A stretch of 64,000 nt of DNA, taken from contig OY727098.1 in NCBI GenBank assembly GCA_963402885.1, positions 21,128,717-21,192,716 on the forward strand, given 5' to 3'. Position 1 is the stretch's first letter. Each line of letters opens with the position of its first letter. The notes below the pieces were generated by a model that saw only the letters and a program-made list of their open reading frames with translations, searched no databases and was not told the DNA's origin. The stretch is from Antedon bifida. Lineage: Eukaryota > Echinodermata > Crinoidea > Comatulida > Antedonidae. Positions 1-64,000 of the stretch are shown here, one piece after another. The translations under genes were made by a program, and so were the position numbers.

Positions 1-114
1 CGAAATATTAAATTTATTTTAGTTTTTCCAAAAGATTCAAAGTCTTGTAAGGATGTTTGAAATCTACCACAGAGACGAAGAAAGGCAAATAATCATGAAT
101 AACTCTTTGTTTAC

Positions 115-2942
115 CTGAAAGCAAGAATTCTGTGCTCATACTTTTACTTCTTCCCACTCCTCCTCCTCCAAAACCAGATGAAGAGGACGAACTCATTGTC
201 GCAGTTGTGTCTACTACTGCAGGTAGATGCATTGGTAATGGAACGGTTCCGATTAGGACGGGTATACATACAGATGTCTCTTTAGATCGTGAAACTTTTA
301 ATGAAAGCTGGAATATCAAAACACACGATGTTACAGGCTTTAGACAGACTTTATGTTGTACTTTTCTGTAGCTTAATCTACACAATACTACAGTTAAAAA
401 TTAGCATTCAAATTTAAGCCTGGATTACTTAAACCAATGCAACATTGTGGATAATGCGTTATGTAAAATACAAGTGCAAAAATCTATCTGTATTAATGTT
501 TTTGTTATTTAAAAACATCAAAAATATAGCAATGACAACAATTTAACTCGAGTTATCTTCAAGTACGAAGATCCTGTATCTTCCCCTCTCCTCATTTATA
601 TAAAAACAAGCAATATACAGATTACAGTATGAATTGGTTACCTTAAGGTAATATTCGACCTCGATATATTTGCATTTGAATGAAGGTGGAATTGGAGGCA
701 TCTGTAATGCAAAATTACTCCAATTCTGGGTGTCTTTCTTGCTAACCATTTGCAGGTCTTCTGAGGTCACGACTTTGTCGGTGACTTTACTGTTCTCTTC
801 TTGAGAGTACGTTGATTTTTGGTGAAACGATACACTTGGTTTGATTTTCTTATTGGATGAATTCATTATCTCTCCACTGTAAATTAAGCTCTCACCTGTA
901 ATGAATTATACTAATTTATTCTTTGTATAGTTAGATTACACAGTTTAAAAATGTTTATGAACTCTTTAATATTGAGTATTGTGTTTATACTGCCATGTGC
1001 GGATCTCAAATATTATAGAATTACTTTATATTTGTCTTTTTATAAGTGATACCATTATTATTGTTGCTTGAATACCGAAACTGCAAAATGGCCTATTAAA
1101 AGTTGTTTTATTAATCTTCATTTTGCGACAATACATACAATACACTTTAATAAGAGATATTAATTCAGAAAGATTATTGTAATTTAACATGTACACCATA
1201 TACCAAAACGTAGTAGCCTACATGTATCATTTGTTTAGTTAATTCAGTACGTACCTGGTGAATATGATCTTCTTTCTAGTACTAGGTTGAAGTAAAGTTT
1301 CTGTGGTTTTGAACAGCATTTAGCGTTACGTAATACTTTCTCCTTATTTGCACTCATCTTAACCTATGTAAACATATTGTACATATATATTATACTGATC
1401 ATGTCTTAATGACTCTTTATTCAGTTTAATCTGAACATAACCACAGTGATGATGGTAGGAATTTTTAAAAATAAAAAGCTTGCACCGGTGAATCTTGGTT
1501 ATGGGTTGGTGGGGAGAGCTGTTTTCACCGTTTTTATTAACTTTAACATTTAAAAATCAACATATGTTAACAACGAATTGATTACTGTTAATCATCATTA
1601 ATAATACTGATAATGTAGGCCTATGGGTTAATGATGATTATATGATAATTCTACATCAATAAAAAGTAGATGGCATTACAAAAACATGTGACAGGGAACC
1701 TACAATCGGAAAATGTGTTGTCATCCATACGATCTTGAACATCAGTGAACATGCTTTAAACTTTTTTCAGTGTAGTTAAGTAAACATTCGTATTATACTT
1801 ACTGCGTACATTGGGTGTGTCAAATCAACTGTATTTATCACTGTGATAATCTTTCTTGATTTCTTGTCAAAATCAAACATACCAGGATCTATTTCCGCAT
1901 CTAACCAATAACGGATACTTCCATGCTCTCCTTCAAAGGATGTTGGCAAATTACTAAGTTATTACATTTGAAGAAGAAAAAAACAGTCATTATCAAATTC
2001 CATAAAAATTCTTCAGTAGAAACAGTTTTCTTTTCAAATTTTATATTTACTAAATGTATGTTAAGATTAATTTAGATATCATATCAATTATTGAGACCTA
2101 CCTTGACGGTAAAATAAATTCAAATCGAAGATTGTTTTTACCTGGTGCAAATATTGTACTTGCATTAGCTAAATAAAATAGAAAAAAAAACATTTTTACA
2201 GAATTGTAAACCAAATGTATTATTGTATGTCGTTTCGTGCTCTCAATACAATTGATGAAAAAAAACTATTGTAATTAAAAAGTAAATAAATGCCAGTATT
2301 CGAATTAAAAACTTATTAATATACTTTAGCCTTATTACCTTTTTCTATTATACCTTTTTATTTATTAGTTTATCTTTTAAGCCTTATGAAGTAATAACTC
2401 ACAATCTCCCCATATTATCTTATAATCATCGACGTAAATTTCATTATTTGTGTCATCATTTTTATCTTCTTCTTCTTCATCTTCATTATTCTCCCCTTCA
2501 TCGGCTATCTCTTTTCCAATATTCACCTGTTTCAAAATAAGTATATTTGACTTGCATATTTATACTTTTTCCTTAAATTAAGTTGGTACTCTCTCTATAA
2601 TTTTGTCAAAAAGAATTCATTGCGTATAAGAAAATCAGATCCAGTATGATGCTTACTCTTACACGAGTTCAACCGCATCGACTTTGCACAGGAGAGACGA
2701 ATTTAGAGCAAAAATATGAATAATGGTCTTTAAACGTACGTGACACCAATAGCCACAATAACAATAATAACTATATGAATACAGATACATACCATAGATT
2801 TTCCAAACAGATGAATGCTTATTTGTGGAATCTTTGTGGAATTTGCGAGTGTTAAAGACACCGAGCCGCAGATACTTTCACCTACCCTGTAGACGGCCGA
2901 AGAATTGTCTAAGCATATTGATAAATCTTGTATTCGTCCCAT
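115..2942 (-). CDS. Alpha-arrestin (arrestin domain-containing protein), 3' end beyond the left edge
   Basis: Seven coding exons on the minus strand: 2793-2942, 2403-2526, 2102-2168, 1803-1953, 1255-1357, 642-895, 115-307. All have GT donors and AG acceptors and the phases match, giving about 347 residues before the next exon falls outside the window. An in-frame TGA two codons upstream supports the ATG at 2942. Residues 1-165 read as Arrestin_N (hallmarks SFEGEHGSIRYWLDAEID), and residues about 170-320 as Arrestin_C, with SLKVSRSKE followed by VCIPVLIGTVPLP, the usual end of that fold in ARRDC proteins. Family members are adaptors that link membrane cargo to ubiquitin ligases and endocytosis. 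The PPxY motifs that would show this are normally in the C-tail, which is not visible here. Unusual: an acidic insert at about residues 59-75 (mostly E, D, N) in the N-domain, and a Ser/Gly-rich run near residues 325-340. Orthology to a particular ARRDC cannot be decided. Confidence 0.93.
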
Positions 2943-3513
2943 AGCTCAATCAAGTACAAAGCAATACTCATAACAAAGTACGAAACTGTAGATTATATAC
3001 AATATTTTTATTTTGTCTGAACCCATCATGGATGGTTACGCTATCTGAATAGAGAAAAGACAAGCCGTGCCCACATACATATGCCTACGTATCGACGTCA
3101 GGATTCACCTAAACAAAACAACGATTATGTATTTTATTGTCGATCTATAGAGCGGATCAAATATGTAGAGTGGCGACAAGGCCCACTGCTGGACTGAGAT
3201 GATGTACCATTAGAGGCGAGAAAATGCCGATGAAAATGAAGCATGAACCACGATATCTTTACTTGCTGCTATATTTCAGCCAAAGCACAATTTATGTGTC
3301 ATATTCGTTGTTATTTTAAATGTTCATAATGTTTCCACCTTTATTTTGAACAAATATCAATTGTTTATTAAAATATCAAAATATAAATAAAAGAATAAAT
3401 TGTATGAGGACAGGTAAATCTTAATATGTGGCAAAAAAAAACTGGCTGATAAGTTAAATCACAAATTTGCTCCGACACACACAGGCGATCGGAGGAGATA
3501 TCGATTTTTCGTT

Positions 3514-3726
3514 TTGTTGTCTCAGGTACTACGGATTTTTAATTACACAGGTAGGAAGTGCGGTCGTTGTGGTTTTTTAAATTGTTATTTAAAAAAACAT
3601 TATTGTCAAGTTCAAGGATTGTTTGAGACTCGTCGTTCAGATTCACAGCAGAGAGGGCGGTTTAGACGATTATGTGAAAGTCGTAGCTTTCGTTTGAGAC
3701 GTTTAATAAAAAAAAGTTCCGGTTAG
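3514..3726 (+). CDS. Short unassigned ORF, Cys-containing then Arg-rich
   Basis: An open frame of about 70 codons without an ATG at its start (TTG/TTG/TCT at 3514), ending TAG at 3724-3726. It reads GRKCGRCGFLNCYLKKHYC, a CxxC-x5-C-x6-C arrangement, then an Arg/Ser-rich end (RRGRF-like, SFRLRRLIKKSSG). The frame has a balanced composition and is slightly more GC-rich than its surroundings. No family recognised. It may be an exon, a remnant of a mobile or viral element, or chance. There is no clear splice or promoter context. Confidence 0.22.
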   Translation: MLSQVLRIFNYTGRKCGRCGFLNCYLKKHYCQVQGLFETRRSDSQQRGRFRRLCESRSFRLRRLIKKSSG

Positions 3727-3813
3727 TCTGCTTCTTTTTAAATTTAAGTTTTCCTTTTTGATTAATTGTATATTTACTTTCCTTGTTCCTATTACTATAG
3801 GCACTAATAAACA

Positions 3814-3895
3814 TACCGATTGTGGCCGAGTGGTTGAAGGAGCACATGCAAAATGTATGTGATGGTGATATCATGGAAGAAATAAATAGGGCCTA
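3814..3895 (+). repeat. tRNA-Ser/Leu-like box A fragment (SINE head or tRNA relic)
   Basis: TGGCCGAGTGG at 3822-3832 is a perfect type II tRNA D-arm/box A (followed by TTGAAGG). A possible anticodon-arm-like stretch follows, but there is no T-arm/box B GGTTCGAATCC. It is therefore not a functional tRNA; a truncated tRNA-derived SINE is most likely. Confidence 0.35.
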
Positions 3896-4688
3896 AAGTA
3901 TTTATTTCATGGTGGTATCCCGATATTTACACGTCATATTGTGTAGACACAATTATTTAAAGAAAACACAAATTGATACTGCAGTTCATCCATACTTCAT
4001 TATTTATTTATTTTTTCATTATTAAATTCTGCCTTAAGAATATAAAAACAGTTTACTTATCAACATTGGTGTTGTCTTCTAATCTAAGTAAATCAACACC
4101 GATCAGTCGATCAAGTACTGACCAGATAACTAGTTACTAAATGCAATCGTACAAATCTACATAATAAATAAATATAATTTACAAAATATAAAATGCGTAT
4201 AAATTAGAACCTATATACATTAAAAATGCGCTGATATTTACAACGGTACAAAAATTGATGGCAGATAAAAGGCTTTGTCTGATCTCAAACCCTTCTTTTC
4301 AACATGGAAAATACAGGACTAAAAATATTACACAATATTTGATTGGAATTATATAGCTACCATTCCAATAAACGAAACGTGGTGTTATATTGACCGGTTA
4401 AGATAACGCGTCTAGCTGACGTCATTAGATTACACCCAATAAGAAAAAACAGGCCTCATTTTAGTGTCACTTTTGTTACAAACATAACAGTATTTATATT
4501 CACTCTACAAGATTAAAAACTGCTACCGGAGATATAATATATTTCCATTTGTTGTGCTTTGTAATATAAAAGATATTGTATTTATATCGGTATGTATTTG
4601 TGTAGGTGTCATAAAAGATTTCAGATACTCTAGGCTTGGAAATGCTCGGAGATCGCATTCCAATTTATAGACGTCTCTGAAGCTGAAT

Positions 4689-5361
4689 CTACATTTGGCA
4701 TTCCAAAACTTCATAATACTCTTCGTCGTGCTTTAGCTCTTCGTAATCGTTTGAAGCATTTGACAGTCCTTTACTAAGTTTATCCCTCAAAGAAGATAAT
4801 GAAGATTTTCGACGTTGATTGTTTTTCGCCACAAAACTTGGTTGATGAGCCAATCCATTGTCGTCTGCGTTCCTGACAACGTCAGGCATTGTGGCATACT
4901 CTGACAACTGTGAATATGTTTGATCTGCTGGTGATAGGGTAAAATATACAGGTGACACCGGGGAGTCGGTGTTAGTTAAATTGTGATTAATACGTGAATT
5001 TCGAGATAAACTGCAGTCTGGTAGGTCTTCCACATCTTCGTATGTTGCGTCAATATTAACACTGTTTCTATATGGCTGTTCTTCTTTAGCTTCTTTTGGT
5101 AAGGATGGTAGACGTGGCAATGACTTCCCACGTTCTATGGGTGTCATTCGTTGTTGAAATTGTATTCCTTGTTGTGTCTTCGGGTTGCTGGTAAGATCTA
5201 TGGCACCTAGTTCAGCAGAATTGTTCAAACCGCCCTCTTTAGGCTTGGTTAGTGTCATATAACCTGATGTTGTCATCAGTCCGGATTTTGATTCTTGAAA
5301 ACGTTTGCGTTTAGTTTCAGCGGCAACTATTTCCACTTGCACTTTCTTCTTGCGACGATTT
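4689..5361 (-). CDS. MAM-A last exon: cytoplasmic tail with two consensus ITAMs
   Basis: This exon encodes residues 272-494. Tyrosine motifs in order: SGYMTL (Y305, ITIM-type [SIVL]xYxxL), YEDV (Y378), YFTLSPADQTYSQL (Y410/Y420, 4905-4946) and YEELKHDEEYYEVL (Y477/Y487, 4704-4745). The last two fit YxxL-x6-YxxL exactly, the ITAM consensus for Syk-family tandem SH2 domains. KSLPRLP fits a class I SH3 ligand (+xxPxxP), and RRKSS fits a basophilic kinase site. The exon starts with one base that completes an Arg codon from the transmembrane exon. Phosphorylation and SH2 binding are predictions from pattern only, and a Tyr-rich tail can produce such patterns by chance. Confidence 0.88.
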
Positions 5362-8300
5362 CTGAGAAATAAAAATACAGAGTTCATGATTATACAGATG
5401 TTTACAAGATTTATATCATTGTTTTTGTTAACTATAATTAAATTCTTCAAAGTTACTATATTATTTTGGAAACAAACGAACGTTTGTCTGATTATTTAAA
5501 CTGCATTACAGTTTACACTGGTTTCTCTCTTTCTAAAATAACAGTATCGATAACAGTTCAAAACTCAATCCAAATCGTCTCTTGATTTCAAAATGTAATT
5601 TGTATAGAATGTTCAGGAAATGTAACTGTTTAGTTTACGTTATACAATACGCGACTTAAAAACTATACCAACCTTCTTAGCAAGCAACAGTGAATTATAA
5701 TGCTCATAATGATAATGAAAACCAAACCAATGATGATTCCAATTAAAATCACAATCAAGCTATCATTGTCTGAAGAATACAATACAAATTATACATTCAT
5801 TATTAAAATTTAATTTTCGAATATACTTCCTGATTGTCAGGTACTGTATTTTTTAAAGACATAATCATGTTCTTTTTATTCGTAATCATATGTATCATCA
5901 AGAAATGAAAATGAAATGAAAAATTGTTTTCATTGAAGCTGAAAGTTGAAGGTGAAATGTATATCACGGAACCCATAGTGAGAATAATTTGAATACAATT
6001 TGAGTTTATTGGTTCACGAATGAGGTCAAATTATACTGTAGGCCTATATTACATACTGTATAGTTTTCAGCAATACATCTTAACTTAACTGTCAGAAATG
6101 TTTTAGGCCCTATGCTTAGTCAATGTGTAATAATACATAATAATATTCTATAGAAATTCCTGGTGATTTGAAACCTACTATTTGTGTAACATTCTGTAAA
6201 GAAATGATGGAATGATTGGAATATTACTATTAAACTCTGTAAAATAATTGTTGATATAATTTTCACTTAAAGTTTGATACAATTTAGGCACGCGTGTGTT
6301 TTTTTTCCCAAACCATTGTAACATGTCTGATGTCGGAAAGGCGGTAGATTACAAGTAGGTTGTTCACATTGCGTTTCCTTTGTTTACTCTGCTGGGACGA
6401 CAACAATTATTACGACAATAGTGGGTTTTATATTGCATACAATAAGGCAATAGACCTTGCGATTGTGGGTTTATGAAATGATCCACTTTCTTTCAGACAA
6501 TTAATTTATTCACCATCTGGTATATCCCATGGCATCAGTCAAGTAGTTTTCAGTTTATAATACTTTAGTAAGAAAGAGATAATACACTTAATACTAAGTT
6601 AATTAGGTGATTTATTTTCAATATTTGTCTAAGTATCTACTTTTTTGCCAGTTTAATTTTCTTTAAATTGACTAACTGCAATTTGCAAAAAGGGACACGA
6701 TTCGTTAAAAGAGACTATATGTACAAGTGTGTTTGTTAAAAGGAACCGTCTACAATTGTATAGTTAAAAGGGACAATCTACAAACAAGTAGTGTTAGTTA
6801 AAATAAGAATTTTATCGGATTAAATGCATTTTTGTAAACTTTCTTTGGGTCACCAAAATATCAACTTGATCATAAACGCTGAAACCACCTGAAGTAGATC
6901 TAAATAATAACTTAATGACTAAGGCCTCAGCACATTCGACTTGTTTCTGGGAGTAACAATTTTAGTGATACAGCCTACAGTATTTATTGAGCAAAAAAAA
7001 GTAGCATTTAGGTTTAATTATTCTTTTAATATGATATACTGCTTGATTCGATATTAGGAAATGATATGCGTTTTGTTGGTAGGCGGTCAAGGGTATATTG
7101 TCACAACAATAAGTGAGATTTACCAGTTTCACGTCATCAACTAATTCACTCACTTCAAAGTTCGTAATATTACTACTTCTATTGATAACATAGTTATAGT
7201 AAATACCGCATTCAACAAGAGCGATATTGATGTTAAATGTTACAATGATAATTTACATAAAGGTTTTACTTTATTGTGTATGTATGTGTTTTCAAATTAC
7301 GTTTTTAGGGATTTATTGCTGTTTGACTGGCAGCAGTAGGCCTATTGTATTTTTACTCTCCCAGATTTCCTCATTCTTTCCACTCACTAAGATTTAGAGT
7401 TCACCTATGCCTGTAAATCTAAAAAGTAAAATGAATTTTATCTCATATGGATTTCGATCAGAGTGTCTGACCAAATGTATGTGTTCTTGGGATAGTGTAG
7501 GCCTATTCTATGTTTCGACCTACCAGTAACATAATCAACATCGTCAATCTTAACCAGTCCAGGACTTTTACAAAACCGGGTACCCTGGTATGTGCTTAGA
7601 GGTAATAGGGGCTACCTAGATCTTAGAATTATCCAAAAACTAAACTATACCTTTGGTTGTTGAATCTGGGAAGTTTGTAGTTACATCTGAGCTATTTTGT
7701 GACGTCAGTGATGACGTGCCAAGCACAGAAATGTGTTCTTTGGTTAAAGTTGGATCGGCAGTTATCGGTGATTGTGTTGTTGGTCCTTCAGTCACTAATT
7801 AAAAAAATTACAGACTTTAATTCATTAACAGTAAGTAAAGTAACAAAATTGACATTATTAGGAAAAATAAACAGAATTGAAAAATATAATTGAGAAAATT
7901 AGGCCTATTTACTATTTTTTTACGTGGATTGAAAATAAGAAAACTATCTTTTCGGGTTTTCATGCTTATTAATTAAGTATAGTAGTGGTACTGGGCATAA
8001 GCAGGTACCATGTATTAATTAAACCTAATAGGCATACGGATTTGCTTTAAATTTTAACTATTTTATTGATATATTATTATTCATTATTATACGTTGATGA
8101 ATTTAAACTTTGTCATACTGAATATAACATAAAGTCGTACAATGTCAAGCTACCCTAATTATTTACATAATACTTACACACATGACCACTTCGAACCACG
8201 ATATCATCAAGGGCTACACCACAATTACTACCGTTTACGGTTGCTTCAAAATATATCTGTCGAAAAAAATTTTCAGTGTTTGTAGTATATTTAAAAAAAT

Positions 8301-11300
8301 AATTACATAAAACATATGAATACAAAGTATATAAATGTGACCAAAAAGCATTATTAAGTTAGGCCCTAGTTAGTAGAAGTAAAATACTCGTCTCACTAAA
8401 CAAAATACCCAATACAAAAGTATAATTTATTATAAGGCCTATTATCGGTGAAATTATAGAAAACAAAGTCTTTAATCATTTGGAAATGACATAGTGTGTA
8501 ACTCTTCTTCCACAAGAAAAAAAATACATTGTAGTTTTCACAACAAAAAGAATAATCTAACTTAAAATAAGTTTAAACATATAACACACGACATCATTTA
8601 CATTCTAGATAAATCATGAATGATTCCACCGAACTTTCGAGTTAAAATAACGAGTGTGAGGCTTAACTGCCTTAAAATGTCTTGATATGTTTCGAGAAAC
8701 TATTCTCATCATCAGAACAGAAAACAATGCCTAGAGTATTTATATACCAATAGGACATGGTTGTATGAAAATGAGGAAGTAATTAGCATGATAAAACAAC
8801 AAAGAACGTAGGCTGTTCTGATGATTTACATTTTACTTTTAAAATATAACGAACTGTCTATTTTGACAACTAAAATAAATGAATATATGGAAATAAATTA
8901 ATATTACACACATTGTTTTCTCAATAATTAATGTTTGTGTCAAAATGTTCAACGTGGAATATTTATCTAGCGACAGGTCTACAGAATAACAGAAAGGTAA
9001 TCTCGTCTCTGTCTCTCATAGAGTATTCGATGAATGTTGCTGAGGGCGAAATACCCTGACAAAAATAACGTCATAGTGTGCAAATACAATATTGGGTAAT
9101 GTTTAGTCTAAGAGCATTGTGTATCCGGCGATGGATAGTTTTAACGGCTATGTTGTGGTGAACTATATGACATATCACAACAATAATTATATTGGCATTC
9201 ATGTTAATGACTCCGATTTGCGAGTGTTGTTCTTCATTTCCGCGTATTTCTACCAGAATTAATAATTTTAATCATCAATCGTTAGTGACATGACGTTGTT
9301 TACTTTTATCATTAAAAGTCAATGTATAAATATTGTTAGGGTTATTTGAGTTTATTCCGGCCAACGAACGCTCGACTTTATTTCGCCTTCTTAGGCCACC
9401 GGTCCATAGAAGAAAATAACAATATCATTAACAGATATCTTTAATAGAGAGCATATTTATTTTGTATGAACAAATATAAATACATTAAACAAAAACAAAA
9501 TATCTTTAAAAAAGAATGAATCTATAACATGTGGTGTGTTGATTTTCTTTCTGTAGGCCTATTGTGTACAACAATGGGCAGACAAAAAATGGTAGATAGA
9601 TCTTCCACCATACAAATCGCAAGCATTAATATAGTTTAATCAGTATCTAGCGACTAAACAAATTGTATATGCTTAAATATGTTCATGTGATTACTATAAT
9701 TTTATATTTGTGTTTTTTAATTTGACCAAAGAAATATATTATATTCAAGCGTAGTTTATCTTGTACATTACAGGTGGTTACTTTCAGTCTTTCAACAATA
9801 TATGCTTCCATACCTTGATTGAGCTATGCATATATCATAGCAAAATATGTGTTTTTTAGGCCTACCCTTTGCTCAACTATTGGATTTGTGATACTGATTA
9901 AATGAGAGAAAAGATGATATCACGATTGAATAAAATCAAGAACTCTTACATGGATATGATCATCATTTAAAAACTCACTTACCTTAAATGATTCCTGACA
10001 ATTCAAATATATATTTGTTGTGATCCACCTATCAAGCTTATCGCCCGTTCTTTTCCATATTGCCCTTGTTTCATTTCCACAAGTAAATACTTTTAGTTTG
10101 GGATACTCAAGTTGAACAGGTTCGTTTAGATCCCACATGTAATAGGAAAAGGTCAATGTACCCTTTCCCGATGGAAGCTCTAACTCTGGTATATTTGCTA
10201 TTGATGTGTAAACACCGCTTTCCCGGTTCCAAGAATGCAGCACTATAAATAAACCTGTAAAATAGATCTTAATTTAGTACAGTTCACATGGCATGGAAAT
10301 AGCATTTGAATTTCGTTGTTAATATAGGTATGCTTGATTGTTATTTATAACACACTCGAGTGACTATCTGATTGACTAATTTCGTATTACGTGTTGTTCA
10401 GTATCATTTCGTAGTAAATGTAGATAAACACACTTCTGTGTTGGGCTATTGGTTCATGGTTTTCTCTTTTTTCTCCTTTTTTAATAAATAAATAACTTTA
10501 ATGAATTTCTATTTCACGGTAAAAGTTCTATTTTATGGTTTTATGAAAAACGTTAGGTTGGTGACTGCTCAAAAACAGTATAGGTCCTAACTTAATTGTA
10601 AGGTACAGGGAATTCCTAAAAGAAGTTGTACTGATTTTATTTACCTTTGACATCCGAATTATCTCTGATTGGTGGTTGTTTGTTAAATTGTGTAAGTGAC
10701 CAGTGCAACACCGATGCAGTTCGTACGTCGATTTTAATTTCGCATTGTGTGATATTTTGTAGGTTGCATTCGTATAATACTATAAAAAAAAATAACATAG
10801 GCCTAATTATAAAATTAGAAAAAGGAAATACTCGTGTAATCGATATGAGAATAAAAACGAACACAAGAAAATAAATGAGTACTTTAGCATATTAATAAAA
10901 TTCAAATAAACCTTAATTAAACATTATTTTAGATATATAAATTACAGAAAAAAACAAAGTACTTATGTCAAATTTAAAAAAATGCAAAATGAAACATCCG
11001 GTGTCCTAGGGGAAATTATTGAATTCTAAGCTAAAATGTTCATTATAGTAAAATGTTATAGAGATTATGATTTCATATTTGCATGAAATATGGTACGGGG
11101 CGATTTTGTATGAATAATACTATTAGATATCCTCGAAAACAAAACAACAAATGGTCAACATGATGATTCAGTCAGGTAAATTGAAAAATAAAACATCGAG
11201 TGAAAAATAGCACAGCGTCTGACCACAGGTGTGGACCACCAAGGATTTAATAATATTATTACAGTAGGCTACGTGGTTGACGATAATATCACCAAGAAAT

Positions 11301-11774
11301 TTCACGATATCAAGGGAAAGACGTTAGACCTTCTACTAATAAATAATTGCTTGTTGATTTCAAATAACATTTCTTTCAAAGGGTACCTCCCTTCTGCGGG
11401 TTACACATCTCAAGTACAACGTCCGGTTCTGATTTGTATTGCAGGGTTTAGGCCTAATTGAAAAATAATTTAAATATAGGCCTATATTTATATTTGATAG
11501 GCCTAAATAAAACAAGATATGAATTCTAATATTAATTAGTCTCATACCATGTTCAAACGCTGAAACTGGTGTGTTGTATGTATAAATATGTTTCCTGTTT
11601 GAAGCAGATGGTATTAGATAAAAAATATCCGAGTTTAAGACTACAAAGTTGATAAATTAATAAGATAGCCTACTCACCCGATCCATATGTATCTATTATT
11701 GCAGTAGTTTTATCACAATTTACCTGAAGATAAATACTGGAAATTATTAACACAGCAAACACAAACATGTCCAT
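4689..11774 (-). CDS. MAM-A: single-pass MAM-domain receptor with tyrosine-motif (ITAM-like) cytoplasmic tail
   Basis: Seven coding exons: 11678-11774, 10645-10779, 9983-10242, 8178-8256, 7651-7794, 5673-5769, 4689-5361. The sum is 1485 nt, 494 aa plus TAG, and all junctions keep frame. Order: signal peptide (residues 1-20, ends LQVNC); one MAM domain (about 36-190: two Cys in CNLQNITQC, LTFSYYMWDL, the core IYFEATVNG, then VALDDIVV); Ser/Thr-rich stalk (191-238); transmembrane helix (about 242-264) followed by the basic stop RRNRRKKK; tail 271-494 with nine tyrosines. MAM domains mediate extracellular protein contacts, for example in receptor phosphatases and neuropilin. The tail suggests SH2-based signalling at the plasma membrane. 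The neighbour MAM-B is a paralogue in the same orientation. Introns are short (0.3-1.9 kb). The last MAM cysteine is lost if the donor after GHV is used as modelled. Function is inferred from domains only. Confidence 0.93.
6687..6805. repeat. Degenerate tandem repeat, about 45-bp unit
   Basis: Four imperfect copies built around GTTAAAAGGGACAATCTACAA, lying in the intron of MAM-A between exons 5 and 6. Noncoding. Confidence 0.6.
8640..8720 (-). ncRNA. Degenerate hammerhead-ribozyme-like motif
   Basis: Minus strand: CTGATGA (8709-8715), a single T, a 5-bp helix GAGAA/TTCTC with loop TAGT (8694-8707), then GAAA (8690-8693). This is the conserved CUGAUGA-helix II-GAAA core of hammerhead ribozymes, with one extra base before helix II. 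Helices I and III are weak as far as I can fold by eye. It is probably the relic of a retroelement of the kind that carries hammerheads (Penelope-like or retrozyme). Confidence 0.35.
9983..10779 (-). CDS. MAM-A exons 2-3 encoding most of the MAM domain
   Basis: Exon 2 (10645-10779) and exon 3 (9983-10242) are separated by a 402-base intron. Exon 2 carries the start of the domain (CNLQNITQC, then the tryptophan of VLHWSLTQF). Exon 3 carries the central strands: GVYTSI, LTFSYYMWDL, LKVFTCGNE, IWKRTGD-LDRWITTNIYLNC. Exon 4 (8178-8256) closes the fold. In the paralogue MAM-B the part matching exon 3 is split by a phase-0 intron between LK and VYAC, which is absent here between LK and VFTC. Confidence 0.9.
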
Positions 11775-12386
11775 TTCAATCGAGTTCCTCAAAAACAGAA
11801 TGATATATTGTCGTAAAATAATAATAATCCGTGAATGATCGTTTGTAGTCGCTAATCTTACTGCTTAATATTTAACAACGACAGTACGTCACACGCTTCT
11901 AATCCATCAAGACCATGAACTTCACTCCTCCTCTCATTTGCATATTGCCATATATGGTAGTTACGACGGATTACTCAGCATGGCAGAAGCTGCAATCCTT
12001 CTGGCGATGGTGTGCGATTTCATTTTCTTGACTCAATTATCGCCCATAAAAACTCCAATCAAAAAACAAAATGATTTCGTTACCATTTCCAAGTTGACGA
12101 GTTTTCTTTCGTAATAAACTACGCCGTAAGACCGTTAACCGTTAGGTTCATGATCTTGATTTCAATGTCAGACAAAGAGTCACGTAATCTCATGCGATAA
12201 AAGATATGCCGAATGGGGGTGGGGAAAGACGTAAGTACAACAATTATAAACTAATACTGTATACCATTTTTTCAAGGACTAAATACTTTCGTTGTTGGTA
12301 GCTTAATTTCATATTAAATCGTTTCGAACAACGTCACTCCTTTAAATCATATACTAATCTTGTAATACATATTCATGTATTTTTAG

Positions 12387-12480
12387 TCGTGGCAAACGCG
12401 ACTCTACAGCTCACTATTTCGGTCGGTTGGTCGGTCGGTCGGTAAACACTAACTCAAATTTGAACACGCGACTGCAGCCA
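12387..12480 (+). repeat. Dispersed repeat with GTCGGT core, copy 1
   Basis: GCGACTCTACAGCTCACTAT is followed by (GGTC/GGTTGGTC)n and ends near another CGCGACT. The same arrangement on the opposite strand occurs at 58465-58590, so this is a dispersed family rather than a lone microsatellite. Confidence 0.6.
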
Positions 12481-13364
12481 TGTATATGGCCTTGTTATTA
12501 ATATAATATATCATCCGAATTAAATAATTATCTTTCCAAGGGTAACCCACCACCTGGCAAGTTAGCTGATATTCCATAATATATTATATAATAAACAATA
12601 ACATACAGCCCGCATCATAATATCTACTACACACTTTAGTTATAAATTGTTAATACACATAATATAATTGATATAAAGACAAATCTAATAATATATAATT
12701 AAATATACCTATTTAAACGATTTTTTTTTCTATTTCAGTTTTTTTCTGAAACTATTTTCGAAATAAAATTAATTAAATTGAAATTGAAATAATGACCTGA
12801 GAAATTTGTAACTTAAAAATCAGAGCAAAACTCAATCATGCCTAATTAAAAGAGAATAAGATATGTTCCTTATTTATCCTGTCACGTTATATCACACAGA
12901 CGGTCGCTTTCTTTGGAAAACATCAACATATAATATTATTTTTACAAACGCCCTGCGACATTGTAGCAGCGAAAAAGTTGGTTAATTCACGTTGTTTATT
13001 GAAGCAGATTGTTGCATTACTAAAGTCCTTCAATACAAATATTGATACTTTAACAATTAATAAATACAATAATGAAGGCACTCGAAAACTGAGTGAAGTA
13101 CTTCTGGCATACCTCCGCCCACTGTTAAATTCCTCTACATAAGATTTCCCCTGAATATTTATATATATATTTTTTATTTCTGTGTCTTAATGACCATGGC
13201 CTTTTAAATTAATTTAAAAATAGGTTTTGGGCCTATTTCGTATAATTCCCTTTACAAATTAATGTTCTATAATATTCCTAATTTTCTAACAAAAATTGAG
13301 GGCGCTAAACATAAAGTTTACGAGATCGAAGGAAAAAACCACAGCCTTGGTGTCGTTTGCACGA

Positions 13365-13440
13365 CATGAGATGCATTGATGGATTCGAACCCACGACATT
13401 TATTAACACGGCCCTCAGTCGACCGAGCTAACTGGTCATG
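13365..13440 (-). repeat. tRNA-derived SINE-like sequence
   Basis: Minus strand: box A-like TAGCTCGGTCGA (13419-13430) and a perfect box B GGTTCGAATCC (13381-13391), spaced as in a tRNA. The acceptor stem does not close and no intact tRNA fold is evident. A polymerase III-type SINE head or tRNA pseudogene. Confidence 0.5.
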
Positions 13441-13518
13441 TTGTTTAAAAAAAGTTTAATACAAGCTTCGTTCCCTCAAGATGACGTTCATGAATATGCA
13501 TATTTATGACGCCACGAT

Positions 13519-13605
13519 GAATTACGTAATAGGTCTATTATGAATTACGTAATAGGCCTATTATGAATTACGTAATAGGCATATTATAAATCACGTAGGC
13601 CTATA
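13519..13605. repeat. 23-bp tandem repeat (3.7 copies)
   Basis: The unit GAATTACGTAATAGGCCTAT plus TAT is repeated at 13519, 13542 and 13565 with a diverged fourth copy to 13605. The unit contains the palindromes TTACGTAA and TAGGCCTA. Confidence 0.85.
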
Positions 13606-13629
13606 CATTGGCATCTGTACAGTCATGTA

Positions 13630-13700
13630 GTTTGTGACGTAATGGGTAATTCTCTGTTTCGAATACTCATCGCTCTAGCCCGGGTTCGAATCTCTAAGGA
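13630..13700 (+). repeat. tRNA-like box B remnant
   Basis: CCGGGTTCGAATCTCT at 13681-13696 resembles a tRNA T-arm. The upstream part is poorly tRNA-like, and a poly-T run follows. Probably a decayed SINE. Confidence 0.3.
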
Positions 13701-16128
13701 TTTTTTTTTTAATGGAAAATAAATATTGTTTTTCTTTTATTTTACAGAGAGATATTTAGAGTGTTAATTTAGGAAATAGGTAAGCTATCTTTGAGAGTCC
13801 TACCGTCACACAAATTTGGAAAAATAGAGCTGCTAGGTCCTCATAAATTGCACTTATAAAATAAAATAATCGTACTAGCTACCTAGCTTAAATTGTTTAC
13901 TTACTGCATACTGCGAAGACCTGAACTCCGGAGAGCTAGCTGATCATTATAGCGTCATTGTATGATCACGCTCTGGAATGCATCATTTGCATAAATCACA
14001 TGTGAGAAATTATTTCTTATGGTCGGATTTTGAACTGACTACTACATGACTACTATATGATTTGGGAAAGCAATAGAGAGGAAGAGTTTCATACAACTAT
14101 TTTTAAAACGCTTCCGGTGGCGGATTCTGGATTTTGAAATAGGTTGGGGGAAGGGGGTTGTTGGGTCTAACAACTGTTTTTTGGAAAAGTAGATTAGATT
14201 TTTAATTCTAAAAATCTCAAATGAAACACAAAACAGAAAAACTGAGTTTTTAAAGTTTATTAAACACAATGGACATGATGTTTATAGCAAAAATAAGTTA
14301 AAAAACAAAACATATAACCTTGCTTGCACAACTTTAAAATAATATGTCAATAAGTATCTTGTTTCATGATAACATCCTGTATTATTAACGTATACTTTAC
14401 ACTTTTACCTGCATGTCTGGCCAATAGATTTCCAATAATGAGTTCAATGGTGCAAGTCATGAGCTGAAAATAGAACATTTCATCTTTCACCAAAATTGTA
14501 TTGATTGAATTGTTTCGATACAATGGAAAACACAGATACGACCTCTGAGGTTTCATAATGATCAGCTGGATGGATCACCCTTATTAAATATGGCAACAAA
14601 CAACAACAAAAAAACAAGAAGGGTCGCGTACAAATTTAACGGGCATGTTAGAAAAGGGCTCAATGTATAGTAGTTATTGAAGAATCATGTGACCCACAAT
14701 CCTCCAATCAAGTGACAAGAATCCAACCAGGTGTTTTGTAAATATAACTTCATTTTCAGGGAATTAATCATTTGTTCATTATTAATACAAACAATGTAGA
14801 TTACTTATACGATTCCAAGATCATTATATTTGTTGGTGATTAGGACATTGTAAATATTAACAATAATTTAAACATTTAAATTGAATCTGTAAATCCTGAT
14901 GATGATGATGATGATTTCATACCGCACATATCATATCTAGAATGTGAAATATCAAATATCATTGAACTAGCAAAAACGTTAACAGTGTGTTGAAACCGGT
15001 GGTAATAACCTAGATATGAATGTCATTAATATTAACATTGTATAGGATACATATAAATGAAGTGCACAAAAATAAATACTGCATTTTTATGTAACCATAC
15101 TGACTTACATGTTGGTTAAAAATAAAAACAACATTGTACGGTATTGTCCACGACATTTGGTCAACGTTTTACAGTTGGTCTGTTTCTGTTTAAAATTAAG
15201 TTTGAAATACTTAATCTAACATTACATTAAATAAATATATTTTAAAAAATTAAATACATTTTTAGGCCTACAGAATAATACACACGTAGATGAATGGCGT
15301 CGGTGGTCTTATAAAGTGAGATGTTATTACCACAAGTAAAAAAAAACTCTACGCTAAATAAAGACGGGCTTGTAACTGTATATTAAATATAGCATTGTGT
15401 AATAATTATACATTTTAGATCATAAATATTTTTTTCCTTATTTTTTTTAGAGACAATACGATCCGGGACGCAATTTTTGTCACGGTACTTTCTTAGGCAG
15501 AAATAATACATAATATTAATTATTTTCTATTTCCTAAATAAATCTTAACAATAAACTGAAGCTATCACTGCACTCTAAACAATCTTTCCCAGTGACCTGA
15601 ATTCTATACCATTTATTGAGCAACACAGAAGATTGTTAGCACAACCTATTTGGTATGTGTCCATGCTTATTAGCGCCCTCTATAATGTCCTAACTTTTGC
15701 CAAAATCTCATTCATTATTTCTGCCCCAGACGTCAAGAAAAAAAAATCTTTTTAAAACCATCACCACTATTAGACATTTATTTTAATTCCAGTGTTTGAA
15801 CAATTACTGCTCCAAATTTTACAGATAATACAACAAGAATGTTGCCTCCGGTACTAGTTTACTAGTAAGTATAGGCCAAAATCGTTGCATCAGGCAGGCA
15901 GTTAACTAACACTTTGGCATAACATTATGTCCTATTTTATGAATGTTTTGTTGTTATTCATAAACATTAAGCACCTTAGTTATTGGACAAGGTGTATATA
16001 TTTATGGCAAACTGCCGAAAACAGGTTATACTGTGAACTAAACAGTTTTATTTTTATGTAAAACCAATGCTTTAGTCCCACTGAATTTGGTCGATATTCC
16101 ATTTCATTCCACTTCAACTGAGATCTAC

Positions 16129-16158
16129 CATGGAGTAATAATCTTACTCCATGGATCT
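16129..16158. repeat. Perfect short hairpin in the 3' flank of MAM-B
   Basis: CCATGGAGTAA, a five-base loop, then TTACTCCATGG. It lies about 0.6 kb downstream of the MAM-B stop codon, possibly within the 3' UTR. Function unknown. Confidence 0.6.
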
Positions 16159-16735
16159 ACAGTAGTTTCATTAACACTGTACATGCGATATTGATGAAAT
16201 TCATTCAAAGTCAGTCTTCGCTAAGTAAATACATTAAAGTATGCATAGCGAAAAAGGTTAACCATTACAATATTAAATGTTGTATTACTGACTATATATT
16301 GATAACATGTGAATGTTTTTAAAGATACAGCTACGATGTACTTGCAAGGTTCAACGGCTTATGCTAATGAAAACCGGCTCATCTGATTGGACACCAGCAT
16401 GAGTTTGTCGGCTCAATGTCATCTTGAACTCGTCCTCAATCTCGAAATTCCTACGCTCAGATAAAAATCATAATGTAATATAGGATTGTCATGTATGTAG
16501 GTAATCAGGATAACATGTTACAGTTATGTAAAATATCACTAATAGTACTTGCCGTTCGCTTGCGTCTGTTACATTAGCATTAACTTGCTCCACGCTAGCC
16601 ATGTGTACACATAATACAACTTTTCTTTGTGCCTAACAAATGACAAGCTACGAAGCCATTTCTTGCTGCTGACGTCAATGGTTATGTTTTGCTTCCTACC
16701 AGGAATTTCATATTCCCCATAACATACATATCATC

Positions 16736-17531
16736 TCAAACAAGAGAGTAGTCTAAAGTATTTTCAATATTAGTATGTGAAGGTGCTGAAAGATTATTAA
16801 GTTGTGTGTCAATTTGGTAGCCAGAAAAGCCCAAATCGTTAGGGCCTAAGCAACGATAGTCGTCTGAATCGGATTCATCCGCTTGGTAATCAGATAATCG
16901 AATACTATCTATTGTCTCTTCTTCCCGCGCACACAAATCTAAGTAACTATTAACATCCATTCTACTAGTAGCTTTTTCAGAGATAAAGTCCTCCTCGTCG
17001 TCTGCATGATAACTTTCTAGTTCATCTTGACCTGGTTGAACTGGCTCTGTATTTTCTTCCTTTTCGAGAACATAATATTCATGATATGGTTGAATATTAA
17101 ATTCACCATCTTTCTGATATGTGTCTCTTTGATTCGCTTGTGATATAACATCAGGAATATGATAATAACCAACTTGGTTTACTATATCCATCCCGTAAGT
17201 TGGATTAGCGCCAATTCTCCTTGTGGAATGTCTTCTAAACTGATCAGGATCCATATACACGGGCGGATCATAACTCCGCGCATGCGCCGGTACAGTGTTA
17301 CTATTAAAGTGAAGCGGAACTCTTTTAAAACTAGAAGTAGTGGAAATGTTTTGTAAAGACATATAAGCTGATGTGTCAACTTCAACTACACCAGTGCAAG
17401 CGACTTGTAGTTTGGTGTAGACGGACGGCACCGGACCTTGTAGCTCTACATAACCTGCAGGGTCATATAAATACGGGTTCATGACCCCGTCTACAGACGA
17501 TCCCGAAGATACCTCAAGTTCCTTACGTCTT
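16736..17531 (-). CDS. MAM-B last exon: 264-residue tail with ITAM and 20 tyrosines
   Basis: Reading starts with one base that completes an Arg codon from the transmembrane exon, the same phase as in MAM-A. The membrane-proximal YVELQGPVPSVYTKL (Y334/Y345, 17408-17452) fits YxxL-x7-YxxL, the ITAM consensus. Further motifs: SAYMSL (Y363, ITIM-like), YDPP and YMDP (Y394, Y399; YxxP, the pattern liked by Crk-type SH2 domains), VGYYHI (Y429), YYVL (Y459), YLDL (Y503) and LDYSLV at the C-terminus. Acidic residues flank many of them, as in tyrosine-kinase substrates. The ATG at 17482 is internal to the exon; the true exon begins at 17531. Confidence 0.9.
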
Positions 17532-20500
17532 CTAAAATATAAAAAAATAAGACATTAGCATTTACAATATGAATAAAAAAAATGTATATTAAAATCAGGG
17601 TGTCAATAAAATCGAGTAAGATGAATGGAACAGACAATCAAGATTACCGAAGATTGGAGAGTGGTCCTGTAATAATAACCCTGATAATAACAACATGTTA
17701 GAAATACAATATACTGTATTACCTATTCATGTATGTCATCGTTATCATCAATCCTTTTGTAAAAATTAATTTACTGGCAAACAATTGAATAGCAGATGTT
17801 AAGAAATATTGAAGTTGTAAAATCAGTTTCGCTTCAATGGGGCATAACGCCTCAGTAAATAGGAAGTCCCAGAGCACTAGAATGAATTAATTCCAAATAA
17901 TTATACAAAGCGTTTCTCTCTAAACAATTGTGCAGGCAGTTCGGGGAAAAAGAATTTAAAAAATCAGACACAGGGGCTGGCACAGAGAGCGACGCTATGT
18001 TAAAAGAGCTGTTCTTCTCGCTCTTCAACTTTCTCGAATGGATAAGGTATGGGAAACGTGCAGCTTAACAAAGTAACTGGAAGAAACAGCTCTGTCGATC
18101 CACATCAAAACACCAGTCTCTATGGCCGAAAAGTGGATGCTTTGGTTATTGGGGGTGAGGCAAGATTTGGTGGCGCGAGTGGCGTTAACACTATTGATAG
18201 CCTAATTTGGACCGGTAATTGCACTCTTCTCTACAAAGTACAAATTTAGTAAATACTAAAATATATGTCATTTTTGTCACCATATATATAACGGCATCAA
18301 GTTCAATACACATTTTAAACGTTATGGTAACGTAACGGAGACGTTTACTAAAAATGCGGCAACCATTCGTTAAGCATCAAACGATGCAACACCATCGGCC
18401 TATGCGCAGTACGCTGTTATTTCTAATGTATAAAATGCATTGAATTATTCGTGTACTTGCAATAATTGACAGTTTAGTTAAGTATAATACCATGAATTGT
18501 ATCGGGTGACAAACAATAATTAAGGAGTTTAGAATTTAGATTGCTACATAGTAGACCAGTAAACAGACGTTCAGCCATATAATAAAGTAATGTTAATGTT
18601 GGTATAATGTTCATATCATACATTTCATTACAAGATATTATGATGTAAACATTGATATGAATAATATTAGAAAAATAATGTAATCCAAGAATAAATAACT
18701 ACATATTAGTAATATTAATAATAATACAACAATGACTTATCTATAACATTAACACTTTACGCAATGTTCAAATGGTGCCCTCGGAATACTGCTATGAAAT
18801 TATCAATACATTTACATTAATGTACATTTTCTCTTCATACAAACGTCGTATCTAGATGAATGTCAATAGTAAGTTAAGATGTACCTAGTGACAGCTTCAG
18901 AATCGGTTGTATACACGTATATACGGACCAATAAGGAAGGCCTACAAGATGGCAAAAATAACCTTAAAAATCTAAAGGCTAAACGCGTATTGGGCTAAAC
19001 GTGTTGAAAACGTTGTTAGTATAGGCAACATGTTAACAAATCTAAACAGCTGGAAAATACTAAACATGTATCAAGGAAGTGGGTACATGATGCTATACGT
19101 TTAGAGTCTAAACACATGGACAGGCTTAGTATTTTATTTTACTATTTATTCCACATTTATTTAGTCATCAATTACATCATAATTGCAATACAACTGATAA
19201 CAAGGATCCTGCATAAAAAAGCTGTAGCTTCGTTTTTTTGTAGGACTCTTTTACATAAGAACAATATAAGTAACTGTGATAAAGGTTGGCAAGCTCGATG
19301 ATAATTTAACTAAACAATATAACTGGAGTTGAATCATTCAGTATTCTAAACAAACAAAAGTCAATAAATCATTTTTTTTTTTAATTGATTGGCAACATTT
19401 ATTCTCAAACGAAACTAATGTACCGACAAGACCATTGATGCCGAACAGTTTATGTTGATTGGAAAGTGTTGAAGTAAATTTAGGTGATAACTGAGGCGAG
19501 AGTATAGGCCTATTCTAGGAAGGGCGACACAAAAAAGACGTTGGCAACTAAAGCAATGCTAACTAATAATATAGAAACGATCTTATTTTTATTTTTAGTG
19601 ACACTATTCTAAGTAAACACTTAAGCTCTGTCTACACATTCAAACTTTATGTGACAAATTTAAACGGTTACTACACCGATCTACGGATTAGTAGTAGTAA
19701 GTACTGAGCACTCTGAATAAATAACATCACAATTTTATCATTTGATATATCTTTACAAAAAGAAAAACAAGATTTCAACTAGTTTTGGATAAACTGCTGC
19801 TAAAATATACCTCTATGTTTAGTTCCAATATCAGTTATCTAGATATACATGACTGACTACTGCAAGTCATTGAGATACGGTCTACGTGTATTAAATATGT
19901 TTATGGTATCTATGTCTACAGGTTATACAATGTAATTATAAAACGTGTTCTCGGTAGTTTAATCATTCGTTTTCGTTTCCATTAATTACAGTGAATTTCA
20001 TATAAACATGTATCTACCTATACAACTGACTTTATCCTTCTGAATTATATATACACATTGTACTCAAGTCAATGTGATACGATGTTTACGGTCATGATGA
20101 ACAATGGCAAACTGCAGTAATATTTTGAATATTAATTATCAAAATACAATACGACAATAGAAATGAGCACAGTTAGTATGAAATAAAATAGCATATGCTA
20201 AAAGCATTCTAATATATCACGAACATACTCAAATTTATATTTAATATCAACAGGAATGAATATTGGTTAATCCATTATTCTTGTAGATACCTTGTATAAA
20301 AAAATATCGACACAACTAATGAAAAGGTTTTAATTCCTTCTTGACCAAACCAAGGTTATTTTGATAAAAGTTCAATTTATTCATTAGCTGGTTAATTAGC
20401 TTTACGATCGATTTTAATCGCAGCGATCAACCTCAACGAATAGTTGTGTGTTTTGTTTGAATGATTGTAGACTAATAACGAGAATATGGTACTATTGTCA

Positions 20501-23500
20501 AATAAAATTTAAATTAAAAAAAATCGTATCGTATGTTGAAACATTTGTGTATAATAGAATGCTTTCTTTGTTTGATATAGTTAACATTTCCGGTTACTTT
20601 ATTGAAGGTTGTTTTTCAGATTACTCACACAAACTTCTAAATAGAATAATAATACACAACCAAATACAGTAGAGCTAGCAAAACAGAGCTGGAGGAGCAG
20701 AGTCTTCACATATGAAGTTGGCTCCAAATACGAAGAAGAAGAAGAGAAGACATGCTCTGGATTGGCACATTATTACAATATCGACAGGACCAACTGATTG
20801 TTTCATTGGACAAGGCGACTGACCAACCTGACCAACTCCCTGGCCGGAATATTACGACCACGTCGTTCATTTTAGAAACTAATCGAACATCCAGTCACTC
20901 AACGCTGCGCCACGAGACTACGCCACGTGACTACATGATTGAATTGGATTGGGTGGTGTGTATAAACATTGATTTGTCGTCACTTCTTCAAAATTGAAAT
21001 CTGGTCATGAATCAATATATCAACCGTCATCGCGTATAGCTATTTTCTGAATAAACATCATTAAGTACGAATCAAGACTAGATGCTAATTATTAAGAATC
21101 TTGTAAGAATATGCCTACAAGGCGTTGACTAATTGAATGCGTTGAGCTGTGATTTCAGGCGGATTGGCGCACACTCTATATTCTACTTCTTAGAGGTTGT
21201 ATTCATAGTAACCTATCGTTCGATGTTAAAAATCTATACTTTTCAAGCACTAAATGACCTTAGTTTAAAACCGTAAAATAGTTAAATTAAATACTACCGG
21301 AGGATATATTGAATACGACATACGAGGCTATACGTACTGCAACACGTACAAATATAAAATAACTAACTATTTTTCATTTATCTTATTATAGATTGTTTTA
21401 AATTTAAACCTATAATGTGACCCTTCGAGATAGAATATAATATTAGACGGAAGGGATATTCTGACTGAAACATAGCCTACTTACGTAATTTTTATTAGAC
21501 TGGAGGTCATTCTTATTTCTTTATACATCAATTAAACCCGATAAATTTTCTGAGGATGTAGTGTTAACAAATTATAATGAAATTTTAGAGGCCTACTATT
21601 TGACATAAAGTTGTTATGGAAACACCGTATTCATTAATACAAATAGATGCTGTGGAAGCACCTTATTCATTCATACAAATAAATGCTGTGGAAGCACCGT
21701 ATTCATTCACAGGCCTACAACTACGTTTTATTTGAAGAAATTGATTCACTTTTGTCGTAATAATCTGAACTGTCCTTTCGAAATTAACCCACCGCAGTTG
21801 TGTTATATGTAATACAATATTATAAAGAGCCCCAGGATATAAACAAAAGACAAAGTTGTACTTTATGTATCAAGTCAAAGTAATACAAGACTATACACGG
21901 CGCTTTAAATATGAACACATTATTAAAAAATTAGACCTGCATATAACTAAACATTACCATTACCGTTAGAAAATAGTCGATAAAATTGTATATGAAATTC
22001 GATCGTTTGTAATAGATTGTCTGTCAGATACAATTTATCATATCTAACCATGCCATTCAAATTTGACTCATGTATATAGGAAAGATATCATCAATTTTAG
22101 AAGCTGAATTATGTTTTACAAACTAGTAATTGATCAGGAGCGATGCATCTGAAATTTGTACATACTATTGGTAATCAATCTAAACACAAATAGAATGAGC
22201 ACTTCCCCTGTTATCAGTTATGTATAGGAAAATGGACACATTGATTTAAGGAGTAAGTTAGTATAGGCCTATTTAAACACTTTCAAAATGAGGATTTTGT
22301 TTTTCTTGTTTTTTTTTTAAAGTTAAATTAATTAAATTCTAGTTTAAATTGAGTCTACTATCCATGTATACATGTCAGAATACATGCTGATGTATGTTAA
22401 ATTATTATATATTTGCAGCATATATCACGTGTATACTGATTATAATTCGCTTGAAATTTCGACCATACATGCCGGTACATTAACAATGGTCCATACTTGC
22501 CAAATTGAAAATTGAAACTATATACACGACTGCCTACGGAATTATATAAAGTGATTGATCAGCATATATATTAGAAGTAACTTTGCTAAAACTACAAAGC
22601 TATTATACATACGAACGAATACATTTGTGTTATTTTACCACGGCAAATATGATATTGTTTAAGTAATGTTTTGACGTCCGTTTTTGTACATCTCAGTTTT
22701 TACTTTAAATATACAGATAACATACACCCACACGATCACACTAAGAAAAGTTCAGTGACACCGCGTTCTTCACATGTTATTATAACCAGAATTTCATTTT
22801 TCCTGGTTGCAACTAGATATTGCATGAATTAATTTCTAAGCTTAGGAAAGTTAATAACCATCCCACTTTGTAATTACCCGTCTACAGTTTACACATATCT
22901 AAATACACAGGTACACACGTGTGTATCTCTTTGAGTTATAGTGGATATATAATTGCTGCAAGACTGTATGCATTTTATGAAACCGTTTTAATATGTTCGT
23001 TATCAGGTAATATAGATGAATTACTCCAATAAACTATTCAATACAGTCTATACTGTAGGCCTAATGTAACTTTTCTATTTATATTAAAAATAATATGCAT
23101 TTGTTGTCCTTTATAAGGATATAACAAAATACTAAACATGCAAGTAATTACTTGTGCTTTATATTTTAATCAAAATTTTAATATTTTATTTTGTATTGTT
23201 TGTGCAGTTTGTTGGTAGTATAATGTTTCATGTACAATACAGTAAATTTTATGTTATTTCTTCAAAAGTATAGGATAAAGTAATAAGTTAATTAAGTTAA
23301 TTGACGTACTATATTAAGATTCAAATACATTTTTACACTTATTTATTTTTGTTATACGTAAAGTGGCCATTAACATATATTATATACTTCGTATCTTTAC
23401 ATGAAAAGTTATTTTCCATACATAGGCTATTAGAAATATTATATAAATGCTGCTCGGTTGTTAATCTCTTTTTAGCCATTTTTCATTTTGATAATTGCCT

Positions 23501-26500
23501 TCTAGTATAGAATGACTTTATTTTCGTAGGATATGATACGAATGAAAATCAATATATTGCTTACAATAATACAGTGCACTTATGCCTTTTATTACACATT
23601 CTTATACCCTGTACTATACTTATGGTCGGCTTATGGAATAACTTCATCGAACTCGGAAATATTACAGTAAGAGACCGATATTGTAAAAGTTACTTAGGGA
23701 AGATTAAGATACTAAATAAATCATTCAAAAGACAGATAACTCACTCACTCACTCACTCAGGAAAGATTAAAACTCAACAGAGAATAGTTAACGATGAAAA
23801 GTGATTTAGATTAATAAAAAAAGGACTTTGAATAGGCCATTTCGCAGTTTTAATAAAGTTAATCATTTCTGTAGAAGAAAACAACTTTAAAAAATAAACT
23901 TTTTAATTCAACTAAAACCCCATTGACTTCGAGCCAATTTGACTATTTTTTTATTTAAATTTTTCAGGTAAATCATTTTTTTTTATCCAATTTTGGTCAA
24001 AGTGAATAGCTATTAGGCCTATGTGAGATTAAAATGCAATATTCAACAAAAACATTTAAATTAATAAATATATATATATTTTTTAGAAGAACAATATAAA
24101 CTAGAATTTAATTCGTCACTTTGACGAATTATAGGTGATCATTTTTATAAATTTATTGACATTAATATTTTTTAAACATGCACGTATGTTAACATACGAT
24201 CGGAAAATGTTGATGTATGCCATCCTATTATACGCTTATAGTGCTTAGTTGTGCCTATTATATGTCATATCACATTATGTACAGTATACTGTATATCTAT
24301 ATACAGTGTAGCATTGGTGAAATTACGGACACACATCATGTTCTAAGTTTTTTGCACTGATGACATTATCAAAATAAACTTGTGGATACCAATATCGAAA
24401 GATAATGAATTGAGCAATAAAATATAACAATTAGAAGAAAATTTGGCACGTAGAAGCGCGGTGCGCGCTCTTCAAAATGTGTATAACTTTGACGAAAGAG
24501 ATGAAAAAACTACTTTTTAACTTCAACTGGCCATATGGTAACTTCATAACATTCGATAGGCTTAATTTTTATATGCATTCATATCTACATTTCACCAGCT
24601 CTCATAATAAGTTATAAACATCAAGGTCAACTTTAATTCAGAAGAGCTGTAAGGTATTCAAGTATACCTTGTAGGTGAAATTACGTAACCACCGTTATTT
24701 AAATTTTAAGACGTGATGACATCATCCAAATGAAAATATTGGCAACTCATAAGTAACATAATTGGTTGAGTTAGAATATATTAAAAATTTAAAGAAAATC
24801 GATCACAGATAAGCGAGTTGCGCTCTGTTGAATATGGTGGTCCATTACAAAAGGGGAAAAAACCCTATTTTAAAAATTCATGTGGCCAAATGATGACGTC
24901 ATACCATTTTGTACGTCTAATGTGTATATACATTTATATCTACAACTCATTGGCTTCTAGAATAAGTTAAAAAAATTGGGGGTCATCGTGCATTCTGAAG
25001 AGTTATATTAATTTTAAAAAGGCCTTATTTTTTACTATTTTTAGCACTTTTGTACAATTAATGTGCGCATTTTGTCATTTTTAACCTGCTCGTATAGCGT
25101 TATTTTAAGTCGGAACAGACTCAAATTTGGTGAATGTACTAAGGATGGTGAGTAGAATACGATTTGTAAAAAAAATTCATATTTTTTACGCATTTTAAGA
25201 ATTGCGCACGCAAAAACGCATTTTTGCGCAGTAATTTTTTGAAACACGCAAATGGCCTAACTCATGCTCTAAATTGATCAAAACTTAATTTTGAGCTTTT
25301 AAAAATCTTTACGCGCGATTTCACGTGCATGACCTTGGAAAATGTAAGTTTTTATTTGTTAATATTTTTATCCTTCACCTGAAGTTTACGTATAGTGAAT
25401 TTTATTGATATGTGATAAAGAGTTATGGAGATATGATTGATAGTGTGATTTCACAAAATCGCGTATTAATGACGTCACGGTTGAGTGATCACGCTGAAAA
25501 GCTTATTATGGCTAAGTTAAAGTATTTGAAAGACATTGTGAAATTTTTGTGATCATTGTTATTCAACTTTTTGAGATAATTGTTAAACAAAAGTGTACAG
25601 AAAGAAGAAGAATAATAATAATAATAACAATAATAATAAAGATTTTGTACAATAACAATAGGTGATCATTTTATTCTAAATGATCACCTAATTATCTTTA
25701 AGTAAAAGTCACCATTGCAAAGAGTGAATTTCCAAAATTGAAATTTTAAAGTTACCCGAGGAATATCACCATGGCAAGAGTTTCTCAAACTTGCCAATAA
25801 TTGGTAGGTTTTTCAAATATTTCAAGGAAATTGTGTTCTACAAAATCTCTAAAGGAATTGCAAGTTTTCTCCAAAACTCACAAGATATCTGTTAACGTAG
25901 TTTCCTCAAACTCATTAAGAGAAGAGAAAGAGAAAGTGAGTTTACTTTAAATTCACGCAGGGAGGAGTGGGATTCTCAAACATGCTAAGGAAACGGCGAG
26001 TTGCCAAATTTACTTTTATTGTATCATTGTTTATTTTCAAACTCACATTATTCAATAAAAGAAATATAATTTTTCTTAAATCACTTACCGTTTCCGTATA
26101 AAACAAATGAATCCCAAAATTACTAGTAAGAGTACTATTGAAAACACTGGTGCAGTCAGGCCTACAAGTAGTATTAATTTCTTTTCTGTAAATAGAACAA
26201 ATAGGAATAAAAGCAGGCATTCACACGCCAGATAACATAAGGTGTTTTCTGTATAAATAAAAAGCAAAGCAAGTGTTTACATTATAAACAATTAAGAGTG
26301 TTATAAATCATAGTTAATAGAATAAGTATTGTACATAACAGCATTCTTTAAAATCACAAATTCATTAAAATAAAAATAAATAAAACAAAATTGTTTACAA
26401 CAAAAACATAGCAACGAAAAGTGTTTTAAATGATAAAATAATATTTATCATTAATCAAAAACGTAAATGAATATCCATAATTAGAATTATATTATATAGA

Positions 26501-29500
26501 AGTATATTTTCGCAACTTCGCAGTATTTAACAATAATAATGCCTACTTGAAGGTAGGAATGAAATTGTAAGATATATTTGTAATTTGTGAAGATCCGATT
26601 ACGATATTCAGCAATGTAACTATTAATAGAGACATTAGCAGTTGTTACTATAGTGTAGTATGTACAAAGTGTATGTATAAATAAGAAACGTTCATGTAAT
26701 ACAAATTAAGATTTAAGATTACGTAGGAGACACCGAATTTAATGAAAACAATTTATAGAGACCATTATTATGCATCATGGATGTAAGGATTCAATGTTTT
26801 GAATCTCATCTTACGACAGATAGGTATGTTGACCTACGTCCCAGCTAGCATACCCATAACCCGAAGGGATGATCACGAGAAGAGAACTATTTTCCATCCG
26901 TTTTCTCTTTCATAACCGGCGGCTGTTTATTATGCTTCTATAGCAGTAAAACGATTTATGGTCAATTACATGATTGTGTATGGTGTACACAAACAATTTT
27001 GGAATCTAGATTGTAAATACTTAGAATCTGTTGTGAGATTATTGAATTAAATTGGAATCTTCGCGATATATAAAACAATCTTAAAAACTACTGCATGTGA
27101 TGTTGGATTTGATAATGATATTAATTGAGGTTTCAAATAAGGTATGATAGAAAAAAATAAAACAAATACAAAGCGGGTATACTGTTTAACACACTTGAAT
27201 TTGGATCTTGGTTACTGCTGTCTATCTCTTGCATCACAGACCGACCGACGGAAGGGGAAGTTGATATTGTTGAACCATGTAGCGCCCTCATTTCACCATT
27301 TGTTGTACTTGTAGAGTCATATATTACCTCAGACCCAGCTACTGACGTCGATGGCGACCTCATTGCCATCGTTGTCATGGCTACTGATGTTGATACGTAA
27401 GGCACGCTTTCTGTCAATACAATAGAAAGGAAATGGTATTTGCAATTATGTATATAATGTATAATTTCCTTATCTAAAATGTAACAATAGTGCATATTCA
27501 ATGCTAATATTATTTAATTAACTACTTTCTAAACATTAGAAACATAATTATATGACGTAATTGATAATAATTAGGTTAACAGTTAGTATCTGTCTGTATT
27601 GTGTTTAAATAATTGGAGAGAACATTATATTCCACATCATCCTAAACTGAAATTAGCAAAACCAAATGTGATCATTATTAATGTTTAATGTCATATCACT
27701 TCGCAATTATAAACATCATCGGTATACGATATTTCAGCTTTATAATATCTTAAGAGAAGATATCCCAGTTGAACACCAGTTAAAATTCCAGTTAAAAGTT
27801 GAGACTGGGTTAACTGTGATTTGGTTATTGCAACTGCTTTGCCAGAACGGTAACTGGTTTTCTCAAAATCTCCAATTGATTTCCATCAAAAGTGTGTTTT
27901 TTTTGTTAACAAACTCGTTCGATAATGTACACTGAGCTTTAAATATGTCTTAAAACTTTCGTTACGCACAGCAAAATAGAACTTTACAGAACCCGTGCGC
28001 TATAAGGTATGGTACTTTGGTACACATACACAGTGCATAACATAACTAATTATGTTAATTTACTACACTGGTACTCATACGCGATCCTTTAAGGGGAATA
28101 AGCATGTGTCTATATGCCAACAATATCCTATTGGATCAACGTGCACGCGAATGTCTCCACACTCGTTTTGACAATATGTTATTTGACGCCACTGAGTTGT
28201 TTGTTGGTACTTTCAACCTAATAATAAATAACGCCGATGTTAGGTGTAAATGAGAGTGTGTGTATACTTTAAATCCAATCTTGCGGCAAGCATGTCATGA
28301 ACCAGAATAAATATATCTTGCACATCACGTAGTAATCCTTCATGAGTCGTCTAAATATTCATTATTAGAACTGCTATGCATGCGTCAGCCGTCAACGAAC
28401 ACGCAACCATGCAGTAGAAGAGGCACAGAATAGATAGAACATGAATCAGAGAGAACAAACAAATCAAATAAATGAATATTGCTATATACTATGATAAAAG
28501 AAAAACAACAGAGATCCGCAGACATGAACAAAATGTTTGCATTTCTGAAAAGATGATCACATTTTGCGCGACGCGTTTATGAATGTAATGGTACAAATAA
28601 TGACATGAGGTGAATGATGAAAGGTTATATTTCAAGGAGGCGAAGCCGAATGCAATTATTTGTACCATTACATGAATATAAAACATCCATTATTTGTTTT
28701 ATATAACATCTAAATAGATTTTTGTCATTTGAAACAGATTGAATAAAATGTATGCCTAGACCTACATTTAATTCAAATTGAAACAGTAAATATATTTGTT
28801 TTTATATGTTCTTTTTTATATTATATTTTTGAGGATTTTATAAACACACCTACTGTAGTGTTAATATGTCAACAAACGACCAAACAATCCTAGCCTGATA
28901 CCGATAGGCATAGCTAGGCTAGAAATGCAGCGATTCGAAATTTGGACAGGCAACTGTAACTGATCTAGGCTAATTCTGTTTTTCCAACGATTCCACGTCT
29001 TGTAGAGACGTTCCTATTAATTAATCAAAATCATAAAAACGATCTAAAGCTAATTTAAATGTTTTTTTTGTTTTGTCTAAACATAAACTCTCCAAGAATG
29101 TACTTCCGTCACGATACACTCGCGTAGGAATCATCGCAGCGGAAATAAAAAATAGGCGGCGCTGTTGGATTTATAAAGTAATGGTCTAAAAAAAACATTT
29201 TTAAAACGCACTATTCAATAGTGCGTACTATTGCACGTCATGTGACCCACAATGCGTACAATAAAATGAATTTTTTTAGGTGTTATATAATAAGTAATAT
29301 TAGGTTGTTCTTTGTAGAATCATGTCATATACATCCATAATCATCGTTCGCGATCGTTTGCAATAAACTACACTACTAATTATCATTACCTTAACGCTGT
29401 GCGTAAAGTACGAAACCGTTATGTTATTTTCAATAATACCAGAAGGGGAATGAACTTGGCCTTAAACTTTCGATTGAACCCAGCTTGTTTGTAAAATGAT

Positions 29501-32500
29501 TCCCCTTAACGATGACAATGCAAACATAACAGATGAGCCGTGTCTCTACACCGGGGGCGAACATCAATGGCAATGCAATAGAAAACATCTTAAACTAATG
29601 AGATTTAATATAGCTACTGTGTTACATTACAGTAAACGTTATCCTTTAATTAATAATAGCCTTACGAATATTAACCTACCATCGATTGAAAGGTCAAGCA
29701 AAATAATATCATCGATTGCAATGTCACTGTCACGTGTCCCACGAACGCCTTCGAATAAAACCTAAATGCAAAAATACAATAACAAGTCATTTTACAGTTT
29801 GTTATTATTAAACATAATCAATGCCATAACATACTGCCCATGCGCAATGAACAGAATTAACCTAACGTGACGTTGCGTTGTACATTATCGTACAGTTATT
29901 AGAGAACGTGAGTTTCAGTTCGACCCTTTCAAAGAAACCCTAAATGAGTTTGAATCCATCAAGGAAAGTGTACTATAACAACCACTTGACATAAATGAAT
30001 CGCTAATCAGCATTTATCACCATACACTAATACATAATATCTAGAAAACTAAGATAAGATGCAAGTATAATATGTATTATTTTAATTTAATTAACACCAG
30101 AATTGAATAAGCCATTTTGTTACAGTAAAAGATGTTCAAAAAATTATGATTCTGCAACAAATAAAACATTATATTCTATACATCTTTAAACACATGAATA
30201 ACGAAATATCTGCTGGTATATCCTTAATATGGCGTATATTCATAACGCATGCATAAAATCCTTGATAAATGCAGAAATAATGCTTTTCGTATCGTATATC
30301 AACGAACATTAACATAAAAAAGCTGACCTCAGTCAGAGTAGTGAAAATATACGAACGTAGCATAAGCTATCTTGAGTGGTATAATTGATTCATATCAAAG
30401 GATAATTTTATCGTGACGTCTTGGGAAATAGTAACAAATTGTCACACCTTGCTTAATCTCAATTTTCTTCTGTACCTCACAAATCATTTTGCGTAGGCCA
30501 AATCATTTCTATGAAAATCCAACATTCTCGAATTTAAAGAGTTCTGTTTAAGAATCAGAAGGAAACTGCATGATTTTGCTTTATATTACGAAATGTCTTA
30601 ATGCTTTTTTTCAATCATCAATCCAAATGTGCATATTGCTGTATTACACGTTCAGACCCAACGTATTGTACATAATGCATTGTACGGTACCGGTGTATTA
30701 TTGCGTTTGCTATCTTCACACTTTGTAAATCCCTAATTTCGGTCTTGAAGATGTCCCCATTTAATTGGGAATCTACTCTAGGTGTACCACAAATTCATGT
30801 CATATATTAGTGACTTCATATAAGCTTATTATCTAGGCCTATAATAGTTTATTTAATTTAAAATTGGTCAAAATATTGTAGATACTCGCTATTATATACA
30901 TTCGGGACCCAACAAATATTCGAGTGTTCCTTAAATAGAAGTTGCCCGTATTGTTTAATCAGCTTTTATGTGTATATATTGGAAATCTAAATTGAATTGC
31001 TATTCTTATTATAGTTAGATTAATTGATCCTTTCTTTTAAAAAATAAAGCATGACTGCTCTTATAAAGGTTGTTCTTGTAAACAATGTACTTCTGAACTG
31101 AATGAGCATTGTCGGTTGCATATTTATGTTAATAAACGCGAGGGTAATTACGGATCCGTAATTGGAAATTTGCAAAACGATAATGAGGTTTATGCCAATT
31201 TCTTATTGTTCCGTAAGTCGTTTCAGTTATACGTACATTTAGTAACACTGCGTGATGTTACTGAATTCAAGATTCACATTATTTCACAGTGCGATACTAA
31301 TGAGTAGGGTGAATAGCAGCGGGTCTTTAGCCAAGCCTGAAGTGATGGTTGGGTGCGAACACGCGAATTCGCTGTTGGATGTCCTAATCATTCGCAACTT
31401 GAAGTCAATTAAATGACTATTATGACAACACCATTCCATCTTAAACATATTTTTGTTTAAGTCTAATGCATTTTCAGTACAGTACAGTTTGAATTACCTA
31501 CACAAACCAGTAAATTTATTGTCACATACTGTGTAACTATAATAAACATAAAAACAAATCGAATCCCATAATAATAATATGGGATTCGATGGTAAGTCAA
31601 CTTACTGGAGGTGTATAAGGAAAGAGTTCCAATGTGGTAAGTTCAATGAGTTTAAAGAATTAGAATGGAATAATAGCCTAGTTATATAAAAGTAGTTGCA
31701 TGCATTAATTGTATTTTTCTCACAATTCAATAACCCGTTGATGATTAAATGAGCTGTGAGCGCGCGCCTCAAACTTGTGCCGAATTTTTAATTTCTTCAC
31801 CTAAACATTATACAATCGCCAAGAGTAACAGGACACTTGGCTAATTGAGAATCTTCTTCTAGGCCTACTAATACCATTGACATAAATATATGCCAGAGAA
31901 AGTTTAGCTACCTCTGTGTTGACAAATTGACATGCTGCAGTAATTGGTTATCATTAGTGTTATATTGTATAATTCATAAAATCGGCGCCATGGCTTCGCA
32001 CAATGTTTTACACGAGAAGAAAAGAAACACTTTCAAAATAATTACATTTTCAGCCACGGTAATAGTTTAATGTTTTACTGAGATGGGTACATGATAAATA
32101 ATGGGATAACACTAGATCGGCTGAGTATGGTAACTAGAGATACATACTTGAAACTGACCGGAACATCCGAATACTATCTCCGCCATAAGCCATCGGCTAC
32201 CTTGTGAGTTTGACTTTATCCATGTTGGTTCGCCAAGAGTATAACCATTTTGTTGACAAGCATACACCTTAACAATATTTTTAAAAAGAAAGAAAAAATA
32301 GAAGCTATGTCGACGTATATTAGGCCTATACTATTTCACTTAATTTTTACTCATTTTAAACACAGACAATTTTTTAACAGTAGCCTTTTGCCAGATTCTT
32401 AAACTGTACCTTTCTCAATACTTGTTGGTGTACTGTAGGCCTACAAGTTGAGTAAAATATACAAACACTTGTCCTGGAAATAATAGTTACGGTAATTCTA

Positions 32501-35500
32501 AAGTTCTTTGGTTGTTGGTTTTTTTTTTTTGAATTTTTAGCATGATCTATGACAAATTTATTTCTATATTTATAAAATATATTTCTCTCTTTGAACGTAT
32601 AACGTTTATTTTGTATAATCAGAGGATATGTTTATTATGTAGGGCGATGTATTTATTCATTTCTTTATTGTGTTAGTGTCAAAGCACTGGTACCACGTGT
32701 GTCAATGAATCAAATGAAACGGGTAAAAAAGCATTGACAATGTTACGCGGATGTCACTATCATGAATGTATATTTTTAAAAATGACCGTATTCATGCGTT
32801 TTGCTTAAAGTTTCACAAAATAACTCAGGACATTGACATCAGCAGAGTGGCAATACATTACTTTTGTAAAGTACTATGTTCGTCTTGACGGGAAAATGAT
32901 TTACATTATTTTGTAATATTTCATATTACGAAAATAATTTGAATATACAGGTCAATAATATTTCTATGCATAATTTATCTTGTGTTTTTTTTTTGTATAT
33001 AATGTATTGACAGCATTCATTCCATGAAGATAAGTTTATCTCCCTTTCGAACAAGGCCGACCTGTGACGAACGATGCCAGCATGATCTATGATTATCCCG
33101 TCATGCTTAGCGCATTATGATTAACGCTGATTTATTATGCATATTTTAATAGCAGTAATAAACAGCAAATAAATAGTGAGATATTGAGTTCACTGCTTTT
33201 GATATTTAGCAATTGAAGATAACGAAGATTTATTATTTATTATTTCATAAATAATGCAATCTTATGAGAAAGACATTAAGTAGAGAGAAACGTGTTAAAA
33301 CGATGCAAATTTACGTTGTACATAGAAAGACGACGAGAATGACATGCAGTTTGTACTGTAGGCTACACAAACCTTTGTGATACGGCACTTTTAACAGTGA
33401 ATTTGTCAGAGGACAAGGCATATGTTTGGAACAAGAATAAACTATAATATTATCGAATATATCTACACGCTAATGTAAAATTTAACAGTTTTTTAGTACA
33501 TTGTATCGTAAAATATATCATTTGTAGCCTACATAATCGTGCCAATTCTTTGATACGGTCTCCGATTGCATTCAATGGAATTACAGGCCATTGAAGCCTA
33601 ATCTAACCCTACCTAGAATCACTTCCCCACACGTAGGCCTACTCTGAAACATATGTGACTACATGTATTACAGAATTTTGCCTATGATACTGATTACTAG
33701 ACACGCCACTAATGTTATGTCGAGATGCGGTGCAGATAATCGGATGAGGCAGGATAATAGAGTTGTGTGGTTGTCACCTTACCAAATGGAAAACTTGATA
33801 TGTTTGTATTATTCGACTACTAATAATTATCATCATCAAATATCAGTTACTATTCCATTTTTTTTCTGAAGTCAGTTATTAGCGTTGACGAACGCATTAG
33901 GACATAAAAACAATAGTTCTGATGAATTATTTATTTTGAAATGCAAATGAAGTAATTAAAAGTGCAAATCTGTTTAATGGAATCTTATTATAAAGATTAG
34001 CATTTTAATTCACTTACTTTAAGGTCACCGAGCGAATCTGGTGGATCACGGTCTTCCATATGATAATAAAACCTTAGCAAACCTCTACCAGCCGATAACT
34101 TTAGTTTGTCACCTATTTGTAGTATAGCTCTGTCACCTCTTCTGTCTGCATTTGACTGTGTATACATGTAATGCCCTAAAACAAAATGCCTACAGAGTTA
34201 TTCTCACTTTAAGAATAGAAATGGATTTATTTTATTTAGTATATAAAATCTAGTACTGTACGATTTTGTTTCGAATTGGACACGTCCATCTCTATCTGAA
34301 ACTGTGGCACACGAAGAATAAACATAATTGTTAACACGTTAAAAACGGCAATAATTATTAAAATAAAATGCAAAAATAACGAATTATATTTAAAAAACGA
34401 AGTAGTAAAATTCAGTTATATTATGTTTTATTTATGGAAAAAAATAAATAGTAATTAACAGTATCATTTTTGTTTCTTTTACTAAAGGGTTTATATTTGG
34501 AGATAGACTAAGGAGTGACAGGTTGTTCATGCCTAAAACACGGTTCGTGGTGAACAGTTCTGAAGTGGCACTTCGGTTTTCGAGTGGGGTTGGTGAAATC
34601 TGTCCAATATCTGTCCATTTTTTGTTTTTTCCTGTCCATCATAGGGGCTGATGGCGCTGTTTGTTCATTCTAGGGGGTTTTCCATGTATAAAACTGTCTT
34701 ATTTATCGGCGTTCCATACACGATTTACTGTTTACCGTTCTGCTGAAATTTGATGGATCGAAGTTGGAGATCTATTATACAGCCAAATTATTCTTATTGC
34801 ACATTGGAACTACGGAGTACTGAATTGATCTCAAGGTTGCTTTCAGACACAATACAAACATGTATGTAACACTATCGAGACATAAGAATCGGATCGTCAA
34901 TGTGTGTTACTAAATTACTAACGGATTTGGACCCAGCATGTGTACGAACGATATCATGTTGTTAACTATACTGATAGTCGATTGCTACAGCACTTAATGC
35001 TTATATAGTTTTTTTCTATTTTCACTGGTGTAATGAGGATTTGTAAGAAGAGAGAATTAAATGAGGCTGTTAATTGGAAGAATACATCATTTTCATCAAT
35101 AAAACACCAGTTGGAAAAGTAAAACGTGCTTGCCTATCAAATCAAAAGACATTGACCAATGAATATACTTGAACGCACACGTTTGATATTGCTATAAATA
35201 TTGTATACTGAAAATTAATTAATTATTTTAAGACAAGGTAACGAGAAAAACCCAGCCCAACCGAGATCCGATCGAACCCGAAACTTTCTGCTTGCTGTGT
35301 AACAAAACATCTTTCCAAGCCTACCACCATAGAAATGATATTCAAAACTCAAAAAAAGTTTTTTTCTGATTGTAAGTGAAAAATGTTATACGAAAATTAA
35401 ATTTCATAATTTTAGGTAACATGATATTTCAATGATCTTCAAAATTTAGTTTTTCTGATTGTAGATGAAAAATGTTATACGAAAATTACATTTCATTATT

Positions 35501-38500
35501 TTAGGTAACTCGAGATTTTGAAAGGCTAAACCTGAAGCTGAAAGGGGATTTTTATTAAATGTTCATGAGACATTAATGTTGTTTTACCTTTACAATTATG
35601 ATAAACGACATATTGGACGACAACCAGACACCATCTGACAGCAGACGACGTCCAATAATTCAATAACTCGATCTTTTTAATTAAGAAACTATTGGACAGA
35701 GTTACATGGTGTCTCCAACTACGTTATTCTGAAATTTAATTTCATATTAACCTTTAAAATATGAATTTATATTTTTGTCTATATAATTCACCTTGGGCCA
35801 ATCAACTGAGTACGGCGACAGTGCTTAGGCTGTATCAAAGATCTCGGATCGTCGAGAGTCAGATTCATGATTTATATTGTGGGTTGTGGATGGGTGAAAA
35901 CTACCAATGAATCTACTACAGTACTGTGCATGAGTTTGAATCTTATTTAATTATTGATTTTTCAAATCATAATACGAGGTTATGAGATTATTAAACGTTA
36001 TCAAACATGGTATTTAAACAATATAATATATACTGTAACTTAACGTAACTTTAAAACCAATAAAATATTGTAAATGTACATGCTATTCAAGTTTCAACAG
36101 CCATTGCTGTAGTGTGAATATGACCTACGAGACCCTCTCTTGCACACTCACTTTATTGGTATAGTGTTCTATTGGGACTATACTGTTCATGAACATAGAC
36201 TACCTGAGACAATCCATCGTGGTACAGTATGATCTGATGTTAAATCTAAAGTCTCTAACTAAAGTAAGACAAAGGCTTCGTTACACGAATATATTATTAT
36301 GATGAACTGTCAACCAAGATAAATGACATTGAGTTAAAAGGAATATGACATACACAGTATAAAGTGTCACATTTTCCTGCAGTGTCAATGAAGAAATTAA
36401 CACACGTTATGTTCTCTAGTTCATCTCTGGTCGTAAACAATTCAAACTGAATGTCGAACATGTGGATAAGCTACAGTGTTGATTTATACACCCGTGACCT
36501 CTAACACGAGTTGAATTAATAAGTAAATTTCTACATAATTTAGGCCAGGAATAAAATAACGTATTTCTAATTAACTTCACGAACAACATCCAATTAAGTA
36601 GCTGATGATATCAGTGGGTTTGAAGTTAATTGGTAACAAGGGATTTTCGTTACAAAGAGCGAGATTTACGGTGATACTAGGCTTTACTAAACAAAAACAA
36701 TTTAGCAGCGATGTTTTATATCATTAGATTACTACTTTGGAAACAAAATGATAATTGATTGTGCATCATCAGCAGGTAAGCTGCTCAGAGATTTGAATAC
36801 TGTAACATATCACCAATAGGTGAAGGGGTTAAGGCGCGAGTAGTGAAGCCAAACCAACGATATTTGCAAATTATTTTGCCGGGGATTTTGCCTACAGATA
36901 TGCAAGTCCTTGAACGTTGCTGATTTATGTGTAAGCAATCCCGGCCCTCCCCTGCACAAAACGTGACGAATGGGCATCGATCTATCAGGCTTACACGCAG
37001 ACAGAGCATAAATGGCTGCATTATCGGTATGTTTGCGTTATTACTCCATACATTTTGTATTCAGTCGTCAAACTCAGATACATCTGTCTTTGCAAAACTT
37101 GATAATCCCTCATTGAATTTAAAATTGCTTTACCTGACATCAGAAAAATAATGACTCTAATGCATCTAAAATATTCTCATTTGCAAAACTTTTATTTTTG
37201 CAAACGCCCTCCGATGATGTCATCACCATTATTAATTTATATACGAGTATTGAATGTTTTCTTTGCACTATTCTCCACAGTATTGATATTGTGTTTGTAA
37301 TGGTATTGTAAGGTACAAAGCATATTAAACTTGTGTGTTAAATATTTAATCTATTTAATTAGTAAACAAATTGATAAGCGATTAAACTTACACGGTATTT
37401 TCTTTGCTGATGCATGGTGAATACACAGACAAAGAAATTAACAAAGAAACAAAGACTGGTAATAAGATAATAATAATGTAAACACTTTTAATCAATTTGA
37501 TACAATATATTACCTCTTTGATACAGTTTAAGTACACAAAGTCAGAACGAACCTATACTTTGATTAATGTACACGTACAGTACACAATATGGATTCCCCA
37601 CAATATCACTGACCGTATATCCACCATTTTTCAACGTCTAGGGAGTCACCAGACACGTTATTACATTAGGTTAAACTACCTAACTACTGAAAAAGAATTT
37701 TCAAAGTTTTGTATTTGACCATTTTAAGGGAAATTCATGTTTTTTCATCTTGATTTATATTACACATATTTGATTTATGTACAATTACCAGATATTATGT
37801 TTAAAATTCATGCCTGTACCCGAGCTTTAAGATCAGAGGTTCCGTAATAGGCCTAGGCCTACTGTTAGTAAAATAGTTACAGCGATTATCGTCATTGGCA
37901 AGAAGCATTTTTTTTATTTATTTACTCAATTTACTTTAAATTTTACACGAAGATTATAAAGAACTCGCCGATGACAGTCTCGGATACTAAATAAGAGTAA
38001 TATTAACATTCGATCAATAATGCATTTAATAATCTAATTTACATTGCATTTTAATGTATTGATTTGTCAAATGTAATATTATTTATTATGTATTGTTAAG
38101 ATTATGCTGTAGGTAACCTATAAATGCACTACACATATTTTGTAATGATGCGGTTAATAACCACGCCATACAATTCATAATAAATAAACAATACAAACAA
38201 TTACTAATAAAGTATTATATTAAAGTATTATAATGTTTATTCAATTAATAATAACAATAATGAATCACGTCTAAATATTTACCATAATAAAAAGTATTTA
38301 ATAAACATATTGTAAGTACGATATACAAACAAGTTTAACCTCGTTTGTCATTTTACTAATACTGTATAGCCTAAATATATGTTTTGAATATGATTCTCGG
38401 CATATGTGATGTTTTTACTACAGTTTATGATTTGAATTTTTAAAACCGTCAACAACATACTGAACGAGTTTCTTTCAAATGAAACAGTGGACTGAGATAG

Positions 38501-41500
38501 GTATCTATACATGTAATTTTGGCTAGGCCTAATAATTTTTATTTTAACAAAAAAAAGCGCGTTACAACCGATTTGTGTTAGTAAAATCGTGAATGAAATG
38601 TGGCTACATTTGAATAAGATGATTATACTTTGAATAAATAATAAATATTTCCTTAAAATCACATCAAGCTGCCAGTGGAACGAGCATGAGTCACGTGTCC
38701 ACGCCCCGTAATTTTCTTTTTTATTCAAAACACGATTTTCAGTCCTCATTGGATTGTTATATTGCCCCACCTCACAAACAAACCATTACACGGAAACGAG
38801 TGCTCATTAAAAGACGTAGTTTCAGATCGCTTTGTCCATATATTACTTTTGAGAAATATATATTAGATGTGTTATTCATATAGCCTTCATTGTAAATAAG
38901 CTGATCAAACAAAATTTCTGTTTATATACTATAAAAAATCGGCTTTGTTATCATGCATTGTCTTTTTTTGAAAAATCAATTAATAATAATGATAATAATA
39001 TTATTAATTAATAATCAAACAAAACACACACAACATTTAAAAACCAAAACTATAATATTATAGGTCTACACTTTAATGTGGATTTGTAATACTGGATGTT
39101 CAATGAATACTGTATTCTTCTAAGAATATTTAGTAAAATGTTACAGTATACTGTTATAATTAAAATCTAAATTAAAAATAAAATAATTATTTTTATATAA
39201 AATGAAGAGTTTTACTCAACAAAGTTCATTTTAAACTTAACCGCGTACTAAAAATGTAGAACTGTAGAAAATGTGACTAAAATAGCATATATACAAAAAC
39301 AACTATGAAAGCCATTTGGGTAAAATCGAAAATATTCCCTTTGCTTTTCTTGAGAATCCATCTGAGACATTGCAGTCTGATGAAATCCATTGTATTTCGA
39401 ATCGTTGTGTCTGAGTGCATTGTACGTTATGGATGAGAGAAGTCCGTGGTTGTTTATTCGTATTCATTTACTCTCTACCTATCATAAATCACTTTTCCAT
39501 CTAGACTTTCACTAATAAAAATAAACCACGATAACCTATAATAACCCTGAATCCTTATACCTAGTAGAACAACATATTTTGAATTTAAAAGAATAAATTG
39601 CATATAGTTTTTTGAGAAACCAGCAGTAAAAGTGGCGCCATAGTTTTAAAGGATTTTACATTAAAATGAAAAATATCGAACAACCATTAAAATGTCTTAA
39701 TGTAATGTATACGACAAACTAAAAGCATCAAAACAAATTTGCATTTTGTAGGCTAGGGAAAACTACGTTCCTTTTTGTATAGTACTAGTAACGCATAATT
39801 ATTAAATATTTTATACAGTACAAAAAGAAATTACAATCCTAAAGTGAAATACTAAATAATTTTACTTGATTTATAGTTCGCACTATCAGTAGGCCTACAA
39901 TGACAAACAACATCTCATGGTGAATGTTTAATGAAAATCAGTAAGGTTTGGGTGTGACGTAATCTTGCCAACAGACAGACAAATAAACTAACAAACTGAC
40001 AGATAAACCAGGGTGATCGCATAACCTCAGTGACGAAGGTAATAAAGTTACTGTACATATATACTATACATCAAAAAACGTACAGTACTGCTGCTATACA
40101 GAGTTACATAGGTAGGGGCCTATATGTGACGCCTGTGCCATACGCATTAACCTATGACGTGTGATACATGTGACACGAGGTATTACATAATTTACATGAT
40201 ACTACACAGATAATACCATGTGTGAAGATAATTACAAAGAATGGGGTGTGATAATAGTACTGTACTGTATTTTTGGATTTTAAAATTTCGAGAGTGATAA
40301 TTAACTGTTACCTAGTATAAAATAATGTACCAGTAAAAATGAAATTTATATGTACAGTGCAAATGTGAATAACATTGATAAGGACAATGACTTTACGAAT
40401 GATCATCATTGTCGAATTTAATTTACACAAATGCATTTTTAATCACTTGATATATATTTGAATATTATGATTCATTTTATAGTATACTTTTTATCACGCA
40501 CCTGATATATTCCCATAGGTGTGGTCGCTGCTGGGACCCGAGTATGCTCCGCCAGTCAACCCTCGCCATTTCGTCCAATCAAAATTGTCATTCGGATAAC
40601 TCCATTGTCTTATTTGTTCACAATTTTCTTCAGATTCGAAATCACACAAAAATACCTCTGAAAATTAAACATAAAAGCCAAAATTAATTTGAATTATAAT
40701 GCATTCATTTGATAATTCCAATTCGGAAGTACTCGTCATTTGCAGTACTGGTACTGGTACTGGTTCAAATAACCGTCTCACAGAGACATCTGGTAGCCAT
40801 TGACTTAAAGTTGGCATTTGGATGTGTTACTTTTAAATGTAGGCCTACAGTATGAGAGTGACTACTACCAAATTACACAGTCTCAAAACAACTTATAAAC
40901 AGTTCATATATACAGTTAAAACATTGCTGGGAATTATAAATTTCTGTTGAAGCAGGCTCTAATGAAGTACTATATAATAATCTAACAACATCTGGTAGAA
41001 CTCATCAATGATTATGCACAAGATAATATATTATAGAAGACTATTGTACATTTTATACTAGGCAGTATTATGAGTGACCGTGTTTAGAGCAAGTAGGCAT
41101 GTTTTATGATTGTTTATTCATAATAATTTATATATTCATATTATAATATTGTTGACTTGAAATTCTTTATATCAGCATTTATCAGCAACTCATTTTTTAA
41201 TAACGAAAAAGCATACTACGGTACTACCTGTACATAATCCACAATGGAATTGGTCAAAAAATCAATTGTTTGTTAAAACAATTTAAACATGGTAAATTGT
41301 CTTGTCCGATGAAAAAAGTACAATAAATGCTAAGTTAGAGCGTATACAGTATGTAAATGGCATCGTGAATTATAATAGTATTCACTTTTAACATTCTATT
41401 ACGTATAAATTATATCCAAAACACGGCCAAGGCCGCACGCGTAAAGCATATCTTTATGATATGTCTTTTCAGTCGAGCTGCTATCATTACTGCTTAAGGG

Positions 41501-44337
41501 AGAGTATAATAAAATAATGTGCACCGCTGTTGTATACAGAAATTAAAACTTACATTTTATGGTCAGAAATACGGGATACAGTACTGTAATAAATCGAAAA
41601 TCATGTGATTGGAATTTCTTTTTGTGTGAATGAATGTAATTGTTCAAATTTGAGCTGAAACAATAGAGGTTCAAACTCCAATTTCGTCGTGTTTTTGTTT
41701 AATTGTGAATACATTTTAACGTAAGCAAGATAATAGTTTAAACAATGGAGGCATGGCTACAAAAGAGATTAGATAGTGAATATATCTTATGGTTATACTG
41801 TAGGCCTACACATTGAAATGTAGCAACTAGCACTATACCTATATGTAAAAATCATTCCAATAATTATAGCTTTTAGGATTTTATTTGTGTTACACGATTT
41901 TGTTATAATAAGAACTTTCTTATCCGTGGGGAGGGGGTGGGGATTTAAATTACACAGTAAAATCACTATTCTTTTGTACACAAATGTTGTAAAAGAGAGG
42001 CATTTCAAAACAATTAATGATGACTAAATTTGGTAGTTAATAACTTCACTTCAGATTTGATATTCGTACTATATAGCAAACATGATCTACCGTATTAACA
42101 CGCATAGACCTACCCTCTTTTTGCCACCAGATTTGTCGTACATGGTATAGCAACATTTTGCCAAATTACGTATTCCACAATTTTTTTAAAGGAAAATTTA
42201 CCTTTTTTTGTCTTGATTCTTGTGTACACAGTATACATAGTCGATTTATGTACATTTAACCAGATATCATATTTAAAATTCATGCCTGCACACGAGATTT
42301 AACATCAAATTGAGGTACTTTAGGCACTGTATTGTCAGTACCTAATAGTCCTACATTTTGAGAATCTTTTATCCAACGGTGTGCATCTCGAACGAACACA
42401 TTTAACTTCGTGTTATAGCTATGATTCTATTTTGAACGTAATGATCACATCAGAAAATTAGATGTACAGTATACACACACACGCATGAGTTACTTACACC
42501 ATAGAAGATAGAAAATTATGATAATTTGACGTGAGTAGTATAAAGAATGCATAGCTAGCAGCCATACTGATTCGAAAGCGTGAAACCATGCAGGTATAAT
42601 GCCACTGAATACATTTCAATAATAATACATAAACAAAAAGAACAATAGAGAAGGGGATTTACACTGGGGATAAGGGTTGCAAATACAATAAGCTGTATTC
42701 TTATGATATATTTATACCATGGACGACGATGACGAGTATGGTATCTGACAGGCATTCAGTCCTAATGGATGGACATACTCATGAATGTTTCCAATGTTTA
42801 AGCTTAAGGTTTATATTGGATCAAACGGCCTAAAGGCATTTTGTCCCAAGACAATGGGATTTGCGAAAGGGATCAAGGACTTCAAGTAAGGACTTCGACG
42901 TTATATTTGTCCAGCTGTTAAAGTTAATAACATTCTATCTTTATGGTGTTAATAACATTCTGAATAAAATCTTGAATCCATTATTATAATGATTCTAATG
43001 GCTGTACCATGTGTCAATCAGATCGTATTCCTGTTATTGAATATAATCAGAGAGGAATTACATTAATTCCATCAAAAATATATACAGTACATTACCATTA
43101 TCGCAGAATGAATATCGTATAATATACTAAAACAAAATGTTTGACTATAAAAAAGAATAATTAAAATACAAAATAAAATATAATCAATTCACTTCAATAA
43201 TGACAGTACACGCTGCGCTTTTGGAATAACTTATAAAACAAAATATATGTGTATATGTATATCAATACATACAATGTATAAAAATAAAACAGACAAATTG
43301 TGTTTGTTTCTGCCTCAAAATAAAATATTTATTGTACGAGTACTTTCGACCATAGGTCATCATCAGGTACTGATAGAATATTGGTAAAAGACGAATAGCC
43401 TACATATAGAAAAAGGGTACACTAGAAAACAAAGGAGTCGGTACCTGATGATGACCTATGGTCGAAAGTACTCGTACAATAAATATTTTATTTTGAGGCA
43501 GAAACAAGAAATTTGTCTGTTTTATTTCTGTACATGATCCTGCCTATGCAGCACCTATTTCTTTCCTGATACAAACAACAATGTATATGTACAAATCAAT
43601 ATATAATAACAAGAATGGGAAATGTTCAAAAATCTAACTGCTCCAGTGGTTTCGAGTGTTTGAAATTCAGCTTTATGGTAGAATGGAATAGTAATAATGC
43701 TATTGTTATACTGATATAATAGAATTTATTAAAAATAGAAGATTGTTTTGACAATAAAAACAGGAGGGTATGCAACAACAATAGATAAATCGAGGTATAT
43801 CTCAACTGGTTAATATTGAAGAATAGTAAAATGAAATTATCAATGTTTAATTCTTTCTAGACCAAGACTCAATAAGCTTAACAGTAACAACATTCATTTG
43901 AATACTTGCCACATTTGTCATATGGAGGAGCATTATATATGTGAGTGCATATTGCATTTAAAAATGTATTATTTTTGCCTCCCCGTGTAATAACTATATA
44001 TAGTTATACAGTATTATATTTATTAACAGATTCGATAGTTCGAACTTAGAAATATCACGACATCATTACATTATATTAAATAAAACGTGCATAATTGTGT
44101 ACATATTTTAAGTGTCTTGCCATGTTACGTGATAATTGGATTGGATACTTCCGATACACTTAATTTTATGTACAGAAGAACCAAGGAGGAACTTCCTCTT
44201 TAATAAGATGTATTGTGCGATTTTACTGTAGTGTAGCAATACTTACGTTGATAACATAACACAGTCTTAACCATCAGCGACGAACAAAGCAGAATAGATG
44301 TCAAGCTAGCATATAACCTCTTGAACAAAACAATCAT
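16736..44337 (-). CDS. MAM-B: single-pass MAM-domain receptor with very tyrosine-rich (ITAM-like) cytoplasmic tail
   Basis: Eight coding exons: 44247-44337, 40502-40657, 34018-34175, 32148-32267, 29680-29761, 27195-27410, 26089-26185, 16736-17531. The sum is 1716 nt, 571 aa plus TGA, and all junctions keep frame with GT-AG borders. Order: signal peptide (1 to about 28, hydrophobic LTSILLCSSL); MAM domain (about 34-202) with textbook landmarks CDFESEENC, NFDWTK, GPSSDHTYG, LLRFYYHM, GSRWLMAEIVF, FQ-VLFEGVRG, DIAIDDI; Ser/Thr-rich stalk (203-274); transmembrane helix (about 277-303) and basic anchor IRKRRRK; tail 307-571 with 20 tyrosines. It is the paralogue of MAM-A: same domain order, same phases, same 97-nt transmembrane exon. 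The role is probably recognition or adhesion coupled to tyrosine-kinase signalling, inferred from domains. The gene spans 27.6 kb, and its introns (1.0-8.6 kb) are full of repeats. Confidence 0.94.
21614..21712. repeat. 36-bp tandem repeat (about 2.7 copies)
   Basis: The unit starts TGTGGAAGCACCGTATTCAT, with copies at about 21614, 21651 and 21687. Noncoding, inside MAM-B intron 7. Confidence 0.8.
24133..25689. mobile_element. Non-autonomous element with inverted ends and 6-bp target duplication
   Basis: The left end AGGTGATCATTT (24133-24144) is mirrored by AAATGATCACCT at the right end (25678-25689). The flanks are AATTAT on both sides (24127-24132 and 25690-25695), consistent with a target-site duplication. 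The right end also forms its own hairpin with AGGTGATCATTT at 25660-25671. Inside are two diverged direct modules (about 24350-24610 and 24705-24960: gatgacatcatccaaat-like start, a GC-rich patch, then ggccatatgg/ggccaaatga) and an (ATA)n run near 25608. No transposase frame is seen. Confidence 0.6.
26089..27410 (-). CDS. MAM-B exons 6-7: Ser/Thr stalk and transmembrane helix
   Basis: Exon 27195-27410 encodes a 72-residue low-complexity stalk (STSVAMTTM, STSTTNG, STISTSPS), likely O-glycosylated. Exon 26089-26185 (97 nt) encodes LILLVGLTAPVFSIVLLLVI and then GFICFIRKR, a hydrophobic helix with a basic cytoplasmic end. There are no charged residues within the membrane, so pairing with a DAP12-type partner by a salt bridge is not expected. 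The donor at 27195 (GTGTGT) is less typical than the others but gives the right phase. Confidence 0.9.
28584..28672. repeat. Small foldback: 18-bp perfect inverted repeat
   Basis: TGTAATGGTACAAATAAT (28584-28601) and its exact reverse complement (28655-28672) flank a 53-base loop. It may be a miniature transposon remnant in MAM-B intron 5. Confidence 0.65.
29146..29300 (+). repeat. Dispersed repeat family (AGGCGGCGCTGTT), copy 1
   Basis: Shared blocks with 54262-54480: AATAGGCGGCGCTGTT, a central inverted motif ending ATAGTGCGTACTA, TGACCCACAAT, and TTAGGTGTTATATAA in the same order. A short third match (TCATGTGACCCACAAT) lies near 14687. Confidence 0.65.
29680..40657 (-). CDS. MAM-B exons 2-5 encoding the MAM domain
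   Basis: Exons 40502-40657, 34018-34175, 32148-32267 and 29680-29761. Landmarks match the MAM consensus closely, in order: C-x-F-E, FDW, GP-DHT, the FYYHM strand, TWIKSNSQGSRWLMAEI and VLFEGVRGTRDSDIAIDDI. The canonical final MAM cysteine is missing; instead there are cysteines in VYAC and in FGCS, at positions where MAM-A also has cysteines. The final exon is only 82 nt. Confidence 0.93.
31048..31306 (+). CDS. Unassigned ORF with clustered cysteines, antisense within a MAM-B intron
   Basis: An open frame from about 31042 to TAG at 31305 reads HDCSYKGCSCKQCTSELNEH, then CRLHIYVNKREGN, and later FLLFRKSFQLYVHLVTLRD. Cysteine pattern C-x4-C-x-C-x2-C-x8-C. The first ATG in this frame would be missing or late, since the Cys cluster lies upstream of the shorter ATG-less call at 31116. 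An AG acceptor at 31048-31049 is possible. Composition looks protein-like and GC is higher than in the surroundings. No family recognised; it could be an exon of a nested gene or a mobile or viral relic. Confidence 0.28.
31558..31590. repeat. Perfect hairpin, 13-bp arms
   Basis: ATCGAATCCCATA, a short AT loop, then TATGGGATTCGAT. Intronic (MAM-B intron 4). No known role. Confidence 0.6.
35244..35335 (-). repeat. tRNA-derived SINE-like sequence
   Basis: Minus strand: GGTGGTAGGCTTGGAAAGA (box A region, 35310-35328) and CGGGTTCGATC (box B, 35270-35280), followed by GGATCTCGGTTGGGCTGGG and a T-run, as in SINE bodies. The tRNA fold is imperfect. Confidence 0.5.
35358..35516. repeat. 89-bp tandem duplication
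   Basis: Two copies share TTTTTCTGATTGTA, GAAAAATGTTATACGAAAAT and ATTTTAGGTAAC. The first starts near 35360 and the second near 35449. Confidence 0.75.
37612..37832 (+). repeat. Dispersed repeat R1, copy C (partial)
   Basis: It matches 47007-47251: CCGTATATCCACCAT, GGGAGTCACCAGACA, TTACATTAGGTTAA, TTAAGGGAAATTCATGTTTT and AAAATTCATGCCTGTACC occur in the same order. Confidence 0.75.
41855..42302 (+). repeat. Dispersed repeat R1, copy A
   Basis: It aligns by eye with 46700-47251: CATTCCAATAATTAT, GGGATTTTATTTGTGTTACAC-type block, TTACACAGTAAAATC, TTTGTACACA, AGAGAGGCATTT, and a common end AAAATTCATGCCTG. It is more diverged than copies B and C. No coding frame. Confidence 0.65.
43334..43370 (-). 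ncRNA. Hammerhead ribozyme-like motif (minus-strand copy)
   Basis: The exact reverse complement of the motif at 43441-43477, with the same helices and core. Confidence 0.5.
43441..43477 (+). ncRNA. Hammerhead ribozyme-like motif (plus-strand copy), type I layout
   Basis: GTAC (helix I, 43441-43444), CTGATGA (43445-43451), one extra T, helix II GACC-TAT-GGTC (43453-43463), GAAA (43464-43467), a minimal helix III (A67-T72, G68-C71, loop TA), then C at 43473 as the expected cleavage base and GTAC (43474-43477) closing helix I. All conserved core bases are present. A one-base insertion before helix II and the very short helix III mean activity must be tested. Confidence 0.5.
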
Positions 44338-45952
44338 AGTACGTTAAGGCTGTATCCTCCAAAATGTTGTTTTACATTCCAAAATCAGTTGGTAGTGAAT
44401 GTATAACGCAACAGTTGAAGTTATATTATTCGACTCGACTGACCGAAGCAGACGGCTTGTGAGCATTTTATCGACCAAAGCAAGGTCTGCTTGTTTACTG
44501 TACTGTAACCTTCTCAAATCAGATTGGCTTACAATCGACTAATGCATAATTCATGTATCACGGTTCACTGATCATGACCGGTCAATAGAACCTCGGAAGT
44601 ATTTGGTAATTAAAAATGAAATAATGTACATCGATTTTGTTCAAATCAATAATATGTTTTATATTTTGCCTTCACTTAATACGACTTAAGTTTCAATGAT
44701 TGGGTTATTGAACAAAATTGTATTTTTAATTTATTTTATTCGACGCGAGATTGCTTCATTACCATATTTGGTGTATGAAAGCATGTACAGTATGTGTAAA
44801 CCATTGAACAACACGGAGTGGTAATATAATAATGATGTTTTTAAAAACAGTTAAGATTTTAAAAACACACTATTATCTATTATTATTAATAATACTTATA
44901 ACTACCGTATTGTCGAACATCTCAAGAACATTTGCGGTAAATAAATGCCATATTTGTTTTAATAAGATGCCTATTCGTATGCAACTCATGATTCATAATT
45001 TTCAAGTATGTTTGTGTACAAACAAATTTAAAAATTTAGTTGGCGTACATATATATTAATACAAATTATTTCTATGCCTACCGATAGTAGTGCTTCCTGG
45101 GAATTCTGACTTTATTTTATTTTACTTTTAATACGGTATATCAAATTTACCTGATTCCAGTAACTAACTGTAATAAACGTGTATTTTTTTAAGAATTAGG
45201 CCTAGTGCTCTTTTGTTGTTTTGTCTAATTAACCTGTTGTCGATTTCAGTCTTCTGGGTGTTGCATGTTTCATTGTCTTGTCAATCTGTGTGTGGATACA
45301 AAATGTATAGGCTATTACTTTTTATTGTCTTGTGTTGGTTCGTCCCACCTTTAGGCCTATTATCATACTCTGTATAAATATATTTTTTAAGCATATTTTT
45401 TCCTCTCTTTTATATATTACAACGTTAAAAGTAGTTGTAATAAAAAATTGCTAGGCCTTTACATAAAATGATTGATTTTGATGTTTTTTAAACCATAATT
45501 GCATTCGTTATTTTACATTTTTTTTCAAAAAAAGTAATTAGGCTATTACATTACATTTTCGTAAAGTATATAGTGATTGCTTATAATGGACATAACAAAA
45601 TATACAAATAGATATTCGATTGAGGATACGGTACATATATTTGTGTGTAGGTGTCCGTGTTGTTGTGGTTACATTGTCATTTAAATAGCGAATAAAGTGT
45701 ATCGAACACATCGTGAAATACATTAGAAGTTTGACCTGCGGCATTGTATGAAAGTATTGATAGGCTAATTTTCCAATACTATAGAATAGTATGACTATTA
45801 TTTATTGTACACGTATTATTCCAATATTATTAGTAGGTATACCTGTACAAGAAAACCAATAGCACTGATCCAACAGCGAAAAACTCTCCAATTATGGATA
45901 AATTATCTTGAGGCTTATGGATATTTGAAAGAGTCGCGAAGTACAACTATTA

Positions 45953-46020
45953 ACTAGTCAGGGTTGAACCTGGACCATTGGAAGACAAGAAATCATCTAC
46001 CAAGCTGCAGCTCCACTTCT
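45953..46020 (-). repeat. tRNA-like SINE fragment
   Basis: Minus strand: GCTGCAGCTTGGTAGA (box A-like, 45996-46011), a CTTCCAA anticodon-like loop, and GGTTCAACCC (box B, 45961-45970). The stems pair poorly, so not a working tRNA. Confidence 0.45.
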
Positions 46021-46699
46021 GACGAATTGAATCCCTTTAATATCTGAACCTGGAAAACATTTCCACGGTGTTTGTAACCCCAGATAAGGCCTAAATGAAT
46101 ATGCCTACTGCCAAAATACTATTGGTATTAACCATCATGATTAAAAATAAATGTTACTTGTGCTGATCCAAGCTTTAGACAATTAATTCTCAAAATCATC
46201 ATTTTAATCGATTGGTAAAGGCGGGTAGTGAATGCATGTTAACCATGAAGCAAAACTCCTTTCATCAAATCTCAACTTATAGGTAAGACTCATTCATTTT
46301 GTTCTAGTACCGGTAATATATTCCACTATGCACAAATTAAACGGTAACAACAACATAGACATACAAAATTCAACAACATACGCATGCAAAATAAAACTGC
46401 AAAAGCTGTGAATGAAAGACTGGATCCACCTCAAAGATGTCCTTGAATTGATCTCTTTATTTAAAAAAAAAACCAAAATGTAGGCCTATATCTAAATACT
46501 GTAATTACAATGAAAAGAAAACGAAAATCATACAAAATATGATTCTCTTAGTGAACAGACTAGAGGACCTTCACGAGATGCGAAGTGCACCTAACAAGAT
46601 TAATTTCACTCTAATTCACAACTCTTTTAGAACCGAAACGCATTTTCCCTTAAAGGCCAGGTGCGGGCAAAAAATTTCTATTGATCATACATTCCAATA

Positions 46700-47251
46700 A
46701 TTATCGATCTATAGTTTCCCCTATGTTTCATAATTTTTGGGATTTTATTTGTGTTACACAAGCTTGTTGAAAATAAGCACTTTCTTATCAGTGGGGGGAT
46801 AGTTCAAATTACACAGTAAAATCTCTATTCGTTTGTACACACATTTTGTAAATAGAGAGGCATTTTAAAAAGCTATGAAATATAAACGGTGTGGTAAACA
46901 ATTTTATCAGATGACTAAATATAGGTAATATAACTTGAATATTACATTTCTGATATTTTTATTCAACTTCCGATTTTTATTTTCATGCTATAGCAAAAAT
47001 TATCCACCGTATATCCACCATCTTTTTTCACCATCTAGGGAGTCACCAGACATGTTATTACATTAGGTTAACTACCTAACTACTGAAAAAAAGTCTTTCT
47101 GGTTTTTATGGAAGAATTTTGCCAAATTTTGTATTTGACCATATTAAGGGAAATTCATGTTTTTTCGTCTTGATTTCTGTGACAAATATTTGGTTTATGT
47201 ACAATTAACAAAATATTATATTTAAAATTCATGCCTGTACCTGAGCTTTAA
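46700..47251 (+). repeat. Dispersed repeat R1, copy B (longest)
   Basis: It covers the regions shared with copy A (left part) and copy C (right part), ending AAAATTCATGCCTGTACC then TGAGCTTTAA. No frame or terminal repeats are evident; family type unknown. Confidence 0.75.
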
Positions 47252-47262
47252 GCCTATAAGGG

Positions 47263-47732
47263 TATTCTTCACGAGGCAAACATAAACTAGAACTACAATT
47301 CTTAAACTTAAGAGTTGTTTTTCACACCTTCAGTCTGCAAAATCTGATTAAACAGACGGATTATGACAAATAGAATTGTTTATGAAAAACTCCAGCTACC
47401 TAACTTAGAAAGAGCTACTCAACAAATGAATTGACACATCGGGGGCGTTGTACAAAAGGCGGTATATTTAAAAAGTACATGACGTAGTTATTTATTCTTC
47501 ACGATGCAAACATGAACTAGAACTACATTCTTTGGTAAACCAAACAACGAGTTGTTTTTCACACCTCCAGTCTGCTAAATCTGATTAAACAGACGGATTA
47601 TGACAAATCTAATTGTTTATGAAAAACTCCAGCTACATAACTTAGAAAGAGCTACTTAACAAAAATAAATTGAAAAATCGGGGGCGCTGTACAGGCAAAA
47701 GACGGTATATCAAAAAGTACATGACATGGTTA
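47263..47732. repeat. Tandem duplication of about 230 bp
   Basis: Copy 1 (47263-47490) and copy 2 (47493-47732) both run from TATTCTTCACGA, through AAACAGACGGATTATGACAA and TATGAAAAACTCCAGCTAC, to AAAAAGTACATGAC. They are highly similar with small indels. It directly follows repeat R1 copy B. Confidence 0.85.
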
Positions 47733-48456
47733 AGTTAAACTGTCACAATTTATTTTGGAATTTAAAGACAGATTTTTAAATTGTGACAAGTTACTTTTCT
47801 GTACCTTTTTAAATACTCAACTCAATAATATTGCTCACGGTTTTGTATATTTCCTATCACCCTCTGGCTACTTTCTCTTAATGTTCTCATTAAATCGAAT
47901 AATGGATGTTATGATACAAACAAACACACACCCACAACAAGTAATACACACGGGTAATGAGGGAAAAGGTTAACCAGACGTCTAAAATTAATTGAATCCA
48001 GTGAGATGTAAAGTCGAAGGCTAGAGGGCGTACTCTAGACTGAAATGTGATTCCAACAGGAGGGGGAACCAACAAGATGTCGGCCGTAAATGTGTTCAAA
48101 AACATTATTTAATATAAAAAAAATCTAATATAATAAATTAAGACAACATCAATTACAGCACATATTCTTGTCTAGTTTTTATAAAATTAAATATAATAGT
48201 TAATAGCAATAAAATGAATAATGTCTTGGTAATCTAGCATTTGTTGTATACGAGGATCATATAGAATGCGTTCGCGTTTATACGCTTAACATGCTGCGTT
48301 GAGTATCGTTCTCATGCAGATAGGCGTAGTAGTGCGTATTGCGTAGAGCATATCTGATTGGTCGATTGTAGCTGCCATCTTGCTATATAAAATCATTGAT
48401 TGAATCATAACATGCCGTTTGGGGGCGCTAATATCCATAGCTTGGCAGTACTTTAC

Positions 48457-49782
48457 TGCCCCGTCATGAAAGAACGACTCAACTGCATAAACCAAAGTTT
48501 TGAGATAATCAACAAAACGTGTTATTGTTTTAGCCCTTCTTATGTGTAGATAATATTATTTTGATTTTCACACCTTTTAGTAGTACATATAAGTACTCTT
48601 TATTGTGTAGAAAGTTTTATTAAATTTACTGACTCTAATTTTAGATATGTCAGTTTCACTGTTTTTTCATAACATTCTTGGTCAATCATACACAAGAAAA
48701 TCACGAAAGACTGACTCAACTGCATTTGTCATGAAAGAATCAACTCAACTACAAAATGTATTTTCAAGAAAGTACTAATTTAACGTAAAAATATATAAAA
48801 AACATTTTATATTATTTAATAATTTGATAATAAGACTTTAGTTTATATAATACTTAGTTATATAGTGATTTTTTAAATGATTTATGTTCCTAGGCCAATT
48901 TTGTCTACGTCATATAAGGCACCCAAAGCCCATTGTCCGCCTGTGCGTTTTTTGGATTGTTATAAGCTAAGACTAATTGGGGTTTTTGCCTATAAAGAAT
49001 GAATTTATATGTGATATTATTTCATTAGAGGAAAATGAACAAGAATATATGTTATTCAAAATAATGACACCTTTTAAGGCATGATATTTAATTCATTCAT
49101 TTTTAAAATTATTTTTGTCTCTGGACACTACCGTCGTTACATTGCTACAATCAAATTTCCCACTTTTCTGTATATATAATAGTGTGTACATATATTTGTA
49201 TCTAAAAATAAGTTTAAAATATTGTTTTTCATGTTTCTTGTATTTTAAATTTTTAGTTTTAAGTAATAATTTAAGAGGGAGAATATTCAATAATAGCATA
49301 ATGGTGTTCACATACAGTAGTCTCTCCGGGGTATTTAATTCTGAATATTCGAAAAATATAATTAATACTCTAATAATAACAAAACAAGTTTAAGTAAGTA
49401 TTGAATAAAATAAATATTGACAATTATTAGTAGGGCAGTACCAAATTATTTAATGTTTAAAACAACAACATTTGAGTACACAGCTTGCTGTGCAGTAAAC
49501 ACCATTGTTGTGCACTTGAATGGGTTTCCTATGACATAATAGGTGTTAATATGTCAATTGAGTGAGTCTTTCATGACATTTGCAGTTGAGTTAGTCTTTG
49601 ATGACAATAGTAACACACACTTGCAATTGAGTGGTATTTTGAATTTTAAATTTCATATTTCTAGTCAAAATTTTGAATATCTGAATATACCACAAGGTGT
49701 ACTTTTCCCTAAATAGCCCGAAAAGTTAAAAAAGTGATTTTTGAAAAATGTGTCAGTTGAGTCGTTCTTTCATGACAGGGCA
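48457..49782. mobile_element. Foldback element, 29-bp terminal inverted repeats
   Basis: The left end 48457-48485 (starts TGCCCCGTCATGAAAG) and the right end 49754-49782 are reverse complements with one mismatch. The motif TCATGAAAGA-TCACTCAA recurs internally near 48701-48750 and, inverted, near 49551-49606, giving nested inverted repeats. AGTACT lies just outside both ends, but not at equal distance, so a target duplication is not certain. Internal sequence is AT-rich without a transposase. Confidence 0.65.
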
Positions 49783-51261
49783 ACAGTACTATGATTATAG
49801 TACAAGGAATATTACAACGGTGTAGTAATGGTACATTGTTTGAGAAATGCTGTATTTACTTGTACTTGCTATGGCTTTCATTTCAGCCTATATTCTTTCT
49901 CTCTTCTTGTAACATTATAAAAGTCTACTACTGTACTTGCAGACGACAACTCCGATTACCTCAAAAATCAGTCAGTATGATTTGTACCCCTCTCATTTAT
50001 GTGGTGTTTATAACTAAATAATTAATTTATTCAAGTTAGTCAAGTTAGTCAACAATCTAGAGAATGGTTTACATGTTGGTGAACATAGAAAGCTCATTCC
50101 ATTTTGTTATGCAAAAATTACATTTGTCCAGGTTTACAGACACACAGAATGTTTTGTGTAATTGTTGTACTGCTTGTAGTTTGTCCTTGGTTTGTACACA
50201 TTAATTGTACACTTTTTGAAAACGTTACGACACACCAAAACATAAAAAAGTAGATCCGTTTTTCATACAATATTTACCCATATTTCTCTTTAAAAGTAAA
50301 GTGTGTTTATTTTCCCGGTTGTCAGTGAGTTATCACATTGGGTTGACCACTGTTCCTTGTTCTTACACCTTACCTAATTTACATCTAATGTAGGCCTATT
50401 GTAGGTACTATTACCGTATAATAGTTACCGGTAATACCCATGTCAATTCTTGTTTTTAAAAAGTAAAATAATTTGACAGGGAATAGATGTATATTCATCG
50501 AATTCGTTTTCAGTGGAGACACAATTCTTATTAACAACATTTACAAAAGCGATTTTATTATCAAATATGCTCAACATCTGATAAATGATGGGATTTAAAA
50601 GGTCATAGGGCACCGTTAATTGTATTTGTTGTAATTAAGTATCGGTTTTAAGATGTATGCATATTTGTAACAGATTGAATCACCTTTCGCAATCTTTTCA
50701 GAAGATTGAAAACAAAAACAATTGTTTAAAAATAGTTAAATAACATTAAAAAAACAAATAAGTATTCATCATATCATTTTTAATTAACTACCTGTATTTT
50801 TATGATGATTTTTTGTGATGCATTACTTTCATGTAACGCACTATTGTATATTTAGAATATTGTTTTCATTGTCAATGAAAATAAATACTTATAACTATGG
50901 AAATGCATTCTGAAACACTGAATTCGTCTTCAATTGAGTAAAACAATAAAACTAAATTTAGAAGAGCACGTTAACGCCTTGAAGTTGCACGAGTTTGAGG
51001 TAGTATTTTGTTTTATTTCGCGAAAAGGTATAGTACGAATTTTCACATGCATATTTACTTGCACATAATTTTACAATTTTAAAACTGATAAAATAGTATC
51101 TTAAAACCTCGTACCCTTCATCCATTCATAAACACAATGCAACTTGCAGTGTCTAATTTCTTTCGTTGATCAATACAACTGGCCCTCTAAAAGCAGCGTG
51201 GACTAGCTCTTGGTTTTTTTAAAGTCTTCTTGGTTATGATAGGTGTGCCATCTCTTCATTC

Positions 51262-51396
51262 TATTTGAGACTCATTGTTTCGGTCTTGCTGAGGTTCATG
51301 TTGAAGCCAAAATCAGTCAAAATTTCATATAAGATGTTGACTATAATTTAAAGCTTTTTGGATGACCGGCTGCTGAGCATTATATTGCAAATAGCC
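51262..51396 (-). pseudogene. Decayed non-LTR reverse-transcriptase fragment
   Basis: The minus-strand frame reads IMLSSRSSKKL, a stop, then IIVNILYEIL and TDFGFNMNLSKTETMSLK before another stop. The second part matches the palm region after the catalytic YADD box of non-LTR retrotransposons (pattern L..FGL.IN..KT..M). The YADD itself is degraded (read as ICN before IML). Short and broken; no endonuclease or remaining domains seen. Confidence 0.55.
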
Positions 51397-54261
51397 TATC
51401 TCACATACGGTGAATTCACTTGTTGCAGACTCCATTCTTTGTTTATATTATAGTGGCTTTATTCGGAATTTAATACGATACTTGTAGCGCGGAATGAATT
51501 TTAAATTTTAATTCAAGTCCAAGCAGAAAAGCTTAGGCTGCGTTCCCTCATTGCCTTACTCCTGCGTTGATAAACAATATTTACCTTCTTCTGCCATAAA
51601 GAAACAAATATTGGCCTACTTGTAGCGAGTATAGTGACTACAGAACCTCATATATAAATTTACGTAAGGGCAAAATTCGGTATCTCGTGCGTTATTTCTA
51701 GAATGTTTACTCGATGGTATTATAAAGTTGGTTCGTACTTTCGGTACTGATTTTAACCACCTGATGTAACCCTGTTTACTTATTAAATTGAGTTCGATAT
51801 TTAGTTATTGGCAATTATAACGAATTTAGGTTCAACGATCCAAATAGGGGTGTTTTCCGATCGTGGTTCCATCTTGAAAAATACCCACACACAATAATAC
51901 GAGGATGCTTCGCATTTTCCTATCTCCTCCTACGATAATTATTTTTAATGGCTGAAAACCGGTTGAACAGCTCGAGTACAGCATCATAATGTTAAAGAAA
52001 GGCCGATTTTCTTTAAAAAATACTGTTTTGATAGATTTAATATACGTTTATACAAATGTATTGATTTGCGATGAATGGAACTTCATTATTTGGTATACCT
52101 CCGTGGTTTAACACAAGTAGGTAAATTTATGTGCCCTTAGAGAATAAACTTAAAACCGCAAGATGCAATACTATACAATACTGTAAATACCTATTAACCA
52201 CTGTTGGTCGCCATTTGAATCGCAAATTTCTTACTGTGAGTGTTGGTACGGTATAAACATCTATACAAATAAACTGTATTACTATGAGTGTGGAAGGCCC
52301 TCTGTTAGATTATAAACACATAATATACAAATAAACTATATTACTGACAGTTGTTTCTCAACGTTTGTATTAATTAATAATTACAACAAATATAAACGTC
52401 GTAGGTGTATCGTCACATGTACTTTACTATTTCAATCGACTATGACAGAAAAAGTTTTAACAAAGTATTAAATCGCAAATGTTTTACTGTATTTAGTGGT
52501 ATATTATTTATAAGCCTATAGAACATGAACAAAATATTTCGTTGCTGAGTAGATAAAGAATATATTTAAAAATTGTACCTCTTTGTACCTTCCCTCAACC
52601 TTAATGTTACATACAAAACACAAAATGGGACTCCTTTTATGACAACTTTATCTTTCGGTAAGTAATTCCCAGGGTGCTAATTTTAGTTGACTACTTAAAT
52701 CATCGTGTCTATTTATTCGTTTCTGTAAACGACAATGTATTATAGTCCTGCATTTGAAATCGCCAGTTCTTTTACGCTGAAATTACTATGTATTCGAGAA
52801 CGTCCATCTGTGGGCACGACCTAGATGGTACGCGAGCGAAGCGAGCGTATCATCTTGTTAGTAAAATTATGAGTACTGTTGGTTAGGAGTATGTTCTAAT
52901 GTTTTAAAAAAAATTGGTTCACATGGTCGTATCCGAGAAATCATCGATAAATAGCAGCTAAAATATTCCTATCTGATCTGAGTATGTTATTTGCGCATGT
53001 ATCGCAGACTTTACTAGACCTGAAAGGACTTTCAAACAAAAGCGAACAGAATCATCAACATCAGTTTTGATGAAAATAGGTTATCAAAAAAAATTTCTTT
53101 TCCGAGATGATCGATGGTTTGGTAATGTTTGGCAGCAGACTTCTTATCCCAGATCTCACAAGAGGTGACATCTGAAGGCGTGTATGCAAGACTTATGGGC
53201 CTCCTATCCTAGTAAAGCTTTAAAAGCATGCATGCATGAACGACAAAATGACTAACGGATTAAAAATAAATGGGTCTTACGCCTTCCTTAAAAATAGAAA
53301 TAGGTGAATGGATAAATAAAAGCAGTTCAGTAACTTGCAACGATCGCTCACCACACGAGTCAACCAACACTAGAGGGCGGTAGTATCAGGTTTTGATCTG
53401 AGCGTGCTTTGAGACGAGAAAATAATAAATATAGAAATGTTTGCTGAAGACCTCCATCATAATAATGTTCAAACATATAAAATTATTGGTCTGTTGCAAT
53501 TTGTTTTATCACTGATTAAATTACGGTGAAGGTGAATTAGGACTCACACAATATTAATACAATACCATGGTAATCTTACAGCATGACACTGAGGTCACCT
53601 TTCCAAGACTCGTACCAGTCCTTTGATCTTATGTCTAGCTGCGAAAAATACAAACAGTACTGTACTATGTACATACTATTCTCCGCGGCGCGTGGTGTCT
53701 GTTAAATGGCGTGGAACTTATCATTTCGCAGCCACAGATAAACCTTTCAATATCCGGAGCACAGAATCCTGTTGTTAGATTGCATGCCTTGACAATACTA
53801 AATATATGGTTCAGCGCCACCTATAACTTATTCAGCTTAAGTTCTAATAGACTTAATTTGACAGCCGTGCAGCAATGAGTATTTTAAAACAGACGAAATA
53901 GTTCGGTCTTTTAGGCGTTCCCATTAATTAAAGCCATCATACCTACGTTTTTATGACACACTACATGTTATGTAAAAACAAATACTGTATGGACCTATTA
54001 CGAAATGTTTTCGTCTTTAAACGGTTAATAAATGTGAAAAATAAGTCGATTCTAATCATTTAAGCGGCCCGCTATAAATACCAGAATGCATCGCGCGCGT
54101 ATTGATATTTTGAAGTGATAAACCACTTTCGATCGCGTCAAAGGGTAAACAAACAAAAGAACCGTAACTTTTCAGCGAAAATATCAAAATTTGTCTAAAT
54201 TAGTATGTATATCTTTCCAAAAATTCTGTCGCGATATGATGTGTGATGTTATTGATTTAAA

Positions 54262-54480
54262 AATAGGCGGCGCTGTTAGATTTCATGTTCAGAATCACAG
54301 TAACTGTCTTAAGAATTTTTTTTTTCCGTACGCGAAAATAATTTTTTTTCTTACATGAAAAATAGAGAAAAGAGTACTATTTAACAATTGTTAAATAGTG
54401 CGTACTACTGCACTCCATATGACCCACAATTGTCCAATTAAATTACAGGAAAGTATTTAGGTGTTATATAAAAAGTATAT
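54262..54480 (+). repeat. Dispersed repeat family (AGGCGGCGCTGTT), copy 2
   Basis: Same block order as 29146-29300. It contains a perfect inverted motif TACTATTTAACAATTGTTAAATAGT just before GCGTACTA. Confidence 0.65.
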
Positions 54481-57400
54481 AGCAGAGAGTGAGTCTGTTT
54501 TAAATATTCAACATTTTGACTAGTAAGTTACTAGAAGCTAATTCAAGCTTTATATTCATCAACTTAATGCACTATTTTCGATGAACCTACAGTAGATATT
54601 ACTTAAGCCTTAATATGTTCATTATACCGTAATATCATTAGATTGCTGGGGGCGATAATAGAGACTGTTTTAAAGATAATTTCTGAGATAACACAAGTCG
54701 TGTAATAGTGTGTATTTATTATTCTTTATTATTTTCAACTCTTAATTGGTCTTATAGTGAATAAACTTTCATATCATCATTATGTTTTCTTATCCTTCTA
54801 AACACAATCTGTATAAATTCATGCCAGCTAAATGATGTTTAGTTTGTAGAAATATAATAAATATTCAATATTAATATAACTATTATAATATATAATATAA
54901 CTACACAGAGTGGATGAATGAATATATATATTTCACAAAGTTTTGGTAAAACCTTCTGGAAGAAAATATCATCATCTTCATCCAATTCCATAACTCTCTG
55001 TTCTAGTCCAATTTTTCAATTTGCGTATTTCACTCTTGGCCTACATTCCACACCTCTGTCTCTGTATGCCGTGCTAAATAAATAATATAAACTGAAATAA
55101 CATAATAAAATATAGGCACCTACAAGGCATACCATGCGTACTATGTTATTAGTTTGCATTAATGTTTGTTGTTTTATTATTCAAAGACTGGCACTTGTCA
55201 ATTTGATGGTTTCTAGATCCAGACGGAGACCGACCGACATGGACCTATGGACTAAAGAATCTTTAGTCCATGATTGACCTGACCTAGGTTTATCATCGGG
55301 CACATATTGTCAAGAATTAACAATAGCAAATTAATGGTGGCACGCATGGGTTATTTTGTGAACCAGTTCACCGGGGTAATCCGCACTCTTCTCGAATGAT
55401 GAACTGAGTTCTTTAAAGTAGGCCCACTAGACCCATGGTTTATAGTCCTTATTCGAGAAGACCACCAGAAATAAAGTGTCTCCGGAAAGATTATACCATT
55501 CACATATCCTCTCCCCACCCCCACCACCCCAATTCACCAACATCAGAGATTGTCAATAAGAAAAAGCACTGTTACTTAAATACAATTTTTTGTAAATAAA
55601 TGGTCGGCTGAGGATTACCTTTCGGAGTTTCGGGTCGGTACCTTTAACATTGTGTCCCCAGTTCACTGGGTTTTGCTAAGAGTAATGTCGAAGGGAAATT
55701 ACAGTGACTATTGGAGCCCCCATTATAGCATGCTGGTTTAAAATTAGTTACGGAAGTTTGGAATCCTGTACACTATATTGTGTAAAGAAGAGAACGTGGG
55801 GAAAAGAGACAATGCAGGCCAATACATGACTGCAGTTAATGTCTGTTATTAATGGGTAAGATTGATAAATATACTGTTGTTACGTGTTTTAATTATGTCA
55901 TCGTACTGTTTATAATATTTGTTTCTGATCATTTCTTTAAACACGACTTGGTTTTAGCATGTAAAATACAATTTTGCTAATTCAACTTGATCGAAATGGT
56001 TTACAACATTCGAATGTACGTTTCAGTAATTTTACTTTTAAATATCATCCAACAGTTGGTCACCGTGTTCTGTATAGTGCGAATTACGAATTATAGAGGT
56101 CATGCGATTTTATAAATGAATAGATATTGAAGCAGACAATAGCTTGAAGCTGTGTATTAAGGCAGGCAACTACATCTTAAATTGGTTGGCTAAATACAAA
56201 CAGTTTTACGATTTTTTATTGTGAATAATTGAGATAGGGTGTCTGCTCTATTTAATTAATTGATTGATATCAACATAGACTCAAATTAAACACATACAGC
56301 TTTATAACACAACAATAAATAGTAGTTGGAAAAAGTTTGTTATATGGATTCAGATCTGATTCAAAGTTTAAAAGTTCGCATTAAAACGAATTTATTATAT
56401 GAAATATGTTCTATGATATAGAAAATTAATAACTTATATAAAAAATAAATGAAATATATGTGTATGATTAAGATAAATCATTGAAAGAATACCGTACTTC
56501 AATGGTTAACCGACATTAGTGATAGCCATCAAATATTTTCTTCATAATGTTCTTTGATAGTGCGATCTCTATTTTATTATAAACTGCTAATAAAAAAGCA
56601 CGTAATCCATTCATTACATTAAAAGTCATACAAATTAATACAGTAATGTAGAAATTCTGTATATTTAGATATTTTATAGGAAAGCAAACTATATTATTTC
56701 AACTTTACTTTTACAAACTACATTACAGCTCTACGAGAAAGTAATAAAGGAATGGCGTATATACAATACTCTACAATTTTACTTAAATTATTAAGCCTAC
56801 TAAGATACCCGTCCCAGAGTTGGTAATTAGTAGGATTAGTGAGTAGACAAAAGAGGACAGTGAATTAACAGAGCGAGACGGTTGTATAAAGTGTTCCGTT
56901 CAGCTATTAAATTCGTTTCGCACAAGCGATGACGGTAAGCGTCATCCTAGGCTGAGGCCGCAGACCCTATACCATGCTTGGCAGTTGAGTTCTTCGAGAG
57001 CCAGGCCAGGTCTTTTTATAGCAAAGTTCAAAAGGATGAATTGAAAACACCTAATCAAAGTTTTAAAGAGGGCTTACGAGGATGCTTCCCTTTTCAAGCT
57101 AGAAGAATTAAAATGAATTTACTGTTTATGCATACAATATACATCAAATAGCGTTTTAGTTACATATACAGTACGTCCCGATGCGAAAGCTCATCATTAA
57201 CAATCTCCCAACGCCTTCCGACTTCAAATTAATTATCAATTTTCTTAAAATACGAAATAAGAGACAATACATATATTTTTTAAGATTGCGGGAAAATCTG
57301 CACATGATTGGAGTGGAGTGATTTGACATTATTATCAACAGGTGGGTATTATAAGCTTATTATTTTAGGCCTATTATTATATTAATTAACGACCAGTTAA

Positions 57401-58464
57401 CAAATTCAATTCCTAAAACTAATTGTAGTATTTATAATAAACTTATTAATGATATTTCCATTTATATTGATTATCATTTAAATTTTGTTTGTATTATTTT
57501 AAAATATGCCTTCAGTGTTTATTTAAAACTGTAGTACCGTCTTATCAAACTTGTCATCAATGGTTAAAACAGTCACCTATGTAAATTAGGCCTATATTTG
57601 ATTTGACAGTTTGAATACACATTTAATATTTTCTTTTGATTGTCTATGTTATATATAAAAGAGAATACTCAATTCTATCGTATCCGAGTATAATTGCTAC
57701 TTAAATTATTTAACGAGAGAATATGACGTCAATATGGCTATAAAGCACCTATCAAACATTTAACCATTAACCTTAGTAATCAACGATATAATTTTTTAGA
57801 CATAGGAAAGTGTAAATTGAACAAGCAAGATGTGCTGATCTACAATAGCATAATTCTATGTGGAATGATGACAGTCTTCTTGTTGCTTCAAGTTATGGTA
57901 CGCTTATATGGTAATACATGTTAATTTTAATTTACTATTAATTTGCCTAGATGCTATATTTTCCGAAATGTGTACTATGTATTAATTTATAGAAGATAGA
58001 AATATGTCTACAGAGAAACTGGCCTAAATTGTTATCAATTATTGCTAGAGTAAATAGTAATGATCGTTGTAACTCTAAATATGGCGACGACTCAAGGAGG
58101 TTGAAAGACACGAGAGGATGTCAGATTTAGAGATCAGAGCCTAAAACAATATAGATGGTTTTTTATGTTAAGATTCCATAATAGCCCATGTGCAAATTAA
58201 TCTGCTTGCAAAAGAGATCCACATAACTTCATAGTGTGTCCCATAAATATGCTGTTATTACAATACTTTGACCATAATTGAAATAAGAAAATTCAGCTAA
58301 CGGCAGTAATTATTTTAATGAAGCACACGATATCGATATATTTTAATGTTGGCCTTATAGTACAGACACATTTTAGGGTATAGTGTTTTAATGGATATGG
58401 CTGTTTATTGTTTCTAATTTCCTTCCTTCCCTTTCTTCGTCTTAAATAATAACAAGGCCACCAG

Positions 58465-58590
58465 CCATTAAGTCGCGTGCTACAATGCATAGTGATACCG
58501 GACCGACAGACAGACAGACAGACAGACAGACCGACATAGTGACCAACCGACCGACATAGTGAACTATAGAGTCGCGTCCACGCGACTAAA
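58465..58590 (-). repeat. Dispersed repeat with (GTCT/GTCG)n core, copy 2
   Basis: Minus strand: CGCGACTCTATAGTTCACTA, TGTCGGTCGGTTGGTC, then a (GTCT)n run, ending near CACGCGACTTA. The layout matches 12387-12480. The terminus AGTCGCGT-CC-ACGCGACT is a perfect palindrome (58569-58586). Confidence 0.6.
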
Positions 58591-61560
58591 AACACGATAT
58601 GCAGGTAGCTGCCCTAAAAAAAATTGTTGGAAGACCTTTTTGATAGATCTGAAGAAAAAAAAAACCTTCTTTGGGAAGATGACAAAAGACAGAAATGGGT
58701 GGGGTGGGAGGACTTGTTTGGAGACTGTGGGATACCTCTTCAGTCAAGGACTGTTCTCCCAGACGGCCCAGTATACAGCAGACAAACAAGCACAATACCA
58801 AGTTAAAATACAAAGCCAAAACAACCACACCTAACTGTTAGCAGCATTCCATGACTTAATTATAAACAAACAATTTTCGTTTCAGTTTTAGCTGAAGCAA
58901 TGTTTTGGTGATGTTTTCTCTAGCAAGAAAAAAACATCTAAAAGGCATTTAAAGCATACGACGCTGTTATTCTGATTGGCTGTTGCTCTTAAATGTCGCC
59001 CGTCGCACGGTAACTGACAACATGGTTACAAAAAGAAATTTCATAAAACAAATAAAGATACAAGGTTTTGATAGCAAAGTGACGTCATGTTATGTGAAAC
59101 AAAGTTGAGTTTCTGTTCCGGAATGTTCGGTTAAGGACTTTTTTTGAATTTATACTCTATGCAATAATGTGTCTATTATATTAGTCTATGGCAAAATGCA
59201 TAAGCTATATTTATGGTGTACTAGTCAAACCTGTGCATCTGTGTATCCACGTATGTTTATTTTTTTTATATTATACGTTTATGTATAATGGCCACTTTTC
59301 ACAAACGATAGTAAATATCTCTTAAAAATCTAATGGATATAAAAAGATTGTAACGACGCAATAAAGCCCGCGGGAAATATCAAACAATTCATAAATGATT
59401 GATATTGACAGTTATATTTCAACATGACTTGTCCAGAATTATCTAAATTGTAAAACAAAGATAACTGAGTGAATTTAAAGTTTACCTGTATGAAAAGTTA
59501 GCTGTGTTAATGATAGACGACGGCCATGCTCAAGGATATACCACTGTGCGTTAATAGAGGCAGATGACCAAATCCATCCATACAACGTTCGATTTGGCCA
59601 ACAGGTGACCACTATCAGGCAAATGCTTTCATGCATTTTCACGCTTGTGGTATGCCATCATGCATTCTATTAAAACAATGGTTGTGTTCATCTGTATGCA
59701 CCCACATTGTGATCTGCGGGCAAACGATAACATCCAAGTTGCGTTTACACTTTCACCATTATCATGCCATCATGTTTTCTACATTACGTGTTTCAGTCAA
59801 AAACACGTAAAAGTTTTAACACTATATCTATATTAGTAATCCGTTACAACTCAAAGTCAAATTACTGAAAGAAACTGCCAAGCTTTCGGAAACAAACTAT
59901 TCAGCAGGGTTGACTTCATAATCTATTACAACGTTTACACGTTCAATAATTGAATTGTAGCAATTATCTTTTAACTCAGATTCCTTAATTGATATTTTGT
60001 ATATGTATTTTTTATTGTCCTTTTTATTTTTATATTATCCCAACAATTTGTTAATTGGCTATAAGTCCATGCATGCATCGAAGTATACTGTCTTGTATTG
60101 GCCTAACGCATGCAGACTATTTCTTTTACTGCCCTACATAACTGACTAACGGGAAGATTTTGCAGCACTTGCGTATTGCATGTGATAGATAACAGGAAGA
60201 CCACATTGCCTCGTAAACATATCCCCTGGCTACATTAACAAACACTCAGAAGCATGCAACAGCACTTTAATCTCTGCTCAGACTATGCCATTAATTTATT
60301 TTATGCTTTGATTCAATTTGTATTTGAAACGAAATTTCTAGGACACACTGCAACTTACACCACGATGATCGCTTAGCGTAATTACCAACCAACCTAATTC
60401 TATGGAGAAAAATCACCAAGAAAAACATTCTTTCATATAATGATTAACTGTGTAATGTAGATACACAAAAGTACTGCGTTTTATTTTAAATATATTCAAC
60501 CAAAAATATAAATACCTGTGTATTAATTATTAAAGATGCAATCACTGTCTATAACTTAAAAGCATGTGAATTGAGTTATTAACATGAACAATATAACATG
60601 GTATGTATGTTTTATGGTCATGTAAATAATGATTATGGAAATCAATAGAAAACAGTTTGATAATCAATCATGCAAAGATCGATAATTGGAAATTAACGAA
60701 CAAGTTAGTTTCCAAGCGAAAGTTTAAATCTCACGCATGCGCCTATTCAATAACAATAGGTATACTCCGCATTTAGAACCTGTGCTTATACACTTTGATT
60801 TTATATTTAAACGTATAACAACAAATACTGTCAACATGCATGTTTCATGTGTTTTTAGACACGTGTGTAGCAATATACTCAGTGGATGTACAGTAGCTTG
60901 TGTCCGATCAGCTGCTACATATTTTGATGATAAAGTTCAACTTATCGACAATTTCTTTCCCTTGATGCTGCAGTCCATTGCAAAATATGTTGTATTGGCA
61001 AGCCGTAGAGCATTACTACTAACCATAAAAGGTCTATCCCTACGCCCATGAGATAATACATTAATAATTTTTTATTATAATTATGAATATAGACCTACAA
61101 TTCCATTTTTTTGTGTATGTATCCCATTCGCAATTTTTCCCTGCACATTTGAATCCGTCTAAACCAATCGTCGTGGATTAATTAATTAAACGCTGTGTTT
61201 CAATCTAAAATTTGTAAAACTGCAGAGAAAAGCTTTGAAAGAAATTCATTATTCAACTAATAGTTATGAAAATATGGTATCAATATAATACCGTAGAACA
61301 ATATAACTTACATCGAAGATTTGAGACGACGAACAAGTTGATGAGGTAATTCAAACAGGAGAGGGAAGTTGTAGACGTTAAACATCATCAGAGTGGAGTA
61401 AAAGAAGGATGAACAAGCACTTCCCAAGATTGGCAGAATTACTAATTATCATTAGACACATCAACATGCACAAAAGGAATGCAGAGGACAAAAGGGGTTG
61501 TCGGTTTGTTTACAATAAATTTAAAAAATCACATCAGAATAAGAATATTACGAGCATGTA

Positions 61561-63241
61561 CAGGGCCGTAGCCAGGATCTGTCAAGGGGGGGTTCAGACA
61601 CTAAGTATTTGGGTCACTGCCCCGCACCAACCCCCAAACCCCCCACTCTCGCACATAACATTCATGATAAATGGCACCTCTAATTGGCCGGAAAAAACAC
61701 TCTCATGCAGCATGCTACCATTAAACAAAACGATCGTACTTTTTTCCTCCTCCTCACACACGTGGACTATTTAAAGGACGATAATATTTGTTGCCGTATG
61801 TTAGATGCGCGTGCTCTGTGTGCTGAACCACCGCCGATTGTTTGATCATTCACTCGGTATTTTGTTTTGCGTTCAAGTTACAAGCCCCCCAAAAAAAGCA
61901 CAATTTGGGTGAGAAGGCAAATTCAATGCTTATTATAGCCAGGGGCGGACCCAGGGGTGTTTCCCTTGTGGCCCGGGCAACACCCTTAATTTCATACTAA
62001 ATGTTGTTTCTGCCACTAAATTAAAATTGAGTTCCATTTCATCGTATACAATATCCATCCGGACCCGGAACTTGATAGGCTTAGTCATAAAGTAGTTACA
62101 GAGTTGCAGGGCATTTTATCATTGTTGAATGTTTTGATATTAGCTTAATTGTTAAAACGACCTTCACAACCACAATATTTCTTTGTAATAAAATTTATTT
62201 TAAATGGAACGCTACAAAAATAATCCTCTGCTTCATCAGAGCATGAATACTCAATAACCAGACAAGAACGTATCTTTATTACGTTTTACTATCAATCCAT
62301 TTTCATATCACGCAATCCATTTTTCAACAATATAGTGGTATAATAATACCATTTTGAGGGATTAGTTACAGTTTGACTTTGAATAAACCATTGGTAATTT
62401 ACTAAAAATCCAAAATGAACTTGTGTTATAATACAAACAACATTATTCAATCAAAGAAACGCTCTACTACACATGAGAAATAGCCTACCCACGCATAGCA
62501 GTGTTACTAGAGCCATAACAGATTACCTCTAATGGATCAATCATTCACACATGAATTCAAAAATTCATCGACAAACGAAATAGGCCTATAGCCTATATTC
62601 ATTCCTTTTAAATATTAGGCATATTGCCAAGGCTAATAATCGATTTGTCCATAATTATTGCGTTTTGCCGGGGGTTTTCCATAATCTGAGGCCAATTTTT
62701 AGGCCAAATCCTAATTGTGCGTATAGTTTTGTATTTCCGATGCGTGTAGTACCCTATTTATCTTCATTTCCGTACGTTTGTAAATATTAGTCCGAATTTC
62801 CGTAGTAATTTATAGACGTTCCGAAATTTGAACCGTGTTATACCGGTAGCAGAGCAAAGTTTGCTTCTTTCTGCAAATGTCCTATCATTATTTTCTTTGT
62901 TTTATTTGGAGTGTGGTTTAAAACAACACTTTTGTAAAGTTTATAGTGGATAAATAAAAATGAATTTTTGGAAATTGTGGTTTTAACATCTGACTTTATT
63001 TAGCATTTTTAAATGAATTAAAATTCCGAATTATACAATTTAACCTTTCGCTCAATATATTTATAGCAACAGCTTCATATTTTTTGTATAACTTTTTAAA
63101 ATTATTAATTGATAATTAATTTACATTAATTGAGTACAGTTATTAGAATGTATTACCGTACCAAAAGGTGGGGTTCGCTGTAAAGGGGGGGGGGGGGGTT
63201 GTTCGCCCGAACCATAAAAACCCCCCCTGGCTACGGGCCTG
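61561..63241. mobile_element. Non-autonomous DNA element with inverted ends and 5-bp target duplication
   Basis: The left end CAGGGCCGTAGCCAGG (61561-61576) and the inverted right end CAGGCCCGTAGCCAGG (63226-63241) differ by one base. Both are followed inward by G-rich runs (GGGGGG). ATGTA flanks both sides (61556-61560 and 63242-63246). 1.68 kb with no transposase frame. A second, similar G-rich motif (AGGGGCGGACCCAGGGG) lies at about 61939, suggesting a nested insertion. Confidence 0.7.
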
Positions 63242-63873
63242 ATGTATGGTAAAAGTAACATACTACAGTATATCATGCGAGATTAAGTGAAGACAACAAT
63301 TTCAAGACGTTCCGGCCTGCATCTTTATTAGATATGCATTCATTACAATATTGTTCGTATTTCTATCTTTGATATTATTGAACTGATTTGTTTTTATGAT
63401 ACGATCTACCCTTTATGAATTTTCTAGAGTAATTGTGTCATAATTAAGTAAAATGATTATGCCTGTTTTCCGATTGCATAGCAACCATTAGTCCATTTTC
63501 ATGTGTCTATTTGTTACCTATAGTCTTATTGTTTATTGTTTTCTATTTATTGTCTTATTCTATAACATTAAACATAGAACTATTGCTTATCGATAGGATA
63601 AAAATAATTATCTATTTATTCTACATTATTCTACAATTATATTTAAAAATGGTCTATGATGTGGACAGATATTACTAAACATATCCAAGAAAAACCATAA
63701 ACCTAATTAACATAAATGTAAATATTTAACACGTCACTGTTAACAAAAAAGGATTAAAACTAAACACTTATAAAACAAGATAATAAGTAAAACATTATTT
63801 AAGATAATACAAACCATATCAATCTAAAAGATACTAAATTTATTATTTTTTTACATCTAATTATGTGCTGATG

Positions 63874-64000
63874 TCATTCAAATGAACTATAACCTTTTTG
63901 TTGCTGTTTACGTTTACCATGATATTCAACAAACAAACGAGTCATTTCTATGACTGTCGGCCGTCTTTTTGTTTCCTCTGGCTGATTTTTATTTTCCCAC
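63874..64000 (-). CDS. 3' end of a gene entering from the right edge; possibly protein kinase C-terminal lobe
   Basis: The minus strand is open from the window edge to TGA at 63874-63876 and reads about 41 residues: WENKNQPEETKRRPTV, then IEMTRLFVEYHGKRKQQQ and KGYSSFE. W-x(n)-RPT followed by an amphipathic helix resembles subdomain XI of protein kinases (tyrosine-kinase-like or TAK1-like families, where an invariant Arg-Pro is followed by a terminal helix). Composition and codon use look coding, unlike the flanking DNA. The rest of the gene lies beyond 64000, so identity is uncertain; a short unrelated exon is possible. If a kinase, it would be a suggestive neighbour of the ITAM-bearing genes, but this is speculation. 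Confidence 0.5.
   Translation of the reverse strand, partial: WENKNQPEETKRRPTVIEMTRLFVEYHGKRKQQQKGYSSFE

Follow-up and report, generated by a model that had tools for sequence, protein, structure and literature searches.

In vertebrates, ITAMs are carried by immune receptors such as CD3, FcR-gamma and DAP12, and the consensus used here is YxxL/I-x6-8-YxxL/I in a cytoplasmic tail. MAM domains are known from other kinds of receptor: RPTP mu and kappa also carry Ig, FNIII and phosphatase domains, while the ALK-type receptor tyrosine kinase combines a MAM domain with a kinase domain in its tail. The ectodomain of Drosophila Draper is of the EGF/EMI type. A survey states that Draper is an invertebrate receptor linked to ITAM-dependent Src/Syk-family signalling (PMC5978004); Draper uses Shark, not a vertebrate-type Syk. 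A Syk of the vertebrate type has been retained in several lineages of invertebrates. According to the same survey, Syk/ZAP70-type kinases occur only in those invertebrates that have CARD-CC/Bcl10, and conserved ITAM-bearing upstream receptors were inferred. One review describes a single Syk-like gene in invertebrates (PMC10253181), and Syk and HTK16 transcripts have been reported from sea star eggs (PMC11593052). ITAM-type receptors are already known from invertebrates, as Hydractinia is reported to have candidate allorecognition receptors with ITAM/ITIM motifs and Botryllus to have fester co-receptors with YxxI/L (PMC12065747). A MAM-bearing immune receptor is likewise known from shrimp, namely MjSRC, a scavenger receptor C reported to signal via beta-arrestin2 and clathrin (PMC9028835), and we met no other MAM receptor of an invertebrate whose function has been described. 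Related arrangements are reported for CEACAM3, which has an ITAM-like sequence (PMC3308951), and for the Neuropilin-1 partner PlexinA1, which joins the ITAM adaptor DAP12 through TREM2 (PMC5328970).

Two adjacent genes of the crinoid Antedon bifida, here termed MAM-A and MAM-B, are compared with these systems below; the window is the whole 64-kb stretch of DNA that was analysed. Their predicted products resemble the vertebrate ITAM receptors in having paired YxxL/I motifs at the 6-8 spacing and in coming from a genome with Src-family and Syk exons, but their ectodomain is a MAM domain and not an Ig or lectin domain, their tails are longer with many other motifs, and they are known here from sequence alone. 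With the Hydractinia and Botryllus receptors they share an invertebrate origin and ITAM/ITIM-type motifs, and those animals too are reported to have signalling partners; the Botryllus ectodomains, however, are described as Ig/Sushi, and both systems as polymorphic allorecognition. Like MjSRC, MAM-A and MAM-B are MAM-bearing invertebrate receptors, and an SR-C-like protein (8.4e-13) was the second-best match of MAM-B in the PDB, after MDGA1 (6.4e-17) and before enteropeptidase (3.8e-11), RPTP kappa (1.7e-4) and RPTP mu (2.6e-4). The last two are also single-pass receptors with a MAM domain. Pfam searches of MAM-A and MAM-B at E up to 1 gave no match for CCP/Sushi, which sets them apart from the CCP-containing MjSRC, none for Ig, FNIII or phosphatase, unlike RPTP mu/kappa, and none for a kinase, unlike the ALK type. 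Neuropilin-1 differs in its CUB and FV/VIII domains, its short tail and the location of the ITAM on another protein. No receptor with a MAM domain and an ITAM on one chain was found in the open literature searched, most subscription journals lying outside its scope. As predicted here, the novelty lies in one chain that carries both MAM and ITAM. The analysis leaves a putative crinoid receptor that has a single MAM domain, one ITAM that is conserved and candidate effectors in its genome, beside a diverged neighbour whose tail is predicted to serve mixed docking.

Gene models and shared architecture

The products of both MAM-A and MAM-B begin with a signal peptide, continue with a single MAM domain and a Ser/Thr stalk, cross the membrane by one helix and end in a tyrosine-rich tail encoded by a single exon. 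This plan, which the sequence-only reading had assigned to two adjacent same-strand genes, was confirmed by the rebuilt exons, by Pfam, in which only MAM passed its curated cut-off in either protein, and by hydropathy, which gave one signal-like and one transmembrane segment in each. The splice sites likewise confirmed a transmembrane exon of 97 nt in both genes. The intron phases, 1,1,0,1,1,2 in MAM-A and 1,1,0,0,1,1,2 in MAM-B, agree once an additional phase-0 intron, which interrupts the MAM domain of MAM-B, is set aside, and the earlier statement that all phases match holds for the remaining introns. As to the predicted products of 494 and 571 aa, the latter was correct, whereas the MAM-A product came to 498 aa.

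Open frames and their splice sites gave MAM-A seven exons on the minus strand, with its start at 11774 and its stop at 4689. Exon 1 (11678..11774) holds the ATG and signal peptide (hydropathy 1.69) and ends at a GTGAGT donor; its start is shared with an unnamed NCBI protein of Antedon mediterranea (P0005, 493 aa), to which MAM-A is 96% identical over 100% of its length in a search that scored the 8000 candidates with most shared words. The MAM domain begins in exon 2 (10645..10779, splice sites in phase 1/1), which is identical to the A. mediterranea protein, continues through exon 3 (9983..10254, phase 1/0) and ends in exon 4 (8178..8256, phase 0/1) with FEATVNGSNCGVALDDI, which is conserved in a protein of Anneissia japonica. 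Exon 5 (7651..7794) encodes the Ser/Thr-rich stalk, which is the same in A. mediterranea apart from being five residues shorter there, the difference between 498 and 493 aa. It is followed by the transmembrane exon 6 (5673..5769, hydropathy 3.39) and by exon 7 (4689..5361), an open frame behind a splice site that encodes a cytoplasmic tail of 224 aa with 9 tyrosines. Pfam placed the MAM domain at residues 55-191 (1.3e-11; 45.0 bits, above the curated cut-off of 26.4). This MAM domain is a divergent one: in a PDB search of MAM-A to E 1, the best row was a match to the transmembrane region (0.046), followed by enteropeptidase (0.15). Two Pfam matches over the stalk and transmembrane helix were set aside as below their cut-offs, TMEM154 in MAM-A (1.1e-4; 22.5 of 30.3 bits), the strongest of the weak matches there, and DAG1 (16.7 of 23.3 bits).

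MAM-B, whose exons were derived in the same way and likewise lie on the minus strand, has eight of them, with its start at 44337 and its stop at 16736. The start codon and signal peptide lie in exon 1 (44247..44337), and the start is shared with a second unnamed A. mediterranea protein at NCBI (P0001), which is 98% identical over 100%, equal in length and different at 10 positions. The MAM domain, at residues 35-196 (5.3e-25; 88.5 bits, above the cut-off of 26.4), starts in exon 2 (40502..40657, phase 1/1), runs through exon 3 (34018..34175, phase 1/0) and exon 4 (32148..32267, phase 0/0), which adds the extra phase-0 intron relative to MAM-A, and ends in exon 5 (29680..29761, phase 0/1) with VLFEGVRGTRDSDIAIDDI. 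For the stalk, exon 6 (27195..27410), the GTGTGT donor was preferred because the resulting product equals its A. mediterranea counterpart in length and differs from it by 10 substitutions; an alternative donor 12 nt downstream, giving 575 aa, was dropped. Exon 7 (26089..26185) encodes the transmembrane helix (hydropathy 2.93) and exon 8 (16736..17531), again an open frame behind a splice site, a tail of 265 aa with 20 tyrosines. We accepted the join of this tail across an 8.5-kb intron because it agrees with both the A. mediterranea annotation and the phase. For both genes, the assignment of the tails is supported by annotation, since the A. mediterranea NCBI proteins have the same exon joins.

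Further investigation concerned whether the two genes form part of a family. MAM-A and MAM-B align from the MAM domain through the stalk and transmembrane helix into the juxtamembrane stretch (22% identity over 212 residues, E 4e-11), and beyond that stretch the tails gave no significant alignment. We read the genes as the outcome of a tandem duplication after which the signalling tails diverged. The ITAMs are also placed differently, in the outer half and at the far end of the tail in MAM-A and near the membrane in MAM-B, and because the tails show no alignment past the juxtamembrane stretch, nothing in the ITAMs points to common descent or to an inherited family trait. In the genome, tail A and tail B each matched only itself, in searches that left one candidate each after a loose first look and could miss diverged copies. 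In a search with MAM-B minus its tail, with 129 of 137 candidates scored, no close copy of the ectodomain turned up elsewhere in the genome: of 67 matches, 7 were its own exons and the other 60 were partial, at 56% identity or less. The locus is thus a tandem pair and not a demonstrated family of several receptors sharing conserved ITAM tails, and the earlier proposal of a new signalling receptor family was not borne out. MAM domains as such gave at least 153 Pfam matches in this 315.6-Mb genome (150 of 436 candidates scored; the rows listed are without exons of this window). Clusters of MAM exons were seen at C12:2.69-2.79 Mb, C15:7.74-7.92 Mb, C7:4.3-4.8 Mb and C14:18.6-18.7 Mb, and the window itself sits on a 28.2-Mb contig.

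Tyrosine motifs of the tails and their conservation

The ITAMs quoted in the sequence-only reading are present at their exact spacings, and in both proteins they lie after the only strong transmembrane helix. MAM-A has two consensus matches on the minus strand, YFTL-x6-YSQL (ITAM 1, 4905..4946) and YEEL-x6-YEVL (ITAM 2, 4704..4745), and MAM-B has one, YVEL-x7-YTKL (17408..17452, minus strand). The additional motifs that had been noted were found as well. With [SIVL]xYxx[ILV] as the pattern, there is one ITIM-like motif in tail A and four in tail B. All three YxxP motifs (YDPP, YMDP and YHIP), a class that we take to bind SH2 domains of the Crk/Nck type, belong to MAM-B and none to MAM-A; the first two form a pair at 17246..17272 (minus strand). 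MAM-B also has an NPTY (17195..17206, minus strand), presumably an NPxY motif of the PTB/endocytic class, and the tail of MAM-A has a YATM and a proline-rich PRLPSLP. The MAM-B protein ends in SLV (window 16739-16747), which we assume to fit a class I PDZ ligand.

Chance occurrence of these motifs was assessed with 20,000 composition-keeping shuffles per tail. Two or more ITAMs appeared in 5 of the 20,000 shuffled versions of tail A (P=0.00025) and at least one with P=0.012, while at least one appeared in shuffled tail B with P=0.042; the single ITAM of MAM-B, as read from its sequence, is thus only marginally above chance. YxxL/I motifs were in excess in both tails, with 5 against 1.04 expected in tail A (P 0.00135) and 7 against 2.09 expected in tail B (P 0.0018).

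Comparison with A. mediterranea revealed no change of a tail tyrosine in either protein (0/9 in MAM-A and 0/20 in MAM-B), which is weak evidence at 96-98% identity. In its substitutions neither tail departed significantly from the remainder of its protein (MAM-A, 5/224 versus 8/269, P 0.78; MAM-B, 2/265 versus 8/306, P 0.12). One orthologue was found outside Antedon, the MAM-A of Anneissia japonica (P0006, 345 aa). It covers the last MAM exon, the stalk, the transmembrane helix and the tail and is without most of the MAM domain, the 345-aa model being perhaps truncated. With the A. mediterranea protein P0005 as reference, 140 of the 214 aligned tail residues are identical and 7 of the 9 tyrosines are kept; identity was 35/46 in the windows from -2 to +3 at the tail tyrosines and 105/168 elsewhere. 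ITAM 1 reads YFTLSPTDQGYSHL in Anneissia, with each of the four anchors in place at an unaltered spacing, and as Anneissia belongs to the Comatulidae and Antedon to the Antedonidae, it spans two crinoid families. By our own arithmetic the four anchors would survive by luck at 65% tail identity with a probability of about 0.18, and for that reason ITAM 1, taken by its conservation only, counts as modest evidence, supportive and not conclusive. ITAM 2, in contrast, has become YEEL-x5-YEEV, degenerate and outside the consensus. The expected conservation of the YxxL pairs in orthologues therefore held for ITAM 1 and not for ITAM 2, in MAM-A and in a single orthologue. The Anneissia tail thus has one ITAM, a number reached in 1.8% of its shuffles, and four YxxL/I against 1.24 expected (P 0.027); YMTL and the PRLPSLP site are kept and YATM has become YSTM.

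Conservation was not confined to the tyrosines. Four tyrosine-free blocks of the MAM-A tail (4692-5361), KRKRFQESKSG, GKSLPRLPSLP, RRKSSLSSLR and KLSKGLSNASN, read identically in A. mediterranea and Anneissia, and none of them matched a Pfam family above cut-off. Because the first three are as conserved as the tyrosine windows, the MAM-A tail apparently has other jobs too. For MAM-B, a search with the full protein gave four matches, one from Antedon and three MAM-bearing proteins sharing about one-third of the query; with tail B as the query, 145 candidates were scored and none matched at E of 10 or below. These searches thus revealed no relative of MAM-B with this tail beyond the genus Antedon.

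Candidate effectors and competing explanations

An SH2 scan of the genome gave 55 matches, and 20 stretches around selected clusters were read. Exons of a candidate Syk gene lie on contig C11 at about 431-446 kb on the minus strand. The N-SH2 exon had SYK as its best PDB match (8.7e-38), followed by ZAP-70; the C-SH2 was read by eye in three pieces; and the kinase exons carry HRDLAARN, DFGMSKAL and a 21-letter stretch. One kinase exon was compared with the PDB; its top row was a chain of 678 residues labelled EGFR (1.9e-29, in two stretches), ahead of SYK (3.6e-20) and ZAP-70. The same genome has a Src-family SH2 with Fyn as best match (3.5e-37) and an SHP2 N-SH2 (4.9e-71). With Syk, Src-family and SHP2 exons present, an ITAM pathway is therefore possible in this genome. 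Long open frames at about 436.8-441.4 kb of C11, inside a Syk intron, appeared by eye to be retroelement-like.

We favour, at a little short of an even chance, a model in which MAM-A and MAM-B are diverged tandem duplicates encoding single-pass crinoid receptors that would be phosphorylated by a Src-family kinase, with Syk then acting on MAM-A. At the cell surface the MAM domain would serve to bind or to cluster the receptor; clustering would allow a Src-family kinase to phosphorylate tail tyrosines, and the conserved YFTL-x6-YSxL pair of MAM-A would engage the tandem SH2 pair of Syk and yield an activating signal, with YATM and PRLPSLP as possible further docking points. The tail of MAM-B would most likely dock phosphotyrosine-binding proteins more broadly (YxxL, YxxP, NPxY), perhaps working also via Syk, and it looks like a mixed docking tail. 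The Src/Syk-like signalling suggested earlier is thus supported in part: the conserved ITAM 1, the excess of ITAMs over shuffles in tail A and the effector exons speak for it, but the degenerate ITAM 2 of Anneissia, the marginal MAM-B ITAM, for which no outgroup was found, the arrestin-clathrin signalling reported for MjSRC and a poor AlphaFold2 model of P0005 (mean pLDDT 39.3, pTM 0.22) speak against it. On its predicted features MAM-A is a plausible invertebrate Syk receptor candidate. It gives the upstream receptors inferred in the survey (PMC5978004) a concrete candidate protein, with an ITAM kept between two crinoid families in a genome that has Syk, Src-family and SHP2 exons. The wider claim, that MAM-A is a Syk-coupled echinoderm receptor and a missing upstream receptor for invertebrate Syk/CARD-CC/Bcl10, with MAM-B as a tandem partner using a different docking code, is possible and at present doubtful; if true, the ectodomain with which ITAM signalling is coupled would here be MAM and not Ig or lectin.

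The mixed motifs raise the alternative that both proteins are Src-substrate scaffolds, by a logic likened to CDCP1 and p130Cas, whose tails give general SH2/PTB/SH3 docking (Crk/Nck, PI3K, SHP2) with Syk not the main effector. The 20 tyrosines among the 265 residues of the MAM-B tail, with three YxxP and one NPxY, would fit such a scaffold, as would the YATM and PRLPSLP sites of MAM-A, both kept in Anneissia (the first as YSTM), and the presence of SHP2 and Src-family exons. However, two exact ITAMs in MAM-A are improbable by composition (P 0.00025) and one of them is kept with its spacing in Anneissia, and we regard the scaffold reading as unlikely.

YxxL and NPxY can also be read as clathrin-adaptor sorting signals, the former being of the YxxPhi class, from which matching to a consensus cannot separate an ITAM. 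The pair would then be MAM-type phagocytic or endocytic receptors resembling MjSRC, with phosphotyrosine signalling secondary. The five YxxL/I of MAM-A, the seven of MAM-B and the NPTY of the latter agree with such a role, as do the SR-C-like second-best solved match of MAM-B and the report that MjSRC binds via its MAM domain and enters by an arrestin-clathrin route (PMC9028835). Sorting alone, though, would not lead one to expect the paired spacing of 6-7 or the YxxP and YxxM motifs, and neither protein has a CCP domain above cut-off, whereas MjSRC does have CCP; uptake as the main function is in our judgement unlikely, yet a serious contender. Finally, chance motifs in the tyrosine-rich disordered tails of plain adhesion molecules would accommodate the MAM-B ITAM (P 0.042), the unconserved ITAM 2 and the failure of the tails to align, but are hard to reconcile with the YxxL/I excess in both tails, the conserved ITAM 1 and, as a weak point at such close identity, the unchanged tail tyrosines in A. 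mediterranea, and this explanation is very improbable.

Neither the Rfam scan nor the tRNA scan of the window, the latter on a bacterial setting, gave a match. Downstream of MAM-A and on the same minus strand, an open frame at window positions 546-905 matched Pfam Arrestin_C above cut-off (3.6e-14) and Arrestin_N below it (7.3e-5). This arrestin-domain neighbour may be of interest given the reported use of beta-arrestin2 by MjSRC, or it may be a coincidence.
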